Part shown: positions 1 through 64,000 of the stretch, piece after piece
How the letters are laid out: every line of letters starts with the position of its first letter
Numbering within the stretch: position 1 is the first letter of the stretch
Assembly (NCBI RefSeq): GCF_003576315.1
Contig: NZ_QWFZ01000015.1
Coordinates: 1-64,000 of the forward strand
Length of the DNA stretch: 64,000 bases
Origin: Henriciella mobilis
GTDB lineage: Bacteria; Pseudomonadota; Alphaproteobacteria; Caulobacterales; Hyphomonadaceae
Reading direction: 5' to 3'
The notes under the pieces: model-generated
What the model was told of the DNA's origin: nothing
Database searches by the model: none
The model's input: the letters and a program-made list of their open reading frames with translations, nothing else
Position numbers and translations under genes: made by a program

Positions 1-88
1 GGTAAGCGTCCAATAGTGACACGCTTGTGCGCGGTAGCGGGCATTCGATCTCTTTCGGCTGGTGTTCAAAAGCTGAAAGGAGATACCG

Positions 89-619
89 ATGCCGAAACTC
101 AAGACGAAGAAACGTGCCGCGCTGGAAGCGTTCTGGCGGGCCCATCATGAGGCCTGGAAACGCAGTGACTTGAATCAACGCGAATATTGCGAAGTGAACG
201 GCTTGCCGCTGAAGCGGTTCGGCAACTGGCGCGCCCAGTTCAAGCGGGAGCCGCGGCCTGAGCCAGTGGACCTGCTTTACCGGCGCGGAGGCCTAAGTCA
301 TAGCTTTAGTCATAGGCTTAGTCATACCCTTAGTCATAAGCTAAGTCATAGGCTTAGTCCTAAGTTGGACTACCAGGCTGAGATCCGGCCGACGCCAAAT
401 CGCGATCCGATTCTCCAGCCTCTTCAGGAAGGACGCCGGCGCAAGTTCAGCGCCTCAGACAAGAACGCGATCGTCAGGGCGGCCTGCCGACCGGGGGCTG
501 TCATTTCAGATGTTGCTCGCCACTATGGCGTTGCCCCGCGGGTTCTGTTCCGTTGGAAATCGGAGCTGGCTGTTGCTGACACGGGCGTGCGGTTCCTCAC
601 GGTCGAGGTGGCATCATGA
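89..619 (+). CDS. tnpA: IS66 family accessory protein TnpA
   Basis: This 176-residue protein is the first gene of the IS66 element. The N-terminus (about residues 8-50) has the pattern of IS66 orf1 proteins, with W-R-x-H-H-E and a Q-R-E-Y-C-E segment. The C-terminus (about 115-170) holds a Tnp1/HTH-like DNA-binding region (KNAIVRAACRPGAVISDVAR, then YGVAPRVLFRWK). Between them, residues about 69-92 form a run of S-H-x-L units encoded by a tandem DNA repeat, which is unusual for the family. An AAAGGAG ribosome site lies a few bases before the ATG. The stop overlaps the tnpB start by four bases (ATGA), so the two are probably translationally coupled. Confidence 0.9.
   Translation: MPKLKTKKRAALEAFWRAHHEAWKRSDLNQREYCEVNGLPLKRFGNWRAQFKREPRPEPVDLLYRRGGLSHSFSHRLSHTLSHKLSHRLSPKLDYQAEIRPTPNRDPILQPLQEGRRRKFSASDKNAIVRAACRPGAVISDVARHYGVAPRVLFRWKSELAVADTGVRFLTVEVAS
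291..366 (+). repeat. 12-bp tandem repeat inside tnpA
   Basis: About six diverged copies of a 12-base unit close to CTTAGTCATAGG run in frame through tnpA, encoding repeated Ser-His-x-Leu. Several copies are near reverse complements of each other because TTAG and CTAA alternate, so the tract could also fold. It may be a length-variable linker between the two ends of TnpA. Confidence 0.85.
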
Positions 620-969
620 CCTTGCTTCCAGAAGGTGTGCGGGTGCACCTGGCGGTCGGCTATACCGACATGCGCAAGGGGATCGATGGACTGTCGATGA
701 TGGTCCAGGAGGTGCTGAAGCGCGATCCGTTCACCGGGCATCTCTTCGTGTTCCGCGGCCGCAAGGCCAATCTGATCAAGATCGTCTACTGGGACGGGAC
801 CGGGCTCTGCCTGTTCACAAAGCGGCTCGAGCATGGCGTTTTCCCCTGGCCGTCAGAAAACGAGCCTGGCAAATCCATCGTCCTGACCTCTGAGAAGTTA
901 TCGATGCTGATCGACGGGATCGACTGGCGATCACCGGACGAGCGCTGGCGTCCTGATCGGGCGGGCTGA
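616..969 (+). CDS. tnpB: IS66 family TnpB protein
   Basis: This 117-residue protein matches the IS66 orf2/TnpB family from end to end: a V-G-Y-T-D-M-R-K-G-I-D-G-L block near the N-terminus, then F-R-G-R-K-A-N-L-I-K and Y-W-D-G-T-G-L-C-L-F-T-K-R-L in the middle. TnpB is required for transposition of IS66 elements, but its biochemical role is not settled. It starts within the tnpA stop (ATGA overlap) and precedes tnpC by about 75 bp. Length is typical and nothing looks broken. Confidence 0.95.
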   Translation: MTLLPEGVRVHLAVGYTDMRKGIDGLSMMVQEVLKRDPFTGHLFVFRGRKANLIKIVYWDGTGLCLFTKRLEHGVFPWPSENEPGKSIVLTSEKLSMLIDGIDWRSPDERWRPDRAG

Positions 970-1045
970 AACGCAGATGCGACCGATTGAATCAGGCCGC
1001 AGAAAGCTGTGCGAAGCGAGCTGATTCCAGCGTAATCTCCATGCC

Positions 1046-2590
1046 ATGGAGCTTGATCTCACCGCCCTGCCTGAAGACGTGGATGTGCTGCATGGCATGA
1101 TCCGCGAGCTGGCCGCGGCGCGCGAAAGCGAGCGCGCTGAGACACGGGCGGAGATCGAGCGACTGCGCCAGATGGTGAAGACGCTGCAGCGCAGCCAGTT
1201 CGGCCGCCGGGCCGAAGGCCTCGATCCCGGTCAGCTCCAGCTCAGCCTGGAGGATCTCGATGGTGATGTCGCCCGGCTCGAAGCGGCTTTTCCCGACTTG
1301 GCAGCTGAAACTGCAGCGCGCCTATCCCGTACCCGCGCGTTCAGCCTGCCGGACCACCTTCCGCGCGAGGATGTCGCGATCGAGACCGAGACCAGCGCCT
1401 GTCTATGCTGCGGCGGCGCGCTGCACTTCATCGGCGAGACGGTCAGCGAGATGCTGGATCATGTGCCGGCGCGGTTGCGGGTCCTGCGGATCAAGCGCCC
1501 GCGCTATGGCTGCAGAGGCTGCGGGAAGATCCACCAGGCGCCGGCCCCGGAGCGCCCGATCGCGAAGGGGCTCGCCACGCCCGGCCTGCTCGCGCATGTC
1601 ATCGTCAGCAAATATTGCGATCACCTGCCACTCTATCGCCAGTCGCAGATCTTTGCCCGCCAGGGCGTGAAGCTGAACCGGTCGACGCTCGCCAACTGGG
1701 TCGGCGGTGCAAGCTGGTGGCTGGAAGCGCTGCATGAGCGTCTGGCGAAACATGTCTTCGCGTCGACCATGCTGTTCGCCGATGACACGCCGCTGCCCGT
1801 GCTCGATCCCGGCCGGGGCCGCACGCGCACCGGCCGGCTCTGGGTCTATGCCCGTGATGATCGGCCCTGGAATGGGCCCGGTCCGCCGGCCGCGGTCTAC
1901 ATGTACAGCCCGGACCGGCGCGCCGAACGACCGGAAGACCATCTGAAAGACTTCAACGGTGTGCTGCAGGTCGATGGCTATGCCGGGTTCGAGCGGCTGA
2001 CTGCTGGCGGGGACATCGCGCTCGCTGCCTGCTGGGCCCATACCCGGCGCAAGTTCTACGAGGTCCACCAGGCGACGGGCTCGCCGATCGCAGCCGAAGC
2101 GTTGCAGCGGATCACAGAGCTTTATGCCATCGATGCGGCTATCCGGGGCCAGAGTGCGGACAAGCGCCGGATCGTGCGGGCCCGGAAATCCCGCCCGCTC
2201 GTCAGGGCCATGAAGGTCTGGCTGGAAACCGAACTCCAGCGTATCCCACCGCGCAGCGGGCTCGGCGATGCGATCCGCTATGCGCTGACCCGCTGGGCTG
2301 AGCTCAGCCGGTTCCTGGATGATGGCCGGATCGAACTTGACACAAACACGGTTGAGCGTGCCATCCGCCCGGTCGCACTGGGCCGAAAGAACCACCTGTT
2401 CGCCGGCTCCGAAGGCGGCGCTCAAAGATGGGCCGTCATCGCCTCGCTGCTGACCACGGCAAAGCTCAATGATGTCGAGCCGCATGCCTATCTCAGTGAT
2501 GTCCTCGACCGTCTCAGCCAGGGCCATCCGATGAACCGGGTCGATGATCTGCTGCCTTGGAACTGGGCGGGCTCACACAAGGACGTGTGA
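1046..2590 (+). CDS. tnpC: IS66 family transposase TnpC
   Basis: This 514-residue DDE transposase catalyses movement of the element. Residues about 20-50 form a leucine-rich coiled coil. A CxxC...CxxC zinc-binding segment follows near residues 117-160 (CLCCGG and YGCRGCG). The catalytic core has the acidic motifs F-A-D-D-T-P-L-P-V and Q-V-D-G-Y-A-G-F and the late E of DTNTVERAIRPVALGRKNH, all in the expected spacing. The reading frame is intact to a TGA just inside the right inverted repeat. Length and domain order are normal for IS66 TnpC. Confidence 0.96.
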   Translation: MELDLTALPEDVDVLHGMIRELAAARESERAETRAEIERLRQMVKTLQRSQFGRRAEGLDPGQLQLSLEDLDGDVARLEAAFPDLAAETAARLSRTRAFSLPDHLPREDVAIETETSACLCCGGALHFIGETVSEMLDHVPARLRVLRIKRPRYGCRGCGKIHQAPAPERPIAKGLATPGLLAHVIVSKYCDHLPLYRQSQIFARQGVKLNRSTLANWVGGASWWLEALHERLAKHVFASTMLFADDTPLPVLDPGRGRTRTGRLWVYARDDRPWNGPGPPAAVYMYSPDRRAERPEDHLKDFNGVLQVDGYAGFERLTAGGDIALAACWAHTRRKFYEVHQATGSPIAAEALQRITELYAIDAAIRGQSADKRRIVRARKSRPLVRAMKVWLETELQRIPPRSGLGDAIRYALTRWAELSRFLDDGRIELDTNTVERAIRPVALGRKNHLFAGSEGGAQRWAVIASLLTTAKLNDVEPHAYLSDVLDRLSQGHPMNRVDDLLPWNWAGSHKDV

Positions 2591-2644
2591 GAACTGGACG
2601 CTTACGATAACAGGGAAGCTTCACCAATGGATCAGGGAACCCGA

Positions 2645-4150
2645 TCAGCCCAAAAAAATCGGTTCCTGATCTTCCCACTTCACCGGGATCGAAATCTTGG
2701 AAAGCTGATACGCTGAGATATGCGGCGTCTGGCGGCCTTCACTGATCGCTTTGAGAATTCGCGGCGACAGAAATGCCAGATCGATATTATGCGTGATGTA
2801 GGATGGCGAAACATTCTGCTCGGCCGCGATATCGCTGATCGCGCGCCCGGCCTTGATGGAGTCGAGCCAGTCCATGGCCTGGACGATCCGACGGATAAGG
2901 GCCAGGTCGACCTTTCGCGATATGCCAGCATTTTCGAGTACGATTTTCCGTTCCACGCCGCGACGGCGCTGCGTGAACGGAGCGCGGATCGGGTGCGCGT
3001 TCTCCTGCCCCGCGACGTGGATTTCCAGCTCAGTTAAGCCAACCACCAGCCGGTCGATCTGTTCCAGCGTTTCGCGTTGCGATAGGGCGCGATCCGCCGA
3101 TAGCTTTCGGACGTCAGGGCGATGGATCAGCGCACTGAACGCGGCCTGTTCGAGCTCGCTGGCGGGTAAGCGGAGCTCATCGTCGGCTGAGACATAGTAG
3201 CGATATCGCCGCTGCCCTTTTTGAGCATGATGGGCGTAGAACGACCGTCCATTCTCGTCGAACACTTTGCCAGCGAGTGGGGACGGATTGGCGGCATTCT
3301 TCCTTGTCGTCCTGGCCACACGGTTGTTCGCGAGCGTCTCCTGAACCCGGCCCCAAAGCGCTTCCGAAATGATCGCTTCATGCAGGCCATCATAGACCTG
3401 GTCGCGATGCCTGATCTTGCCGCGATAGAGTGGATTGGAGAGCAGTTGATAGAGATGGCCGGTAGTGAATGGCTTGCCGCCGGCCACACGGCCCGAGGCG
3501 AACACATGCTGCTTGGTCCGCAGGCCTTCGGTATCAGCGTAGTCTTTCAGTTTCCGGACCGTGCCGACGTCGATGTATGTTTTGAATAGGGTCTGGACCG
3601 TCTCAGCTTCCTCCTTGTTGATCACGAGACCCGCATCTGTCTTGTCGTAGCCAAGCGGCAGAACGCCGCCCATCCACATGCCCTTTTTCTTGGAGGCCGC
3701 GATCTTGTCGCGGATCCGCTCGGCCGTGACCTCCCGCTCGAACTGGGCGAAGGAGAGCAGGACGTTCAGCGTCAACCGGCCCATGCTGGAGGCGGTGTTG
3801 AACTGCTGTGTCACAGAGACGAAGGACGCCCCTGTCGCATCGAACCGCTCGACCAGCCGGGCAAAGTCGGCCAGCGAACGGGTGAGCCGGTCGATCTTGT
3901 AGACCACGACCATGTCGATGCGACCGGCTTCGAGTTCAGTGAGCAGGGACAGCAGGGCAGGGCGGTCCATGGTCCCGCCGGATATCCCGCCATCATCATA
4001 TCGCTGCGGCAGAAGCTTCCAGCCTTCGTGTCGTTGCGACCGGATATAGGCCTCGCAGGCCTCCCGCTGCGCATCCAGCGAGTTGAAGGCTTGGTCGAGG
4101 CCTTCGTCGGAGGACTTCCGCGTGTAGATTGCGCAGCGAACCTTCTTCAT
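2645..4150 (-). CDS. Large serine recombinase (resolvase/invertase family)
   Basis: The protein of 501 residues begins with a resolvase catalytic domain (about 1-150). The Y-T-R-K-S-S-D-E-G segment supplies the nucleophilic serine, and D-R-L-T-R-S with F-E-R-E-V-T-A-E-R-I-R complete the active site. A Recombinase domain follows (about 165-290) and then a helical, probably coiled-coil tail. The zinc-ribbon cysteines common in this family are absent. I chose the ATG at 4150 rather than an upstream in-frame one because the conserved M-K-K-V-R-C-A-I-Y-T-R-K begins there and it overlaps the DUF2924 stop by four bases. With the two upstream genes it forms a cassette found repeatedly in alphaproteobacteria. 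Its integration target is not visible. Confidence 0.9.
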   Translation of the reverse strand: MKKVRCAIYTRKSSDEGLDQAFNSLDAQREACEAYIRSQRHEGWKLLPQRYDDGGISGGTMDRPALLSLLTELEAGRIDMVVVYKIDRLTRSLADFARLVERFDATGASFVSVTQQFNTASSMGRLTLNVLLSFAQFEREVTAERIRDKIAASKKKGMWMGGVLPLGYDKTDAGLVINKEEAETVQTLFKTYIDVGTVRKLKDYADTEGLRTKQHVFASGRVAGGKPFTTGHLYQLLSNPLYRGKIRHRDQVYDGLHEAIISEALWGRVQETLANNRVARTTRKNAANPSPLAGKVFDENGRSFYAHHAQKGQRRYRYYVSADDELRLPASELEQAAFSALIHRPDVRKLSADRALSQRETLEQIDRLVVGLTELEIHVAGQENAHPIRAPFTQRRRGVERKIVLENAGISRKVDLALIRRIVQAMDWLDSIKAGRAISDIAAEQNVSPSYITHNIDLAFLSPRILKAISEGRQTPHISAYQLSKISIPVKWEDQEPIFLG

Positions 4151-4536
4151 GTCTGCACACCAAAGAAGCGAGGCCCAGACCACTTGGTCCCAGTGATCTC
4201 CCTCGCAATGGCGCTGAGCGATCGCCAGGTCTTGCCGTTCCAGCGATAGCCGGCCTCGGTGATATCGACGGTTTGCTCGACGCCGTTCCATTCCCGAATG
4301 AGGCGTTGGCCGCTGCTGGCCGGCAAGGTGCTATCAGGCGCGGTCCCAGCTAGCCGTCGCAGCTTGCGAACCAGCGCCGCCCGTGGCCGACCCGAGGCTT
4401 GCCATTGGTTTTCGCAGGTCAGGATCTTCGCCATCATGGGCGAGCGGAGCTTGGGCGGCGGCGCTGAACCGATCATCTCGATCCAGCGCTCGATAAGCTC
4501 CTGTCGGGAAAGACGCTCGAAGTCGTTCCGGCTCAC
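4147..4536 (-). CDS. DUF2924 domain protein
   Basis: The 129-residue protein matches DUF2924, a small family regularly coded just upstream of large serine recombinases. Recognisable parts are an N-terminal helix with L-S-R-Q-E-L-I-E-R-W, the L-I-R-E-W-N-G segment and the C-terminal Y-R-W-N-G-K-T-W-R-S-L-S-A-I-A-R-E-I-T-G-T block. The latter resembles the region thought to bind DNA. Both ends overlap neighbours by four bases (ATGA), so the three genes are one operon. Function is unproven; its constant association suggests a recombination accessory factor. Confidence 0.82.
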   Translation of the reverse strand: MSRNDFERLSRQELIERWIEMIGSAPPPKLRSPMMAKILTCENQWQASGRPRAALVRKLRRLAGTAPDSTLPASSGQRLIREWNGVEQTVDITEAGYRWNGKTWRSLSAIAREITGTKWSGPRFFGVQT

Positions 4537-4769
4537 GCCTTGTCTCCGCGCAGCTTGAACCGGGCAGCGGATTTCTCGGTCTTCGCGATGCGGTCAATGA
4601 CATAACCGCGTTTGCGGAGCCGGGTCATCGCAGCGCGGACCGTGTGTGGCTGCCAGGCAAGCAAGTTGGATAGATGTTTGAGGGTCTGGCCTTTACCGGT
4701 CAGGGCCGCGACCAGGCGCGCTTCCTTCGTGCCGTCTTTCGGAGCGTCGATTGTGTGTTGGTCAGTCAT
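4533..4769 (-). CDS. DUF3489 domain protein (small winged-helix-like)
   Basis: This 78-residue protein has the DUF3489 pattern: T-K-E-A-R-L-V-A-A-L, then T-L-K-H-L-S-N-L-L-A-W-Q-P-H-T-V-R-A-A, and R-L-R-K-R-G-Y-V-I. That is a helix-turn-helix fold in which the second half would contact DNA. It is first in the DUF3489-DUF2924-recombinase operon and may regulate it or help the recombinase. The start fits the family and the stop overlaps the next gene's ATG. The 179 bp upstream hold no other gene. Confidence 0.82.
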   Translation of the reverse strand: MTDQHTIDAPKDGTKEARLVAALTGKGQTLKHLSNLLAWQPHTVRAAMTRLRKRGYVIDRIAKTEKSAARFKLRGDKA

Positions 4770-4948
4770 GGCTTGTCTCCTTCGGAGTTGCGGGCGCGGT
4801 CATCCGCTCCCACTGAGACAAGCCCGGGCCGATACCGGGCCACGCTTCCTGTTGTCGAAGACAGCAATGCTCGGAATGCGGGCGAAGTCCAGCGACCCGC
4901 GAAAAAGCTGCGTGGACTATCGGCGAGAGGTCGCGCCATGTTGCCGGC

Positions 4949-5152
4949 ATGGACGAACTAGATCCCATTCGCGAACTGGTTGTTGAAGCGATGGCCGAGC
5001 TGGAGGAGGCGTTGGTTGCTGGTCTTCCGGCGCAGGCGCCGGCGTCAGGCAAGCGCGAGATTGCGCTTAGCCTGGCGGCTTTAAGGGAGCGGATCGAAAA
5101 TGCTGTACGGAAAATCGAAAAAGCTGAGAGTTTACTTTCTGCCGTCCGCTAG
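4949..5152 (+). CDS. Small hypothetical protein, predicted helical
   Basis: An open frame of 67 residues diverges from the recombinase cassette. It is rich in Glu, Ala and Leu and would form a mostly helical, possibly coiled-coil protein (ELVVEAMAELEEALVAGL, then LRERIENAVRKIEKAESLL). No domain is recognised and the ribosome site is weak. It is listed because the composition is protein-like and no other gene competes for the space. It could belong to the mobile cassette. Confidence 0.45.
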   Translation: MDELDPIRELVVEAMAELEEALVAGLPAQAPASGKREIALSLAALRERIENAVRKIEKAESLLSAVR

Positions 5153-5261
5153 ATCCCGAAAGCAGACATTGAGAAGCTTTGCTTTCCTTCGTCCCGCGCT
5201 TCCCCGCACTGTCAGACCGTGTTTATATTGTTTGTGCTTTGAGACCCAAGTCTGGACCACT

Positions 5262-5286
5262 GCCGGTTAGAGTTTTCCGGCTTTTT
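5262..5286 (+). terminator. Weak intrinsic terminator candidate
   Basis: A GCCGG/CCGGC stem with a 10-nt loop is followed by TTTTT. The stem is only five base pairs, so this is tentative. It would end transcription of the small plus-strand gene at 4949-5152 before the convergent thiolase gene. Confidence 0.35.
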
Positions 5287-5320
5287 CACGATGGCCAACT
5301 GGTGATGTCAGCGTGATTAA

Positions 5321-6517
5321 TCAGGCTCTTTCGAATATCGCAGCCATTCCCTGCCCACCGCCAATACACATGGTTTCAAGTCCATAGCGGACGTCCCGAC
5401 GCTTCATCTCATGCAACAGGGTGGCCATGATGCGCACACCGGTAGCGCCAATAGGATGACCAAGGGAAATGCCGGATCCATTTACATTGAGGATGGATTG
5501 GTCATCCCAGTCCAAGCTTTTCAGGCAAGCCAGAACCTGAGCGGCAAAGGCCTCATTTATCTCAACCAATCCCATGTCGTGAATTGAAAGGCCGGTCTTC
5601 TTGAGCACTTTCCGGGTTGCCGGCACAGGGCCTATACCCATTCTCGACGGATCGCATCCTACCGCCGACCACCCCTTCAGAAAGGCCATCGGCTCGAGTC
5701 CGAACTCCTGGAGTCTGTCTTCGGAAACGACAAGGCAGGCGGCAGCGGCATCGTTCTGCTGCGCAGCATTTCCAGCTGTCACGGTTCCGTCCTTCATCAG
5801 GACACGCAGCTTGCTTAGAGACGCCGGCGTGCTTTCGGCACGGACACCCTCGTCGCGATCGAAGGTAATCGAATCCCCTTTGCGTTGAGGAACTTCGACG
5901 GAAACGACTTCATCATCGAATTTGCCGCTCTCCCAGGCCGCTGCGGCTCTCTGATGGCTCCGGGCCGCGAATGCGTCGGCGTCTTCCCGGGAAATCTGAA
6001 AATCGCGCGCCAGGTTTTCGGCTGTTTCGATCATACCGGATATCGGTCCGAAGCGTTCGACGGGCTGAGATCGTTCGCGACCACGGTCCAGTCGGTCGTA
6101 AAAGCGGGTGGTGCCCGAACGTGCACCCCAGCGCATATCCGTGGTGTAGTATTCGATATTGGACATGCTTTCGACGCCGCCAGCAAGGACGACGTCGCAT
6201 GCCCCCGACTCGACCATCATTGCGGCTGTGACGATGGACTGAAGGCCGCCCCCGCAGCGGCGGTCGATCTGCAGCCCCGGTACTTCGATTGGAAGTCCCG
6301 CATCAAGCGCTATCCACCGGCCGACGCATGGCGTTTCGCTGTTTGCATAGGACTGCGCGAAGACAACGTCCTCGATAAGCGAAGGTTCGATACCGGAACG
6401 TTTCAGGACTTCGCGTGTAACAATGCCGCCAAGCTTTTCGACGGGGACGGGTAGGAGCGATTTTCCGAAGGAACCAACTGGTGTTCGAACAGGGCTGACG
6501 ATAGCGGCACGTGGCAT
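5321..6517 (-). CDS. Thiolase (acetyl-CoA acyltransferase)
   Basis: A 398-residue type I thiolase that would cleave a 3-ketoacyl-CoA with free CoA at the end of a beta-oxidation turn. The nucleophile Cys88 lies in R-R-C-G-G-G-L-Q-S, His354 in G-H-P-I-G-A-T-G and the second catalytic Cys384 in C-I-G-G-G-Q-G. The frame stays open about 100 codons upstream, but I chose the ATG at 6517. It has AGGAG nine bases before it, gives the normal length, and starts the conserved R-A-A-I-V-S-P-V-R-T-P sequence. The gene follows the CaiB/BaiF gene by 13 bp and is last in a three-gene operon. Substrate chain length cannot be read from sequence. Confidence 0.94.
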   Translation of the reverse strand: MPRAAIVSPVRTPVGSFGKSLLPVPVEKLGGIVTREVLKRSGIEPSLIEDVVFAQSYANSETPCVGRWIALDAGLPIEVPGLQIDRRCGGGLQSIVTAAMMVESGACDVVLAGGVESMSNIEYYTTDMRWGARSGTTRFYDRLDRGRERSQPVERFGPISGMIETAENLARDFQISREDADAFAARSHQRAAAAWESGKFDDEVVSVEVPQRKGDSITFDRDEGVRAESTPASLSKLRVLMKDGTVTAGNAAQQNDAAAACLVVSEDRLQEFGLEPMAFLKGWSAVGCDPSRMGIGPVPATRKVLKKTGLSIHDMGLVEINEAFAAQVLACLKSLDWDDQSILNVNGSGISLGHPIGATGVRIMATLLHEMKRRDVRYGLETMCIGGGQGMAAIFERA

Positions 6518-6530
6518 GGCTTGGGGGCTC

Positions 6531-7655
6531 CTAAGGATTGCTAGGTGACGTTTCTTTCCAGCGAAGAAGAGTTTGCTCGCCGGCTTCACCGGGCGCGGCG
6601 GCTGGTGACTGAATGGCCGAGGGTGTGCGCGAAAGACGGGGAGCGGGAACGGGTTGCTCAAACCCGCCAATATTCGCATACATCCCTCGCTCGCGAGAAG
6701 CGGGGCTCTTCTGGGCCTCGTCGAGCGTAAGCACCTTATTGATGCAGGCGTCGAGCGGCACGAGCACCTCCATCCACTCATCGGCTGTCTTGTTCCTGAA
6801 CCTGGATTCAAGCAGCGCGGTCAGCGCGGGCCAGTGGCCGGTGTCGCGTTGCTCGAATTCAAGAAAGTCAGTTGCGTCCATGGCGTGCAAAAAGCGCGCG
6901 TAGAATTGTGGTTCGAGCGAGCCGACGGCGACATGGCGACCGTCGGAACATTCATATGTGCGATAGAAGGGCGCTGCGCCGCTGAGGATGTTCTGCTCAT
7001 ATCCAGGCTTCAAGGAACCAGATTGGTACGCGCCCGTGACCATTCCAAGAAGACTGGTCACGCCATCCACGATGGCTGCATCTACGATCTGTCCTCTTCC
7101 GGATGAGGTCCGCTCGAATAAAGCTGCCGCAATTCCGAGCGCGAGATAGAGCGCTCCGCCACCAAAGTCGGCAAGCAGGTTGAGTGGAGGCTTGGGTGGC
7201 CGACCAGGTTCAGACAGCTCATGAAGTGCGCCGGTCGCGGCGAGATAGTTGATATCATGGCCGGCATGAGAGGCATCCGGCCCTTCCTGTCCAAAGCCCG
7301 TCATGCGGCCATAGATTAGGGATGGATTGATAGAGTGAAGGTCGTCCGGACCCAGACCCAATCGCTCCATGACGCCGGGCCGATTGCCCTCGACCACGAC
7401 ATCTGCAATTGCGCAAGCCTGCCTCGCGCGCGCCAGGCCGTCCCGCGATTTCAGATCCAAAACAATCGAGGGACGGCCCCGCTGCAGGACGGGGTTTGGG
7501 CCTGTTCCAGCAACACCAGATGGTCGGTCGATGCGGAGGATGTCGGCCCCCATGTCCGAGAGGAGCATGCAGCAGAATGGGCCCGGGCCAATGCTCGCAA
7601 ATTCCACGACCTTCACACCCTTGAGCGGGCCTCTGACTGTTGTTTGTGAGATCAC
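6531..7655 (-). CDS. Alpha-methylacyl-CoA racemase-like CoA-transferase family III protein
   Basis: This 374-residue CaiB/BaiF protein aligns with the alpha-methylacyl-CoA racemase branch rather than with true CoA transferases. It has the G-H-D-I-N-Y motif (His133), D-F-G-G-G (Asp163) and L-E-P-Q-F-Y (Glu248). Their spacing equals that of the catalytic His, Asp and Glu reported for the mycobacterial racemase MCR. Racemases of this type convert (2R)- to (2S)-methylacyl-CoA so that branched isoprenoid or sterol-derived chains can enter beta-oxidation. The start is GTG with GGAG seven bases upstream. It lies between two thiolase genes in one operon, with an unexplained 120-bp gap on its 5' side. 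Confidence 0.88.
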   Translation of the reverse strand: MISQTTVRGPLKGVKVVEFASIGPGPFCCMLLSDMGADILRIDRPSGVAGTGPNPVLQRGRPSIVLDLKSRDGLARARQACAIADVVVEGNRPGVMERLGLGPDDLHSINPSLIYGRMTGFGQEGPDASHAGHDINYLAATGALHELSEPGRPPKPPLNLLADFGGGALYLALGIAAALFERTSSGRGQIVDAAIVDGVTSLLGMVTGAYQSGSLKPGYEQNILSGAAPFYRTYECSDGRHVAVGSLEPQFYARFLHAMDATDFLEFEQRDTGHWPALTALLESRFRNKTADEWMEVLVPLDACINKVLTLDEAQKSPASRERGMYANIGGFEQPVPAPRLSRTPSAIQSPAAAPGEAGEQTLLRWKETSPSNP

Positions 7656-7775
7656 TCGGATGCTCCAGCTTGCTGCACACCTTGTAAGACCGTGTCACCA
7701 GTGCGTCTCTGAGACGAAAGACAGTCTTGATCGCGACAGAGGGACTTTTCCTGAGTTCACCGAAGCCGGAGCAGC

Positions 7776-9014
7776 TCAGAGACGTTCTATGATTATGGCA
7801 GGAGCCATGCCGCCCGCAGCGCACATGGTGACAAGCGCGTACTTGCCTCCTGTCCGTTCGAGTTCGTCGAGCGCGGTGCCTATAAGTATCGAGCCGGTCG
7901 CGCCGATCGGATGGCCGAGGGCCATCGCGCCACCATTGATGTTGACCTTGTCGCGCGGCAGGTCGAGATCCCGGATGAATTTTTCAGCCACAACGGCGAA
8001 AGCTTCGTTGATTTCCCACACATCGATATCGTTCTTCGTCAGACCGGCACGCTGAAGGGCCTTTTTCGCAGCAGGGACGGGCGCGTTGAGCATCAGGGTC
8101 GGGCAGTCACCGACATTGACCGCGGTCACGACCTTGGCCCGCGGTCTCCACCCGTGCTTCTTCGCGTATTCAGGCGAAGCCAAGAGAATTGCGGCCGATC
8201 CATCAACCACGCCGGAGGAATTTCCAGCATGGTGAATATGCTGGATATCGACGTCGGGATACTTCTTGTTGATCAGCGACCGATACGTATTGCCCTTGTC
8301 ATCGACAGGGATGTCCGCAAGAGCGGCAAAGGAAGCTTTCAGGCCCGCAAGACTTTCCCTGGTTGTGTTGGGACGAGGAAATTCCTCGTGATCAAGTGCA
8401 ACCGAGCCGTCTTCGTTATGGACGGCTACAAGACTCTTTTCGAACCGGGCTTCCGCTATGGCTCTTGTTGCACGTTTCTGACTTTCGACAGCGAGCTCTT
8501 CGGTTGCTTCGCGGCTGATGCCCTCAATCGTTGCAATGGCGTCGGCGCACACACCCTGATTGGATTGAGGATGCAGTTCCCGAAGTTGCGGATTGTCCTT
8601 GTCCATGAGGGGCAGACGCGTCGGATCTGCCAGTGAGGCCGTGAAGGACATCATGTCAGTTCCGCCGGCAACGACGAGGTCCTCCATGCCTGACATGATC
8701 TGACCGGCGCCGAAGCTGACAGAGGTAATGCCAGAGCCGCAAAACCGGTCCAGAGTGACACCAGAGGCTTTCACATCATATCCTGCAAGAAGGGCGGACA
8801 TCCGTCCAAGGTCCGCGCCCTGCTTGTCCACCTGGGTTGCGCAGCCCCAGATGATGTCGTCGACTTCATCGGTCTTGAGATTGTTGCGATCCTTGATGGC
8901 CTTGAGCACGGTCGCGCCCAGTACTTGAGGATGAAGATGGGCCAGGGATCCTTTCCCCACCTTGCCGATGCCTCGCGGGGTACGAACGGCGTCTATAATG
9001 TATGCTTCCGGCAT
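7776..9014 (-). CDS. Thiolase (acetyl-CoA C-acyltransferase)
   Basis: A 412-residue thiolase with Cys92 in R-F-C-G-S-G, His368 in G-H-P-I-G-A-T-G and Cys398 in C-A-A-G-G-M-A-P. It differs from the other thiolase of the operon in its N-terminal loop and in the long Q-V-D-K-Q-G-A-D-L-G segment. The two probably act on different 3-ketoacyl-CoAs. I use the ATG at 9014 (MPEAYIIDAVRTPRG), which has a GAGG site; another in-frame ATG lies six codons upstream. The regulon palindrome at 9048-9065 is centred about 42 bp from this start, so this is the first gene of the thiolase-racemase-thiolase operon. Confidence 0.94.
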   Translation of the reverse strand: MPEAYIIDAVRTPRGIGKVGKGSLAHLHPQVLGATVLKAIKDRNNLKTDEVDDIIWGCATQVDKQGADLGRMSALLAGYDVKASGVTLDRFCGSGITSVSFGAGQIMSGMEDLVVAGGTDMMSFTASLADPTRLPLMDKDNPQLRELHPQSNQGVCADAIATIEGISREATEELAVESQKRATRAIAEARFEKSLVAVHNEDGSVALDHEEFPRPNTTRESLAGLKASFAALADIPVDDKGNTYRSLINKKYPDVDIQHIHHAGNSSGVVDGSAAILLASPEYAKKHGWRPRAKVVTAVNVGDCPTLMLNAPVPAAKKALQRAGLTKNDIDVWEINEAFAVVAEKFIRDLDLPRDKVNINGGAMALGHPIGATGSILIGTALDELERTGGKYALVTMCAAGGMAPAIIIERL

Positions 9015-9047
9015 ATCGAAATCCTCACACAAGGTTTATTTGTATTA

Positions 9048-9065
9048 CCTAGTTACATAAGTGAA
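9048..9065 (-). promoter_or_regulatory. Regulon palindrome, site 1
   Basis: The 18-mer CCTAGTTACATAAGTGAA belongs to the family of imperfect palindromes close to CCTAGTTATATAACTAGG that precede most operons of the island. It is centred about 42 bp upstream of the thiolase ATG at 9014. It probably binds one of the two GntR-family regulators coded in the island (inference). Confidence 0.8.
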
Positions 9066-9097
9066 AGAATTCGGCAAGCCTAATGGATCTATCTCTG

Positions 9098-9892
9098 TCA
9101 TCGAGTTGTGAATGACTTGGCTTTTCCCATAATGGCAGCCCTATCGACCTGTGCAGTGCCTATCGGATTACCGATCTGGCAATATTTCAGCGCGGTTCTG
9201 AGGGCCACGGATCGTGGCATATCGAGGGATTCCCAGATCGCCTTGACCGATCCGGCTGTTGCAGCCGGTGGCTTGGACGCAATGATTGCCGCCAGTTCCG
9301 CCGCGCGTGACCATAATTCCTCATTTGGAGTAACCTCAGAAACAAGACCGAGCCGCAACGCGGTATGCGCCGAAATGCGCTCGTCATTTCCAAGAAGGGT
9401 CATCCGCATGACGTCGCCGAGCGGCATTCGGTAGGTGGCGCCGATCGGTTCGAGCGCCGCCGTCATGCCATAGGTGACATGTGGGTCGAAAAAGGTTGCA
9501 TCTTCAGAACAGATTACGATGTCGCTCTCATTGATCCAGTAGAACGCCCCGCCGGCGGCCATTCCGTGTACGGCGCAAATGACAGGTTTCCAGCAACGGT
9601 TGGACTTCGGACCCAGCTGTTCTCCCGGATCTTCGGCAACCCAGATATCGTCATGCATCACAGCGCCGCCTGGCTGGTTTGCGGCCTTGACGTCGACCCC
9701 ACTCGAAAACGCCCGACCCGGCGCAGCGCGCAACACGGTGCAGTGGATATCACTCGTTTCGGCAATATGACGCCAGACTGTGGAAAAGTCGGACATCATC
9801 TGCCGGGTGAATGAGTTCATCGCGCCAGGCCTGTTGATGGTAACTGTGGCGACGTGATCATTCACCTCGAACAGGATTGTTTCAAATTTCAT
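9098..9892 (-). CDS. Enoyl-CoA hydratase/isomerase (crotonase family)
   Basis: A 264-residue crotonase. Visible motifs are the N-terminal T-I-N-R-P, the first oxyanion segment F-S-S-G-V-D, the second A-V-H-G-M-A-A-G-G-A-F and a Glu in Y-G-M-T-A-A-L-E-P-I-G. The region usually containing the first catalytic glutamate is less typical, so hydratase versus isomerase cannot be decided. GGGAG lies six to seven bases before the ATG. It is transcribed away from the acyl-CoA dehydrogenase pair starting at 10020, and the palindrome at 9966-9983 lies between the two starts and may control both. Confidence 0.9.
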   Translation of the reverse strand: MKFETILFEVNDHVATVTINRPGAMNSFTRQMMSDFSTVWRHIAETSDIHCTVLRAAPGRAFSSGVDVKAANQPGGAVMHDDIWVAEDPGEQLGPKSNRCWKPVICAVHGMAAGGAFYWINESDIVICSEDATFFDPHVTYGMTAALEPIGATYRMPLGDVMRMTLLGNDERISAHTALRLGLVSEVTPNEELWSRAAELAAIIASKPPAATAGSVKAIWESLDMPRSVALRTALKYCQIGNPIGTAQVDRAAIMGKAKSFTTR

Positions 9893-9965
9893 CAGGGACT
9901 CCCTTGGATTTCTGTTCTGTTATTCAGATTGACATGATGCCTTCAAAACGGGAAGTGTTAATTGA

Positions 9966-9983
9966 CCTAGTTATATAAGTGGG
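9966..9983 (+). promoter_or_regulatory. Regulon palindrome, site 2
   Basis: CCTAGTTATATAAGTGGG lies in the divergent region between the crotonase (start 9892) and the dehydrogenase pair (start 10020). The centre is about 45 bp from the plus-strand ATG, the same distance as at several other sites. The AT-rich core could overlap a -10 element. Confidence 0.85.
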
Positions 9984-10019
9984 TAATTATGCGTAAAACG
10001 CCAAGGAGGGTAGGCAAGC

Positions 10020-11138
10020 ATGAATTTCGACCTTGCTGAAGAGCAGAAGATGCTGGCTGAACAGGCCAGAGGCCTGCTTGCCGAGCTATCCCCGCCGGAC
10101 CGGCTTCGCGAGCTTATTGATGGCAACGCAGAATCGGACGAGCAGCTCTGGCGCGCCGTCGCAGAGCTTGGCTTTCTGGGAGCGAGTATTTCCGAAGAGT
10201 ATGGCGGCCTCGGCCTTGGTGCTCTGGACCTTGGCGTCATCAGCGAGGAGATGGGGCGCGCCGTTGCTGCAGTGCCCTTCTATGCGTCGATTGTCTGCGC
10301 CGCAGACGCGATCCAGACATTCGGGGGCGCAGATCAGAAAGAGGTCTGGCTTCCCCGACTTGCATCTGGTGACACCGTCGGAACCCTCGCGCATGCTGAG
10401 GGGCGCCAAGGTTGGTGGCCGCGCGGGGCAGGGGTCAGCTTTGAAAACGGTACAGTATCCGGCATCAAGACACCTGTCGGAGACGCTGGCCTTGCGGAAA
10501 TGGCGGTTGTCTACTGCAACGTTAAGGGAGTGCCCGCACTCGCGGCGGTGGACCTCACTTCAGATCGGGTAAAGCGCCGGAAGCTTGATTCCTTCGACCA
10601 GCTTCGCGCCCATTATGCGATCGAATTTCATGACGCGCCCGCCTCCTTGCTGGATGCAAGCGTGGACGACGAGGAAGCGATCCGATCCCTGATCGACCGG
10701 ATATCGGTGCAGACGTCCTTTGAAGCCGTTGGTGGCGCAGAAGCCTGCGTCTACATGGCCCGAGACTACGCTATGGATCGCCAGATTTTTGGACGACCCT
10801 TGGCCAGCTACCAGGCAATCAAGCACAAGCTCGCCGATATATTGGTAGCAACCGAATTTGCTCGTTCCAATGCATTCTTTGCGGGTTGGGCTTCAGATAA
10901 CTCGCCGGATGACCTCGCCGTGGCAGCCTCTGCCGCACGCCTGAGCGCAAGCAACGCCTATGAGCAGGCAGCTCGTGAAAACCTGCAGATACATGGCGGC
11001 ATCGGCTATACATTCGAGGCCGACTGTCACTTTCATTATCGCCGCGAACGCACGCTCGCGCTCACACTCGGGCCGCGCCAGTATTGGGCTGACAGGCTTG
11101 TCGGCCAGATTCCGGGCAATCAGATGGAGGCCGCTTGA
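10020..11138 (+). CDS. Acyl-CoA dehydrogenase, subunit of a two-subunit enzyme (pair 1)
   Basis: A 372-residue flavoprotein of the acyl-CoA dehydrogenase superfamily. The C-terminal four-helix domain has R-Q-I-F-G-R-P-L-A-S-Y-Q near residue 253 and Q-I-H-G-G-I-G-Y-T-F-E near 322. The Glu in the latter is the likely catalytic base, as in the alpha2beta2 enzymes known from steroid side-chain catabolism (FadE28-FadE29 type). The FAD-contact loop of the middle domain (S-E-P-x-x-G-S-D) is missing here, with A-E-G-R-Q-G-W-W in that region, which fits a partner supplying it. The next gene, one base after the stop, is that partner. Confidence 0.88.
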   Translation: MNFDLAEEQKMLAEQARGLLAELSPPDRLRELIDGNAESDEQLWRAVAELGFLGASISEEYGGLGLGALDLGVISEEMGRAVAAVPFYASIVCAADAIQTFGGADQKEVWLPRLASGDTVGTLAHAEGRQGWWPRGAGVSFENGTVSGIKTPVGDAGLAEMAVVYCNVKGVPALAAVDLTSDRVKRRKLDSFDQLRAHYAIEFHDAPASLLDASVDDEEAIRSLIDRISVQTSFEAVGGAEACVYMARDYAMDRQIFGRPLASYQAIKHKLADILVATEFARSNAFFAGWASDNSPDDLAVAASAARLSASNAYEQAARENLQIHGGIGYTFEADCHFHYRRERTLALTLGPRQYWADRLVGQIPGNQMEAA

Positions 11139-11139
11139 C

Positions 11140-12345
11140 ATGGATTTCAACGACACGGCTGAAGAGGCCGAATTCCGGTCTGAGGTCAAAGCCTGGCTCG
11201 CCGCGCACGCGCCAGCACACGAGTTGCCGGACGGAGCCGTGCTGGACGACTCCGAGGAAGTGGCGCGGGGCAAGGCTTGGCAACGGGAGCTATATGATGG
11301 CGGCTATGCCGGTATCCTGTTGCCGAAATCGCTTGGTGGGCGCGGCGGAACGATCATTGAAGCCGTTGTGTTCGATGAGGAGGAGCGCAAGTACAATCTG
11401 CCAAAAGGTCCATATATAGGCATCGGCCTTGGCATGGCGCTCCCGGTCATCGGCAAGCATGGTACTGAAGATCAGATCCGAAAGTTTGTTGAGCCCACGC
11501 TGAAAGGCGAGCTGACCTGGTGCCAACTGTTTTCCGAACCAGCCGCAGGCTCGGATCTGGCGGCCGTTCGCACGCGGGCGATAAAGGATGGGGATGCCTA
11601 TGTAGTGAACGGTCAGAAAGTCTGGTCGTCCTGGGCGCACCATTCCGATTGGGGTATTCTCGTCGTGCGTACCGATCCCAAAGTGGTCAAGCACAAGGGG
11701 CTTACTTTCTTTGTTCTCGATATGAAGTCGCCGGGCGTGGATGTGCGACCCATTCGTCAAATTTCCGGCGCATCCGACTTCAACGAAACCTTCCTTACCG
11801 ATGTCCGAGTACCAGAAGACTGCAGGATCGGAGCGGAAGGTGAGGGCTGGGCCTGCTGCATGACGGTGCTGATGGGCGAGCGGCTCAATCAGGGTGAAGA
11901 AGGGCGGATCGAGGAGCTGATGCAGTATGCGGCGCAGACGCCGCGGGATGGGGCCACAGCGCTCGATGATCCAGCTGTTCGCCTCTCGCTTGCAACCGCA
12001 TATGCAGAAGAGCGCGCTGCGAAGTATTTCCAGGCGCGTCTGCGAACCATGGTGTCACGCGGTGAAAACCCGGGGGCATTAGCGTCGATGATGAAGCTCA
12101 CCTATGCAAGCCGTCTCCAGAAGACGTCAGGACTGGCGATGGAGATTCGAGGCACAGATGCACTCGCGCCGGATAGTGACGCCGTCGCCACGAGGGAAAT
12201 CTGGCATGACTATATCTGGTCTACTGCCCTGCGTATCGCAGGCGGTGCCGATGAAGTGCTTCGAAACCAGATTTCCGAGCGGGTTCTTGGCATGCCGGGA
12301 GAAATGCGCGCCGATAAGGGCGTACCGTTCGATCAACTGAAATAA
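11140..12345 (+). CDS. Acyl-CoA dehydrogenase, partner subunit (pair 1)
   Basis: A 401-residue acyl-CoA dehydrogenase with an intact flavin loop (FSEPAAGSDLAAVRTRA, about residues 132-148) and the C-terminal FAD-binding arginine motif G-G-A-D-E-V-L-R-N-Q. It lacks the Y-T-x-E segment found in its neighbour. The two halves of the active site are thus split over two genes, as in heterotetrameric dehydrogenases of cholesterol catabolism. The reading frame is open upstream, but the ATG at 11140 follows the previous stop by one base and has a GGAGG site. The set 10020-12345 would oxidise an acyl-CoA too bulky for ordinary enzymes (inference). Confidence 0.88.
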   Translation: MDFNDTAEEAEFRSEVKAWLAAHAPAHELPDGAVLDDSEEVARGKAWQRELYDGGYAGILLPKSLGGRGGTIIEAVVFDEEERKYNLPKGPYIGIGLGMALPVIGKHGTEDQIRKFVEPTLKGELTWCQLFSEPAAGSDLAAVRTRAIKDGDAYVVNGQKVWSSWAHHSDWGILVVRTDPKVVKHKGLTFFVLDMKSPGVDVRPIRQISGASDFNETFLTDVRVPEDCRIGAEGEGWACCMTVLMGERLNQGEEGRIEELMQYAAQTPRDGATALDDPAVRLSLATAYAEERAAKYFQARLRTMVSRGENPGALASMMKLTYASRLQKTSGLAMEIRGTDALAPDSDAVATREIWHDYIWSTALRIAGGADEVLRNQISERVLGMPGEMRADKGVPFDQLK

Positions 12346-12384
12346 AATACAACATTCAAGCCTTGCCCCTTTTCAGAAGGTGCA

Positions 12385-12402
12385 CTTAGTTATATAAGAA
12401 AT
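12385..12402 (+). promoter_or_regulatory. Regulon palindrome, site 3
   Basis: CTTAGTTATATAAGAAAT, with a strong left half and a weak right half, is centred about 45 bp before the ligase ATG at 12439. It marks the start of the six-gene operon 12439-18480. Confidence 0.78.
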
Positions 12403-12438
12403 CGGGAACGCGGTTTTAATGGTCCCGGAGGCTCACTC

Positions 12439-13968
12439 ATGTCATTTCTATCGGACCTGCTGAATGGCGTTCTCGATATTGATCATTCTAAAGATGTCAT
12501 CGACTATGAGGGCCAGTGGTACTCATGGGGTGATCTTGCGCGAACAATCAGGGCAATAAAGGCCGAGCTTGACGGGCTCGGACTCGGCGAAGGGGCCAGA
12601 ATAGGGGTTTTTGTTCGTAATCATCCCGATGTGCTGGCCGGTGTATTAAGCGCGGTCGGGATTGATGGGGTTATGGTCTCGATCAATCCGATGCTCCCGG
12701 AAGACAAGCTTAGGGCAGACCTCGAGAGCCTGAATCTTCCCGTGGTCATCGGAACCCGCTCCGATCTCGAGCGGCCGGGCATCCTGCCCGTGCTCAAAAA
12801 GGCGGGCACAGCGGTCATAGAGACAAAATCCGTGCTGAAGGGGGCGGGTCTGAAGCCTGGATTTGAGCGGATAACAGGCACACAAACAGTCTATACCCAG
12901 CCGGGCGTCATCATCGAAATGCTGACAAGTGGTACGACAGGTGCGCCCAAACGTATCCCTTTGAAGCGCGATGCTTTCATCGAGAGTTTTCGGTCTGCCA
13001 TGTCCTATGAGAAGGACCGCTCACCCGATGATCCGCCACAATTGCGAAGCGGCGTACAGCTGCTGACAAATCCTATGGCTCACATTGGTGGGCTTTGGGG
13101 CGCGCTCAATACTATACTCGGTGGACGCAAGCTCTGCATTGTCGAAAAGTTTTCGGTCGAAGCTTGGGTCAACGCTGTGACCCGGCACCGGCCGGTGGTC
13201 GCTGGCGCTGTCCCGACCGGACTGCGAATGATCCTCGACGCAAACTTGCCGGCGGATGTTTTCTCCAGCCTAAAAGCCTTGCGAACAGGTGCGCAGCCAC
13301 TTGATCCGGCCATCACGCAGGAATTCCTTGACCGCTACGACTTACCGGTTCTCCAGAATTATGGGGCGACGGAATTTTCGGGTGCCGTGGCCGGGTGGTC
13401 GCTCGGTGCCTTTCGTAAGTATTACAGGGACAAACCCGGTAGTGTCGGTCGGTTTCAGCCAGGTGTGACAGGACGTGTCGTCGATCCTGAGACTGGTGAA
13501 GTTCTCAAGCCCGGCGAAGAGGGCGTTCTGGAGATGAAGGCACGCCAGTTCGGCATTGGCGACAAATGGCTAAGGACGACTGATCGGGCCGTGATCGACG
13601 AAGACGGATTTCTTTTTATAAGAGGCCGGGCTGACAACGCCATTATCAGGGGCGGATTCAAGGTCCATCCGGACGATGTCGCCGCGACCCTGGAAAAGCA
13701 TCCGGCCATTCGGGAAGCAGTCGTCGTAGGTATACCCGATAGGCGCCTGGGTGCTGTGCCGGTCTGTGCGGTTATGCTCAAGAAAGGCGCGTCAGTACCA
13801 AGCGATGACGAGCTCAAGGCATTCGCTAAGGAACACCTCACTGCCTACCAGGTGCCCGTGCGATGGAAGGTCGTCGAGGACGTTCCGCGCACTCCGTCCC
13901 TGAAGCCGGCTTTGCCTGGTGTCCGGGACATGTTCCTTGCGGCTGAAAACGATCACGCAAACGTATAA
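12439..13968 (+). CDS. Acyl-CoA synthetase (AMP-forming)
   Basis: This 509-residue ANL-family ligase activates a carboxylic acid to its CoA thioester through an acyl-adenylate. The P-loop L-T-S-G-T-T-G-A-P-K-R, the N-Y-G-A-T-E adenine motif and the R-T-T-D-R hinge region are present. The C-terminal lysine lies in R-T-P-S-L-K-P, not the usual S-G-K. A close paralogue with the same peculiarity (R-T-P-S-M-K-P) is coded at 32980-34485, so both form one subfamily. It leads the operon with the MaoC-like hydratase, a crotonase and the second dehydrogenase pair, which suggests it activates the acid those enzymes process. Confidence 0.9.
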   Translation: MSFLSDLLNGVLDIDHSKDVIDYEGQWYSWGDLARTIRAIKAELDGLGLGEGARIGVFVRNHPDVLAGVLSAVGIDGVMVSINPMLPEDKLRADLESLNLPVVIGTRSDLERPGILPVLKKAGTAVIETKSVLKGAGLKPGFERITGTQTVYTQPGVIIEMLTSGTTGAPKRIPLKRDAFIESFRSAMSYEKDRSPDDPPQLRSGVQLLTNPMAHIGGLWGALNTILGGRKLCIVEKFSVEAWVNAVTRHRPVVAGAVPTGLRMILDANLPADVFSSLKALRTGAQPLDPAITQEFLDRYDLPVLQNYGATEFSGAVAGWSLGAFRKYYRDKPGSVGRFQPGVTGRVVDPETGEVLKPGEEGVLEMKARQFGIGDKWLRTTDRAVIDEDGFLFIRGRADNAIIRGGFKVHPDDVAATLEKHPAIREAVVVGIPDRRLGAVPVCAVMLKKGASVPSDDELKAFAKEHLTAYQVPVRWKVVEDVPRTPSLKPALPGVRDMFLAAENDHANV

Positions 13969-13984
13969 AACAGGGAGGCCCGAG

Positions 13985-15268
13985 ATGGCCAAGAGCAAGT
14001 CTGACATCCTCGAAAGCGAAGAATGGCAAAAGGCCACCGAGTACGAGATCACCGATGAAGATATCGAGCGGCAGAACCAGTTGCTTGGATTCATGTCGCC
14101 TTCGAAACATCGCGAGTACAACCAGACCGCAACGGTCGACAATATCCGTAACTGGTCGCATGGCTGCGGGGACGACAATCCGCTCTTTTGCGATCCGGAC
14201 TATGCGCAGGGAACGCGCTGGGGCGGCGTGATCGCGCCTGGGATGATGATTGGTTCGGTAAACTCGCCAATGAAAGGCGACCCGACGCCCGACCATATCA
14301 AGAAGTTGAGAAAGTCACTCTTCCGCGGCATCCACGTTTTCGTGTCAGGCTCGAAATGGGATTTCTATCGGCCGATGAGGCCTGGAGATACGATTTACTC
14401 GTACAATGGCGACGAGACATGCGAGGTAAAAAGTTCGGAGTTCGGCGGACGATCTGTAATTTGCGTCCGAAAGGATGTGAAGGTCAATCAGAATGCGGAG
14501 GTAGTGGCCGTCTATCGAATTCTCCGTATTCTGACAGAGCGCAAGACTGCGAAGAAAAAGGGCAAGTATAGCCATATCGAACCTGCAACCTATACCGATG
14601 AGGATATTGCCGCCATCGATGCTGTTTATGAGCAGGAACAGGTGCGTGGCGCTGTGCCCCGCTATTGGGACGATGTGGAGGTCGGTGACAGTCTCGGCAA
14701 AATGGCCAAGGGGCCGCTGACTGTCACGGACGTTATCTGTTTCCATTCCGGAGGCTACGGATTTGTTCCGTATGCGCCGACGGTCGGTCGGCTTGCCTAC
14801 AAGAACAGACAGCGCATTGCGCCCTTTTACATCAAGAACGAGCAGGGAATTCCTGACGTTGCCCAGCGCCTCCATTGGGATCCGGTCTGGGCGCAGGCAA
14901 TCGGTAATCCGATGGCTTATGATTACGGCGTCATGCGTGAAAACTATCTCTTCCACTATCTACAGGACTGGGCCGGAGACGATGGGATCATCACGCACGT
15001 CCATGATGAAATCCGGAAATTCAACTATATGGGCGACACCCAGTTCATCACGGGTGAAGTTGTCGGCAAGCGCGAGGAAAACGGCCAAGCGCTGATCGAC
15101 GTTATGGCGCAGTTTGTGAACCAGCGCGATGAGGTCACCGTCAAGGCAACAGCAACCATCGCGCTGCCCAAGAAAGGTAGAATGGCGATGTATCCGGAAG
15201 TTCCGGCTGACCTTGCTGAAGAAGCGGCGCGAATGATGGCCCGCCACTGGGAACTGTCAAAGGGATGA
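13985..15268 (+). CDS. Double-hotdog MaoC-type enoyl-CoA hydratase-like protein
   Basis: This 427-residue protein holds two hotdog regions. The first (about 30-185) resembles the MaoC N-terminal dehydratase family, with G-D-D-N-P-L-F-C-D-P-D-Y-A followed by G-G-V-I-A-P-G. The position usually taken by the hydratase-2 histidine (N-P-x-H) is Phe here. The second half (about 220-410) has D-V-E-V-G-D and F-H-S-G-G-Y-G-F. Such paired folds hydrate bulky enoyl-CoAs in steroid and related pathways. The ATG at 13985 has a GGGAGG site; the frame is open further upstream inside the ligase gene. The stop overlaps the crotonase start (ATGA). Confidence 0.78.
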   Translation: MAKSKSDILESEEWQKATEYEITDEDIERQNQLLGFMSPSKHREYNQTATVDNIRNWSHGCGDDNPLFCDPDYAQGTRWGGVIAPGMMIGSVNSPMKGDPTPDHIKKLRKSLFRGIHVFVSGSKWDFYRPMRPGDTIYSYNGDETCEVKSSEFGGRSVICVRKDVKVNQNAEVVAVYRILRILTERKTAKKKGKYSHIEPATYTDEDIAAIDAVYEQEQVRGAVPRYWDDVEVGDSLGKMAKGPLTVTDVICFHSGGYGFVPYAPTVGRLAYKNRQRIAPFYIKNEQGIPDVAQRLHWDPVWAQAIGNPMAYDYGVMRENYLFHYLQDWAGDDGIITHVHDEIRKFNYMGDTQFITGEVVGKREENGQALIDVMAQFVNQRDEVTVKATATIALPKKGRMAMYPEVPADLAEEAARMMARHWELSKG

Positions 15269-16050
15269 GCGACGAGAAAACGGTCCTCGTTGAAGACACT
15301 GATGGCGTCCGGATCATCACGTTGAACAGGCCAGACCGGCTCAACGCTCTTAACGATTCCATCATGGCGCCGCTGGCGGATGCGACGCGCGAGGCGGCTC
15401 AGGACCCCGCTGTTGGGTGTGTCGTGATCACAGGTGCCGGCCGGGGCTTCTGTTCGGGCGGCGATCTTAAAGGTGACCGGGCGCCGGCTGATGTGACACC
15501 GGAACTTGGTGGTCCTGTGGAGCAGGGACACGCTAGATTGCGGTCTCATATGGAAACGCCGCGTCTTCTGCACGAAATGGGCAAACCGACCATTGCCATG
15601 ATCAATGGTCCAGTCGCGGGCGCTGGTATCGGCATTGCGGGTGCCTGCGATCTTCGCTTCGCGGCCCAGTCCGCAACCTTCCTGTCGGCATTTGACCGGA
15701 TTGGGGGGGGCGGTGACTTCGGTTCGACATGGTTCTGGACCAAGATTCTCGGCACAGCGAAGGCGCGTGAACTCATGTTCATGGGCGAAAAGTTCGATGC
15801 GGACGCCGCGCTCGCGTTCGGGCTCTATACGCGGGTCTTTCCGGACAAAACCTTGCGCGAGGAATCGCTCAAGTTCGCAAAGAAAATGGCGGCCGGGCCG
15901 CGGATGGGCTGGCGCTACATGAAGGCGAATCTCAATCTCGCCGAGGATGCGCAGTTTGAAGCCCATCTCGACCAGGAAAGCCTTTTCATGGGCCTGTCGA
16001 CGCAAGCGACGGCTCGGATCTACAAGGCCATGAAAAGCGAAAAGCCGTGA
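15265..16050 (+). CDS. Enoyl-CoA hydratase/isomerase (crotonase family)
   Basis: A 261-residue crotonase with T-L-N-R-P-D-R-L-N-A-L at the N-terminus, first oxyanion segment F-C-S-G-G-D, and second oxyanion segment G-P-V-A-G-A-G-I-G-I-A-G. The region of the catalytic glutamates reads R-I-G-G-G-G-D-F-G-S, carrying Asp rather than Glu as in PaaG-type isomerases. Isomerase or ring-modifying activity is therefore possible. It overlaps the MaoC-like gene by four bases and is followed at once by a crotonase remnant. Its context is CoA-ester oxidation. Confidence 0.9.
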   Translation: MSDEKTVLVEDTDGVRIITLNRPDRLNALNDSIMAPLADATREAAQDPAVGCVVITGAGRGFCSGGDLKGDRAPADVTPELGGPVEQGHARLRSHMETPRLLHEMGKPTIAMINGPVAGAGIGIAGACDLRFAAQSATFLSAFDRIGGGGDFGSTWFWTKILGTAKARELMFMGEKFDADAALAFGLYTRVFPDKTLREESLKFAKKMAAGPRMGWRYMKANLNLAEDAQFEAHLDQESLFMGLSTQATARIYKAMKSEKP

Positions 16051-16214
16051 CGGATTTCGAGGGCATTCGAGTCAGTTGCTACGATGTTGAGGCAACGGTC
16101 ACAGCCAGCCGGTTTGACGGACGGAATGAGCTGCGCGACCACGCTCTCGCCGAACTTCGTGAACTGCTCGATGCCGTCTGGACACGCCGCGCGACGAAAA
16201 TCACCGGGAGATAG
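16047..16214 (+). pseudogene. Crotonase N-terminal remnant
   Basis: A frame of 55 codons starts with GTG overlapping the crotonase stop (GTGA) and ends three bases before the next ATG. It reads like a crotonase N-terminus: E-G-I-R-V-S-C-Y-D-V-E-A-T-V-T, then a degraded N-R-P block (S-R-F-D-G-R-N-E-L-R-D) and A-L-A-E-L-R-E-L-L-D-A-V-W. It stops where the first oxyanion strand should begin. The simplest reading is a second crotonase gene that lost about 200 codons by deletion. A short functional peptide is less likely. Confidence 0.6.
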
Positions 16215-16216
16215 GT

Positions 16217-17413
16217 ATGGATCTCAGCTATGGTCAGGCTGCGGAAGCGTTTCGCAAGGAAGTTCGCGCTTTCATCAAGGAAAGATGGGCGCCCCAGTCC
16301 GTCGAACGAAGTGACATGAAGGCTTATGTGGCTGCCTTCAGAAAAGCAGCAACTGAAGCGGGTTACCTCTACCGGGCAATTCCAAAAAAGTGGGGCGGTT
16401 CGGAACAGTCTCCAGATGTGATCAAGGCGCAGGTCATCCGAGAGGAATTTACCCGGGCACGGGCGCCCATGGAAGTACCGGGCAACGGCATGAACATGCT
16501 GGTGCCGACCTTGCTGGAGCGCGGAACCGAAGAGCAGAAAAGGCTGTTCATACCGCCGACTATGGCAGGGGATTATGTATGGGGACAGGGCTATTCAGAA
16601 CCGGGGACCGGTTCTGATCTGGCGTCCGTCAGAACCCGGGCTGAACTGGTTGGTGACAAGTGGATCATCAATGGCCAGAAGATCTGGACGAGCCAGGGCG
16701 GCAAGGCAACACACATGTTCGCGCTGGTCCGCACGGAGCCAGATGCCGGTAAGCATGATGGTATTTCCTATCTTCTGATTGATCTGGATCAGCCCGGCGT
16801 ATCACGCCGACCCATTCGCCAGATGACAGGCGAGAGCGGCTTCTTTGAATTCTTCTTTGATAATGCCGAAACACCTGCAAGTTGGATTGTCGGCGAACGT
16901 GGGCAGGGCTGGAATGTATCGCGTACCACGCTGAAGCACGAACGCGCGTCGATCGGTTCCGCGGCAATGCTCGGCAATCAATTTGAAAAACTGGTCGAGC
17001 TTGCCAAGGAAATGACCCGCAACGGGCAGCCGGCCATCAAGGACCCCGAAGTCCGCCAGGCGCTAACGCGGATCGAGGGCTGGGTCATGTCTCACCGATA
17101 TTCATCATACCGGATCATGTCGAATGCCATTCATGGCGACGAGGCAGGGATAATCTCGCTGATGATGAAGCTGCTTCTGACGGAAATCGGTCACGATATC
17201 GCGCTGACTGCGCAGGATCTCATTGGTGATGAGGGCCTTGTCGAGCCAGCGCCAGCCGGCACGCGTGGGCGCGGCCCTGAAAAGTGGCTGGATCAGATCA
17301 TGGGCTCGCTTGGCAATTCGATCGCTGGCGGCACGACCAATATACAGCGAAACATTATCGGGGAGCGGGGCCTCGACCTTCCCCGCGACCTTGCCATGGA
17401 GCGAGGCCAATGA
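16217..17413 (+). CDS. Acyl-CoA dehydrogenase, flavin-loop subunit (pair 2)
   Basis: A 398-residue acyl-CoA dehydrogenase with the flavin loop G-Y-S-E-P-G-T-G-S-D-L-A-S-V near residue 124 and a C-terminal G-G-T-T-N-I-Q-R-N-I-I-G-E-R motif near residue 373. Like the gene at 11140 it lacks the G-Y-T-x-E segment, which its neighbour supplies. The region around residues 335-360 is Gly/Ala-rich. GGGAG precedes the ATG, and the stop overlaps the next start by four bases, so the subunits are made together. It would desaturate the CoA ester activated by the operon's ligase. Confidence 0.88.
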   Translation: MDLSYGQAAEAFRKEVRAFIKERWAPQSVERSDMKAYVAAFRKAATEAGYLYRAIPKKWGGSEQSPDVIKAQVIREEFTRARAPMEVPGNGMNMLVPTLLERGTEEQKRLFIPPTMAGDYVWGQGYSEPGTGSDLASVRTRAELVGDKWIINGQKIWTSQGGKATHMFALVRTEPDAGKHDGISYLLIDLDQPGVSRRPIRQMTGESGFFEFFFDNAETPASWIVGERGQGWNVSRTTLKHERASIGSAAMLGNQFEKLVELAKEMTRNGQPAIKDPEVRQALTRIEGWVMSHRYSSYRIMSNAIHGDEAGIISLMMKLLLTEIGHDIALTAQDLIGDEGLVEPAPAGTRGRGPEKWLDQIMGSLGNSIAGGTTNIQRNIIGERGLDLPRDLAMERGQ

Positions 17414-18480
17414 GATTTCATCTCGACAGCGATCAGATCGCCATACAGGACACGCTCTTCGGTGTGGTCTCAGAAGTCCTGACTCGTGAAAAACTCGATG
17501 CATTCATTGATGGCGAAGGTGATTTCGAACCCGATAGCTGGGCTGCGGTCAGCGAGCTGGAATTTTTCGGCCTTATGGTACCTGAGGCGCTGGGCGGATC
17601 GGGCCTTGGCCTCCTAGAGGCAGCCCTCGTATCGGAATCGCTTGGACGTGCTGCGGCCCCGGGGCCATTCATCGGTCAGTTCCTGACTGCTATCGCCCTC
17701 TCATCCACAACCAATGAGACGGCGAGGGATGCTTTTCTCGATGGGGTTGCCAAGGGTAAAACAGTCTCGACATTTGCATTTGGCGGCAACTGGTTGCCGG
17801 AGAGTTGGAGTGTCGAATCGGATGGAAAGAGCGCTCGCGGCGAGGTGCGTTTTGTGCCTTCGGCGAACGCGGCCAGTCTCTTCCTGACTGGCACAAAGAA
17901 TGGCGGGATCGCGCTCATTGAAGCGGGCGACGAGGTAGCCATAAATCGTCATCGATCGACTGATCGCAGCAGGCCTGCATCAGCGGTTAAGTTCGATGAA
18001 GCTGCCGCCCACACTCTGTTCGAGCCGGGTGATCCATTGGTCCAGCGCCTCTTTGATGCGGCGCTGGTCCTGATCGCGGCTGACGCGCTCGGCGGCGCGC
18101 AATACTGCGCGGATCTGTCGGTTTCCTATGCGAAGGAACGTGAGCAGTTTGGTCAGCCGATTGGCCGTTTTCAGGCCCTGAAGCACCAATTGTCGACTAT
18201 GGCGCTTAACGTGGAGCCGTCTCGCTCGCTCGTCTGGTATGCCGCGCATGCCTGGGACGAGGAACAGAAAGATGCATCTCGCACGGCTGCGCTGGCAAAG
18301 GCGCACTTGTGTGATCGTTTCGTCGAGGTGACCCGCGACGCCATCGCGGCGCATGGCGGTATAGGTTACACGTGGGAATACGGACTGAATATCTGGTTCC
18401 GGCGATCGGTCTTTGACCGGGCTGTGCTTGGCAGTCCCTCAGTCCATCGAGAGCGCGCCGCTACGCTTGCCGGTTGGTAG
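17410..18480 (+). CDS. Acyl-CoA dehydrogenase, catalytic-glutamate subunit (pair 2)
   Basis: This 356-residue protein is related to the one at 10020. R-E-Q-F-G-Q-P-I-G-R-F-Q lies near residue 243 and A-A-H-G-G-I-G-Y-T-W-E near 312, with the Glu as likely base, while the middle-domain flavin loop is poorly kept. It should form an alpha2beta2 enzyme with the product of 16217-17413. The start is the ATG overlapping the previous stop; an upstream frame extension inside that gene is ignored. Its stop codon abuts the stop codon of the convergent gene at 18481 with no gap. Confidence 0.88.
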   Translation: MRFHLDSDQIAIQDTLFGVVSEVLTREKLDAFIDGEGDFEPDSWAAVSELEFFGLMVPEALGGSGLGLLEAALVSESLGRAAAPGPFIGQFLTAIALSSTTNETARDAFLDGVAKGKTVSTFAFGGNWLPESWSVESDGKSARGEVRFVPSANAASLFLTGTKNGGIALIEAGDEVAINRHRSTDRSRPASAVKFDEAAAHTLFEPGDPLVQRLFDAALVLIAADALGGAQYCADLSVSYAKEREQFGQPIGRFQALKHQLSTMALNVEPSRSLVWYAAHAWDEEQKDASRTAALAKAHLCDRFVEVTRDAIAAHGGIGYTWEYGLNIWFRRSVFDRAVLGSPSVHRERAATLAGW

Positions 18481-19428
18481 TCAGTCCACAGGAGCAATCT
18501 GGTATGATCGAGCGGCGACATATTCGCGCTCTAGTTTCGAAATAACGTCTTCGACGGAAAGAATGTCGTCGACCAGGGCGGTGCTGTGTCCACCACTCCA
18601 GATGTCTCGCCACGGCTTCACTCCATCTGGTAGGATGTAACGGGCGTCGCCTTTGCCGTTCGGGTCGATTCCATGATTGGTAAGCGAGGGTTTGAGGAAA
18701 TTCGCTCCAATCCCAACCAATCTCTCAGTCCAATAGACGTCCGATAGTGATGCTTCTGCCAGCATTTGCTTGTGACCCGGTGGCACACCCGATTCCTTGG
18801 TCGCGATGAAGCGGGTACCCATGCAGACCATGTCTGCTCCAAGAAGCTCGGCGGCCGCGATGCCTTCACCACTGGCGACACCGCCTGCCAGCTGGATAAT
18901 TCCGTCGAAGAAGCGGCGGACTGCGGGCACAAAGGCGAAGGGGCTGAGCAGGCCGCCAAGGCCGCCGGCACCTGCGCAGACCAGCATCAGTCCATCGACG
19001 CCGACAGCGACCGCCTTCTCGGCCTGTTCGACTGTCGTTGCATCGTGAATGACGATGCCCCCCCAATCATGCACCTGTTTGACGAGCTCGGCCGGGTTCC
19101 CGGCATTGCTGGTTATGATTGGTAATCTCGACGCTCTGCAGACCGAGATCTCATGTTTGAGCCGGTCAGCGGGCTTGTGGCGGGAAACATTGATATTGAC
19201 CGCAAAGGTTGGCGGTGACCCGCCTGCGTCGCGGAGCGTTCGCTGAAAGTCGAGCAGCTCCTCGACCCAGGCGCGCAGACCGCGATCCTGCGCTGCATTG
19301 TGGGTAGGAAAGCAACCGATAATGCCGGCTTCCATACAAGCTTTTATGAGCGCCGGAACAGAAGCAATCGACATGGGGGCCGCCATAAGAGGTAAGCGTA
19401 GGCCAAATTGCGCTATTCTCGACGACAT
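18481..19428 (-). CDS. Nitronate monooxygenase-like flavoprotein (A)
   Basis: This 315-residue TIM-barrel protein belongs to the nitronate monooxygenase / 2-nitropropane dioxygenase family of FMN enzymes. The N-terminus carries L-P-L-M-A-A-P-M-S. The barrel shows I-T-S-N-A-G-N-P, V-C-A-G-A-G-G-L-G-G, and the FMN-phosphate part Q-L-A-G-G-V-A-S-G-E-G-I-A-A-A and M-G-T-R-F. The residue matching the catalytic histidine is not evident in the G-A-G-G-L-G-G stretch. The true reaction in such catabolic clusters is usually unknown, and some members act on enoyl or keto substrates. It diverges from a second family member at 19502. Confidence 0.82.
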   Translation of the reverse strand: MSSRIAQFGLRLPLMAAPMSIASVPALIKACMEAGIIGCFPTHNAAQDRGLRAWVEELLDFQRTLRDAGGSPPTFAVNINVSRHKPADRLKHEISVCRASRLPIITSNAGNPAELVKQVHDWGGIVIHDATTVEQAEKAVAVGVDGLMLVCAGAGGLGGLLSPFAFVPAVRRFFDGIIQLAGGVASGEGIAAAELLGADMVCMGTRFIATKESGVPPGHKQMLAEASLSDVYWTERLVGIGANFLKPSLTNHGIDPNGKGDARYILPDGVKPWRDIWSGGHSTALVDDILSVEDVISKLEREYVAARSYQIAPVD

Positions 19429-19462
19429 TCCCCATATCCTTCTTTGATAGACAATTATATAA

Positions 19463-19480
19463 CCAAGTCATATAAGTATG
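19463..19480 (-). promoter_or_regulatory. Regulon palindrome, site 4
   Basis: CCAAGTCATATAAGTATG lies between the two divergent nitronate-monooxygenase-like genes. The centre is about 43 bp from the minus-strand ATG at 19428 and 30 bp from the plus-strand ATG at 19502. A further half-site, ATTATATAACC (19454-19464), overlaps it, so two regulator dimers may bind. Confidence 0.72.
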
Positions 19481-19501
19481 TCGAATTTCAGGGAGCTGCA
19501 A

Positions 19502-20491
19502 ATGGCCTTCAAGACACGTATTACCGAGCTTCTCGATATCGAGCACCCAATCGTACAGGGTGGCATGCAGAGCGTTGGCGTCGCCGAGTTGGCCTCAGCA
19601 GTTTCAAATGCTGGAGGACTGGGCATCCTCACTGCGCTAACCCAACCGTCTCCCGATGCGTTGAGAGAAGAAATCGAGAAATGCCGGTCGATGACGGACA
19701 AGCCATTCGGCGTGAACCTGACCGTTTTTCCCACGATGAACTCTCCTGACTATGCCGCCTATACGAATGCCATCATCGAGAGTGGTGTGACGATTGTGGA
19801 AACGGCCGGAACGTCAGCGGTGGCCGAATTTTGGGACATGATGAAACCGCACGGTATTCGCATCCTGCACAAATGCACTTCGGTGCGCCATTCCCTGTCT
19901 GCTGAGCGAAAAGGTGTGGATGCTATATCGATTGATGGTTTTGAATGCGCGGGACATCCCGGTGAAGATGATATTCCCGGCCTTGTTCTTATTCCCTGCG
20001 CTGCTGATCAGGTCAAAATTCCCATGATTGCCTCAGGCGGTTTTGGGGATGGACGGGGACTGGTTGCTGCCTTGGCGCTTGGCGCCGACGGCATCAATAT
20101 GGGGACGCGTTTTTGCGCAACCCAGGAAGCGCAAATCCATCCCAATGTGAAGCAGGCCTACGTCGACAATGACGAGCGCGGCACGCATCTGATTTTCCGC
20201 AAATTCAAGAATACGGCTCGCGTCGGCAAGAGCGAAGTGTCAGACGAGGTTGTACGTCGGCTGGCAGAACCGGACTCGAAGTTCAAGGACGTAGCAGAAC
20301 TTGTTGCCGGCTCCGCAGGACGCGAACTTCTGAAAACGGGAGATCTCTCGAAGGGCGTCTTTTGGGCAAGCATGGTCCAGGGCCTGATCCACGATATTCC
20401 GACAGTTCAGGAACTTGTAGACCGGATCATTGGCGAGGCGGATGCCATTCTCGATGACAGACTCGTCAAAATGAGAGCATCACTTCCTTAA
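19502..20491 (+). CDS. Nitronate monooxygenase-like flavoprotein (B)
   Basis: A 329-residue member of the nitronate monooxygenase family. The N-terminus has H-P-I-V-Q-G-G-M-Q-S-V-G. The G-F-E-C-A-G-H-P-G segment carries a histidine at the place of the catalytic base. Next come I-A-S-G-G-F-G-D-G-R-G-L and M-G-T-R-F for FMN phosphate. I chose the ATG at 19502, with GGGAG six bases upstream, over one at 19478 that would overlap the operator. It is only distantly similar to its divergent neighbour, so the two probably do not share a substrate. Confidence 0.85.
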   Translation: MAFKTRITELLDIEHPIVQGGMQSVGVAELASAVSNAGGLGILTALTQPSPDALREEIEKCRSMTDKPFGVNLTVFPTMNSPDYAAYTNAIIESGVTIVETAGTSAVAEFWDMMKPHGIRILHKCTSVRHSLSAERKGVDAISIDGFECAGHPGEDDIPGLVLIPCAADQVKIPMIASGGFGDGRGLVAALALGADGINMGTRFCATQEAQIHPNVKQAYVDNDERGTHLIFRKFKNTARVGKSEVSDEVVRRLAEPDSKFKDVAELVAGSAGRELLKTGDLSKGVFWASMVQGLIHDIPTVQELVDRIIGEADAILDDRLVKMRASLP

Positions 20492-20560
20492 AAGGTTTCT
20501 ATTAGTCATGATAATTTCGTTTCGTAGCTGATATTGTTAAATGTAGCCCTTTAAAAGGTA

Positions 20561-20578
20561 CCTAATTACGTAGTGTTC
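20561..20578 (+). promoter_or_regulatory. Regulon palindrome, site 5
   Basis: CCTAATTACGTAGTGTTC is a weaker copy preceded by TAAAAGGTA, a context repeated at 42765-42773 before the second GntR gene. It lies 76 bp (centre) upstream of the amidohydrolase ATG at 20646, farther than at other operons. Confidence 0.6.
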
Positions 20579-20645
20579 CTTATTCCGGTTTTGGGGGGCG
20601 TGCTTACTCTTTCGGGTGTCATCTGACTGTCTAAGGAGAAAGCCG

Positions 20646-21797
20646 ATGAGACCTTTTGTGTTCAGCTGCGACGCGCACATTGCGGAGCCCCCCGATCTTT
20701 TCACGCGTGCCATGCCGGATTCGCTTAAACAGTATGCAATCAATGGCCAGAAAGATGGTGACTACAGGATTACGCGGATCGGAGATCAGGTCATCCTGAA
20801 GGTCAAAGCGAATTTTCATAGCCACAAGACCGGCCAGAGCGATGCCGGATTTGCTCAGCAGGCGATGTCAAATGACGTCGATACAACACGGCGAGGCGCT
20901 CGCGACCTGAATCTGCGTTTTGAGGATATGGACCGAGACGGGGTTGATGCTGAACTCGTCTTTCCGTCTCTCGGCCTGATGCTACCACGAATAGCTGACC
21001 GCGACGGTCAGCGCGAAGCTTGCAAGGTCTACAATGACTGGGCCTGGGATTATTGTTCAGAGTCCGACGGGCGCTTGGTGCCCGCCGCCATGATCCCCTG
21101 CATCGATTTTGAAGATGCCCTCGTTGAATGCAAGCGCGCCGCCGCCATGGGCTATGCAGCCTTCTGCCTCTGGGAGGGCATGAACAATTACAATGACCCG
21201 CGTTGGGACCCGATTTTTGCCTTTGCCGGCAACCATGGCATTCCGCTTGTATTCCATACTGGCGTCGGCGTGACAGACATAAGGGCCCTGAAAGGGCCGG
21301 GCAGTGCCATGTTCAACTATACCCGCCAGATGAATGACGCGGTCGACATCATTGCCCAGCTGGTGGCTGGAGGCGTCTTGGACCGTAACCCGAACGCCCA
21401 TATCCTGTTTGCCGAGCATTCTGCGGGCTGGCTGTGGGGGTTGGCCGAGCGGATGGATGAGATTTATCACGGGCACGCCCCCGTTGTGCATCCGAAGCTG
21501 TCGAGGCTGCCGAGCGAAATCATCCGTGACCAGGTTCATTGCGCCCTGCAGAATGACGTGGGATCAGTCGCAACCCGGAAAGGGGTCGGCGTTGAAGCCC
21601 TGTTGTTCGCGACCGACTATCCTCATTCTGAAGGGACATTCCCGTTCTCCAGAAATGTTGTGCAGCGGATGATGGAAGAAAATCCGGATGCTAGTGCAGA
21701 TGATTTTGTGGCCATTCTTGGTGGAAACGCCGCAAGGCTTTTCAAGAGAGCAGGTCTGGAGTCGCAAGTCGCCGCGCGAGCAGCTGAGCTAGCCTGA
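20646..21797 (+). CDS. Amidohydrolase-2 family protein (A)
   Basis: A 383-residue metal-dependent hydrolase/decarboxylase of the amidohydrolase-2 family, which includes ACMSD and gamma-resorcylate decarboxylase. The first motif is S-C-D-A-H (residues 7-11), a histidine lies in V-F-H-T-G-V-G, and the late Asp is in T-D-Y-P-H-S-E-G-T. Y-N-D-W-A-W-D-Y is typical of members found in CoA-ester catabolic clusters. AAGGAG sits before the ATG at 20646. A paralogue with matching motifs is coded at 41552-42658. The substrate is unknown; hydrolytic ring opening or decarboxylation are both plausible. Confidence 0.85.
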   Translation: MRPFVFSCDAHIAEPPDLFTRAMPDSLKQYAINGQKDGDYRITRIGDQVILKVKANFHSHKTGQSDAGFAQQAMSNDVDTTRRGARDLNLRFEDMDRDGVDAELVFPSLGLMLPRIADRDGQREACKVYNDWAWDYCSESDGRLVPAAMIPCIDFEDALVECKRAAAMGYAAFCLWEGMNNYNDPRWDPIFAFAGNHGIPLVFHTGVGVTDIRALKGPGSAMFNYTRQMNDAVDIIAQLVAGGVLDRNPNAHILFAEHSAGWLWGLAERMDEIYHGHAPVVHPKLSRLPSEIIRDQVHCALQNDVGSVATRKGVGVEALLFATDYPHSEGTFPFSRNVVQRMMEENPDASADDFVAILGGNAARLFKRAGLESQVAARAAELA

Positions 21798-21832
21798 TTG
21801 TCAGCTCGAACGGGGAGGTCGTGACAATTGAA

Positions 21833-21892
21833 AACGTTCCGAGCCAGCGCCATCCGTCGACTGTTTGCTGGGTGGCACTGGCTCCGAACGTT
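21833..21892 (-). terminator. Long hairpin between convergent genes
   Basis: Arms of 20 bases (21833-21852 and 21873-21892) pair with about two mismatches around a 20-nt loop. On the minus strand the hairpin is followed by GTTTTC, so it may end transcription of the ligase gene whose stop codon lies within the right arm. It could also stop transcripts of the amidohydrolase coming the other way. Confidence 0.55.
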
Positions 21893-23444
21893 AGACGAGC
21901 CTTGAAGTGTGACCAGCCCAGTAGGCTTCGCGAATTTTCTTTTTGTAGAGCTTGCCGTTCTCGCCACGCGGCAACGATGCTGCGAAATCGATTGATCTCG
22001 GGCATTTGACCGTTGACAGATCCGCCCGGCACCATTCGATGAGCGCGTCAGCAAAGTCTGGGTTCGCATCCGTCGCATTGACTGGCTTAACTACGGCTTT
22101 CACCTCTTCGCCCATCTCAGCATTCGGCACGCCGATTACGGCCGCGTCGAGCACGCCCGGATGGGAAATCAGCCTGTCTTCGATTTCCTGCGGATAGATG
22201 TTTACCCCGCCCGATATGATCATGAACGATTTGCGGTCGGTCAGGAACAGATATCCGTCTGAATCAAGATAACCGACGTCACCCAGTGTCGACCAGCCGG
22301 GGTGATCTGGGTGACGTGCCTCGCGGGTTTTCTTGTCGTCGTTCAGATATTTGAAGTCCCAGCCACCCTCGAAATAGATAAGTCCTGGTTCGCCGGCGGG
22401 CAGCTCCGTTCCATCATCCGAGCAAATGTGGATCGTGCCCCAATTGGCCCTGCCTACGGAGCCCGGCTTTTTAAGCCACTCTTCAGATGTGATGGATGTC
22501 GATCCATTGCCCTCCGAGCCACCATAATATTCCAGAAGGATGGGACCGAGCCATTCGATCATCTGGTGTTTGATGTCGACAGGGCAGGGAGCGGCCGCGT
22601 GGATGACTGTTGTCAGGCTCGACACGTCGTAGCTCAGCCTTTCCTCTTCCGGCATGCGCAGCATACGGACGAACATGGTTGGCACCATCTGGGTGACTGA
22701 CACCTTGTATTTTTCGATTGCCGCAAGCGCACGATCGGGCGTGAATCGCTCCATGACAATTACCGTGGCCCCCAAGCGATGGCATGAGGTCGAAAACGCC
22801 AGCGGTGCGGTATGATAAAGCGGGGCTGGACTGAGATAGACGGTATCCGGTCCTATGCCGTAATTCTCCCTCGCCCTTTCGGCGAGCGGGTGAGGCGCGG
22901 TTGCGGGGCCGCCTGACAGAGGCTGGCGAATGCCCTTCGGCTTGCCGGTGGTGCCCGATGAATAAACCATGTGGAATCCGGCAGTTTCATTCGAAAGCGG
23001 ATGCGAAGGCTGTCCGGAGATCGCGGCATGCCAGTCATCACTGCCCGCGAGGCTGACATTGATCGAGAAGACATGTTCTACGCATTCGGGAAGATGGTCT
23101 TCGGCCAGGTTTCTGGCGTGCTGCACGTCTGCGCTTGTGACCAATATCCGTGCTCCGCTGTCGGACAGGATGTAGGCAGCTTCGTCTGCGTTGAAGGATG
23201 TTGAAATGGGAGCAATATAAAGGCCGATGCGCTGGGCGGCCCAATAAACTACAAAATAGTCGACACCGTTCTTCAGGAAGATGGCAATCGTGTCGCCGGC
23301 ATTGAGGCCGAGCTCTCGAAGAAGATGGGCGGCCTGATTTGCTTTTGCCTCCAAATCGCCATACGTCAGACAATCTGCGCTCGCGGCCATTATTACGGCT
23401 GGATGGTCGGGGTTTCGCGCGGCGTGTTCCCTTGGATGCGACAT
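21891..23444 (-). CDS. Acyl-CoA synthetase (AMP-forming)
   Basis: A 517-residue ANL-family CoA ligase with all expected motifs: P-loop Y-S-S-G-T-T-G-K-P-K-G, Y-Y-G-G-S-E-G-N for adenine, L-G-D-V-G-Y-L-D for ribose and the C-terminal catalytic lysine in L-P-R-G-E-N-G-K. The start at 23444 (MSHPREHAARNPDHPAVI) has AGGGAG eight bases upstream. It diverges from the GntR regulator gene, and both may use the palindrome at 23507-23524. It resembles ligases of the crotonobetaine/FadD13-like group. The substrate is unknown. Confidence 0.9.
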   Translation of the reverse strand: MSHPREHAARNPDHPAVIMAASADCLTYGDLEAKANQAAHLLRELGLNAGDTIAIFLKNGVDYFVVYWAAQRIGLYIAPISTSFNADEAAYILSDSGARILVTSADVQHARNLAEDHLPECVEHVFSINVSLAGSDDWHAAISGQPSHPLSNETAGFHMVYSSGTTGKPKGIRQPLSGGPATAPHPLAERARENYGIGPDTVYLSPAPLYHTAPLAFSTSCHRLGATVIVMERFTPDRALAAIEKYKVSVTQMVPTMFVRMLRMPEEERLSYDVSSLTTVIHAAAPCPVDIKHQMIEWLGPILLEYYGGSEGNGSTSITSEEWLKKPGSVGRANWGTIHICSDDGTELPAGEPGLIYFEGGWDFKYLNDDKKTREARHPDHPGWSTLGDVGYLDSDGYLFLTDRKSFMIISGGVNIYPQEIEDRLISHPGVLDAAVIGVPNAEMGEEVKAVVKPVNATDANPDFADALIEWCRADLSTVKCPRSIDFAASLPRGENGKLYKKKIREAYWAGHTSRLV

Positions 23445-23506
23445 GCTATTGCTCCCTGGACTGTCCCGTCGCCACAAACTGGCAAATAAACGATCAAGCT
23501 GTTAGA

Positions 23507-23524
23507 CCTAGTTATATATATTAT
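23507..23524 (+). promoter_or_regulatory. Regulon palindrome, site 6 (at the GntR gene)
   Basis: CCTAGTTATATATATTAT has a perfect left half. It lies midway between the divergent starts of the ligase (23444) and the GntR-family gene (23582). An operator of this kind in front of a regulator gene suggests autoregulation and points to that regulator as the binding protein. Confidence 0.78.
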
Positions 23525-23581
23525 GTCACAAAGCGGAAAGAGCGCTGCTTAATAGACAGGTATGGCGGAAGGAATTGAGAC

Positions 23582-24397
23582 ATGGTCACCAAGACGACTG
23601 CAGTAAGTAGCCGTACCGGAGCCCGGAAAGGGACAACCCCGCGTATTCGCACACCCAAGACATCGGAAGTCGTTGCTGACCAGATCCGGGCGCAAATCGT
23701 CAGAGGTGAACTTGTGGAAGGTGATACGCTGCCGCCTGAAGGGCAGCTCATGGAAACACTCGGCGTTTCACGTCCGACTCTGCGAGAGGCTTATCGTATA
23801 CTGGAAGCTGAGAACTTCATCAGCGTAACTCGTGGTTCCAGATCAGGCGCGCAAGTCCATCAGCCTCAAGTCGAAGTTGCTGCACGATACGCAGGCTATA
23901 TCCTTCAATCTCAGGGCACAACAATTGCAGATCTTTACGCATCACAGATGGCAATCGAGCCGTTCACGGTACGAAGCCTTTGCCGGATGCGAAACAATAA
24001 GGCTGCTGTGACGGCCCTCAGTGAGCATTGCGAATACCTTGTCACCCTCATTGAGGACGAACGGATAGACGCCTTTACTAAAGGCGTTGCGGAATTCCAC
24101 AGCCTGCTTGTGAAGCTGACAGGGAACAAGACTCTTACCCTGATCACGCAGCTGCTTCAGGATTTGATGGCCAACCATAAAGCAGACCTTATGCGACGTG
24201 ACCCCATTGAAAAGGACGCGCGTAAGAAGCGGCTTAACAGTGCGATCAAATCCTATCGCAAGCTTATCAAGCTGATTGCTGACAAAGAAGAAGAGGCTGC
24301 CGTGGCGCATTGGCGACTGCACCTGAAGAACGCTCACGCATCTTGGGCGAGAGCTGGCGAAGGCGAACGCGTCGTCGATGCCATTAATGCCTACTGA
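23582..24397 (+). CDS. GntR-family transcriptional regulator, FadR-like (1)
   Basis: A 271-residue regulator with a basic N-terminal extension (about 1-25), a winged helix (about 30-95, with G-D-T-L-P-P-E and G-V-S-R-P-T-L-R-E-A-Y-R-I-L-E), and an all-helical FCD-type effector domain (about 115-255). FCD domains bind small acids or acyl-CoAs, and often a metal. The gene sits in the middle of the island with a regulon palindrome upstream, so it is my leading candidate for the regulator of that palindrome. The stop overlaps the ligase gene at 24378 by 20 bp, coupling the two. Confidence 0.88.
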   Translation: MVTKTTAVSSRTGARKGTTPRIRTPKTSEVVADQIRAQIVRGELVEGDTLPPEGQLMETLGVSRPTLREAYRILEAENFISVTRGSRSGAQVHQPQVEVAARYAGYILQSQGTTIADLYASQMAIEPFTVRSLCRMRNNKAAVTALSEHCEYLVTLIEDERIDAFTKGVAEFHSLLVKLTGNKTLTLITQLLQDLMANHKADLMRRDPIEKDARKKRLNSAIKSYRKLIKLIADKEEEAAVAHWRLHLKNAHASWARAGEGERVVDAINAY

Positions 24398-25925
24398 CCG
24401 GGGCTTTATAAACGCTTTTGCGGTAGCGGCTGAAAAGCAACCGGAGGCCGTGGTCCGGTTCCATTCACCCGATGCCGGCGAACGCGTGATGATGCTTGTC
24501 GACATCTACCGGAAGGGCTGCCGTGTCGGCCGGGCCCTGCAATCCATGGGAATTGGCAAGGGAGACGTGGTCGCCACCATGCTTCCAGGCTGGCCTGAAT
24601 GGCTGACGGCCTTTATCGGGGCAAGCTATGCCGGAGCGGTGTTCATGCCGGTTTCGACAATCTACAAGACCCGGGAATTGAGCTTCATCCTTCGCCAGTC
24701 GCGGGCATCCGTCATCGTGACACCTACAAGCTATCGGGGCGTCGATTATGCGCGTCTCCTCGAAGATTGCGGAGACTTGCCGGCGCTGAATCACCGTTTC
24801 CTCGTCGACCCTTCCGCTCCCAGCAGTTGGCATGCGCTCGAAGAAAGCGAAAGCGCAGGAACGACGCCTGCAGAAACGTCGAGTCGCGACGTTGCTTTCA
24901 TGGTCTTCACATCGGGTACGACATCGGCTCCGAAAGGCGTCCTTCATTCTGCGTCCACATTGCTTGGCGAGATTGAAGCCCAAAAAGCTGCTCGCGCAGA
25001 CATTTCCAACGAGACTATCCTCTGCCCCTGGCCGCCCGGACACGTCGCAGGCGCTTTGCAAATGCTGCGCTTTCTGGTTTCCGGTACGCCGCTCATTGTC
25101 ATGGAGAAATGGGACGCAGCGGAAGCCGCCAGGCTGATTGAGACGCACAAGGCGACCACATCGTCCGGTACGCCGTTCCACATGGCTGGCTTGCTTGACG
25201 CGGCAGAAGAGGATGGGCGTAGCTTGTCCAGTCTTCAAAGCTACGTCCTTGGCGCGGCGCCTGTGCCTGCTGCGCTGGTCCAGGCGTGCGAGGATAGAGG
25301 GATTGTGACGGTTCACTCATACGGGTCCAGTGAGCATCCGACCGTGACGATGGCGGCTAATGATGACCCGCTGGAAAAGCGCCTCCACACCGAAGGCCGC
25401 CCAATGCACGGAAACGAAATCCGGATCGTCGACGAGGCTGGAAGTGATTTGCCTGTTGGCGAGCCCGGGGAAATCCTCACGCGAGGGCCCGAACGCTTCC
25501 TGGGTTATCTGGACAAGGACCTCGACAAGCAGGCCTTTCTTCCGGGGGGATGGTATCGCACCGGCGATGTAGGTCGTCTGGACGAGGATGGATTCCTTCT
25601 GATCACTGACCGAAAGAAGGACATTATCATTAGGGGCGGTGAGAATATCTCGTCTCGTGATGTCGAGGATGTCGCTCGGTTGATATCAGGAGTTCGCGAT
25701 TCGGCGGCGGTTGCTGTCCCCGATGACCGTCTGGGCGAGCGCATCAAACTTTTTGTCGAGATGGAGAGCGGCGAGACTATGAATTTGGACGCAATGCAGG
25801 CCCATTACCGTGCGCAAGGCGTAGCTTCCCAGAAAATTCCAGAATTTCTTGAGATAATCGATTCGTTGCCTCGCAATGACAACGGCAAGGTGCTCAAGGT
25901 CGAGCTGCGCAATCGTCGCTACTAA
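24378..25925 (+). CDS. Acyl-CoA synthetase (AMP-forming)
   Basis: A 515-residue ANL-family ligase with P-loop F-T-S-G-T-T-S-A-P-K-G, adenine motif H-S-Y-G-S-S-E-H-P, ribose motif R-T-G-D-V-G-R-L-D and catalytic lysine in L-P-R-N-D-N-G-K. The first ATG (24378) lies within the GntR gene; a second in-frame ATG at 24387 is equally possible, and neither has a strong ribosome site. It resembles medium-chain or cyclohexanecarboxylate-type CoA ligases. It is cotranscribed with the regulator, so a CoA thioester it makes could be the signal (inference). Confidence 0.88.
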   Translation: MPLMPTDRGFINAFAVAAEKQPEAVVRFHSPDAGERVMMLVDIYRKGCRVGRALQSMGIGKGDVVATMLPGWPEWLTAFIGASYAGAVFMPVSTIYKTRELSFILRQSRASVIVTPTSYRGVDYARLLEDCGDLPALNHRFLVDPSAPSSWHALEESESAGTTPAETSSRDVAFMVFTSGTTSAPKGVLHSASTLLGEIEAQKAARADISNETILCPWPPGHVAGALQMLRFLVSGTPLIVMEKWDAAEAARLIETHKATTSSGTPFHMAGLLDAAEEDGRSLSSLQSYVLGAAPVPAALVQACEDRGIVTVHSYGSSEHPTVTMAANDDPLEKRLHTEGRPMHGNEIRIVDEAGSDLPVGEPGEILTRGPERFLGYLDKDLDKQAFLPGGWYRTGDVGRLDEDGFLLITDRKKDIIIRGGENISSRDVEDVARLISGVRDSAAVAVPDDRLGERIKLFVEMESGETMNLDAMQAHYRAQGVASQKIPEFLEIIDSLPRNDNGKVLKVELRNRRY

Positions 25926-25939
25926 CGCTACCTTGCGCA

Positions 25940-25957
25940 TTGAGTTATTTAACTAGG
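25940..25957 (+). promoter_or_regulatory. Regulon palindrome, site 7 (inverted orientation)
   Basis: TTGAGTTATTTAACTAGG carries the strong half-site on its right side, opposite to most plus-strand operons. The centre is 73 bp upstream of the dehydrogenase ATG at 26022. It lies just past the stop of the preceding ligase gene. Confidence 0.7.
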
Positions 25958-26021
25958 TGTGCTTTCTATTGAGCTGGTCGCGGCGCCGCCGCGATAGATG
26001 CGATAGGAAGGCGATACCGGA

Positions 26022-27185
26022 ATGAGCGATCTCAAACTCCCCGAGGCCGCGTTCATGCAGGATGAGGAAATCCGCATGTTCGCAGACGCAGCTCAGAAGT
26101 TCTTTTCTCGCGCTGCGCCCCCGGAACGCGTGTCCAAATGGGTCGAGGATGGGCAGGTCGAGCGTGAATTCTGGAAAGAGGTGGGAGAAGCCGGCTTTCT
26201 GGGCGTTAGCGTGCCCGAGGAATATGGTGGACCTGGCGGAGACTTTCGCCATGATATCGTCCTGTGCGAGACCTGCCAGCGCCTAGGTCTGGAAGGGTTT
26301 GCAATTACTTTGCATAACGTCATCGTCACGCCCTATATCCAGCTCCACGGCACAAAAGAGCAAAAGGAACGCTGGCTTCCGAAACTCGTTTCCGGTGACC
26401 GGGTATGCGCGATCGCCATGAGTGAACCGGGCGCCGGCTCTGACCTGCAGGCCATTCGAACCACGGCTGTTCGTGATGGGAATGGCTACAGGTTGAATGG
26501 ATCAAAGACGTTCATTTCAAACGGACAGATTGCTGACTTTATCGTTGTTGTCTGCAAGACCGACCCGACAAAAGGAGCGCGTGGCGTCTCGCTCCTGGTC
26601 ATCGAAACCGAAGGCTTGGAAGGATTCCGTCGGGGCAAGAAACTCGACAAGATTGGTCACGAAGCACAGGATACGTCGGAGCTCTTCTTCGACGACGTTT
26701 TCGTTCCGGCTGATAACCTACTTGGTGGGGAAGAAGGAAAGGGCTTCTTCCAGCTCATGGCCGAGTTGCCGAGAGAGCGGCTCATCATTGCTGTGAATTC
26801 CGTGATTTCCATGGAAAAGGCGATCAACTGGACGATTGATTACACAAAGGAGCGCAAGGCGTTCGGCCAGCCTGTGTTTGACTTTCAGAACACGCAATTC
26901 AAGCTTGCCGACTGCAAGGCGAAAGCGGTCGTAGCGCGAACCTTCGTGAATGATTGCATCGAGAAAGCAATCGCCGGCACGCTCGACAATGATACCTCGG
27001 CCATCGCCAAGATGTGGGTGACCGATACCGAGTGGGAGGTCGTTGACGAATGCCTACAGCTCCACGGCGGCTATGGTTATGTCAACGAATACCCCATCGC
27101 TCGCCAGTTCAGAAATTCCCGAATCCAGAAAATATACGGCGGGTCGAATGAGATCATGAAAGTGTTGATCGCGCGCGGACTTTAA
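26022..27185 (+). CDS. Acyl-CoA dehydrogenase, classical single-gene type
   Basis: A 387-residue enzyme with every motif of homotetrameric acyl-CoA dehydrogenases: A-M-S-E-P-G-A-G-S-D-L-Q, E-R-K-A-F-G-Q-P-V-F-D-F-Q, L-H-G-G-Y-G-Y and I-Y-G-G-S-N-E-I-M-K. The Glu in the last is the catalytic base of the medium/short-chain group. Unlike the four paired proteins, it needs no partner. It leads an operon with two SDR-like genes, so its alkenoyl-CoA product may feed steps carried by them. Confidence 0.93.
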   Translation: MSDLKLPEAAFMQDEEIRMFADAAQKFFSRAAPPERVSKWVEDGQVEREFWKEVGEAGFLGVSVPEEYGGPGGDFRHDIVLCETCQRLGLEGFAITLHNVIVTPYIQLHGTKEQKERWLPKLVSGDRVCAIAMSEPGAGSDLQAIRTTAVRDGNGYRLNGSKTFISNGQIADFIVVVCKTDPTKGARGVSLLVIETEGLEGFRRGKKLDKIGHEAQDTSELFFDDVFVPADNLLGGEEGKGFFQLMAELPRERLIIAVNSVISMEKAINWTIDYTKERKAFGQPVFDFQNTQFKLADCKAKAVVARTFVNDCIEKAIAGTLDNDTSAIAKMWVTDTEWEVVDECLQLHGGYGYVNEYPIARQFRNSRIQKIYGGSNEIMKVLIARGL

Positions 27186-27218
27186 AGACGAAATTCCAGC
27201 AAAGGGAGACCGGAAGCG

Positions 27219-27839
27219 ATGAGCGAACATGTGCTTAAACTTGACCCGCCCGCTTTTGGGCCGGACCGCAATTTTCTGCCAGATGCGGTCTTTTCCGAAG
27301 ACGTTGTGATGATCCTGTCTGACGGAAGCGAAAGCGCCCAGGCTATTGCCGATGCGTTCGCATCTGTAGGCGCATCGGTCGCCGCAGTCGGGCCCGACCT
27401 ACCGGCCGCAAAACGGGTTTCGGGCATTGCGGCCGGGCATGGCCGAAAGAGCCTCGAGGCAGCCTGGGCAGCAGATCCAAGTAGCCTTCTCAGGAAGGCC
27501 GCCGGGGACTTGGGACCCATAAACCACATGGTTTCAGTTAACGTCGATGACAAAGTGCTTTCGGCATTCCTCAAGGCTTTTGAAGGGGTTCCGTCCGATC
27601 CGGGAATGATGCGAAACTGTGTGATCATCTCGTCTCCTAGTAAATCGGACCAGGTTACAAACGGGACGAGACAATTTCGGATAAATCATATTGAGGTTGA
27701 TCTATGCCGAGGCGCGGAAGGTCTGGTGGGCCGGGCCGGCGGGACCTTCGAGCTCGGATGGGCCGTTGCCTTTTTCTGTTCTCCCTATGCCCGTGAGATC
27801 GATGGTCAAAGGCTAAGGCTTGATGGGGGAATGGTATGA
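27219..27839 (+). CDS. SDR-like protein lacking catalytic residues (1)
   Basis: This 206-residue protein has the strand-helix order of a short-chain dehydrogenase and ends like one (AFFCSPYAREIDGQRLRLDG). The Gly-rich nucleotide motif is replaced (L-S-D-G-S-E-S-A-Q), no Y-x3-K catalytic pair follows the I-I-S-S strand, and the protein is about 50 residues short. It is coded directly after the classical dehydrogenase and overlaps a second degenerate SDR by four bases. The two may form a heteromer with structural or regulatory roles. No known function is claimed. Confidence 0.7.
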   Translation: MSEHVLKLDPPAFGPDRNFLPDAVFSEDVVMILSDGSESAQAIADAFASVGASVAAVGPDLPAAKRVSGIAAGHGRKSLEAAWAADPSSLLRKAAGDLGPINHMVSVNVDDKVLSAFLKAFEGVPSDPGMMRNCVIISSPSKSDQVTNGTRQFRINHIEVDLCRGAEGLVGRAGGTFELGWAVAFFCSPYAREIDGQRLRLDGGMV

Positions 27840-28357
27840 GCCGCACAGTTCCGAGCTGGCTTGATGATCCTGTGTGCGTTGTCGTTGGTCATGGAGATGG
27901 GGTTGAGGCAGCCGCCCATGAGTTAGCGGCGGCCGGCGCAACGATCGCGCGAGGACCCATCACGTCAGACCCGGCCGCCGCGCTTGGCGCAATTGAAGCT
28001 GCCGAAAAGGCGGCCAGGGACCCGGTCACCATCGTCCTGCATGCATCTGGCGGCCAGGATGTTGCTGCAACCGCATATGGCAAGGCGTTTACGGTTTATC
28101 TCGAGAACAGGGAGCTGAATGGTGCATTCTTGCTGCTCGAGCCTGCCGGGACGGATGCAAGGCAGGCGCTTGTTGAACTGTCGGGCCCAAGGCTTAGAGC
28201 AAATGCGATCGCGACCAATTATGCGTACGGTGGGCCGCTTAAGAAGCTACGTGCGCTCGGTGCGCTCGCGGCCTATCTCGCCAGCGACTACGCCGCGTAT
28301 GTTTATGGGGCTTGTCTCGGCGTAGATCGCTCGGATTCTCAGCAAGGGCATCCATAG
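27836..28357 (+). CDS. SDR-like protein lacking catalytic residues (2)
   Basis: A 173-residue protein with a Rossmann-like start (V-C-V-V-V-G-H-G-D-G-V-E), a strand ending H-A-S-G-G, then R-L-R-A-N-A-I-A and an SDR-like tail (LAAYLASDYAAYVYGACLGV). It lacks both the intact TGxxxGxG motif and any Y-x3-K pair. Together with the previous gene it forms an overlapping pair of truncated SDR-like proteins. Both frames are clean, which argues against simple decay. The gene ends 11 bp from the convergent SDR gene. Confidence 0.68.
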   Translation: MSRTVPSWLDDPVCVVVGHGDGVEAAAHELAAAGATIARGPITSDPAAALGAIEAAEKAARDPVTIVLHASGGQDVAATAYGKAFTVYLENRELNGAFLLLEPAGTDARQALVELSGPRLRANAIATNYAYGGPLKKLRALGALAAYLASDYAAYVYGACLGVDRSDSQQGHP

Positions 28358-28368
28358 GCCAATTCATG

Positions 28369-29154
28369 TCAGGGGCGCAGGATCCAGCCGCCATCGACGT
28401 GTAAGACCTGTCCGGAAATCCAGCCGCCGGCCGGAGAAACAAGCAGAAGAAGTGCACCGACCAGTTCGTCGGGTTCACCGCGCAGTCGCAACGTCACCAT
28501 ACCTTCAAGCATCTTCACAAAGGGCGAATCCTCAGGCGTCAGGGTCGCGCCCGCGTCCGACATGGTATTGCCAGGCGCGATGGCGTTGACGGCGATCTTC
28601 TGGCTGCCCAGCTCCCGCGACAGCGTGGTTGTCAGTCCAACGAGTGCGATCTTTGTGATTCCATACACTGTTTGTGCGGGAAACGCACCGCCGGAAACCT
28701 GGTTAACTATGCGTCCGCCACCGCGTTCAGCCATAAGCGGCGCGACTGCCTGAGAGCAGTTGAGCGCCCCTGTGAGATTGACCGCAATCGCCTTGTTCCA
28801 CGATTCAAGATCGATCTGAATGGCCGGTTTGGAAACAATTTCGACCATGAGGGCGGCATTGTTCACGAGGATATCGACCCCACTGAATGCGGCCGTGGTC
28901 TCTGCCACCATGGCGTTCACGCTGGATCGATCAGTAATGTCGACCTGAACCGAAATCGCCTCTCCACCCGATTGCCTGATCTCGTCGGCGACCTTTGCCG
29001 CACCTTCTTTGTTAAGGTCTGCGACGACGACTTTCGCGCCAGCACTGGCAAGGCCAAGTGCATATGCCCGGCCAATTGAATTGCCGCGCCCGCCAGCGCC
29101 AGTGACGATGGCGACCTGCCCGTCGACACGGAATTGATCGAGTGAAAATGCCAT
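28369..29154 (-). CDS. Short-chain dehydrogenase/reductase
   Basis: A complete 261-residue classical SDR: nucleotide motif T-G-A-G-G-R-G-N-S-I-G, N-N-A-A near residue 98, catalytic Ser154, Tyr164 and Lys168 (V-Y-G-I-T-K), and the V-D-G-G tail. An Asp after the second strand (V-A-D-L-N) suggests NAD rather than NADP. It is the last gene of the P450 operon, so oxidation of the alcohol made by the P450 is a reasonable role. AAAGGA precedes the ATG. Confidence 0.9.
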   Translation of the reverse strand: MAFSLDQFRVDGQVAIVTGAGGRGNSIGRAYALGLASAGAKVVVADLNKEGAAKVADEIRQSGGEAISVQVDITDRSSVNAMVAETTAAFSGVDILVNNAALMVEIVSKPAIQIDLESWNKAIAVNLTGALNCSQAVAPLMAERGGGRIVNQVSGGAFPAQTVYGITKIALVGLTTTLSRELGSQKIAVNAIAPGNTMSDAGATLTPEDSPFVKMLEGMVTLRLRGEPDELVGALLLLVSPAGGWISGQVLHVDGGWILRP

Positions 29155-29159
29155 ATCGG

Positions 29160-29528
29160 CTATCCTTTGTTTGTGGTGAGGGGAGGTCCGAAGAGCAAGC
29201 GACGGATCGAGGCGTTTGGCGCAAAAGATGCGGCGAAAATGTAGGCGAACGAAAAGAGGCCCCCAAGGAAGATACAGGCCAGCCCAAAAACAATACGCTT
29301 CACGGAAGCAGTTTCACGCCACGCAACCCAGGCAGCCATGAAGACCAGATGCCATGCGAAATCCAGATTAAACTGGCCGCGCCATGGATGGACAAAGTCG
29401 CCGAAAAAGAGCGCTCCGGCTCCCGATAGTCCGGCTTGACTTATTGCACGGACGGTCATGAAGGCAGTCAGCAGCCAGGCTATTGCCGACAAGAAACGCA
29501 CAGCATGAACAGCGGTGGGCTTGATCAT
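29160..29528 (-). CDS. Small integral membrane protein
   Basis: A 122-residue protein with about three hydrophobic segments (around residues 10-30, 55-72 and 78-100), one conserved-looking stretch F-F-G-D-F-V-H-P-W-R-G-Q-F-N-L-D, and a basic tail. It may resemble DUF2834-type membrane proteins, but I am not sure. It lies between the aldehyde dehydrogenase and SDR genes with gaps of 11 and 5 bp, so it belongs to the P450 operon. No clear ribosome site precedes the ATG; translation may be coupled. Confidence 0.7.
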   Translation of the reverse strand: MIKPTAVHAVRFLSAIAWLLTAFMTVRAISQAGLSGAGALFFGDFVHPWRGQFNLDFAWHLVFMAAWVAWRETASVKRIVFGLACIFLGGLFSFAYIFAASFAPNASIRRLLFGPPLTTNKG

Positions 29529-29539
29529 ATAAGGGTGCC

Positions 29540-31003
29540 CTAGTTGTTGGCTATCGTTACGGTCTTGTAGTGGAGGTAAGCATCAATCCCGGCGCGGCCG
29601 CCTTCCTTTCCAAAACCGGAAATACCGACGCCGCCGAATGGTGTGTGTGGATTGATCTGGGTCGCGCCATTGATGTAGACGCCCCCCGCAACGAGTCTTT
29701 CCGAGAGACGATGGGCTCTTTTCAGGTCATTGGTCTGGATATAGGCGGCCAGTCCATAAGCCGTTGCATTGGCCATTTCCACTGCCTCGTCCTCATCTTT
29801 GAAACGGTTCACCAGCAAGACTGGCCCGAAGATTTCCTGCTGGGAAATCTCGCTATCCAGTGGAGCGTCAACGATGATTGTGGGCTCAATGAAGTTGCCC
29901 CCGGCAAGTGGGCCGCCGCAAAGGTTTCCTCCCAAGACAATGTTTCCGTCGCTATTCGACTTGACCCGTTCGAGCATGCCCATGATGCGGTCCCGGGCAG
30001 CGGTGTTGATCACAGGGCCGACCAAGACGCCCTCTTCAAAAGGGTCGCCGACCTTGAACCCAGACGCAATCGCCTTGAGCTTTTCAACGGTTTCGTCAAA
30101 GACGTCCTCGTGGACGAGCAGACGGGTTGGCAGCGCGCATCCTTGGCCAGCCATAATGCCAATCGTCCAGAAGATGGCGCGCTGACAAGCTGCCGAGATG
30201 TCAACGTCTGGAAATAGCAGTGAGGCGGATTTGCCACCCAATTCCATTATCGACGGTTTGATGTGCTCGGCGCAGGTCGCCATGATCTTCCGTGCCGTGA
30301 TCGGACCACCGGTGAACGAGATCAGCGCTACTTTCGGATGCGCAACCAGCGCCTGTCCGGCTTCGCCTGTGCCGGGCAGGATTGAGACAACGCCATCTGG
30401 AATGCCGGCCTCGCGGCAGAGCGTTGCAAACAGATCAGGTGCAAACGGCGTCAGTTCCGCCGGTTTGACCACACAGCAATTACCTGCAGCCAAGGCGGGG
30501 ACAACTTTCATGCAGAGCGAAATGAGGGGGCCATTCCAGGTAATGATGATGCCGACAATGCCCTTTGGCTCGGGCACTGTGTAGGAAAACTCACCCCTTG
30601 TATCGAGCGTGGAGATGAGTTCGCCTGAAAGCTTGTCACACCAGCCAGCATAATACCTGGCCCAAGCCACCGATGTTTCCACCATCCGTAACCCGTTGAT
30701 AAGCGGTGTGCCGCCATCGATCGCGCCGCGCTGTGCAAAGGCCTCGGCGTTCTGTTCGATGAGATCCGCGAGCCTGAACAAAATGTCCCGGCGCACTTCG
30801 GGGGGCGTCGTTCGCCAAGCTTCGCGGGCCGTCTCCGCCTTTGCTACTGCTTCGTCAATCTCCTTTTTCCCGGCAAGCGGGAACGAAGCCTGCACGTCTT
30901 GTGTCACCGGATTGAGGTGTTGATAAGTGCCACCAGAGCCTTCTTCTATGTCAGTGTGGCCGATGCGCAGTTTTATCGGAGCCAGGGCGGTTATGTCGGG
31001 CAT
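29540..31003 (-). CDS. NAD(P)-dependent aldehyde dehydrogenase
   Basis: A 487-residue aldehyde dehydrogenase with Asn157 (T-W-N-G-P), Glu254 (M-E-L-G-G-K) and nucleophile Cys289 (G-Q-G-C-A), all at normal positions. The ATG at 31003 (MPDITALAPIKLRIG) starts the conserved sequence; an upstream in-frame ATG runs into the P450 gene and is rejected. It follows the P450 gene by 29 bp. The likely job is conversion of a terminal aldehyde, made by P450 and alcohol oxidation, into the acid that a ligase activates. Confidence 0.92.
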   Translation of the reverse strand: MPDITALAPIKLRIGHTDIEEGSGGTYQHLNPVTQDVQASFPLAGKKEIDEAVAKAETAREAWRTTPPEVRRDILFRLADLIEQNAEAFAQRGAIDGGTPLINGLRMVETSVAWARYYAGWCDKLSGELISTLDTRGEFSYTVPEPKGIVGIIITWNGPLISLCMKVVPALAAGNCCVVKPAELTPFAPDLFATLCREAGIPDGVVSILPGTGEAGQALVAHPKVALISFTGGPITARKIMATCAEHIKPSIMELGGKSASLLFPDVDISAACQRAIFWTIGIMAGQGCALPTRLLVHEDVFDETVEKLKAIASGFKVGDPFEEGVLVGPVINTAARDRIMGMLERVKSNSDGNIVLGGNLCGGPLAGGNFIEPTIIVDAPLDSEISQQEIFGPVLLVNRFKDEDEAVEMANATAYGLAAYIQTNDLKRAHRLSERLVAGGVYINGATQINPHTPFGGVGISGFGKEGGRAGIDAYLHYKTVTIANN

Positions 31004-31032
31004 GGGTGTTTCTTCTATGATGGGGTTTAGGT

Positions 31033-32238
31033 TCAGGACCAGGTCAGGTGTAGTGATGAGAGACCCATAACGGATCCGCCTCGAACGCCGCTTGGTGGCT
31101 TTGAGGAATCGATCCGAAAGGGTGGAATTTCGGCGAGCCAATGCCGGTAGAAAGCTTCAAGCTCCATTTTCGCCAGGTGGCGGCCGAGACAGGTATGCCC
31201 GCCATACCCGAATGCGAAATGGTTGCGCTTTTCGCGATCCAGCCTGACGTCCGTGGCGTTTGGGTTGAGCGACTCGTCGAGACCGGCCATGGCGATGACG
31301 CAAAGAACCATTTCGCCAGCTTTGAGCGCGACGCCATCGAGTTCTGTATCTTTGGCGACCTGCCTTGGCAGGTTCGGAAATGTATACCGGCGCAGCAGCT
31401 CCTCAGCTGCTTCGGCGCATCGTTCAGGATGGGCGCGAAGCTGTGTCTGGAAGTCTGGATATCGGGCGAGATGGCGCGTGCCGAATGACATCGCATTGGT
31501 CACCGTATCGAGCCCTGCGAGAAACAGCAGGAAGCCGATCGACATCAGCTCCTCGAATGTGAGTTTGCGGCCCTCAAAGTCTGCGTCGATGAGGCGAGAT
31601 AGAAGGTCATCCTCGCGCTTGTCCATGCGCGCCGAAATCAGGGTCTGCAGCTCGCCCATGATCTTCATGGCATAGGTCTGTGACTCTTCCGGTGAGCTGG
31701 ACCTGAACATGCCGTCAATCAGACTTCGAAAGTCTTCATGTCGGTCGAGTGGAAAGCCAACGAACTCCATGAAAACCGTAACAGGTATGCGGGAGGCGAC
31801 AGCCTCGACGAATTCGCATCCGCCCTTGTCCTTTACGTTTGCAACGAAATGTTTGGTCCAGTGATCGACGCGAGATTTGAGATGCGCAATCTGGCGCGGT
31901 TCAAACCAGCTCATCATGAGGCGTCTGTAGAGCAAATGCTCAGGGGGATCGAGCGATTCCGGGATCATGACTGGGGCGTTCTGCCGAGGTGGAATCTGAA
32001 GCTGACGGCTTGAGAACACTTTCGGCGTCCGAAGCACAGTCGAGATCGCGCTCGTATCCAGAACGACCCAGTGTCCGCCATTGAAAGGGGTCCAGAACAG
32101 GCCGGGCGCTTCAGATCGCAACGCAATCAGACCATCATGAATGTCCTTCTGGATGCGTGCGTCATTATAGAAATCGAACTCGACGACCCTCTCTCGCGGG
32201 ACATGCTCAGGAATGTCGGATTCTGGCATCGCGCCCAT
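31033..32238 (-). CDS. Cytochrome P450
   Basis: A 401-residue soluble bacterial P450. The I-helix oxygen-activation motif A-G-L-D-T is at residues 241-245, the K-helix E-x-x-R at 280-283, and the haem-ligand Cys350 lies in F-G-Y-G-G-H-T-C-L-G. No membrane anchor is present. No ferredoxin or ferredoxin reductase gene is visible in the window, so electrons must come from elsewhere. GGGAGA lies before the ATG at 32238. It heads an operon with aldehyde dehydrogenase, a membrane protein and an SDR, and diverges from a TetR regulator. Terminal or ring hydroxylation of an island substrate is the likely role. Confidence 0.95.
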   Translation of the reverse strand: MGAMPESDIPEHVPRERVVEFDFYNDARIQKDIHDGLIALRSEAPGLFWTPFNGGHWVVLDTSAISTVLRTPKVFSSRQLQIPPRQNAPVMIPESLDPPEHLLYRRLMMSWFEPRQIAHLKSRVDHWTKHFVANVKDKGGCEFVEAVASRIPVTVFMEFVGFPLDRHEDFRSLIDGMFRSSSPEESQTYAMKIMGELQTLISARMDKREDDLLSRLIDADFEGRKLTFEELMSIGFLLFLAGLDTVTNAMSFGTRHLARYPDFQTQLRAHPERCAEAAEELLRRYTFPNLPRQVAKDTELDGVALKAGEMVLCVIAMAGLDESLNPNATDVRLDREKRNHFAFGYGGHTCLGRHLAKMELEAFYRHWLAEIPPFRIDSSKPPSGVRGGSVMGLSSLHLTWS

Positions 32239-32267
32239 CTTGTTCTCCCTTCCGTTCTTGTGCCATT

Positions 32268-32287
32268 AAGTAAATTCAGATTTACTT
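32268..32287. promoter_or_regulatory. Perfect 20-bp inverted repeat, probable TetR operator
   Basis: AAGTAAAT and its exact complement ATTTACTT are separated by TCAG. The site lies in the 80-bp region between the divergent P450 operon and the TetR-family gene, a standard place for an operator that represses both. It has no resemblance to the regulon palindrome. A partial match to that palindrome (GGTATCTAACCAGGTC) lies nearby at 32299-32314. Confidence 0.8.
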
Positions 32288-32318
32288 GCGGGTCAATAGG
32301 TATCTAACCAGGTCAAAC

Positions 32319-32879
32319 ATGGAAGACAGTGTCAGGCGGCGGAATCCTGAGCGGACACGCCAGTCCATCCTTTCTGCCGCGCAGGAAATATTTTCACGAC
32401 GGCCCTATGCAGAGGCATCACTCAAGGAGATTACTGCTAAGGCGGGAGCCAATCCCGCCCTTGTCAGCCGTTATTTTGGATCGAAGGAAAAACTCTTCGA
32501 AGCGGCGCTAGAAGCTTCACTTGATGCTGGTCCACTCATGCCCGCATCGCGTGAATCATTCGGCGAGCAGGTGGTCAGCGCCTTTTTAAGCCCCGATCGA
32601 GGTCGGGTGAATCCCCTGTCAATGTTGATATTTTCGACGGCCGAAGCGGGCCTGCAGTCCATGGCTTTGCGTTTGTTGCAGGATCGGATTGTCGTGCCGC
32701 TATCGGCGTGGCTCGGAGAAGATGATGCTGAAACGCGCGCGGCCCGGGTCATGATGGTGGCTTCGGGCTTCTTTATCTATCGAAGTCTGTTGCCGCTCGC
32801 GTCGATGACCGGCCCGCTTGATCCAGCGACAAGACAGTGGCTCGCCAATTGTTTTCAGTCCGCGATAGACAATGGCTAG
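32319..32879 (+). CDS. TetR-family transcriptional regulator
   Basis: A 186-residue TetR regulator. The N-terminal helix-turn-helix is complete (R-Q-S-I-L-S-A-A-Q-E-I-F, then L-K-E-I-T-A-K-A-G-A and L-V-S-R-Y-F-G-S-K-E-K-L-F). The rest is a helical ligand domain without recognised detail. The ATG at 32319 gives the usual short N-arm; an upstream in-frame ATG lies in the operator region. By divergent position and the adjoining 20-bp repeat it should repress the P450 operon and itself. Its ligand may be a pathway intermediate (inference). Confidence 0.88.
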   Translation: MEDSVRRRNPERTRQSILSAAQEIFSRRPYAEASLKEITAKAGANPALVSRYFGSKEKLFEAALEASLDAGPLMPASRESFGEQVVSAFLSPDRGRVNPLSMLIFSTAEAGLQSMALRLLQDRIVVPLSAWLGEDDAETRAARVMMVASGFFIYRSLLPLASMTGPLDPATRQWLANCFQSAIDNG

Positions 32880-32929
32880 CCTTCGGTCCGCGCGCGGGCA
32901 TCGATGTTTCCTGTCATATAGCTCGATTA

Positions 32930-32947
32930 CTAGGTCATATAGGTGTA
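32930..32947 (+). promoter_or_regulatory. Regulon palindrome, site 8 (weak)
   Basis: CTAGGTCATATAGGTGTA keeps the CATATA centre and flanking G-T positions but departs from the consensus in the outer bases. The centre is about 42 bp before the ligase ATG at 32980, the same distance as for stronger sites, which supports it. Confidence 0.6.
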
Positions 32948-32979
32948 GGCTGGTAGTACGAGGGCAGGAGACGTAAGAT

Positions 32980-34485
32980 ATGGCGGTGATAACCGAGAGA
33001 CTGAGGCGGGTCATGGCACTTGATCACGCCGCGAAGGCAATCGACTTCAATGAAAAATGGATTGATTGGGGGAAACTTGCTTCCCGAGTCGACGACATTG
33101 AGGTGATCTTTGCAGAACTGGGTCTCCCGCAAGGCGCGCGGATTGGTGCGTTGCTGCACAACCGACCAGGTCATGTTGCCTCCATACTCGCGGTGCTCGC
33201 GTCGGATCGTTGTCTCGTCACTCTTAATCCGGTTTATCCGGATGAAACTCTGGGTCCTGATATTCAGGCGCTTGATATTCCACTTGTTATTGGCGAGCCG
33301 TCAGATCTCGAGCGGGTGGGCGTTCAGGCTGCGATCGATCTTCTCGATGCTAGCGTAATTGAGATTGCTCCAGACCTCGAGACGGTGAAGCTGGCGCGCA
33401 CTGGTCGAAATGCGGCAGCTGGTTCTAATGGGGATGTCGCAATTGAAATGCTGACAAGCGGGACCACTGGCAAACCAAAACGCGTCCCCCTCAGCCGATC
33501 GGCCTTCGACGCAAGCTTCGCTGCAATTGCGAGCCATGACAAAAGCCGCGATCCTGATGAAGAGGTCAAGCTTCGCTCTTCAACGACACTGATACTGAAT
33601 CCGGTAACCCACATCGGTGGCATTTATGGTGTCATTGGGGCTCTGATGGCGGGCCGGAGGATTTGCCTGGTTGAACGCTTTTCAGTGGAAAACTGGGTTC
33701 GGGCCGTGACCCGTCATAGGCCCAAAGTGGCCCCGGCCGTACCAGCCGCGCTCAGAATGCTGATTGAAGCAGACCTCCCACGGGAGCACTTCTCAAGCCT
33801 GTCGGCGATCATCAGTGGAACGGCGCCTTTATCGCCGGATGTCGTGGATACCTTTCTCGAAAAATATGGGGTTCCGGTCCTTTCTAATTATGGGGCAACG
33901 GAGTTCGCAGGCGCCGTAGCCGCCTGGTCTCTTCCTGATTTCAAGGCCCATTGGAGAGACAAGAAGGGCGCTGCCGGACGGCTTCATTCGAGCTTGCAAG
34001 CTCGGATTGTTGAGCCTGAATCAGGGAAGATCCTGCCAGATGGGCAAGAGGGTGTGCTGGAACTCAAAGGGGCCCAGCTCGGGACGGGCGAGTCCTGGCT
34101 GCGGACCACGGACCGGGCAGTGATTGATGAAGACAGATTTCTTTTCATCAGAGGGCGCGCTGACAATGCGATTATTCGCGGTGGCTTCAAGGTTCATCCG
34201 GATGACATTGTCAGGGCGATAGAGTCTCACCCAGCAGTTCGCGAAGCAGCAATTGTCGGAGTCCCTGACGAACGTCTCGGCGAGGTGCCTGCCGCAGCCA
34301 TTATCCTGAAAGATGGGGCCGAGGCGCTGAAGAGTGACGACATGCGCGCTTATCTGCGCGAGCGCCTGGTTCCCTATCAGGTGCCTGTTCACTACCGCAT
34401 CGTCGATGACATTCCTCGAACGCCAAGCATGAAGCCTGCCACGTTGCCGCTCAAGAAATTGTTTGCGTCCCACTCCGAAAAGTAG
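32980..34485 (+). CDS. Acyl-CoA synthetase (AMP-forming), paralogue of the 12439 ligase
   Basis: A 501-residue ANL-family ligase closely related to the protein at 12439-13968 along its whole length. It shares L-T-S-G-T-T-G-K-P-K-R, S-N-Y-G-A-T-E-F-A-G-A-V-A and the block FIRGRADNAIIRGGFKVHPD. The C-terminal lysine is again in an unusual setting, R-T-P-S-M-K-P. AGGAG precedes the ATG. It is followed, three bases after the stop, by a strong regulon palindrome for the next gene. Two such ligases suggest two related acids or stages of degradation. Confidence 0.9.
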   Translation: MAVITERLRRVMALDHAAKAIDFNEKWIDWGKLASRVDDIEVIFAELGLPQGARIGALLHNRPGHVASILAVLASDRCLVTLNPVYPDETLGPDIQALDIPLVIGEPSDLERVGVQAAIDLLDASVIEIAPDLETVKLARTGRNAAAGSNGDVAIEMLTSGTTGKPKRVPLSRSAFDASFAAIASHDKSRDPDEEVKLRSSTTLILNPVTHIGGIYGVIGALMAGRRICLVERFSVENWVRAVTRHRPKVAPAVPAALRMLIEADLPREHFSSLSAIISGTAPLSPDVVDTFLEKYGVPVLSNYGATEFAGAVAAWSLPDFKAHWRDKKGAAGRLHSSLQARIVEPESGKILPDGQEGVLELKGAQLGTGESWLRTTDRAVIDEDRFLFIRGRADNAIIRGGFKVHPDDIVRAIESHPAVREAAIVGVPDERLGEVPAAAIILKDGAEALKSDDMRAYLRERLVPYQVPVHYRIVDDIPRTPSMKPATLPLKKLFASHSEK

Positions 34486-34487
34486 CA

Positions 34488-34505
34488 CCTAGTTATATAA
34501 CTGGA
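34488..34505 (+). promoter_or_regulatory. Regulon palindrome, site 9 (best match)
   Basis: CCTAGTTATATAACTGGA is nearly a perfect palindrome: 16 of 18 positions agree with CCTAGTTATATAACTAGG. It begins three bases after the ligase stop and is centred about 36 bp before the SDR ATG at 34532. Confidence 0.85.
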
Positions 34506-34531
34506 GAAATGTGAACGAGGAGATCTGCTGA

Positions 34532-35314
34532 ATGAAGGTCGATCAAAACACGGCTGCTATTGTGACGGGTGGGGCGTCCGGGCTTGGAAATGCCACGGCC
34601 AGAGCGTTGAGGAATGCGGGCCTGAAAGTCGCTATTTTCGACATCGATGCCGAGAAAGGCATGGCTGCCGCCGAAGAAATCGGCGCTGTCTTCTGTGAGG
34701 TGAACGTCATGGACGAAGCCAGCTGTGAAGCCGGCTTCGAAAAGGCGCGTGCTGCCAACGGTCAGGAGCGGATCTTCGTCGGATGCGCCGGTGGCGGTAA
34801 TGCTGGCAAGATCATCTCACGGGACAAGGAAACCGGCGCGATCAAGCGGTGTCCAACAGACAGGTTTGAACAGGTTATCAAGCTGAACACAGTAGCGTCC
34901 TTCAGATGCGCGGCGATGACCGCCGCCGGCATGGCAACTCTTGAGCCTCTTGAGGATGGGGAGCGCGGCGTCATTACGCTGACAGCATCTGTCGCTGCGC
35001 AAGACGGACAGATCGGGCAGGTGGCTTATGCTGCGGCAAAGGCTGGGATTAATGGCCTCGTCTTGCCAATCGCTCGCGATCTCATGAATGAAGGTATTCG
35101 GATCAACTCCATCATGCCGGGTATTTTCCGCACTCCGCCCATGCTCGGGGTGCCGGAGAAGGTGCTTGAATCGCTTGCGGCTTCAGTTCCGTTTCCCAAG
35201 CGACTGGGGCATCCGGAAGAGTTTGCGTCGCTGGTCATGGAATTCGTTCGCAACTCATACTTCAACGGCCAGACCATTAGGCTGGATGGCGCCATTCGCA
35301 TGGCACCAAGATAA
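34532..35314 (+). CDS. HSD10-like short-chain 3-hydroxyacyl-CoA dehydrogenase
   Basis: A 260-residue SDR with T-G-G-A-S-G-L-G-N, an Asp after the second strand for NAD (F-D-I-D), Ser153, Tyr166 and Lys170 (A-Y-A-A-A-K-A-G-I). The long insertion near residues 88-112 and the S-I-M-P-G-I-F-R-T-P-P-M-L-G block are typical of type II 3-hydroxyacyl-CoA dehydrogenase (17-beta-HSD10). That enzyme oxidises 3-hydroxyacyl-CoAs, including 2-methyl-branched ones, in agreement with the racemase in this island. It supplies the third beta-oxidation step, for which no FadB-type enzyme is present. Confidence 0.87.
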   Translation: MKVDQNTAAIVTGGASGLGNATARALRNAGLKVAIFDIDAEKGMAAAEEIGAVFCEVNVMDEASCEAGFEKARAANGQERIFVGCAGGGNAGKIISRDKETGAIKRCPTDRFEQVIKLNTVASFRCAAMTAAGMATLEPLEDGERGVITLTASVAAQDGQIGQVAYAAAKAGINGLVLPIARDLMNEGIRINSIMPGIFRTPPMLGVPEKVLESLAASVPFPKRLGHPEEFASLVMEFVRNSYFNGQTIRLDGAIRMAPR

Positions 35315-35319
35315 GGCTG

Positions 35320-36357
35320 ATGGAAGAAAAAAACTTGCCCGATACGGTTTCTCAAGCTCCTCGTTCGCCCGGCGGTCATATTCCCGCAAGGTCGGCAAAC
35401 TCCTTCAGGCGCACGACATCGATCGACACCAGCTGGCCGGAGGGGCGGCAAGGACCAATGAAGATGGTCGGGCTGGGCCGCGACATTTTCACGGGATCGG
35501 ATGCCACGAGCTTTGAAGTGATCGACGAAGCTCGCTTCGACATCACTGCATCGCCGCGTCGAGAGATACTGGAAATAGCGTGCGACCCGCTTGTTGGTTG
35601 CTTTGAACAGCTCGTCGGGGCTCGTGCCGGCGGGCACTCGCGCGCCCTGCTCGCCGAAGCGCTCGCCGAGCAACAGGCTGATGGGAAAGTTATCTATCAG
35701 CTGCTCGACGATTTCGCAGGAGCGAGCCTGGTTGCGGGTTGGGCTTGGTCAAGATGGACTGACCTGTGGGCGGAATCGCGCTCGTCTTCAGATAGGCCGA
35801 AATTGCCCAAAATGGTTGGTATCTGCGCTGGCTTTCGGCCGGGTGCCGGATCGTTGACGGAAGAGGGTACGCCCCGACATGACATACAGTCCTCCGCGCC
35901 TGTTCCCGACCTGAGAAACCCTGACGACCATGATGGCCTGCATGTCTGTCCGCGGCAGACCGGTGTTGGCATGCGGCGGGCGCGTTGGTTGGATGTGTCG
36001 GCTACCAGTGTCGGCATTGCGGTCCAAACAGGGTTTCAGGACAGCGCTACCGATCCAGGCGGAGGGCGCGTTGCAGTCCACGAATACCGGGTTGATGCGC
36101 TGATAGACCCTCAGGATCTCATACTGACGAGCCTCGAAGCCGACCCAAGAATTCTGCCCTATGCAGAATGTTCAGGAGCTGTGGGGCATACGGAACGTTT
36201 GCTCGGCAAGCGAATAAGCGCTTTTCGTCGGGACGTGATCGAGACCCTTCCCGGCACACTCGGCTGCACGCATCTCAATGATGTCCTGAGGGCCCTGGCC
36301 GATATTCCGCGTGCAATAAGTGTGATCGAAAAAGCGCAGCCGAAACAAGAAAACTGA
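35320..36357 (+). CDS. DUF2889 domain protein
   Basis: The 345-residue protein has a DUF2889 region from about residue 200 to the end: R-R-A-R-W-L-D, the H-E-Y-R-V-D-A-L-I-D-P segment, P-Y-A-E-C-S-G-A, L-G-K-R-I-S-A-F-R-R and the signature G-C-T-H-L-N-D-V-L-R-A-L. The N-terminal half is unrecognised. DUF2889 genes recur in CoA-ester catabolic clusters of proteobacteria and actinobacteria, but their function is unknown. It starts five bases after the HSD10-like gene, so the two are one operon. The start is uncertain because the first 40 residues look poorly structured. Confidence 0.72.
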   Translation: MEEKNLPDTVSQAPRSPGGHIPARSANSFRRTTSIDTSWPEGRQGPMKMVGLGRDIFTGSDATSFEVIDEARFDITASPRREILEIACDPLVGCFEQLVGARAGGHSRALLAEALAEQQADGKVIYQLLDDFAGASLVAGWAWSRWTDLWAESRSSSDRPKLPKMVGICAGFRPGAGSLTEEGTPRHDIQSSAPVPDLRNPDDHDGLHVCPRQTGVGMRRARWLDVSATSVGIAVQTGFQDSATDPGGGRVAVHEYRVDALIDPQDLILTSLEADPRILPYAECSGAVGHTERLLGKRISAFRRDVIETLPGTLGCTHLNDVLRALADIPRAISVIEKAQPKQEN

Positions 36358-36394
36358 TGCCTGCTTGACGTTGCGTCTTGTTTTGCAGGGTACA

Positions 36395-36412
36395 CCTAGT
36401 TATACAAGTAGT
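36395..36412 (+). promoter_or_regulatory. Regulon palindrome, site 10
   Basis: CCTAGTTATACAAGTAGT is centred about 47 bp before the TonB receptor ATG at 36451. The position implies that uptake is controlled together with catabolism. Confidence 0.8.
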
Positions 36413-36450
36413 GAAGGTCGGGCAATTGATCTGACCCATGGGAGGAAAAT

Positions 36451-38802
36451 ATGTCTTTTAAACAAAACACTGCAGTTGAATTTTGCGCCGGTTCCGGGCG
36501 GAGAAATCTGAGAATATGGCTTGGCAGTGCGTCGCTGGCCGTTCTGGCGTCAACTGTCTCGCTTGCGCCAGCTCATGCTCAAGAAGGCGACGATGGTGCG
36601 CCCGAAGAGACGCGCCGGCTGGGCACGGTTACGGTCAATGCGCGGAAAGTCGAAGAAAACCTCCAGGATGTGCCCGTCGCTGTTACGGCATTTGATGGGG
36701 CGGAGCTTGAGGCTCAAGGGGCTGTCGAGTTCTCGGATGTTGCCGCCTTCACCCCCGGTTTCGCAACTGTGCCGGGTACAGCCAATCCAAGCTCCTTCGC
36801 TCTCTCCATTCGCGGACAAGTCCAGAACGACGTTCTGGCGACACTGGAGCCGTCCATCGGCACTTACGTTGATGGGCTCTACTGGGCACGGGCATATGGC
36901 CTAAACCAGGATCTGCTCGACATTCAGAATGTCCAGGTTCTGAAAGGGCCCCAAGGGACGCTGTTCGGCCGCAATACGACTGGCGGTGCTGTGCTGCTGA
37001 ATACAAACGATCCGGTGCTCAGCGGCGGTATCTCCGGCATGTTGCAGGGGCGTGTTGGCAATCTGAGTGAGAGGACCGGAACTGCAGTCGTCAATATTCC
37101 TATCGTTGAGGACAAGTTTGCTGTTCGCGGCGCGCTGCAAGTTAGTCAGCGTGATGGCTATGTTGAAGACGTGCTGACCGGTCAGGATTACCAGAACCGT
37201 GACAATACGCAGGGCCGGATCAAGGCCCGCTGGAAGCCGAGCAACGACCTGGACATTACCGTTTCCGGTGAATGGTACGATTCAGATACCAGGCAAGGTG
37301 TCTTTGTCACCGATTATGCTTATCCATTTCCTCCCACACCAGGCCCGCGCCTGCTCAGTACATTCATTCCAACGCCATTCGTTACGGTCGACAATTATCT
37401 TGACCTGACCGGGCCAAGCGAAGGCAAGAGCAAGGTGGCGCTCAACGCAGCTCCGTTCATCGATATCAGTACCGAGACCTATACAGGTGAGGCGGTGTGG
37501 TCGACCGACATTGGTGAAGTGACCTTCATTACGGGCTACCGGAAAGTTGAAAATCAGAACCAGCTCGACCTTGATGGTTCGCCCTGGCCTGTTCACGCAA
37601 CGACGCTGACACAGGAGCTCGATCAGTTCAGCGCTGAGGTCCAGCTTGCTCGAGAGGCGTTTGATGGTCGTCTCTCCTATGTTGTCGGCGCAACCTATTT
37701 CGAGGAAGGGGGTACTGATTCGTCAACGACGATCGCTCTGACCCCGCTCAATCCACTCGATACAACCTTCTTTGGTGACATCGACAATCAGAGCCTCGGA
37801 CTTTTTGTTCAGGGTACCTACGAGCTGACTGACAAGCTTAACCTCAACGCTGGCTTGCGTTTCGCGCAAGACGAAAAAGGGATCACCACGTCGGGCGTTC
37901 GGGTTGTCCGGGCCACCGGAGCTGTGAATCTCTGTCTTGTCGATGTCGCGACACCGCCAGATTGCGTCGCGCCCAAGAGCACGGACGAATTTGAAGAGGT
38001 GCCCTACATGATCGGGCTGGATTATAGTCCGAATGATGACTGGCTCATCTATGGCAAGTTCAGTCACGGGTACCGGGCCGGTGGCCAGCAGCTTCGCGCC
38101 GTGAGTACCGAGACCCAGGCCCCCTTCGACCCGGAAATCGTGGATGAGGTCGAGGTCGGGTTCAAAGCAGACTTGATGCAGTCGCGCGTTCGCCTGAACG
38201 TCGCTGCTTATATCAACGAAGTGCAGGACCTGCAGCGGTCAACAATCTTCACCGATGGTCGGGGCATCAATTATACATTGCTTGAGAACGCTGCTGAAGC
38301 ATCAAATCAGGGTATCGAAGCCGAGCTGGTGGCGTTGCTCAGTGACAATTTCACGTTCCAGGCATCGGCTGCATTGAACAATCCGGAATACGACAAATTC
38401 GTGGACGGGCAGGGCAATGATCGTTCGAACGAGAACTTCACCTATGTCCCGGAGGAGATGTTCACCCTGGCTGGCATCTACGAAACACCAACCCGGTTCG
38501 GTCACCTCACAGCTCGTCTCGACTATTCGTGGCAGGGCGAAACCCCTTATGACGGATTCAATAATCCGGCCTTGCCGCAGGTTACGGACGTAGCGATCGG
38601 CGAAGCAGCCGGCATCCTCGGCGCGCGGGCGACTCTGTCAGTGACGGACCAGTTCGACCTGACGGTCTGGGGCAAGAACCTCACGGACGAAGACGCGTAC
38701 GTGAATACGCTCCTGATCGGCGGTCTTGGATATGCGTCGGTTATCCCGCGCGAGCCTTTGACCTATGGGATCACGGCGACCTACCGTTTCGGCCAACAGT
38801 AA
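36451..38802 (+). CDS. TonB-dependent receptor
   Basis: A 783-residue outer-membrane receptor. A signal peptide (basic N-terminus, hydrophobic run around residues 22-42, A-H-A-Q cleavage) is followed by a TonB box-like T-V-T-V-N-A-R-K and a plug domain (about 60-175, with G-P-Q-G-T-L-F-G-R-N-T-T-G-G). The 22-strand barrel then ends in an aromatic residue two from the end (Y-R-F-G-Q-Q). The plug sequence matches the large family of sphingomonad and Hyphomonas receptors for sugars, lipids and aromatics. GGGAGG precedes the ATG. Being under a regulon palindrome, it probably imports the island's substrate. Confidence 0.94.
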   Translation: MSFKQNTAVEFCAGSGRRNLRIWLGSASLAVLASTVSLAPAHAQEGDDGAPEETRRLGTVTVNARKVEENLQDVPVAVTAFDGAELEAQGAVEFSDVAAFTPGFATVPGTANPSSFALSIRGQVQNDVLATLEPSIGTYVDGLYWARAYGLNQDLLDIQNVQVLKGPQGTLFGRNTTGGAVLLNTNDPVLSGGISGMLQGRVGNLSERTGTAVVNIPIVEDKFAVRGALQVSQRDGYVEDVLTGQDYQNRDNTQGRIKARWKPSNDLDITVSGEWYDSDTRQGVFVTDYAYPFPPTPGPRLLSTFIPTPFVTVDNYLDLTGPSEGKSKVALNAAPFIDISTETYTGEAVWSTDIGEVTFITGYRKVENQNQLDLDGSPWPVHATTLTQELDQFSAEVQLAREAFDGRLSYVVGATYFEEGGTDSSTTIALTPLNPLDTTFFGDIDNQSLGLFVQGTYELTDKLNLNAGLRFAQDEKGITTSGVRVVRATGAVNLCLVDVATPPDCVAPKSTDEFEEVPYMIGLDYSPNDDWLIYGKFSHGYRAGGQQLRAVSTETQAPFDPEIVDEVEVGFKADLMQSRVRLNVAAYINEVQDLQRSTIFTDGRGINYTLLENAAEASNQGIEAELVALLSDNFTFQASAALNNPEYDKFVDGQGNDRSNENFTYVPEEMFTLAGIYETPTRFGHLTARLDYSWQGETPYDGFNNPALPQVTDVAIGEAAGILGARATLSVTDQFDLTVWGKNLTDEDAYVNTLLIGGLGYASVIPREPLTYGITATYRFGQQ

Positions 38803-38830
38803 CCCGGAGCTAATTTCGGGGGGAACAGAG

Positions 38831-38852
38831 GGCGGGGCCTGAAGACCCCGCC
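38831..38852 (+). terminator. Hairpin after the TonB receptor
   Basis: GGCGGGG and CCCCGCC pair around an eight-base loop, followed by TTCATGCTTTG. The stem is strong but the T-run is poor, so it may be a partial terminator or mRNA-stabilising structure between the receptor and downstream genes. Confidence 0.5.
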
Positions 38853-38880
38853 TTCATGCTTTGAGATCGGGAGCTGTGTC

Positions 38881-40071
38881 ATGTCGCCAGAATTACTAGA
38901 AGCGCTCCATCGTGAGGCGCTTGATCGACTGGAGGTCGCTGACATGGCAGCGGCCCATGCTCGCTCTCTTGATATCGAAGAGGTTCACACGGCCGAAAAG
39001 ATTTCTTCGGAGTGGCTTGGGCACGTGATCGGAGGGAATGTCGACGGGGCCTTGTTAGAGAACGCCGTGCAGAAGGAAGGTCATGATGGAATGACCGACC
39101 GGCGTCAATGGAATCTAAGTTGGAATGCGCAGGGCCGTGCCGCTGGATTGCCGGCGTCTGTCTTCATCAAGGCAACGCCCTCTCAACCCTATCTCAGGGA
39201 AACCTTGTCAATGCTGCACATGGCGGAAGCTGAAGTGCGCTTTTACAACGAGCTGCGCGATGAAATTCCGCATCTCGCGCCGCAGAGCTTTTACGGGAAA
39301 TCCTGGGCCGGCGGACGCTTTATTCTAGTACTTGAGGCACTTGAGGATAGGGGGCTAAAGCCATACTGGATGCATCATGACTGTTCATTCGAACATGCAT
39401 GTGCAGTTCTTGAGGCCCTCGCAGAATTGCACGCGCGATATTGGGAAACCGACCGTTTTCAAACCGACCTTGCATGGGTGCGACCCCGCGCTTTGAAATT
39501 CGGCGCGCGATGGCACGAAGCTTCATTCGTGCAGGCCCGTAGCGCCTATCTGCAGACGGATCTTGGTCAGGCCCTACCCGAAGATATTCGTGCGCTGCTT
39601 GGAACATGGTCAGAGGTATTTCGAAACGTCTATGCTTGGTGGGACAGCCAACCGTTGACGTTGATTCATGGTGACAGCCATCTTGGAAACAGTTTCGCCT
39701 ATCCTGATGGAAAAGCCGGAATGTTTGATTGGCAGGTTGTGTTCCGGTCGCACGCAATGAGGGATGTTGCTTACTTTGTTTTGTCAGCCCTCACTCGCGA
39801 TCAAAGGGCAGAGTTCGAAGACAAGCTCATATCATCCTACCTGATGTCCTTGCAGCGCCACGGCGTGAAGCTGGAGGAAGACTACGCCCGACGCCTATAT
39901 GCCTTGTTTCTTCTGGATTCGTGGGATGCCCACATGAAGACTTATACGCGAGGCGGGTACGGGCATGCCGATGCTGCGGTCCGCCGCCGGGCAACAACCA
40001 TGATAGATGCGCTGAGAGAGCACCAGACCGCGGATCTGCTTGGCGATCTCCTAAAAGAGATCGGGGGATAG
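38881..40071 (+). CDS. Aminoglycoside-phosphotransferase-like / EcKL-type kinase
   Basis: A 396-residue protein kinase-fold small-molecule kinase. The catalytic loop is L-I-H-G-D-S-H-L-G-N (His263 and Asp265) and the metal-binding motif D-W-Q lies 20 residues later, a combination typical of CHK/ecdysteroid-kinase-like members. APH-fold kinases in CoA catabolism (LvaA, the N-terminal part of ACAD10/11) phosphorylate hydroxyacyl-CoAs so the hydroxyl can be removed; the same could apply here. That is inference. GGGAG precedes the ATG, and the MFS gene follows four bases after the stop. Confidence 0.8.
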   Translation: MSPELLEALHREALDRLEVADMAAAHARSLDIEEVHTAEKISSEWLGHVIGGNVDGALLENAVQKEGHDGMTDRRQWNLSWNAQGRAAGLPASVFIKATPSQPYLRETLSMLHMAEAEVRFYNELRDEIPHLAPQSFYGKSWAGGRFILVLEALEDRGLKPYWMHHDCSFEHACAVLEALAELHARYWETDRFQTDLAWVRPRALKFGARWHEASFVQARSAYLQTDLGQALPEDIRALLGTWSEVFRNVYAWWDSQPLTLIHGDSHLGNSFAYPDGKAGMFDWQVVFRSHAMRDVAYFVLSALTRDQRAEFEDKLISSYLMSLQRHGVKLEEDYARRLYALFLLDSWDAHMKTYTRGGYGHADAAVRRRATTMIDALREHQTADLLGDLLKEIGG

Positions 40072-40075
40072 ATAT

Positions 40076-41404
40076 ATGGCGACCCAGCCTTTGCCCGCGC
40101 GACCACAAAGCGAAGCAGCGAAGTCGATATCGCCTTTTCGACGAAATCTGACGCTGGCGCTCATCGGTCTTGTCGCCATTATCAATTACGTCGACCGGCA
40201 GGCTTTCACTGTGCTGATGGAAGATATCAAGACCGAGTTCGTGCTGAATGACACGGTTCTTGGTCTCATTGGCGGACTGGTCTTTGGCGTCATTTATGCC
40301 CTGGCGGCAATTCCGATTGCCCGCATCGCCGATCGCACGGACAGGCCTCTGGTTATAGCGATCTGTCTCGGTTTCTGGAGCTTGGCGACAGCCGCCTGCG
40401 GTCTTGCTGCAAACGCTTGGCACATTGCGATTGCCCGGATGGGAATTGCGGTCGGCGAGTCCGGGTCGGGACCGGCCGGCGTTGCTCTGGCCGCTGAAAT
40501 CTTCCCAGACAACAGAAGAGTCCTGGTTCTTGGAACGATCCAGGCGGCGAGCTCGATCGGTCTGTCTGTGGGCGTCGTCCTGACGGCTTGGCTGGCAACG
40601 TTCCTGTCTTGGCGACACACATTTATTGCCATCGGTCTTCCGGGCATCCTGCTGGCCTTGCTGGTTTATTTCCTCGCGGCGGAGCCACGCCGGAAGGAGA
40701 AATTGGAAGCGTCGTCTTCGAGCAAGACGGATGATGCTCCAATACCTCTTGGCGAAGCTGTCCGCATCATTGCAGGAACCCCCGCGCTTCGCTGGCTCGC
40801 ATTACTTTGTATAGCCGTCCCCATGACCGGGTTCGGGTTCCTGATGTGGGGGCCGTCCTTCCTGCAACGTGTGCATGGCTTCAACATGCAGGAGGTCACC
40901 TGGTTTGGCTGGGCTATCCTTGCCGGACTTGTATCCGGCAATCTGACGGCCGGTTGGCTTGGGGATCGGTATGGCAGCAGGCATCCCCGCTTCAATGCTA
41001 TTCTTGCCGCCAGCGGCTTGCTGATCGCTGTGCCTTTCGCAGCTGGGTTTGCCCTCCTGCCTAATGCCTATGCTGCGATAGCATGTTTTGTCGTGCTCAA
41101 ATTTGCCATGACACTATGGATGGCGCCAACAATTGCCCTGACATTTACCCTGGTTCCGGTTCGCATGCGGGCGACGATTAATTCGCTGATGAATGCCATC
41201 GTGATTCTGTCTGGCATTGGTTTCGGCTTCATAGTCGCTGGTGCGCTAAGTGATGCCTATTCGCAGGCATTCGGCGCAAGTTCGCTTCGATATGCTCTGC
41301 TGACGATGAGCAGTGGCCTGATCGTTGGCGCATTTGCCTGCATCATGGCAGCACGTTCAGTCGCGCGGGCTAAAGAAAAAGAGAACGCGACAGTTGCCAT
41401 CTGA
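40076..41404 (+). CDS. MFS transporter, spinster-like
   Basis: A 442-residue major facilitator with 12 predicted membrane segments. The first helix ends I-N-Y-V-D-R-Q-A-F, the signature of spinster-type and organic-acid MFS proteins. The loop 2-3 motif has A-R-I-A-D-R-T-D-R-P, and W-L-G-D-R-Y-G lies in the second half. It follows the kinase-like gene by four bases. It would move a substrate or intermediate across the inner membrane after TonB uptake. Direction and substrate are unknown. Confidence 0.9.
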   Translation: MATQPLPARPQSEAAKSISPFRRNLTLALIGLVAIINYVDRQAFTVLMEDIKTEFVLNDTVLGLIGGLVFGVIYALAAIPIARIADRTDRPLVIAICLGFWSLATAACGLAANAWHIAIARMGIAVGESGSGPAGVALAAEIFPDNRRVLVLGTIQAASSIGLSVGVVLTAWLATFLSWRHTFIAIGLPGILLALLVYFLAAEPRRKEKLEASSSSKTDDAPIPLGEAVRIIAGTPALRWLALLCIAVPMTGFGFLMWGPSFLQRVHGFNMQEVTWFGWAILAGLVSGNLTAGWLGDRYGSRHPRFNAILAASGLLIAVPFAAGFALLPNAYAAIACFVVLKFAMTLWMAPTIALTFTLVPVRMRATINSLMNAIVILSGIGFGFIVAGALSDAYSQAFGASSLRYALLTMSSGLIVGAFACIMAARSVARAKEKENATVAI

Positions 41405-41424
41405 ATAAACTTTATGATCGGAGC

Positions 41425-41457
41425 AAAAAAAAGGACCTGGCCCACGAGGCCAGGTCC
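41425..41457 (-). terminator. Intrinsic terminator of the amidohydrolase gene
   Basis: GGACCTGGCC and GGCCAGGTCC form a perfect 10-bp stem with a five-base loop. The A8 run at 41425-41432 becomes T8 on the minus strand directly after the hairpin. This ends transcription of the minus-strand gene at 41552-42658. The MFS gene on the other strand may share the hairpin. Confidence 0.88.
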
Positions 41458-41551
41458 ATCGAGTTATAGCCTTCACCCCCGGAGGTCGCCGCTTGGCAGA
41501 TCAGAGTGAAGACCGGACGGGAGGAGAAACGACTGCTCCCGAAATCCTTGA

Positions 41552-42658
41552 TCAGCTAGCAACGAGATCGGCGACAGCGGGATTCTTCAGTCCAAACAGG
41601 CGCGCTGCATTCCCGCCGAGAATAAGTCGCTTTTCCCGCTCTGGAATATCGATGCCTGCGAACAGCCCGTCGACGATTTCCTTGGATTTCGGGAACGTGC
41701 CTTCTGCATGCGGATAATCCGACGCCCACATGATGTTTTCAACGCCGATTTCATGGCGATGGACGATGCAGGCCCGATCGTGCTGAAAGGAGGCGTATAC
41801 TTGGCGCTTGATGATCTCGCTCGGCATCATTGAGAGTTTCGGATGCACGAAATGATGGTGCGCCACATAGACTTCGTCCATGCGTTCGGCAACGGCTGCG
41901 AGCCAGCTTGCGCCGCTTTCGATAAACGCTACTTTTGCCTTCGGATTACGATCGAGCACACCGCCGGCGACGAGGTACTGGCACGAGTTGATGGCGTCAT
42001 TCATCTGATTTGAATAATTGATGACGGCCGCGCCGGGCCCGCGCTCGTGAATTACGGTTTCAAGTCCTGTGCCAGTGTGCAGCACGAAGACCATGCCAAG
42101 CTCGCCTGCCAGATTGAAGACCGGATCCCAGGCAGGGTCATTATACTTGGCAATCGCTTTCGGTGTCACTGCGGGAAGCATCGCCGCTTTGATCCCCATG
42201 CCGACCAGGCGCTTCATTTCAGCCATCGTGTTTGAGAAATCTAGAACTGGCAGGACACCGCACCTGACGAACCGGTCAAGATGGTCGGCAAAGTAGTCAT
42301 GGTTCCAATCATTATAAACCTGGCACGAGGCAGCTTCAGCCTCCGGGTCATCAAGGCAATAAAGCCAGAGGCCGAGCGATGGGAACACTATTTCGGCATC
42401 AATGCCATCCAGCTCCATGTCGAGGATTCGGCCAGGAATTTCCCGAACGCCGCGCCGTTCGCGGTCGCCGAGTTCCTTCTCGCCTTTCTTGCCAACCCGG
42501 AGTCGGTAGATGGTTTTGTCCTCGGTGCCGGTGATGATGTAATCGTCTTTCTTGTAGGCGTGGATCGCGTGTTTTTTTAGCGATGCCGGAAGTCCGTCGA
42601 GAAAGAGGCTATTCGGTTCGACGACATGGCTGTCTGCGCTGAATACGAATGGTTGCAT
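41552..42658 (-). CDS. Amidohydrolase-2 family protein (B)
   Basis: A 368-residue paralogue of the protein at 20646. Motifs are S-A-D-S-H (residues 7-11), V-L-H-T-G-T-G with the metal histidine, N-Q-M-N-D-A-I in both proteins, and S-D-Y-P-H-A-E-G-T with the late Asp. Members act as metal-dependent decarboxylases or hydrolases. It is a single-gene unit with a regulon palindrome upstream (42706-42723) and a strong terminator downstream. It diverges from the second GntR gene. Two related amidohydrolases under one regulon suggest two similar steps on different intermediates. Confidence 0.87.
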   Translation of the reverse strand: MQPFVFSADSHVVEPNSLFLDGLPASLKKHAIHAYKKDDYIITGTEDKTIYRLRVGKKGEKELGDRERRGVREIPGRILDMELDGIDAEIVFPSLGLWLYCLDDPEAEAASCQVYNDWNHDYFADHLDRFVRCGVLPVLDFSNTMAEMKRLVGMGIKAAMLPAVTPKAIAKYNDPAWDPVFNLAGELGMVFVLHTGTGLETVIHERGPGAAVINYSNQMNDAINSCQYLVAGGVLDRNPKAKVAFIESGASWLAAVAERMDEVYVAHHHFVHPKLSMMPSEIIKRQVYASFQHDRACIVHRHEIGVENIMWASDYPHAEGTFPKSKEIVDGLFAGIDIPEREKRLILGGNAARLFGLKNPAVADLVAS

Positions 42659-42705
42659 GGAACACTCCGCTTAGTTGGGGCGGTTCATCCAGTCCGCCTT
42701 AATGG

Positions 42706-42723
42706 GTAACTAATATAACTAAG
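42706..42723 (-). promoter_or_regulatory. Regulon palindrome, site 11
   Basis: GTAACTAATATAACTAAG keeps ATAACTA on the right, that is TAGTTAT read toward the amidohydrolase, and is centred about 57 bp from its start at 42658. It lies in the divergent region shared with the second GntR gene. Confidence 0.68.
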
Positions 42724-42770
42724 TGCCACAAATATCAACATTGATTATTTGATATCACTCACCTAAAAGG

Positions 42771-42788
42771 TAACTATTATATCGGAGA
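42771..42788 (+). promoter_or_regulatory. Possible half-site before the second GntR gene
   Basis: TAACTATTATATCGGAGA follows AAAAGGTA, the same context as at 20551-20560. It would overlap the ribosome site of the GntR gene at 42793. The match to the palindrome is weak; it is listed because the AAAAGGTA context recurs. Confidence 0.35.
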
Positions 42789-42792
42789 TCGC

Positions 42793-43518
42793 ATGATGCC
42801 GTTTGACGAACCTGATGAAACAAGGCTTTCGCTCGTGGAGCGAACCGCACGCCAGCTTACCGAAATGTCCATGACCGCTGGCGAGGGCGATTTTCTCGGT
42901 TCCGAGCCAGACCTGCTCGCTCGTTTCGACGTATCCCGCCCAACCTTGCGTCAGGCAGCCAAGCTTGTGGCGGCAGACCGCATGATCGACGTTCGCAAGG
43001 GGCAAGGCGGAGGGTTCTTTGCATCGCGCCCCAATGCTGTTGATGTGATCAGGGCGCCCGCCCGGTATCTTCGGCTAAAAGGAGCGACAATTGAAAATAT
43101 CCAGGCGGTCACTCTTCCTCTCGCAGAAGAAGCGGCTGCCGCGGCGTGTAGCTGTGCCGATGCCGGGCTTTGGCAGAAGCTTGCCATGTTCAGAGCGGAT
43201 GCAGAAAACGCGCTGCAGACTGATGAAACGCCCGACCTTTTGATCAGGAAGGAAACAGAGCTGGCCAGGCTCTTGGCGCAAATGAGCGGCAACCCTGCTT
43301 TCATGCTGTTTATCGAGATCGGCTACACCTTTGGTCGCAAGGAACAGAATCTGCGCTTCTTCCAGACAGTGGAAGATCGCCGCCGCGCCCGCGAGCTCCA
43401 GTTGGCTCTTTGCGATGCTGTACTAGCGAGAGATGAGGAGATCGCTCGTCTCATGATCAAGCGGCGGTCCAGAATGATTACCGAATGGTTGAACAGAGAT
43501 GCATCTGCGAAAGCATGA
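42793..43518 (+). CDS. GntR-family transcriptional regulator, FadR-like (2)
   Basis: A 241-residue regulator with an N-terminal winged helix (about 10-75, including F-L-G-S-E-P-D-L-L-A-R-F-D-V-S-R-P-T-L-R-Q-A) and a helical C-terminal effector domain of FCD type (about 90-230). It is related to the regulator at 23582 but not a close copy: the helix-turn-helix recognition regions (S-R-P-T-L-R) agree, so both might read similar operators. The first codon may be 42793 or the next ATG at 42796. The hydrolase-flavin reductase gene follows by 18 bp. Confidence 0.85.
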   Translation: MMPFDEPDETRLSLVERTARQLTEMSMTAGEGDFLGSEPDLLARFDVSRPTLRQAAKLVAADRMIDVRKGQGGGFFASRPNAVDVIRAPARYLRLKGATIENIQAVTLPLAEEAAAAACSCADAGLWQKLAMFRADAENALQTDETPDLLIRKETELARLLAQMSGNPAFMLFIEIGYTFGRKEQNLRFFQTVEDRRRARELQLALCDAVLARDEEIARLMIKRRSRMITEWLNRDASAKA

Positions 43519-43536
43519 ATGAGGGAGGAAGATCTT

Positions 43537-44763
43537 ATGCCACTTCAGGAATATATCGGGTTCGCAGGGGCACGACTTCAGGCGGATGTGCAGGGATGGC
43601 CCGAGGACCCCGCAGTCCTGATGTTGCATGGCGGAGGCCAGACACGGGACATGTGGAAGCCAACCGTGGAGTCTCTGGTCAAGGCCGGTCGCTATGTCAT
43701 CAGTCTTGACCTGCGCGGCCATGGTGAAAGCGACTGGCCCGAAGACGGGCGCTACGATCTGGATGCGTATGTTGGCGACCTCAAGTCCGTCCTCAATGAA
43801 CTTGGGTCGCGGCCGGTCATTGTTGCAGCCTCGCTTGGCGGCTGGATTGCCAGTGTCGCACTTGGTGAAGAGGGCAGTCACCTTGCAACGGGTCTGGTCT
43901 TGGTTGATGCGCCGCCCGAAATAGATGTGAGGAAGGCTCGGAAGATATCGGATGCGCTCAAGAAACGCGCTGAAACGGACGCCGGATCATTGCCCTGGGA
44001 TGTTCGGTTTCTGGATGGATTTGATATCGAGTCGACCCTGGCCCGCATCACGCGCAGCGCGACCAATATCAAGCTTCCTGTCCTTTTCGTCCGGGGTGCG
44101 CTTTCAGAGCTTACTGAACATGAAGCTGCGACCCGCTTTCTTGAGAGCTTCAAGAATCCGGAATTCGCCGAGATCAAGGAATCGCGTCATCTTGTAACAG
44201 AAGAACGCTCAGATCTTTTCAATGCCGCGATTGTCGATTTCCTGGAGCGGCGAGTTCCGAGGTTCACGCCTGAGTATAGATCCGGTTCGGATGCGCGAAC
44301 CCTTCGGGATGCGCTTGGCTGCTTCGCGACCGGGGTTACAGTCGTTACAGCCATGACTGGAGAACAGTCGCCAATCGGACTGACGGCCAACTCCTTCACA
44401 TCAGTGTCTCTTGATCCGGCGCTACTGCTAGTCTGTATCGCCAAATCGGCCGGTTCTCTCAGCTCCCTGAAAGCAGCGTCGCACTTCGGCGTCAACGTGT
44501 TGCACATAGGGCAGCAAGGTATCTCGAACACCTTCGCGAAACCAGGTGAAGACAGGTTTGCCCAAACCCCCTGGCAGCGGGGGAACCATGACGTGCCTCT
44601 CATCAATGGGGCACTGGCGAACTTCGAGTGCCGCCAACAGGAGATCGTTGACGGTGGCGACCATGAAATCCTGATTGGTGAAGTGCTTCGCGCAAAGTTT
44701 GAGCCGCGGCGAGACCCCTTGCTCTACTTTGGTGGCAAATACCGCCGCCTTCACTTCTCTTAG
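43537..44763 (+). CDS. Alpha/beta hydrolase - flavin reductase fusion protein
   Basis: A 408-residue two-domain protein. Residues 1-240 are an alpha/beta hydrolase with oxyanion motif H-G-G-G, nucleophile Ser99 in A-A-S-L-G-G and His218 in E-S-R-H-L; the acid position carries Glu191 rather than Asp. Residues 250-408 are a split-barrel flavin reductase of the HpaC/FMN type (G-C-F-A-T-G-V-T-V-V-T, then T-A-N-S-F-T-S-V-S-L-D-P-A-L-L). The fusion is continuous with no frameshift. The ATG at 43537 has GGGAGG; an earlier ATG gives six extra residues. A flavin reductase normally feeds a two-component monooxygenase, which is not obvious nearby. Confidence 0.85.
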   Translation: MPLQEYIGFAGARLQADVQGWPEDPAVLMLHGGGQTRDMWKPTVESLVKAGRYVISLDLRGHGESDWPEDGRYDLDAYVGDLKSVLNELGSRPVIVAASLGGWIASVALGEEGSHLATGLVLVDAPPEIDVRKARKISDALKKRAETDAGSLPWDVRFLDGFDIESTLARITRSATNIKLPVLFVRGALSELTEHEAATRFLESFKNPEFAEIKESRHLVTEERSDLFNAAIVDFLERRVPRFTPEYRSGSDARTLRDALGCFATGVTVVTAMTGEQSPIGLTANSFTSVSLDPALLLVCIAKSAGSLSSLKAASHFGVNVLHIGQQGISNTFAKPGEDRFAQTPWQRGNHDVPLINGALANFECRQQEIVDGGDHEILIGEVLRAKFEPRRDPLLYFGGKYRRLHFS

Positions 44764-44824
44764 GTCGATTTATCGCAATTTCTGGCGTGTAGCGCTGGAC
44801 AAAGCGCATTCTGTCTATCTATAA

Positions 44825-44842
44825 CCTAGTTATATAAGTGAT
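44825..44842 (+). promoter_or_regulatory. Regulon palindrome, site 12
   Basis: CCTAGTTATATAAGTGAT shares its first 16 bases with the site at 9966. The centre is about 38 bp before the TTG start at 44872. It is the last site of the series; I see none beyond it. Confidence 0.85.
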
Positions 44843-44871
44843 CCGAGGATCCGATAATAGGGAGGCCAGCT

Positions 44872-46065
44872 TTGGTCTGGATCAATCAGGACAGGTGCGC
44901 AATCGTCGGCGTCGGGGCAACGGACTATTATGTCCGCGGACAGAGCCATCCGCGCACAATCAACGACATGGTCGGCGAAGCCATTCTGAAGGCTTGCGAC
45001 GATGCCGGTATTTCGGTCAAACAGATTGACGGATTCGCCTACTATTCTGGTGCCCAGATGGGCTATGGAGACAAGGCTGACACAGCGTCCCTGATGGAAA
45101 TGCTCGGTATTCCCGAGGTGAAATTTACCGCGGCGCTGACGAGTGGCGGCGGCGGTGCAGCTGGAGCTGTTGGCCTCGCCACGGCGGCCATCATGAATGA
45201 AGATGCGACGCATGTCGTTACCGTCATGGCGTTGCAGCAGTATAAGCAGCGCCTTGGCACTGTATTCGGCGCGAGCGCGCCCAGCCCTGAAAATTCGTTC
45301 CTGCAGCCTTCCGGCCTTGTCGGGCCGGGCCATCTGATGTCCGTCCTCGCGCGCCGGCATATGCATCTCTACGGCACGACGCGGGACGCATTTGCTGAAA
45401 TCGTCATCAGCCAGCGTGAGAATGCCTTGAACCGGGAAGGCGCGATGCGGCGGACCCCGCTGACAAAGGAAGAGTATTTTGCCAGCCCGATGCTGGCCGA
45501 CCCGCTGTGCAGACTCGATTTCTGCCTCGAAACGGACGGCGCGGTGGCCTGGATCACGACGAGTACAGAAAGAGCCAGGGATCTGAAGCAAAAGCCGGTC
45601 CTCATCCACGCGGCAGCGCATGGCGGGCAGCGCGAATGGGGGCGAGCCTTTGCCTGGATGGGCATGCCGGACCCTCATTTCGGATCCTCCGGACACAAAC
45701 CGATCGGCGATCGCCTTTGGCAACAATCCGGATTGAAACCTGCCGATATGGACGTGGCGCTGATCTATGATCATTTCAGCGCGATGGTTCTCATGCAGCT
45801 TGAAGACTACGGCTTCTGCGAAAAGGGTGAGGGCAATGATTTCGTTCTGAGCGGCGCCATTCGCTACAAGGGCGGTTCGATTCCGGTAAACACTCATGGT
45901 GGCCAATTGTCGGAAGCCTACATTATCGGCGCCACCCATACCCGCGAGGCGGTCGAGCAATTGCGAGGGGTTGCCGTGAATCAGGTCGACGACGCCGAAT
46001 TCGCTCTCGTAACCGGTGGGCCAGCGTCCCTTCCCGTGTCCGGCTGCATTCTGAGGAGGGCCTGA
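44872..46065 (+). CDS. Thiolase-fold lipid-transfer protein, Ltp2-like (probable aldolase subunit)
   Basis: A 397-residue thiolase-superfamily protein. The nucleophilic cysteine of thiolases is absent: the matching region reads L-T-S-G-G-G-G-A-A-G-A. The G-H-P-x-G histidine motif is replaced by N-T-H-G-G-Q-L-S-E-A-Y. I-Y-D-H-F-S and the missing Cys recall Ltp2, which with a DUF35 partner cleaves the steroid side chain by retro-aldol reaction. The next gene is a DUF35 protein one base after the stop, which strongly supports that reading. Translation starts at TTG with GGGAGG upstream; no better ATG is present before the conserved C-A-I-V-G-V-G. Confidence 0.85.
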   Translation: MVWINQDRCAIVGVGATDYYVRGQSHPRTINDMVGEAILKACDDAGISVKQIDGFAYYSGAQMGYGDKADTASLMEMLGIPEVKFTAALTSGGGGAAGAVGLATAAIMNEDATHVVTVMALQQYKQRLGTVFGASAPSPENSFLQPSGLVGPGHLMSVLARRHMHLYGTTRDAFAEIVISQRENALNREGAMRRTPLTKEEYFASPMLADPLCRLDFCLETDGAVAWITTSTERARDLKQKPVLIHAAAHGGQREWGRAFAWMGMPDPHFGSSGHKPIGDRLWQQSGLKPADMDVALIYDHFSAMVLMQLEDYGFCEKGEGNDFVLSGAIRYKGGSIPVNTHGGQLSEAYIIGATHTREAVEQLRGVAVNQVDDAEFALVTGGPASLPVSGCILRRA

Positions 46066-46066
46066 T

Positions 46067-46501
46067 ATGTCTCTGGAATATGGACCCGCGCAATTGCTGC
46101 CCGGCGACAAGATTGCGATCAGCACAGACACGTCGACAGAGCCCTTCTGGCAGATGGCTAAGGAGAAGAAACTCACGGCCTGCCAGTGCGCAAAATGCGG
46201 TCATTTCCGTATGCCGCCGACGCCTTATTGTCCTGAGTGTCAGAGTCGGGAAATGAACTGGCCCGAGCTGCCTGGGACTGCGACCGTCTTCAGCTTCGCG
46301 ATTTGCACCCGCTCGCCATATTCTGGCGAGCCACTCATCTATGTCCCGGTTGTTGTTGATCTTGACGGTGCCCCTGGCGCCCGCCTCGTGTCAAATCTTG
46401 TCGGCATCGACGCGGAGAAAGTCGAAATTGGCATGAAGGTCAAGGTCGACTGGAACCCGATTCAGGATGGCTGGCTGTTGCCAGTTTTCCGACCAGTTTA
46501 A
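46067..46501 (+). CDS. DUF35 OB-fold / zinc-ribbon protein, partner of the Ltp2-like protein
   Basis: A 144-residue protein with a rubredoxin-like zinc ribbon (four Cys in CAKCGHFRMPPTPYCPEC, about residues 44-61) and an OB-fold acyl-CoA binding region (T-A-T-V-F-S-F, then G-M-K-V-K-V-D-W). Such proteins form tight complexes with thiolase-fold enzymes that lack the usual cysteine and are needed for their stability and CoA binding. The gene begins one base after the Ltp2-like stop. Length and motif order are normal. Confidence 0.92.
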   Translation: MSLEYGPAQLLPGDKIAISTDTSTEPFWQMAKEKKLTACQCAKCGHFRMPPTPYCPECQSREMNWPELPGTATVFSFAICTRSPYSGEPLIYVPVVVDLDGAPGARLVSNLVGIDAEKVEIGMKVKVDWNPIQDGWLLPVFRPV

Positions 46502-46514
46502 GGAGCAAGATGTC

Positions 46515-48071
46515 ATGAAACAGCATCAGGCGCTTGCACCGTATCTCAGTGTCCATGCCTATGGGCTGGGTGATCTGCTGGAAGAACAGGCGCGGTGTCG
46601 CCCGAACCTGACCGCCATCGTCGAAGGTGCTCACCGCTTTTCATTCCAAGAAGTCGACGACCGTGTAAATCGGCTTGCCACGGTTCTTCGCAATCATGGC
46701 GTTGGCCGGGGTGACCGGGTGCTATGGCTTGGACAAAATAGCTTCCGCGTTCTGGAAGCTCTTCTGGCGAGTGCCCGGGTCGGCGCAATCATGTGTCCAG
46801 CAAACTGGAGATGGTCGCCTGAAGAGATCGCGTTTGCGCTGGATGATTTCGATCCCAAGGTCGTCCTGTGGCAAAATAAGGACGTTGGTGAAATCAATCG
46901 CGGGGCCCGGGATGCTTGGCGTCCTGATTCTAACTGGATCTGCCATGATGGTTGTAAAGGCGAAACGAATTACGAGGATCTGATTGCGACTGCCGACCCG
47001 ACAAGGGAGTTCGACCCTGTTGAGACATCAAAGCCTTTGCTGGCGATTTATACGGCCGGGTTTTCCGGCAAACCCGGCGCAGCTCTGCTCAGTCATGAAT
47101 CCCTGCTGATTGTGTCCTGGTTGAACCAGGTGGGGCAGGGGGTTACGGAAACATCAGGCTACCTCGTATCAGGTCCCATGTTTCATGTCGGTGTGCTGAT
47201 GGGCGCACTCGCCACATTCATGGCCGGAGGCCGGAACGCCTTTGTGGCCCGGGTTGATCCTGAAGAACTCCTGCAGATTATCGAATCCGAAAAGCTTACC
47301 CATGCCTTTATTGCGCCGCCTACGATCGAACAGATGCGGGCTATCAACAAGGATGGCAAATACGACGTTTCGAGCATCTTCAGGGATGCCCAAATGTCCG
47401 ATTACAGGATCCCTCTGGTGATGCCTGGATCATCACCTATGATGAGTGCACCGGGTGGGTACGGCCAGACGGAAATCGGCGGCCTGACGATCACCAAATG
47501 GATGGGAGGCGAAGCGGCCGGCCGTCCATCGCCTTTCCTCCAGGCAAAGATCGCCGATGATAATGGCGAGGAATTACCGATTGGCGAGACGGGAGAAATC
47601 CTGGCGCGAGGTCCGCTCGTTATGTGCGGCTACTGGAACCGCCCCGAGGAAAACGCCCGACGAGTCGTTAATGGATGGCATCGAACCAATGACCTGGGCA
47701 AGCGGCTGGAGGATGGATCAATCGTTTTCGTCGGGCCGAAAACCACGATGATCAAATCTGGCATCGAAAACATTTATCCTGCGGAAGTTGAGGCCTGCCT
47801 TAAAACTCACGACGGGGTCGCTGATGTTTGCGTCATCGGTGTGCCGGACCCGACCTGGGACCAGAATGTGAAGGCCATCATAGTCAGGAAGCCTGGCAGC
47901 GAACATGGGCCCGAGGACTTCATCGAGCACTGCCGCCAACGCCTGGCATCCTACAAAAAGCCGAAGATTGTTGAATTCGCTGAAGCGCTTCCGCGCGGTC
48001 CAGGCGGAGTTGTTGACCGGGCAAAGGTTGACCAAGCCTACGGTGGCGGAGGTTATCCAAAAGTCGGCTAA
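46515..48071 (+). CDS. ANL-family protein with degenerate ligase motifs
   Basis: A 518-residue protein with the overall plan of an acyl-CoA synthetase, including R-T-N-D-L-G-K-R for ribose and the hinge. Its P-loop reads Y-T-A-G-F-S-G-K-P-G-A where T-S-G-T-T-G-x-P-K is expected, and the C-terminal catalytic lysine is replaced (L-P-R-G-P-G-G-V-V-D-R). It may have weak or no adenylation activity, or act on a preformed intermediate. AAGGAG precedes the ATG at 46515; an upstream in-frame ATG lies inside the DUF35 gene. It is the third gene of the operon starting at 44872. Confidence 0.8.
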   Translation: MKQHQALAPYLSVHAYGLGDLLEEQARCRPNLTAIVEGAHRFSFQEVDDRVNRLATVLRNHGVGRGDRVLWLGQNSFRVLEALLASARVGAIMCPANWRWSPEEIAFALDDFDPKVVLWQNKDVGEINRGARDAWRPDSNWICHDGCKGETNYEDLIATADPTREFDPVETSKPLLAIYTAGFSGKPGAALLSHESLLIVSWLNQVGQGVTETSGYLVSGPMFHVGVLMGALATFMAGGRNAFVARVDPEELLQIIESEKLTHAFIAPPTIEQMRAINKDGKYDVSSIFRDAQMSDYRIPLVMPGSSPMMSAPGGYGQTEIGGLTITKWMGGEAAGRPSPFLQAKIADDNGEELPIGETGEILARGPLVMCGYWNRPEENARRVVNGWHRTNDLGKRLEDGSIVFVGPKTTMIKSGIENIYPAEVEACLKTHDGVADVCVIGVPDPTWDQNVKAIIVRKPGSEHGPEDFIEHCRQRLASYKKPKIVEFAEALPRGPGGVVDRAKVDQAYGGGGYPKVG

Positions 48072-48104
48072 AGCCGGCACCGAAAAAGGAGGAGGCGACC
48101 AATC

Positions 48105-49424
48105 ATGGCGTCACAATCACAAGCAGAATGGCCAGACGTACTTGATCCGATCGAAGTTGCGCCGCGTTCATTCCTCGACGCGCATCAGGAAGCCGCAATC
48201 AGGGCGATGAGTCGGCATGCTTTCGAAAATGCCCCCCTGATAAACGAAGTATGGAAAAGAGCGGGGGTCAGTCCATCCGACATAAAGTCGACCGCTGATT
48301 TCATGGAAAAGGCGCCGTTCATCACCAAGGATGATATCCGCGAGTTTCGCGATCGTAACGGTGACCCATCGGGTGGAATGAGCGTGAGCATTCCGGGTCA
48401 GACCGTTTCGATTGGAACGACGTCCGGAACAACCGGAGATCCAACGCCCGTGCCCAATTGGCGGCGCATGCCCTCCGAAGAAAGTTACAGTCGTGATTTT
48501 TGGCATATCGGCGCGCGCCCCGGCGATCATATCTGCCATATCATGTTCACTTTTCGCGGAGGTCACAGGCGTCGTGCATCCATGGAACTCGGTCTGTGCG
48601 AGATTGCCTTTTCGATGTCACCGACAGAAATTCCTCGCCTGATCGAGGCTTCAAAAATCTATCGGCCGGTCACAATGAGCATATTCCCAGGACCATTGAT
48701 CTTGGCGATGGAGCAATATTTCGAAAAGACCGGCGACGATCCTGTCGACGTGTTCAAGTCCTATAAAGGCGCGGTCTTTGGCGGTGAGCCCCTTGGCGAA
48801 AGGCTGAAGAACTTGACCAAATCCTGGGGATTGGAAATCTTCGAAACTACAAGCCTTGGCGATGTTGCTGGTGCCAGCCAATGTCGCATGCACGACGGTT
48901 TTCATGCGTATGAGGACCTCGCTTTCATTGAGGCCGTCGATCCAATCTCTGCTGAACCGGTCGCAGATGGAGAAGTTGGCGAACTCGTTGTAACAACGCT
49001 GGTGGATCGCCTCTCGCCGCTGGTGCGATATCGAACCGGGGATCTTGTTGTCATCGACCGAACACCCTGCGGATGCGGACGCACTCATGCAAAATTCAAC
49101 CTGCTCGGTCGCGCCACGGATCAGATCCTTGTTGAGGGTCGTTCCATTCTGCCTCGCGAAATCATGGGGCTGGTTGAGAATGAGAGCGAAACGCGTGCAG
49201 CATTGTTCCAGATCGTCCGTACACATCGCGAAATGGACACGCTGAAACTTCGCATCGGTTATAACACCGAGAGACTTGCGGGGTCGCCTGGCGCCCTTCG
49301 CGGCCGGCTTCATGACAAAATCGCCAGTGAGATTGGTGTGCCTCTGATTGTCGAGCTCGTCGACGAACAGGAATTACTGAAGCTTGGACCTCCTCACAAG
49401 ATTCCACGGGTAACAAAGTCATGA
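48105..49424 (+). CDS. Phenylacetate-CoA ligase-like (PaaK family) protein
   Basis: A 439-residue adenylate-forming enzyme of the PaaK branch. Visible are P-F-I-T-K-D-D-I-R, the P-loop G-T-T-S-G-T-T-G-D-P-T-P, F-G-G-E-P-L-G-E, a Y-R-T-G-D-L ribose motif and the PaaK-specific C-G-C-G-R-T. PaaK-type ligases activate aromatic or small acids. A good AAGGAGGAGG site precedes the ATG. It overlaps the next gene by four bases. With it, the degenerate ligase and the Ltp2-DUF35 pair, it closes the island's last operon. Confidence 0.85.
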   Translation: MASQSQAEWPDVLDPIEVAPRSFLDAHQEAAIRAMSRHAFENAPLINEVWKRAGVSPSDIKSTADFMEKAPFITKDDIREFRDRNGDPSGGMSVSIPGQTVSIGTTSGTTGDPTPVPNWRRMPSEESYSRDFWHIGARPGDHICHIMFTFRGGHRRRASMELGLCEIAFSMSPTEIPRLIEASKIYRPVTMSIFPGPLILAMEQYFEKTGDDPVDVFKSYKGAVFGGEPLGERLKNLTKSWGLEIFETTSLGDVAGASQCRMHDGFHAYEDLAFIEAVDPISAEPVADGEVGELVVTTLVDRLSPLVRYRTGDLVVIDRTPCGCGRTHAKFNLLGRATDQILVEGRSILPREIMGLVENESETRAALFQIVRTHREMDTLKLRIGYNTERLAGSPGALRGRLHDKIASEIGVPLIVELVDEQELLKLGPPHKIPRVTKS

Positions 49425-50086
49425 ATACACCACGGCCAGACGTCATCGGCAGCTATACGGTCGGTGGAAGAATGCACTTTTACGGGTCGCGCCGGACCGA
49501 ACTCGACCGTGCGGGCGTGAACATGGTCCGTACGCTGAAAAGTTTCGGTTTCAGTCCCGGCAGCGTGATCACCAATGTTTCGACGACACCAGAAGTCATT
49601 CAGTTTGCACCCTTCGAATACGCTGTCCAGATTCTGGGAATGTACGGCACGAACGCTGATCTCAGCCCGTACGATGCGGGGCGCGTTGAATCGCTTAGTC
49701 GTCAATTCAATCCGGTGGCGATGATGGGCGTTGGTAGGGAAACGCTTGATGGCCTGAAGATGTTGGGCCACGATGCGGCACGCGTGTTCAAGGGCAGGAC
49801 GATTTGGGCACGGCCGGACGCCTACGAGGATGTAAAAGCGATGCCAGGTCTAGATGCACGACGTTGCGTTCTTGCTGGACCGGTACTGCTGTTTGACTGT
49901 GCGAGCGGCAACCTCCATCTCGACTCCCGTGAATGGGCAGGTTCGGCCGAAGGTGATGAGCTTCGACTGACATCTAGACAGGTCAGAGCTGAACCGGTGG
50001 TCGACCTTGGCACTGGCGTGAAGGCCCGCATGTCCGATGTCGCCTGTCGATGCGGAAATCATGATGCAGTTGTCGAGTTGCTCTGA
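49421..50086 (+). CDS. Short PaaK-like protein of unknown function
   Basis: A 221-residue protein overlapping the PaaK-like gene by four bases. The N-terminal half (about 30-105) resembles the N-terminal subdomain of adenylate-forming enzymes (F-G-F-S-P-G-S-V-I-T-N-V-S, A-V-Q-I-L-G-M-Y-G). The last 60 residues resemble the PaaK hinge (G-D-E-L-R-L-T, then A-C-R-C-G-N). The P-loop and the whole C-terminal domain are missing. It may be a regulatory or scaffold partner, or a decayed paralogue. The stop lies four bases before IS6 DNA, so loss of a longer C-terminus cannot be excluded. Confidence 0.6.
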   Translation: MNTPRPDVIGSYTVGGRMHFYGSRRTELDRAGVNMVRTLKSFGFSPGSVITNVSTTPEVIQFAPFEYAVQILGMYGTNADLSPYDAGRVESLSRQFNPVAMMGVGRETLDGLKMLGHDAARVFKGRTIWARPDAYEDVKAMPGLDARRCVLAGPVLLFDCASGNLHLDSREWAGSAEGDELRLTSRQVRAEPVVDLGTGVKARMSDVACRCGNHDAVVELL

Positions 50087-50090
50087 AGGG

Positions 50091-50201
50091 GGCATTGTCA
50101 GCGGAACTTCCCGATTTCGTCGGATCCGCTAGGGTAGGGAATGCCCAACTCGCCTTTTCGTTACTTCAAGACATCGCCTGAGATCATCCAGCTTGCGGTG
50201 A
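50091..50201 (+). mobile_element. IS6-family left-end fragment
   Basis: GGCATTGTCAGCGGAACTTC at the left is an IS6-type end. At 50141 a second ATG opens a copy of the transposase N-terminus (M-P-N-S-P-F-R-Y-F-K-T-S-P-E-I-I-Q-L-A-V) that breaks off after about 20 codons where the complete element begins. It is a remnant left by a later IS6 insertion or by recombination between copies. Confidence 0.82.
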
Positions 50202-51018
50202 GGCATTGTCAGGAGAACAGGCCGATTGAGCGAGGAGGGCAGCCTCGCTAGCTTCGCTTCATGACCCGCAATCCATTCCGCTACTTCAAAACGTCGCCCG
50301 AGATTATCCAGCTCGCGGTCATGATGTACGTTCGTTTTCCGCTGTCCCTTCGCAACGTCGAAGACCTCCTTCACGAGCGTGGAATTGACGTCTGCCATGA
50401 GAGTGTTCGAACTTGGGTAGATCGGTTTGGGCCGATGTTTGCCGGCAAGATCCGGGTGCGGCGGGCAAGCTACATGCGCCAAATCACGCAATGGCAGTGG
50501 CACCTCGACGAGGTCTTCGTGAAGATCCGAGGCGAGACGCATTATCTCTGGCGTGCAGTCGATCACGAGGGAGAAGTCCTCGAAAGCTACGTCACGAAAA
50601 CACGTGATAAATCAGCGGCCTTGCGCTTCCTGAAGAAAGCCATGAAGCGCTACGGCGCGCCCAGAACCATCGTCACGGACCGGCTGCGGTCCTACGGCGC
50701 TGCGATGAAAGAGATTGGCAACCAAGACCGACAGGAGGTCGGTCGCCACATCAATAATCGGGCTGAAAACAGCCACCTTCCATTCCGACGACGAGAGCGG
50801 GCGATGCTGAGGTTCAGGCGGATGTCGAGCCTCCAGAAATTCGCCTCGACCCATGCCTCGTTCCACAATCACTTCAATCTAGACCGCCACATCAACCGCC
50901 GACAGACTTTCAAATCCCAGCGTGATGCCGCTCTCCTCGAATGGCGTCAGCTTTTGGCTGGATAGCGACGGCGCGCCTAACGACGCTGGAGACGGGTTCG
51001 CATTAGACTGACAGCACC
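50202..51018 (+). mobile_element. IS6-family insertion sequence, apparently complete
   Basis: An 817-bp element with one transposase gene. The left end GGCATTGTCAG (50202-50212) faces CTGACAGCACC (51008-51018), whose complement GGTGCTGTCAG matches at eight of 11 positions. No target duplication is visible (TGCGGTGA versus GATTGGAG), as expected if later recombination separated the original flanks. IS6 elements move by cointegrate formation and often bracket cargo. Confidence 0.85.
50261..50965 (+). CDS. IS6-family transposase
   Basis: A 234-residue DDE transposase. An N-terminal helix-turn-helix (about 30-55, with R-N-V-E-D-L-L-H-E-R-G and V-R-T-W-V-D-R-F-G) precedes the catalytic core. Asp83 is in W-H-L-D-E-V-F, Asp140 in V-T-D-R-L-R-S-Y, and the acidic third motif lies in NNRAENSHLPFRRRER. 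Length and motifs are typical and the frame is intact. The fragment at 50141 shows that a near-identical relative was present just upstream. Confidence 0.95.
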   Translation: MTRNPFRYFKTSPEIIQLAVMMYVRFPLSLRNVEDLLHERGIDVCHESVRTWVDRFGPMFAGKIRVRRASYMRQITQWQWHLDEVFVKIRGETHYLWRAVDHEGEVLESYVTKTRDKSAALRFLKKAMKRYGAPRTIVTDRLRSYGAAMKEIGNQDRQEVGRHINNRAENSHLPFRRRERAMLRFRRMSSLQKFASTHASFHNHFNLDRHINRRQTFKSQRDAALLEWRQLLAG

Positions 51019-51182
51019 GATTGGAGCCTTGGAGCAGGCCGGCTGCTTTGGTGGTGCAGGTTTTCAAGGCGTGATGCGTGGATCAGGCGTGTCTTAGGTC
51101 TGTCCAGTCATTTCCACTCCCTCAGAAAACGAGTTGTCGATGAAATCGGAAATCCAGAGTTGCTTTTTGCGATTCACTTTTG

Positions 51183-51200
51183 CACGTTTGCGGAAACGTG
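51183..51200. promoter_or_regulatory. Inverted repeat before the exported-protein gene
   Basis: CACGTTT and AAACGTG are exact complements around GCGG. The repeat ends just before the GGGGGAG ribosome site of the gene at 51216. It could be an operator or a leader hairpin. Confidence 0.5.
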
Positions 51201-51215
51201 AGGGGGAGCACCGAC

Positions 51216-51890
51216 ATGCTTGAGTTTAATTGGAAGAGAGTCATTGTCGCGGGTCTGCTGCTTGCGGGACTTCCGTCATACGCGCAGTCAACGAAGGACA
51301 AGCTTCTTGCTGTCGAGGCAGGATTGAATGATGCAAGTGCAATCGTTCGTTTGAGTACATTGGATGAAGCACTCGCGGACGACTCCAAAGCCGTTCGTGA
51401 ATTTGCTCTTACGCAGGCGTTCGCAAGTGCCGACTCGACCGTGCGATCTCTCGCGGTGAATCACTTCTTCAAGACCAAGAAGTCATTCTCTGTTCGCATT
51501 GATAAATCCGAGGCTCTTGCAACCGAGGAGGCTCGAAGATTGAGCGCGGGTGAGAAGCCGGACAGCGTAGAAAGCGAGTTTCGTTCAAGCTATTTGACAG
51601 TCACGCTGTATCGGCCGGCCGTTAACTATCTGATTGGCGGCTACGATGAAGACTCTGGAGTTATTCAAGGTTTGTGTCTCACTGGAACGTCCAAACCGGA
51701 TGAGCGCTATACGTTTATCGGGAATGTGACGGGTGACTCCGTAACGCTTCAGCATCACTGCAGTGTCTCCGGAATGGTCGATAAATGCAGGCTCGACCTC
51801 CAACTGGCCGAAAATGCACCAGAATTTGTGGGTACAATGCAGTGCGAAGACTCTCGTTTCTCTGCAGCGGCCTCGATCAAACTGAATTGA
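51216..51890 (+). CDS. Exported protein of unknown function
   Basis: A 224-residue protein with a signal peptide (N-W-K-R then hydrophobic V-I-V-A-G-L-L-L-A-G-L, cleavage near S-Y-A-Q). Residues about 27-95 are helical and HEAT-like (repeated A-V-R-E-F-A-L-T and T-V-R-S-L-A-V-N); the rest is beta-rich with three cysteines. The ATG at 51216 has GGGGGAG; an earlier in-frame ATG adds 12 residues before the signal peptide. No family is recognised. It lies inside the IS6-bracketed segment and points toward the protease operon. Confidence 0.78.
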   Translation: MLEFNWKRVIVAGLLLAGLPSYAQSTKDKLLAVEAGLNDASAIVRLSTLDEALADDSKAVREFALTQAFASADSTVRSLAVNHFFKTKKSFSVRIDKSEALATEEARRLSAGEKPDSVESEFRSSYLTVTLYRPAVNYLIGGYDEDSGVIQGLCLTGTSKPDERYTFIGNVTGDSVTLQHHCSVSGMVDKCRLDLQLAENAPEFVGTMQCEDSRFSAAASIKLN

Positions 51891-51922
51891 ACAACCCTCA
51901 CAGCCTGACGGTTAGTACTTGC

Positions 51923-53083
51923 TCACTGATCGCTATGGAACGTTATCTGTCGAAGGCCCACCGTTGTGTCGGTCGTTTCAGGTGTAATCTTTACCCAGGT
52001 CTCAATTCTTGGACGACGACCGACCGTGAATTGAACTGATCGGTCGCTTGCATTGACGGTTCTGTAGGTTCGGTCTGCGGAGCCGACGCTGACAGTTTTT
52101 TGCCTGAGAGGCTCTTCGCAGAACTCCAGCGTAACAGCCGTCAATGCACCTTCTCCAAGTAGATTGAAATCAAGCGAGATCGCTGAATCACCAGAGCGGG
52201 GTTTTACGAGAAAGCAGTCATCTCCGCTGGCAAGGGTTGCTGAAGTGCCTGAGACAACATCTGCTTCATATCCAACTATGTGCCAATCAGCTGTTTTGGA
52301 TTCTGATTTAGCGCCAACAGTTGGCGCGCGGTTCGAGAGCTCACGTATGATGTCGAACCCAACGACTGTCGCATAGTGGCCGTCACCGCACGCGACTACA
52401 GACGGCGCATCGCTGAAGACGGAATCCAGTGCAGCCTCAGAGGCACCCACACCGTCACAGACGCTTATGACGAGTCCGAGAGGAAGATCGCCCCCGAGCG
52501 CCGCCCCTCCAAGCTTGTCTACCAGGGACCCCGAGAAGCCTGGCAGTATCCGTGGGTTTTCGTCCGCGCTGCTGGCGATCGGTTCGATTGAGAAATGACC
52601 GTTTAATCCCTGGTCTCGGATTCGAACCGGCATCGTTCTTGTTCCGCCACCTGCGGTATCCGAGAAGGTCAGCCGTGCAGTCGTTCCAGCCCGTAGGCTG
52701 TCGGAGATTGGCTGTGCAGGGAGACGGGACAGACACTCGCCTCCGAGGCCTTCCACGCGACCAAAAGCTATATCAATGTCTGCATCCGGCTGCGTAAACC
52801 CTTGTGCGGCGCCGCCTGTCCCGTCCAGGCCTGTTAATGACGCTGAAGAGAGCCGGCCGTCGATCGTGCGAACGACGTGCGCCGGTAAAACTATCCTGCA
52901 ATCGCCAGTCGCCCTGTCGCCAAATACATATCCATGACCGAAGCTGCCTGAGCCGTCGGCACGCAAAACCCGAACCGGCTGAGCGTTTGCGGCATCCTGC
53001 AAAACAGGTCCCATTGGGAAGACGCTGGCTGGAGCTGCCATAAGTCCAATAGCGAAGATACGACTGGCGTTTGGAAAAAGCAT
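51923..53083 (-). CDS. Secreted trypsin-like serine protease
   Basis: A 386-residue protein with a signal peptide (hydrophobic residues about 9-25, cleavage probably after A-N-A) and a chymotrypsin-fold protease domain. The triad is visible: His69 in L-P-A-H-V-V, Asp104 in D-I-D-I-A-F and Ser184 in G-F-S-G-S. The C-terminal 150 residues (about 235-386) form an extra domain of beta character with no recognised family. It is last of three minus-strand genes separated by 7 and 30 bp. All three products appear exported, so it may process its neighbours (inference). Confidence 0.8.
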   Translation of the reverse strand: MLFPNASRIFAIGLMAAPASVFPMGPVLQDAANAQPVRVLRADGSGSFGHGYVFGDRATGDCRIVLPAHVVRTIDGRLSSASLTGLDGTGGAAQGFTQPDADIDIAFGRVEGLGGECLSRLPAQPISDSLRAGTTARLTFSDTAGGGTRTMPVRIRDQGLNGHFSIEPIASSADENPRILPGFSGSLVDKLGGAALGGDLPLGLVISVCDGVGASEAALDSVFSDAPSVVACGDGHYATVVGFDIIRELSNRAPTVGAKSESKTADWHIVGYEADVVSGTSATLASGDDCFLVKPRSGDSAISLDFNLLGEGALTAVTLEFCEEPLRQKTVSVGSADRTYRTVNASDRSVQFTVGRRPRIETWVKITPETTDTTVGLRQITFHSDQ

Positions 53084-53090
53084 GGCGTGA

Positions 53091-53987
53091 TCAACTCCGG
53101 ACAGTTTGCGCCAACCCGGAGACCGTCTGAGTTATCAGCAATATCATCGCGAGCGCTATCTGAAGCCCGATCACGCCAGGGTCGCGAGTCTGGCGGACAA
53201 ATGCCGACGCGCCAATTGGGATCGCCCCTGCGTCCGATGAGGCTCCGGCACGCCATAACCAGACTGTATCGCTTTCTGTCGACAAGTCAGCCTGAAGCAG
53301 TGTTCCTCCCACGTCGGGACGCAGTCTCACCGACCCTATCCAGCCCCCTTCATCCAGACGAACCTGAGAGCCGGCAGGAAGAGTGACTCTTCCTGCTTCA
53401 TAAAGACCTGTTGCGCCGGGGATCACGAAGAACAGCTTTTCGATGGCTTTTGCCGAAATGATAATTTCTCCGCTGAGCAGTTCCTTGCTGAACGACTGCG
53501 TCGCTCCGAAGGTTCGCACGCTTCCAATCTCGCCAGGCCCCCATACCGGCAGCGCGCCAAATTCTGACTTGCAGTTTTCGCGTTCAGCCGAAAGTTCGAG
53601 GCGGTCGAGTTCGCTCAGCTCCAGGATCTGGTTATCGACGGTTTCAATTCTTGCGGTCGATCCGGCTTGGCCATTTCCGGCAATCGAAATCGATATCACG
53701 TCGGATCCGATCGTCTCATAGCTCACTTGATTGCCAAGCTGAGGGAGTAGCCGGCCGGAGACGCAAGTTTCTGACGCAGGCTCCGTTGAAAAAGGGTCGG
53801 ATGGTCGTTGGATCAGACGCGCATTGATGAGCTGCAAGGCCGAAGCGTTCGGGTCCATGACACGATACGAGACATAATTCGTCTGCGCCGAAAGCGACAG
53901 CAACGCATCTGGTTTTGGCAGCATCCACAAGCCAATCAGGCCCGCTAGTGCCAGGATGGCCGACACAAATAGTGATCGCTTCAGCAC
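53091..53987 (-). CDS. Membrane-anchored protein with periplasmic domain, unknown function
   Basis: A 298-residue protein with one hydrophobic segment at each end (about 6-23 and 272-292) and a polar domain of about 240 residues between them, so it would be periplasmic with two anchors. Three cysteines lie in the middle domain. No family is recognised. The start is GTG with AGGGGGAA five bases upstream. The gene lies seven bp before the protease gene and 30 bp after the secreted-protein gene, in one operon. Confidence 0.75.
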   Translation of the reverse strand: MLKRSLFVSAILALAGLIGLWMLPKPDALLSLSAQTNYVSYRVMDPNASALQLINARLIQRPSDPFSTEPASETCVSGRLLPQLGNQVSYETIGSDVISISIAGNGQAGSTARIETVDNQILELSELDRLELSAERENCKSEFGALPVWGPGEIGSVRTFGATQSFSKELLSGEIIISAKAIEKLFFVIPGATGLYEAGRVTLPAGSQVRLDEGGWIGSVRLRPDVGGTLLQADLSTESDTVWLWRAGASSDAGAIPIGASAFVRQTRDPGVIGLQIALAMILLITQTVSGLAQTVRS

Positions 53988-54017
53988 GAATTCCCCCTAT
54001 CGAAGATGGTAATTTCT

Positions 54018-54719
54018 CTACGGCACGCTGATTTCGTACTGCAGCACTTCAGGCTGACCTGTGCTTCCAATGAAAGCGAACTCGACCTGCGCCTGTCCCT
54101 TTCGGTCTGAAGGCTCCAGAGTGCACCTCTTGTCGGCCGCGACGGGAATGACGTCGGTTATCTGGGTACACTCCACGACTTCTGTGACGGTATCTTCATC
54201 AAAGCGAATCCGCGCATATGCCTTTCGACCACTGCTATTTACGAGGAAGGATATCTCGTCCGAAGTGGCGCCAATCACGGGAAAGAAGCGCACCTCTCGT
54301 AGATCGTCGCATCCGTCGCCGCTCTTGGTCGACGCTCGCAAAGCCATGTAGCTATCCGGCATTCGTCGCAACGTTTGCATAAAGCCTCGTGATACCGGAC
54401 CAAGCTCAACTTTGGTGGAGGAGGCCGAAATGCGGTAAGGGTTAAACGACCAGAAGCGACCATCCAGACTGCTCGCTCTCAGGCAGAGTTCTCCGTCGTA
54501 GTTGTTCGGGATCGCGACTGGGATCTGATTTGCCTTCCAGTCCACATCAGTGCCGACAGAGTAACCGACAAGCACGCCTGCGCTGGAGACCTCGGCCGCT
54601 CCCATGAAGCTTTCTGAAAAATCATCTGGAGAAACGCTCAACTCCGCTTGTTGCGCATTTGCAATCGCAAAAACCGCGCAACAGGACATCAAGCTAATAA
54701 TGGCAGTTAGCGACTTCAT
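54018..54719 (-). CDS. Secreted protein of unknown function
   Basis: A 233-residue protein with a clear signal peptide (M-K-S-L-T-A-I-I-S-L, cleavage after A-N-A). The mature part is beta-rich with several cysteines (C-L-R, D-G-C-D-D-L, E-C-T-Q, K-R-C-T-L) and no recognised domain. It is the first gene of the three-gene exported-protein operon. The ATG at 54719 has GGGGA about 11 bases upstream. Synteny with the protease suggests a shared envelope process. Confidence 0.72.
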   Translation of the reverse strand: MKSLTAIISLMSCCAVFAIANAQQAELSVSPDDFSESFMGAAEVSSAGVLVGYSVGTDVDWKANQIPVAIPNNYDGELCLRASSLDGRFWSFNPYRISASSTKVELGPVSRGFMQTLRRMPDSYMALRASTKSGDGCDDLREVRFFPVIGATSDEISFLVNSSGRKAYARIRFDEDTVTEVVECTQITDVIPVAADKRCTLEPSDRKGQAQVEFAFIGSTGQPEVLQYEISVP

Positions 54720-54830
54720 GATCTGGCGTCCCCGGACTTAGACAGATCGTACCCACACAGCCGAAGCAATGTCTAGTTGTGCCTCGGCTTTCTGGGCCAG
54801 GTTGGTTGTCGTGTTTAAAAGGCTTGATGC

Positions 54831-54972
54831 GGTATTGTCAGGGGAAAATCAAATACTGTATTCGAGGGCTTAAGCCGCTACCAAGGGCGCTGGATTTTAT
54901 TGGATTTTTGCCTCGCACGGGCGGCAAAAAATTGCGGTGCGAAGTAGTAATTTCAGTTCCTTTGACAATGCC
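54831..54972. mobile_element. 142-bp IS6-like mini-element (paired ends only)
   Basis: GGTATTGTCAGGGGAAAA on the left and the complement of the right end, GGCATTGTCAAAGGAACT, agree at most positions. The right end also matches the fragment end at 50091 (GGCATTGTCAGCGGAACT), so it may be the original right end of that broken element. There is no transposase between the ends and no visible target duplication. It sits exactly at the point where the TonB receptor fragment begins. Confidence 0.7.
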
Positions 54973-55617
54973 CAGCGGGGCGATATCCGCTATGATGTCA
55001 GCGCCTTCCTGGTCGACTGGCAGGACCCGCAGCTGAACACCTCCACGACCAACTGGGGCTTCTTCGTGGTCCAGAACGGCGAGGAGGCCCAGACCTATGG
55101 CCTTGAAGCCTCCCTCGACGGCTATCTCAGCGACAATTGGCACTATTCGCTCGGCTATGCCTATGTGAATGCCGAGCTGACCAGCGACTTCTATGCGCCG
55201 GACCGGCCAGCGCCAGCCGCGCCCATCGCGCTGGACGGGGCCATGCTTCCGGGCACGCCGGAGCACGCTCTCAACTGGGCGCTCGACTACACCACAACGG
55301 TCGGGTCGGACTGGACCTGGTTCTCGCGTGTCGATGGCTACTACCAGTCCGAAACGCGCAATGCCGTGACGACATCGCCGAGGTTCAATGTTCCGCTTGA
55401 TGGCTTTGCGATCTGGAACGCCACGACGACACTGTCGAATGACGACTTCGACCTCTCGCTATGGATCAAGAACATTGCGAACGAAGACGGTGTGACCGGC
55501 GTGTTCACAGAAGCCTATATGGGCACGGCGCCAAGCCTCGGTTACTTCGGGAACGCGAACAAGCAACTGATCGCGCTCCCGAGGACGATTGGTGCTACGG
55601 TGCGCTACAAATTCTAG
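54973..55617 (+). pseudogene. TonB-dependent receptor, 5'-truncated
   Basis: About 214 codons of a receptor barrel C-terminus: R-Y-D-V-S-A-F-L-V-D-W-Q-D-P-Q-L, E-A-Q-T-Y-G-L-E-A-S-L-D-G-Y-L-S, a late W-I-K-N-I-A-N-E-D and a terminal aromatic in V-R-Y-K-F. The signal peptide, plug and about two thirds of the barrel are gone. The break coincides with the right end of the IS6-like mini-element. An ATG at 54937 opens a continuous frame through that end, but a functional receptor cannot result. Confidence 0.85.
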
Positions 55618-55623
55618 CCAGGG

Positions 55624-55654
55624 CCGGCGTAGCGGACTTGCTCCGCTACGCCGG
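55624..55654 (+). other. Perfect 13-bp hairpin before the sulfotransferase gene
   Basis: CCGGCGTAGCGGA and TCCGCTACGCCGG pair around CTTGC, directly between the receptor stop (55617) and the sulfotransferase start (55663). There is no T-run, so it is not a clear intrinsic terminator. It covers the place of the ribosome site and might act in translation or mRNA processing. Confidence 0.65.
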
Positions 55655-55662
55655 AAACCTTC

Positions 55663-57234
55663 ATGCCTTCAGCCATGCTCACGGAACCAGACAAGCGCGC
55701 ACTTGCCGCCATAGACAGGGCCCTCAAGCAGCGGCAGCTGGGCCAGGCCAATGAGCTGATCAAAGCAATGCTGGCATCGTCGCCGGACCAGGTGGACGGC
55801 TGGATTGCAAGGGCGCGTCTCTCGCAGATGCTGGCTGATTTCGAGGCGATGCACGCAAGCCTGGAGAAGGCGGACGAGCTGGCACCGGGCTCTCCACTCG
55901 TCGGCCTGATGAAGGCCGAAGCACTCATCCATCTTGGGCGTATCCTGGAGGCGAAAGACGCCTTGAAGAAGATGGAATTGGCTGCGTTTGACGATGCCGC
56001 ATGGCTGGGCCGGCTGAGCGAGGCGTGGTCTCAATGCGGTGATTTTGCCGCCGCCGAGCGATGCGCGCGGCGGGCTGTGGCGCTCCGGCCGAACGAAACC
56101 GCCTTCCGCTTCGCCTTGTCGTCGGCCCTCGTAGCCCTCGGAAGGCTCGAAGACGCCGCCTGCGAACTCGACGCCATCATCGAACGCGACCCGGATGACT
56201 TTGATGCCTGGTACAACCGGGCCACGCTGCGCAAGCCAACCGAAGAGGACAATCACGTCGACGCCATGCGCGCGGCACTTGGATCCGGCCGCGCCAAGGG
56301 CCTGGGCCGTGTGCAGCTTAACTATGCGCTTGCCCACGAGCTGGAGGCGCTCGGCCGGTATGCCGAAAGTTTCACGGCCCTTCAGTCCGGGGCGGCCGCG
56401 CGCCGTGCCGGAATGGCGTACAAGGTTGAGCGTGACGTTCAGCGCATGCAGCAGATTGAAACCGTCTTCGACGCGGACTTTCTGCAGGAAGGTCCGCAAG
56501 GGGACACTTCGGAAGGGCCGGTCTTCATTCTCGGCCTGCCGCGCAGTGGCTCCACGCTGGTCGATCGTATTCTGAGCGCCCATGCAGAGGTCGAGAGCCT
56601 CGGTGAGCTGACCGATTTTCCCATGGCGCTGACAGCGCTTTGCCGGCAGGGATTTCCAGGAGAAGACCTTGTGCCGGCCGCTGCAAAGCTCGACCCTGAA
56701 CGGCTCGGGCAGGCCTATCTGAAGCGGATCGGAGAGCGGGCGTCGGGAAAGTGCCGGTACATGATCGACAAGGCCCCGCTCAATTACCTCTATATCGGGC
56801 TGATCGCGAAGGCCCTGCCCAATGCCCGGATCATCCATATGCGGCGCGATCCGATGGATAATGCCTTCGCGATGTACAAGACGCTGTTCCGGATGGGGTA
56901 TCCATTCTCCTACGATTTCAATGATCTTGCCGCCTACATGAATGCGAAGGACCGGCTGATGCGCCATTGGAGGGCGCTGCTGCCGGGCCGCATCCTTGAT
57001 ATCGACTATGAGGCGGTGGTTTCAGACCTGCGGTCTGAGACCGAACGCATGCTGGACTTCCTCGGCCTGGCTTGGGACCCGGCGTGCCTGGCCTTCCACG
57101 AAAACACATCACCCTCTGCAACGGCGAGCGCAGCGCAAGTCCGCCAGCCGCTTTACGCCTCGTCGGTCGGCAAGTGGCGGCGCTACGAAGAAGGGCTCAA
57201 ACCCTTGAGGGCGCTGCTCGGAGAGCAGACCTGA
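55663..57234 (+). CDS. TPR-repeat sulfotransferase family protein
   Basis: A 523-residue protein. Residues about 5-250 consist of TPR-like helical repeats (E-A-L-I-H-L-G-R-I-L-E-A-K-D-A-L, A-L-V-A-L-G-R-L-E-D-A). Residues about 285-515 are a sulfotransferase with the PAPS 5'-phosphosulfate loop L-G-L-P-R-S-G-S-T-L and the 3'-phosphate motif I-H-M-R-R-D-P-M-D-N. Such proteins are often coded next to TonB receptors in sphingomonads and Caulobacterales, as here. The acceptor is unknown. The stop overlaps the next start (TGATG). A second in-frame ATG at 55675 may be the true start. Confidence 0.88.
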   Translation: MPSAMLTEPDKRALAAIDRALKQRQLGQANELIKAMLASSPDQVDGWIARARLSQMLADFEAMHASLEKADELAPGSPLVGLMKAEALIHLGRILEAKDALKKMELAAFDDAAWLGRLSEAWSQCGDFAAAERCARRAVALRPNETAFRFALSSALVALGRLEDAACELDAIIERDPDDFDAWYNRATLRKPTEEDNHVDAMRAALGSGRAKGLGRVQLNYALAHELEALGRYAESFTALQSGAAARRAGMAYKVERDVQRMQQIETVFDADFLQEGPQGDTSEGPVFILGLPRSGSTLVDRILSAHAEVESLGELTDFPMALTALCRQGFPGEDLVPAAAKLDPERLGQAYLKRIGERASGKCRYMIDKAPLNYLYIGLIAKALPNARIIHMRRDPMDNAFAMYKTLFRMGYPFSYDFNDLAAYMNAKDRLMRHWRALLPGRILDIDYEAVVSDLRSETERMLDFLGLAWDPACLAFHENTSPSATASAAQVRQPLYASSVGKWRRYEEGLKPLRALLGEQT

Positions 57235-59423
57235 TGCGGCGTGTCCTCTCCTGTCTCGTGCTTGTGATTGCCGTGATCGCCTGCGTGCAGGCCGCCGGTG
57301 CGCAGACCCTGCTGGACGAAACCTTCCAGTCCGGTGAGCTCGGAGCCTGGCGCGGAGACCCGGGGCGGGGCGATATCCAGCTGACGGAGTATGCAGGCAA
57401 CTACTCGATCCGCCTTCGCCGCGACGCTTGGGCGGGCCGAACAATACAAGGCACTGTCGAAGCTGGAGAGACGCTGGTCGTTTCGGCAGACTTTGCAGCC
57501 AATGGACTCGAGAAATCGGACGCCTGCCTGCTCGAATTCTCCGCAGGCGGACAGCCTTGGGTGACGATTGGCAGCGTTGGCGACGGTCAGGATGACGGCG
57601 TTACGCTGACGGGTGTGTCGGGAGACATCGCCGGGCCGCTGAGCCAGATGGCGGTCAGGGTGCGAAGCGGTGGGAATGCCATCAACGACACCTGCTGGGC
57701 CGATAATATCCGGGCGGTCAGGCAGGTGCCCTTACCCTCCGACGCTGATGCGCGCGCCGCCCTCGAGCAAATTCTGGATGGAGAAGGGACGCCGTCCAGT
57801 CTTCTTCCGATGAGCGTATTTGAGCCAATTGCGGAAGCAGGCGAGCCCGCAGCATCCATGCAGGGCAGGCTGACGCTCAGCCCGGATGCGCAATCGGTCC
57901 AGGCAAACGTCCTGGCTGACCGCTTCGGCTATGCAGATGAACTGGCACCGCAGCGTGAGCTGCCCGAGATAAGCATCGATTTCGTCACGTCTCGAGGTCA
58001 CCTCATTCCGGCAAAACGTCATCTGGTCCTTACCGGCAATCCTCACTGGGACCTGATTATGACCACCGGCCGTGTCTGGAGCTTGCCTGGCCAGCAGGGC
58101 GACCTGCGCGCGGTGCTGCCGTTTGCGCTTGTCGAAAAGAATGCAAATTGCGTCCATAATGGTCTGATTGTTCTCGATATTCTGGGTGATGGCTCCACCT
58201 CGCCGGCCTTTTGGCAGGTCGCGTCCGAGACCTGCGCCTATTTTCAGTTCGACGCATGGGGGCTCATGGAGGCTGGGTTTGAAGCAGCTGACGTCGAAAA
58301 CGCCGCCACCATCGTCGAAGGCTATGAGCGGGAGCTGGACAGCCGGCTTCCTGTTCGCGCTATACAAGACCTGGCGCGGGACTTTCCCGGAATAGACGCG
58401 AGCGCATTCGGCGCTGCAAGCGACGTCGATCCCGAAGACATGACACTCTTCGGGCTGACGGTCGAAGGCCATCACTATGCGAGCGAGTGCGGCACGCGGG
58501 CGGGGCCGATGCCGCTTTGTGATGAGCTGGTCATTCCGTCCTATTCCTTCGCGAAATCGATGTTTGCCGGCCTCGGCATGATGCGGCTGGAGCACCTCTA
58601 TCCGGGTGCCATGGACGCGCTGATTGTCGACTATGTGCCCGCTTGTGCGGAGCAAGGTTCCTGGAACGATGTCACCTTTGCCGATGCGCTCAACATGGCG
58701 ACGGGGCATTACGGGTCGGCCGCTCCTGATGCCGATGAAGATGCGTCGGTCGATCAGGAATTCTTTGTGACGACCTCTCAAGCGCGCAAGCTTGCGCTCG
58801 CCTGCGGGCAGTTCCCGCGCCGGACAGCGCCGGGCAAGACATTCGTCTATCACACCTCCGACACCTATCTGCTCGGCACGGCCATGCAGGCCTTCCTTCG
58901 CGCGAAAAAGGGAGCGGAGGCGGACATCTACAGGGACCTGCTCGTCGAGCCGCTCTGGCGCCGGCTCGGTCTCTCGCAAGTGCTCGATGAGACGCGGCGT
59001 TCCGGGCCGTCCGCCGATTCTCAACCGTTCACCGGCTGGGGCCTGTTCATGCAGCGCGGCGACCTGGCGAAGCTTCTCGTATTTCTCGGCGGCGCCGATG
59101 GGGAGATCGACGGTGAGCAGGTCGTCGCGAAAAGGCCGCTCAGACAGGCCCTTCAGAAGGAGGGAGAGGGTGACGGTCTGCCCGCTGCAGAGGCGCCACT
59201 CTTCTACAGGAACGGCTTCTGGGCGTTCGACATTCAGGCCTATGGGGGCTGCGATTCTCCAACGCGCATTCCATTCATGTCCGGCTTCGGCGGGCTCGTC
59301 GCCGCAATCATCCCGAACGGCGTGACCTACTACTATGTCAGCGATGGCGGCGCGTATCGCTGGGCCGGTGCCGCACTCGAAACCGGTGCGATTTCAAACT
59401 TCTGCAAGGGAGGGCGCCCATGA
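57234..59423 (+). CDS. Exported serine hydrolase, beta-lactamase-like, with N-terminal extension
   Basis: A 729-residue secreted protein. The signal peptide covers residues 1-24 (L-S-C-L-V-L-V-I-A-V-I-A-C, cleavage near A-G-A-Q). Residues about 25-170 look like a beta-sandwich carbohydrate-binding-type domain. A serine beta-lactamase/penicillin-binding fold follows from about residue 400: Ser438 and Lys441 form the S-F-A-K motif, and Y-H-T-S-D-T may be the second motif. Family members hydrolyse esters, amides or D-amino peptides. It overlaps its neighbours at both ends (TGATG and ATGA), so it is cotranslated with the sulfotransferase and MFS genes. Confidence 0.8.
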   Translation: MRRVLSCLVLVIAVIACVQAAGAQTLLDETFQSGELGAWRGDPGRGDIQLTEYAGNYSIRLRRDAWAGRTIQGTVEAGETLVVSADFAANGLEKSDACLLEFSAGGQPWVTIGSVGDGQDDGVTLTGVSGDIAGPLSQMAVRVRSGGNAINDTCWADNIRAVRQVPLPSDADARAALEQILDGEGTPSSLLPMSVFEPIAEAGEPAASMQGRLTLSPDAQSVQANVLADRFGYADELAPQRELPEISIDFVTSRGHLIPAKRHLVLTGNPHWDLIMTTGRVWSLPGQQGDLRAVLPFALVEKNANCVHNGLIVLDILGDGSTSPAFWQVASETCAYFQFDAWGLMEAGFEAADVENAATIVEGYERELDSRLPVRAIQDLARDFPGIDASAFGAASDVDPEDMTLFGLTVEGHHYASECGTRAGPMPLCDELVIPSYSFAKSMFAGLGMMRLEHLYPGAMDALIVDYVPACAEQGSWNDVTFADALNMATGHYGSAAPDADEDASVDQEFFVTTSQARKLALACGQFPRRTAPGKTFVYHTSDTYLLGTAMQAFLRAKKGAEADIYRDLLVEPLWRRLGLSQVLDETRRSGPSADSQPFTGWGLFMQRGDLAKLLVFLGGADGEIDGEQVVAKRPLRQALQKEGEGDGLPAAEAPLFYRNGFWAFDIQAYGGCDSPTRIPFMSGFGGLVAAIIPNGVTYYYVSDGGAYRWAGAALETGAISNFCKGGRP

Positions 59424-60622
59424 GCGACACCTCGATACCGCATGCACGTGCCTCGCTTCGCGTTGACCCGGATGGCTGGACGGCCGCCATCATCCTTGCC
59501 TTTCTCGCAACGGCTGGCCTCTTTTACGTCAACATCATGGCGGCCATCGTCGACGGCCTGGTGGCTGGCCTCGGCCTGTCCGAAGGCCAGGCTGGTCAGA
59601 TCGGTTCTATCAACATCTATGGCGCAGCGGCCGGCGCGCTTTTGGCAACAGCAACTGTGCGCCGGATGCCATGGAGAGTGACCTGCATCAGTTGCCTGGT
59701 CGCCCTGATTGCCATCGACCTCGGTTCGATCGCCATCGACAGTTTTTCGGTGCTGTTTGCCGCAAGAGCTGTTCATGGCTTCATCGGGGGGCTTCTGACC
59801 GGAACCGCGTTTGCCCTCATCGCGCGCACGGCCAAGTCTGACCGGACATTCGGTATGCTGCTCTTCGTTCAATTCGGACTTGGAGGGCTTGGTGTCATGT
59901 TGCTGCCCCCGCTTGCACCGCTCTACGGGACCAGCGCGCTCTTTCTCTCGCTCGCCGCCTTCAGCCTTGCGACGCTGCTGATGCTGCCGTTTCTGTCGGC
60001 CCATCCGGCGACGGCAAGAGACCCTGAAAGCGCTGAGGAGTCGCCGCGGATGCAGTGGCGCCCGCTGATAATGACATTGCTTGCGATCTTTGTCTTCCAG
60101 GCCGCGAACATGGGATTGCTGGCCTATATCATCCGTCTTGGAATTGGGTACGGTCTTGAGCGTGAATATGTCTCAATGGCACTCGGCCTGGCGACATGGG
60201 TCGCCCTGCTGGGGCCGGCCCTCGTTATGATCTGCGGCCTGAAATTCGGGCGGTTCTGGCTGCTCTTTGCCTCCATGATCCTCACGCTTTTCGGCACGGC
60301 GGTTTTTCACTGGAGCGCCAGCCCGGCCGCCTACATGATCGCCAATTGCGGGACAGGGATCACCTGGGGCTTCGTTGTCGCCTATCTGCTCGGCATGACC
60401 GCGGAGTTCGACAAGGCCGGCCGGGCGTCGGCTTTTGGCGGGTTCATTTCGAAGATGGGGCTGGCCTCAGGCCCTCTCATCGCGGGTTGGATTCTCGGCG
60501 CTGGTCTGGGCCTGTCGACGCTGATCAATACAGCGCTCGCCGGCCTGGCGCTAAGCATGGTCATCATGCTCTTTCCGGCACGGCATCTGGACAGCCATCG
60601 CGATCGCATTCTGGCGCAATAA
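59420..60622 (+). CDS. MFS transporter
   Basis: A 400-residue major facilitator with about 12 hydrophobic segments. The first begins at about residue 22 (A-A-I-I-L-A-F-L-A-T-A-G-L-F-Y-V-N-I), and the central loop near residue 195 carries the sequence A-R-D-P-E-S-A-E-E-S. No substrate-specific signature is recognised. It overlaps the serine hydrolase gene by four bases (ATGA) and is last in the operon 55663-60622. It may import the product released by the hydrolase. Confidence 0.85.
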   Translation: MSDTSIPHARASLRVDPDGWTAAIILAFLATAGLFYVNIMAAIVDGLVAGLGLSEGQAGQIGSINIYGAAAGALLATATVRRMPWRVTCISCLVALIAIDLGSIAIDSFSVLFAARAVHGFIGGLLTGTAFALIARTAKSDRTFGMLLFVQFGLGGLGVMLLPPLAPLYGTSALFLSLAAFSLATLLMLPFLSAHPATARDPESAEESPRMQWRPLIMTLLAIFVFQAANMGLLAYIIRLGIGYGLEREYVSMALGLATWVALLGPALVMICGLKFGRFWLLFASMILTLFGTAVFHWSASPAAYMIANCGTGITWGFVVAYLLGMTAEFDKAGRASAFGGFISKMGLASGPLIAGWILGAGLGLSTLINTALAGLALSMVIMLFPARHLDSHRDRILAQ

Positions 60623-60697
60623 ACACCGCCCAACTGGTACTATTGCCCATAAAGCCAGCGGCTAGTCTGGCCTCATCGATAGTTGAGGGGTTCAGAA

Positions 60698-62155
60698 ATG
60701 CCAGGCATCGGTTTCGACTGCCCGACAAAGGCTTTCATCGCGGGCGAATGGCGCCCGGCTCAGACCGGACAGGTCTTTGATGTGAGAGATCCGGCCACTG
60801 GAGACGTGATTGCGCGGGTTGCCGATTGCAGCGCAGCGGATGCGCAAGCCGCTGTCGACGCAGCGCACGAAGCACAGTCACAGTGGGCTTCAAAACCGGC
60901 AGGCGAGCGCTCGGTCATCCTGCGCAAGTGGCGCGACCTCATGGTCGAGGAGGCTGACCGGCTGGCCCGCATCCTGACGCTGGAAAACGGCAAACCCCTG
61001 GCCGAAGCGCGCGGCGAGATCCTCTACGGCGCGTCCTATTTTGAATGGTTCGCTGAAGAGGCCAAGCGGATTTATGGAGAGACAATCCCGTCTCCGGCGC
61101 CGGACAAGCGTATCCTCGTGATCCGTCAGCCCGTCGGCGTCTGCGCCGCGATCACGCCCTGGAACTTCCCGAATGCCATGCTGGCGAGAAAGGTTGCTGC
61201 GGCCCTGGCGGCTGGCTGCACAATGGTTGCCAAACCCGCAGAGGATACGCCGCTTTCTGCGCTCGCCATGGCGGCGCTTGGCGAACGGGCCGGATTGCCG
61301 GCTGGCGTGTTCAACGTTGTTCCGACCACCGCGCCCGCCGACATCGGTGAAGTGCTCACAACAAGTGACAGGGTCAGGAAAGTGACCTTCACGGGGTCCA
61401 CGAATACCGGCCGCACTCTGATGCGCCAGTCGACCGGCACGATCAAGAAGGTCTCCATGGAGCTTGGCGGGAACGCGCCGTTCATCGTGTTCGACGATGC
61501 TGACCTGGAGAAGGCGGCAGACGGGCTGATGGCCTCGAAGTTCCGCAATGCCGGTCAGACCTGTGTCTGCGCCAACCGTGTCTTCGTGCACGCTTCTGTC
61601 ATGGACCGGTTCGCCAGTATTGTCCGCAGCAAGGTGGCCGCGCTCAAGATCGCGCCCGGCCTGGAAGAGGGCGCGCAGATCGGGCCGCTGATCAACAGCC
61701 AGGCGGTGAGAAAGGTTGAGGCGCTCGTCAATTCCGCGGCTGAAGCCGGGGCCAGCATTGTGCAAGGCGGAACGCGCCACGAGGCCGGCGAGTTGTTCTA
61801 CGCGCCGACAGTGCTCTCCAACGTAAGTCATGACATGGAGATCGCCCGCGAAGAAATCTTCGGGCCGGTTGTGCCGCTGATTTCTTTCGAGACGGAAAGC
61901 GACGTCATCGCAGCGGCGAACGACACCGTTTACGGGCTTGCAGCCTACGCCTTCACGAATGACCTCGGCCGGGCCTTCCGCGTTTCGGAAGGGCTCGAAT
62001 ACGGCATGGTCGCCATCAATGACGGCGCGCTGTCGAATGCGGCGGCGCCCTTTGGCGGCGTGAAGCAATCCGGCCTCGGCCGTGAGGGCTCGAGCCACGG
62101 CCTCGATGACTATCTTGAACTCAAATACATCCTGCTAGGAGGGCTGGGCGGCTGA
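60698..62155 (+). CDS. gabD: NAD(P)-dependent succinate-semialdehyde dehydrogenase
   Basis: A 485-residue aldehyde dehydrogenase of the GabD group: T-P-W-N-F-P-N-A-M-L-A-R-K, the T-F-T-G-S-T-N-T-G-R loop, catalytic Glu in M-E-L-G-G-N and nucleophile Cys in N-A-G-Q-T-C-V-C-A-N-R. These blocks are specific for succinate-semialdehyde dehydrogenase. The ATG at 60698 has GAGGGG upstream; an ATG five codons earlier is less well placed. The GABA aminotransferase gene follows by 15 bp, so together they turn 4-aminobutyrate into succinate. Confidence 0.92.
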   Translation: MPGIGFDCPTKAFIAGEWRPAQTGQVFDVRDPATGDVIARVADCSAADAQAAVDAAHEAQSQWASKPAGERSVILRKWRDLMVEEADRLARILTLENGKPLAEARGEILYGASYFEWFAEEAKRIYGETIPSPAPDKRILVIRQPVGVCAAITPWNFPNAMLARKVAAALAAGCTMVAKPAEDTPLSALAMAALGERAGLPAGVFNVVPTTAPADIGEVLTTSDRVRKVTFTGSTNTGRTLMRQSTGTIKKVSMELGGNAPFIVFDDADLEKAADGLMASKFRNAGQTCVCANRVFVHASVMDRFASIVRSKVAALKIAPGLEEGAQIGPLINSQAVRKVEALVNSAAEAGASIVQGGTRHEAGELFYAPTVLSNVSHDMEIAREEIFGPVVPLISFETESDVIAAANDTVYGLAAYAFTNDLGRAFRVSEGLEYGMVAINDGALSNAAAPFGGVKQSGLGREGSSHGLDDYLELKYILLGGLGG

Positions 62156-62170
62156 GCCCGGCGATACGCC

Positions 62171-63445
62171 ATGAAAAACGAAACGCTCCTGAAATCACGC
62201 GAAGCCGCTGTCCCTCGCGGCATTGGCAGCATGCACCCGGTCTTTGCGAAGAGAGCCCTGAACTCCGAAATCTGGGATGAAGAAGACCGGCGCTACATCG
62301 ATTTTGCGTCCGGTATCGCCGTGAACAATACGGGCCACAACCATCCCAGGGTGCAAGCGGCAGCGGCTGAACAGCTCGGCAATTTCTCCCATGTATGCTT
62401 CCAGGTGACGCCTTACGCGCCCTACATCGAGCTGGCTGAGAAGCTATCGGCACTGGCACCCGGCCCCACACCGAAGAAGACCATCTTCCTGACGACAGGG
62501 GCTGAAGCCGTCGAGAACGCCGTGAAGATCGCGCGGGCCGCAACGGGCCGGCCGGGCGTCATCGCGTTCGGTGGCGGGTTTCATGGCCGCACGATGATGA
62601 CGATGGCCCTTACGGGGAAGGTCGCGCCATACAAGATTGGCTTTGGCCCGTTCCCGGCCGATGTCTGGCATGTGCCGTTTCCAGTGCCGTATCATGGCGT
62701 CACCGAGGCGGACTCGCTGAAGGCGCTCGAAAACCTGTTCAAGGCCGATGTCGAGCCCGGCCGGATCGCGGCGATCATCATCGAGCCGGTGCAGGGCGAG
62801 GGTGGCTTTTACGCGGCAAGCCCCGCTTTCATGCAGACGCTACGCGCGATTTGCGACGAGCATGGCATCTTGCTTATCTGCGACGAAATCCAGACCGGTT
62901 TCGCCCGCACGGGCCGCGTCTTCGCGACCGAGTATGCCGACATCGAACCTGACCTGATGACGATCGCGAAAGCCATGGCTGGCGGGTTCCCGATCTCTGG
63001 CGTCATCGGCAAGAAAGATATCATGGACGCCCCCGCGCCCGGCGGTCTCGGCGGCACTTATGGCGGCTCACCGCTCGGCTGTGCGGCAGGCCTCGCTGTG
63101 CTCGATGTCATTCGGGAAGAGGGGCTTTGCGAGCGGGCCGTCGAAATCGGAGACCGGGTGACCCGTCACTGTAATGCGCTTCGCCAGTCGGACAGGGGGA
63201 TCGGTGACATCCGTTCGCTCGGCGCGATGGCAGCGATGGAAATGATCTATGACGGCGATGCCTCGCAGCCTGATCCTGACCGGACAAAACGGATCGTTCA
63301 CGAAGCGCGCGAGCGCGGACTTCTGCTCCTGTCCTGCGGTGTGCGGGCGAATGTCATCCGCTTCCTCATGCCTCTGACGATTCCGTTCGAGGTGCTGGAT
63401 GAGGGCCTGGCGATCCTGACCGAAGCGGTGAAGGCATCCCGGTAA
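62171..63445 (+). CDS. gabT: 4-aminobutyrate aminotransferase
   Basis: A 424-residue class III PLP aminotransferase. It has F-A-S-G-I-A-V-N-N-T-G-H-N-H-P, the T-T-G-A-E-A-V-E-N-A-V-K-I-A-R phosphate-binding block, G-F-H-G-R-T, E-P-V-Q-G-E-G-G-F, D-E-I-Q-T-G-F-A-R-T-G and the PLP lysine, Lys267, in I-A-K-A-M-A-G-G. These are all as in GabT. It transfers the amino group of GABA to 2-oxoglutarate, giving succinate semialdehyde for the preceding enzyme. Confidence 0.93.
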   Translation: MKNETLLKSREAAVPRGIGSMHPVFAKRALNSEIWDEEDRRYIDFASGIAVNNTGHNHPRVQAAAAEQLGNFSHVCFQVTPYAPYIELAEKLSALAPGPTPKKTIFLTTGAEAVENAVKIARAATGRPGVIAFGGGFHGRTMMTMALTGKVAPYKIGFGPFPADVWHVPFPVPYHGVTEADSLKALENLFKADVEPGRIAAIIIEPVQGEGGFYAASPAFMQTLRAICDEHGILLICDEIQTGFARTGRVFATEYADIEPDLMTIAKAMAGGFPISGVIGKKDIMDAPAPGGLGGTYGGSPLGCAAGLAVLDVIREEGLCERAVEIGDRVTRHCNALRQSDRGIGDIRSLGAMAAMEMIYDGDASQPDPDRTKRIVHEARERGLLLLSCGVRANVIRFLMPLTIPFEVLDEGLAILTEAVKASR

Positions 63446-63487
63446 GCTGGCGCGCTGACGCTGTCCCCAACGCCTCCCGCCGACACG

Positions 63488-64000
63488 CTAGGCGGCCGCC
63501 ATTGCCCGGCGATTGGCGTACAGGTCGCGGATGAAGGTCCGGCCCGCCGCGAGGAAGAAAAGGCCAGCGAAGGCAAACAGGCCGGTGGCAACCACGCAGG
63601 CCCACTTCACGCCATAGGCGCGCGCGTCGCGGCAGGCTGCGACGAGTTCTTCGGAGAGGCTTGCATCGGTCAGGCTGCAGGAGGCCGTGATCTGGCCGGC
63701 CAGGTCATTGGCGCCGATCCAGCTCGCGGACATCAGGTCGGCCACGATTCCAAGCGCTGGCGGGCCGGCGCCGTAGCCGATCAGATTGACGATGAAGAGC
63801 AATATGGCGACCGACGTCGCCCGTACGCGCAGGCTGACCACAGCCTGCGCAATGTTGTACTGCGCGCCGAGATAGAAATATTGCAGCACGCTGGCGACCA
63901 TCAGCAAGACCAGCATCAGCGTGCTGCCGCCGACCAGGAAAGCCGAGGCATAAAGCGGGGCGCAGACCAGGAAGGCGATCCCCGGCACCCAGGTGGCTGC
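63488..64000 (-). CDS. MFS transporter, partial (5' end beyond window)
   Basis: A C-terminal MFS fragment of at least 170 codons, continuing past the right edge of the window with no stop. Several membrane segments are visible (L-M-L-V-L-L-M-V-A-S-V-L and A-I-L-L-F-I-V-N-L-I-G-Y-G-A-G), and the inner motif L-R-V-R-A-T-S-V-A fits the second half of an MFS protein. An internal GTG at 63988 is probably not the start. It is convergent with gabT. Confidence 0.75.
   Translation of the reverse strand, partial: AATWVPGIAFLVCAPLYASAFLVGGSTLMLVLLMVASVLQYFYLGAQYNIAQAVVSLRVRATSVAILLFIVNLIGYGAGPPALGIVADLMSASWIGANDLAGQITASCSLTDASLSEELVAACRDARAYGVKWACVVATGLFAFAGLFFLAAGRTFIRDLYANRRAMAAA

Follow-up and report, generated by a model that had tools for sequence, protein, structure and literature searches.

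Does one regulator govern the whole catabolic island of Henriciella mobilis and, if so, which one? The window analysed here (the first 64,000 nucleotides of contig NZ_QWFZ01000015.1) encodes a TetR-type protein and two GntR/FCD proteins, GntR1 and GntR2 (Table 1), and a first-pass annotation had ascribed about twelve intergenic sites, each resembling an 18-bp palindrome, to a single regulon, with a FadR-type GntR regulator of the island as its likely binder.

At every threshold applied (8, 10, 12, 14 and 16), a 30-column matrix built from 36 sites in three other genomes, with the window left out, recognises the same number of sites in the window, 12, with a minimum score of 17.4; simulated windows (n = 100) gave a mean of 0.97 matches at a score of at least 8 (maximum 4) and of 0.03 at 14 or more. 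Eleven of the twelve sites first listed are among these. The other, 20561, is excluded (it scores −2.5 on an earlier, 24-column matrix from four islands, and overlaps a box assigned to GntR2), and a site at 32292–32328 had been overlooked. The window-left-out matrix agrees that there is no site before 9.0 kb, after 44.9 kb or within genes, provided that ATG 32319 is taken as the start of TetR and the first ATG as that of thiolase2 (our choice in both cases); even with that start, the extended pair at 32292–32328 overlaps the TetR start codon. With the four-island matrix, no match outside 9.0–44.9 kb of the window reaches 15, and the low cut of 9.5 admits two weak extras, at 28695 (9.6, within an ORF) and 52260 (13.9).

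Scanning the whole genome and related genomes, as had been recommended, again confined the matches to the island. A genome-wide model gave 10 matches at E ≤ 10, representing nine distinct sites that all lie within C7:9040–44841 (the three lowest-scoring of the 12 sites miss this cut), and the motif is present in only 4 of 105 genomes of the family, namely those that carry the island. Two matches on C27, each with three mismatches, are attributed to chance, because nothing in that region scores 12 or more on the matrix. As a separate observation, ACCGAGTAATATAAGTG recurs as a single site in each of five genomes (G047, G067, G079, G080 and G085).

The predicted site is not a simple palindrome, but a composite and asymmetric element in which the palindrome first described (containing GT-N6-AC) is accompanied by an extra half-site about 9 nt from its centre. 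When the twelve coordinates of the first-pass annotation are aligned in register, the left edge is AC in all twelve, and what they share is ACCTAGTTATATAAGTG, not the symmetric 18-mer. With up to three mismatches allowed, the latter occurs 3 times in the window, against 0.00 expected. Seven sites do keep the left half CCTAGTTA, six on the + strand and one (25940) on the opposite strand. The GTTATA-type half-sites are inverted, AC-N3-GT is invariant in 36/36 sites, and direct GGTATA repeats occur in none of the 36. Symmetry centred on CTA and on TATA is not separable (mean complementarity 0.464 versus 0.447; shuffled, 0.497 and 0.441).

Table 1. Regulator genes and predicted operators in the window
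Feature	Position	Strand	Location or assignment	Basis
GntR1	23582..24397	+	GntR+FCD regulator, proposed motif binder	Pfam GntR 1e-17, FCD 2.8e-15
TetR	32319..32879	+	local regulator	Pfam TetR_N + TetR_C_16
GntR2	42793..43518	+	second GntR/FCD regulator, local	Pfam FCD slightly above cut-off, GntR slightly below
Operator 1	9032..9068	.	5' of thiolase2 (− strand genes, toward CoA-transferase and thiolase1)	matrix scans
Operator 2	9963..9986	+	5' of ACAD small/large subunits 1 (+); ECH1 divergent	matrix scans
Operator 3	12382..12405	+	5' of ligase1-MaoC-ECH2-ACAD pair	matrix scans
Operator 4	19447..19483	.	NMO1/NMO2 divergent gap	matrix scans
Operator 5	23491..23527	.	FadD4-like ligase/GntR1 gap (putative autoregulation)	matrix scans
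Operator 6	25937..25960	-	5' of ACAD3, orientation opposite	matrix scans
Operator 7	32292..32328	.	P450/TetR promoter; overlooked at first; under whole-genome model cut	matrix scans
Operator 8	32914..32950	.	5' of ligase3; lowest-scoring of 12; under whole-genome model cut	matrix scans
Operator 9	34485..34508	+	5' of SDR2-DUF2889	matrix scans
Operator 10	36392..36415	+	5' of TonB receptor-kinase-MFS	matrix scans
Operator 11	42703..42739	.	amidohydrolase 2/GntR2 gap; under whole-genome model cut	matrix scans
Operator 12	44809..44845	.	5' of thiolase/LTP-DUF35-ligase4-PaaK-like	matrix scans
TetR operator, AAGTAAAT-N4-ATTTACTT	32268..32287	.		exact match in window
GntR2 box	20490..20503	+	63 bp upstream of 20553 partner, 5' of amidohydrolase 1	
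GntR2 box, AAAAGGTACCTAAT	20553..20566	+	overlaps 20561; not a GntR1 operator	
GntR2 box	42701..42714	+	GntR2's own promoter	
GntR2 box	42765..42778	+	64 bp from 42701 partner	

Is the motif an operator at all? It contains TATATAA, it has the same orientation as the gene 3' of it in 34 of 48 cases (opposite in 8, with 6 left out; the assignments are ours), and several sites hold a distance of 40–57 bp to the start codon. Arithmetic on the coordinates bears out the earlier statement that at least seven sites have their centre 36–48 bp ahead of a start codon. An extended −10-type promoter element, serving a dedicated sigma factor or an activator rather than a repressor, is nevertheless most improbable: the orientation is reversed at ACAD3 and thiolase2 and other sites lie in divergent gaps, AC-N3-GT is kept without exception, and the motif follows a GntR lineage across two phyla. 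Alignment of the promoters gave no clear −35 position common to the sites; at operator 12 a −35/−10-like pair covers the left arm in 4/4 islands.

That lineage is the one to which GntR1 belongs. GntR1 has the N-terminal GntR winged helix-turn-helix and the C-terminal FCD domain of the FadR subfamily, both above the Pfam cut-off, and among 398 genomes of the order, proteins at least 73% identical to it occur only in the four that have the island; in the three further genomes, the syntenic island carries the same motif, largely at the same promoters. Among relatives of at least 50% identity (37 loci, including the three training islands), 36 loci have a site, with 87 sites in all against a mean of 0.8 for 10 column-permuted matrices. 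At 45–49% identity, sites are found in 6 of 15 loci (9 sites versus 0.3 permuted) and below 45% in 15 of 28 (28 versus 2.7), the other 9 and 13 loci having no site anywhere. These loci extend to Sphingopyxis, Novosphingobium, Nocardia, Mycolicibacterium and the genus represented by G163. Of the 36 loci at 50% identity or more, 15 have a site scoring at least 14 within 300 bp upstream of the GntR1-type gene itself, and 21, including most Sphingopyxis loci, do not; such own-promoter sites occur in 8 of 9 Mycolicibacterium loci and also in Sphingomonas paeninsulae, G163 and G263, but not at the GntR1-type genes of G096 and G171 (L062, L063) or G079 (L064). On the S. paeninsulae plasmid the whole-genome model gives no more than two matches, of which one falls in the GntR1 locus, and in both Mycolicibacterium genomes tried it fails to detect the promoter sites.

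Could one of the other two regulators be the binder? The regulators share one cluster in Sphingopyxis H073 and N. kunmingense, so these loci alone cannot separate them, but other loci do bear on the question. TetR is present in 4/4 islands and has one motif site at its promoter, yet it is scarcely credible as the reader of all 12 sites, as it has its own conserved palindrome, with counterparts in the three other islands and 14 Sphingopyxis-type loci. The TetR/P450 gaps of those 14 loci all contain the TetR box, and none contains a GntR1 site scoring 15 or more; the loci of three TetR homologues (L078, L081 and L082) have no motif at 12 or more; and the S. paeninsulae homologue (L080) has one site, away from the TetR gene. 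GntR2 is of the same family as GntR1, occurs in 4/4 islands and has a site at its promoter, and it too is very unlikely to bind the 12 sites. That promoter bears a different box, paired as AATAGGTAWCTAWT at a spacing of 63–64 bp, and in S. paeninsulae the gene for the GntR2 homologue is itself without a site, two sites lying elsewhere in the locus. Four AT-rich genomes (G096, G163, G171 and G263) lack an ortholog of either protein, giving only short helix-turn-helix matches for TetR and short or GntR1-type matches otherwise. A regulator unlinked to the island may also be considered. On this comparative evidence, the 12 sites are very probably operators of GntR1, so that the proposal of a FadR-type binder holds, specifically for the protein at 23582 and not for that at 42793. 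The idea of one regulon is upheld for the 12 sites. TetR and GntR2 have separate predicted operators, and the island appears to have three regulators, each with an operator of its own, rather than a single one acting throughout.

In the four AT-rich genomes a reversed-pattern control exceeds the pattern itself, so only placement before pathway genes counts there. In G096 and G163 the motif could be assigned to genes: the model has nine distinct places in G163 (two without a plausible target, and one inside a gene's start) and five in G096 (one inside a gene). As the genes marked in the G163-type genus are those for a carboxylase, methylmalonyl-CoA mutase, succinate dehydrogenase and malic enzyme, the regulon seems to have been rewired in that genus. 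A wider proposal, which we regard as rather doubtful, is that GntR1 and its composite operator form a transferable control unit kept in Alphaproteobacteria and Actinobacteria, which in most hosts directs a core of terpenoid-like CoA catabolism and in one genus has been redirected to a propionyl-CoA-to-pyruvate route. Both regulons would be accounted for if the effector, be it propionyl-CoA, methylmalonyl-CoA or another acyl-CoA of this kind, were shared.

Most likely, GntR1 would sit at the core promoter of each of about twelve transcription units, for uptake, CoA activation, acyl-CoA oxidation, the P450 branch, regulators and GntR1 itself, probably repressing rather than activating them, until an acyl-CoA or acid of the pathway bound to the FCD domain and released it. 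TetR and GntR2 would add local control, through their separate operators, of the P450 branch and the amidohydrolase genes, respectively. The best solved relatives of the island P450 are CYP101J2 and CYP101D5, which hints at a cyclic terpenoid substrate, but no more. A catabolic island that was uncharacterised can now be treated as a network open to testing, in which each of three regulators has its own box, and a DNA code can be assigned to a GntR lineage that spans two phyla. The presence of this code at the methylmalonyl-CoA pathway genes of a different genus offers a concrete clue to the signal sensed by the regulator, and would be a case of two quite different regulons served by one operator.

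How does this system compare with those already described? Among the papers listed in literature searches for the string and for such a GntR regulator, none describes this regulon; PheR (PMC13273656) was discarded, being of the IclR type according to the excerpt available. GntR1 resembles the FadR-subfamily regulators surveyed by Suvorova et al. (2015; PMC4494728, in the portion available) in its GntR and FCD domains and in its A/T-rich inverted repeats, and the weaker adjacent half-site that they place 7–12 nt from the centre corresponds to ours at about 9 nt. The first-pass annotation had argued for a GntR binder from GT...AC half-sites, but this argument fails, because the published TKGT/ACMA boxes have GT and AC 2–3 nt apart, whereas here they are 6 apart, with the AC-N3-GT core. 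GntR1 scores 24.1 against a cut-off of 249.2 for the fatty-acid FadR equivalog (TIGR02812). The same portion of the survey names NanR and BioR as exceptions to the TKGT/ACMA spacing. BioR of Alphaproteobacteria, likewise of the FadR subfamily and compared by its description only, has an atypical TTAT..ATAA-type site (TTATMKATAA), but differs in its biotin regulon, its longer centre and the lack of a flanking CTAG half-site. Of the solved structures, that of NanR of Escherichia coli, another FadR-subfamily member, matches the GntR1 profile best (6on4, 3.5e-20), although GntR1 scores 88.9 against the NCBIfam equivalog cut-off of 260. NanR controls other genes and, in the available part of its account, binds as three dimers to a direct (GGTATA)3 repeat (PMC8012715), unlike the inverted GTTATA-type sites of GntR1; what the two have in common is an operator with more than two half-sites.

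When the 12 places between about 9.0 and 44.9 kb are read and aligned in register, their common string, ACCTAGTTATATAAGTG, extends further to the left than the symmetric 18-mer proposed in the first-pass annotation, and its right side is weaker. That 18-mer has three matches in the window at up to three mismatches, and the whole genome gives those three places only; the corrected 17-mer has 11 in the genome at the same tolerance (nine in the island and two on another contig, C27) versus one for its reversed control. The C27 pair, in a region without anything at ≥12 on the matrix, was rejected. A matrix made from 36 sites in the islands of three other genomes (G010, G084, G067), without the window, picks out exactly 12 window sites, which score 17.4 to 34.0, although training set and window sites are not wholly independent, the other islands' sites having first been chosen with a window-seeded matrix. 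It finds no further window match at ≥8, a threshold at which simulated windows average 0.97 matches. Thus the shared motif stands, and its symmetric form does not.

Scanning the whole genome and related genomes, as the same annotation had suggested, confined the motif, within the family, to the island. A sequence-only model of the 36 sites gave 10 genome matches at E≤10, representing nine distinct sites, all inside the island; genomes lacking the island gave one (G012) or none (G025, G087). Under stricter filters, all 34 matches at E≤0.1 among 105 genomes of the family fell in the four island genomes, and the remaining 101 had none. By simple matching at up to two mismatches, 12 of 150 genomes (the window's own included) had matches: single-contig clusters in G010, G084 and G067, four scattered matches in G096, and one each in seven others; the reversed control matched once or twice per strand in many of the 150. 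In G010, G084 and G067 the island recurs in syntenic form, with all three regulators and most of the enzymes. The island is flanked on both sides by genes that look transposase-like or recombinase-like (by protein appearance only). Separately, five genomes belonging to a single genus each have one occurrence of ACCGAGTAATATAAGTG (loci L019, L021, L022, L024, L031), and four of them lack the motif cluster.

Which of the three island regulators, GntR1, TetR or GntR2, reads the motif? We consider GntR1 very probably the reader, judging from comparisons of sequence, and so agree with the earlier suggestion of a FadR-type regulator from the island: relatives of GntR1 carry the motif, and TetR and GntR2 have other boxes. 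A GntR1 relative (E≤1e-20) is present in 15 of 398 genomes of the order, exceeding 70% identity only in the four island genomes. Among loci of the best 80 relatives listed from a species-wide collection, those at ≥50% identity have a site in 36 of 37 cases (87 sites; permuted-matrix mean 0.8), three of the 37 being training islands and the lone exception, L151, starting at the gene itself. At 45–49% the figure is six of 15 (nine sites; permuted 0.3), and below 45% it is 15 of 28 (28 sites; permuted 2.7). A site of ≥14 lies within 300 bp upstream of the GntR1-type gene in 15 of the 36 scorable loci at ≥50%; 21, including most Sphingopyxis loci, have none there.

Among the same 80, TTACTGAGTTG-type sites start 66–122 bp before the gene match in eight of nine Mycolicibacterium loci and are absent before the gene in two Mycobacterium loci; two of five Nocardia loci have seven and six sites. 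The model (E≤3) placed two of two and three of three matches in two Nocardia genomes on the contig numbered like the locus contig, three of the five within the locus range; of two Mycolicibacterium genomes, one gave a single match, elsewhere, and the other none. The two Nocardia loci (L199, L201) have two GntR1-type genes and adjoin a thiolase/LTP gene whose product is 76% identical to the island's; transfer between phyla is possible. S. paeninsulae has six places at ≥12 (13.6 to 20.0), all in gaps around its GntR1 relative and one at that gene's own promoter; on the plasmid concerned, which also has GntR2 and TetR homologs elsewhere, the stricter sequence-only model retained one of the six and gave one match elsewhere. 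By eye, other TATA-centred palindromes (CAAT..ATTG type) lie upstream of GntR1-like genes at about 30% identity (L069–L072). Locus L133, from a MAG labelled Gammaproteobacteria, has the match layout of a Sphingopyxis MAG locus (L132), and the label is probably wrong.

The TetR-type palindrome has counterparts in the G010, G084 and G067 islands, and GTAAAC-N4-GTTTAC occurs in all 14 Sphingopyxis-type P450/TetR gaps, none with a GntR1 site at ≥15. Candidate GntR2 boxes resemble AATAGGTAWCTAWT and form eight pairs, 63 or 64 bp apart; the case for them rests on this fixed spacing and on conservation rather than on enrichment, which is mild (eight window matches versus 3.33 expected at ≤3 mismatches). 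The GntR1 site at 42703 shares bases with one such box. The place at 20561, previously counted in the regulon, overlaps a GntR2-type box upstream of amidohydrolase 1 and loses that status. At the eight promoters (window, G010, G084, G067, L209, L212) the spacing equals six helical turns, which suggests looping or two cooperating dimers.

Features and their positions
Feature	Genome	Position	Detail
TetR-type palindrome	window	32268-32287	AAGTAAAT-N4-ATTTACTT, perfect; full form AAGTAAATTCAGATTTACTT; P450/TetR gap
GntR2 box pairs	window	20490-20566; 42701-42778	≤2 mismatches
GntR2 box pairs	G010, G084, G067		one each; ≤2 mismatches
GntR2 box pairs	Sphingopyxis H073; N. kunmingense		one; two; ≤3 mismatches
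Unpaired GntR2-box matches	window	32295; 41248 (3 mismatches)
Unpaired GntR2-box matches	G084; G067; H073	44272; 233137; 	four in H073
Transposase-like/recombinase-like genes	window	89-2590; 2645-4291; 50261-50965
Motif, six places	G163		upstream of biotin carboxylase-type subunit; carboxyltransferase subunit; sdhC; sdhB; malic enzyme; GntR1 relative then flavin reductase
Motif, seventh place	G163		within first 25 codons of methylmalonyl-CoA mutase small subunit (our reading)
Motif, four places	G096		upstream of mutase genes; biotin carboxylase-type subunit; sdhB; sdhC (about 300 bp off)

Model matches were also placed at genes in G163 and G096, from another family of the order; placement is the evidence here, because in genomes as AT-rich as these the reversed-pattern control gives a high count. 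Scoring 150 of 520 first-look candidates gave at least nine distinct places in G163, two of the nine without a plausible target; 150 of 453 gave at least five in G096, the fifth inside a response-regulator gene. In one genus of the order, the motif therefore marks a putative second regulon, with sites at genes for carboxylase subunits, methylmalonyl-CoA mutase, succinate dehydrogenase and malic enzyme (L202–L206, L055–L057, L216, L217). Ten proteins were named by NCBIfam, and G163 sdhB and G096 sdhC by likeness to those; the biotin carboxylase subunit passes one broad subfamily cut-off only, and the carboxyltransferase's best model is mmdA, at a score below its cut-off. We infer that the carboxylase is propionyl-CoA carboxylase, and together these genes would make a route from propionyl-CoA to pyruvate. 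A search of G163 and G096 found no ortholog of TetR or of GntR2. A 67% homolog of the carboxylase subunit is encoded in the window's genome, on a contig other than the island's, and the sequence-only model, run on the whole genome, has no match there.

Across the 36 sites, A2, C3, G7, T8 and A12 (0-based on the 24-mer) are invariant and A14 is kept in 35. The half GTTATA is common to two inverted repeats, AC-CTA-GT and the originally described AGTTATATAACT, which is why many sites are hit on both strands, with the two hits offset by 13 bp. Where measured, the CTA centre lies 40–57 bp before the start codon at thiolase/LTP, SDR2, ligase1, ligase3 and ACAD-small-1, and 63–93 bp at amidohydrolase 2, GntR1 and P450. 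No shared −35 position was found among 34 same-orientation sites; at the thiolase/LTP promoter a −35/−10-like pair lies over the motif's left arm in all four islands, and repression therefore seems the likelier mode of control. The extra half-site resembles the weaker adjacent one that PMC4494728 describes for GntR-family operators, 7–12 nt away from the site centre. By its domains GntR1 fits the FadR subfamily, but its putative operator does not fit that subfamily's operator consensus, and it is in this respect a departure from the known FadR pattern.
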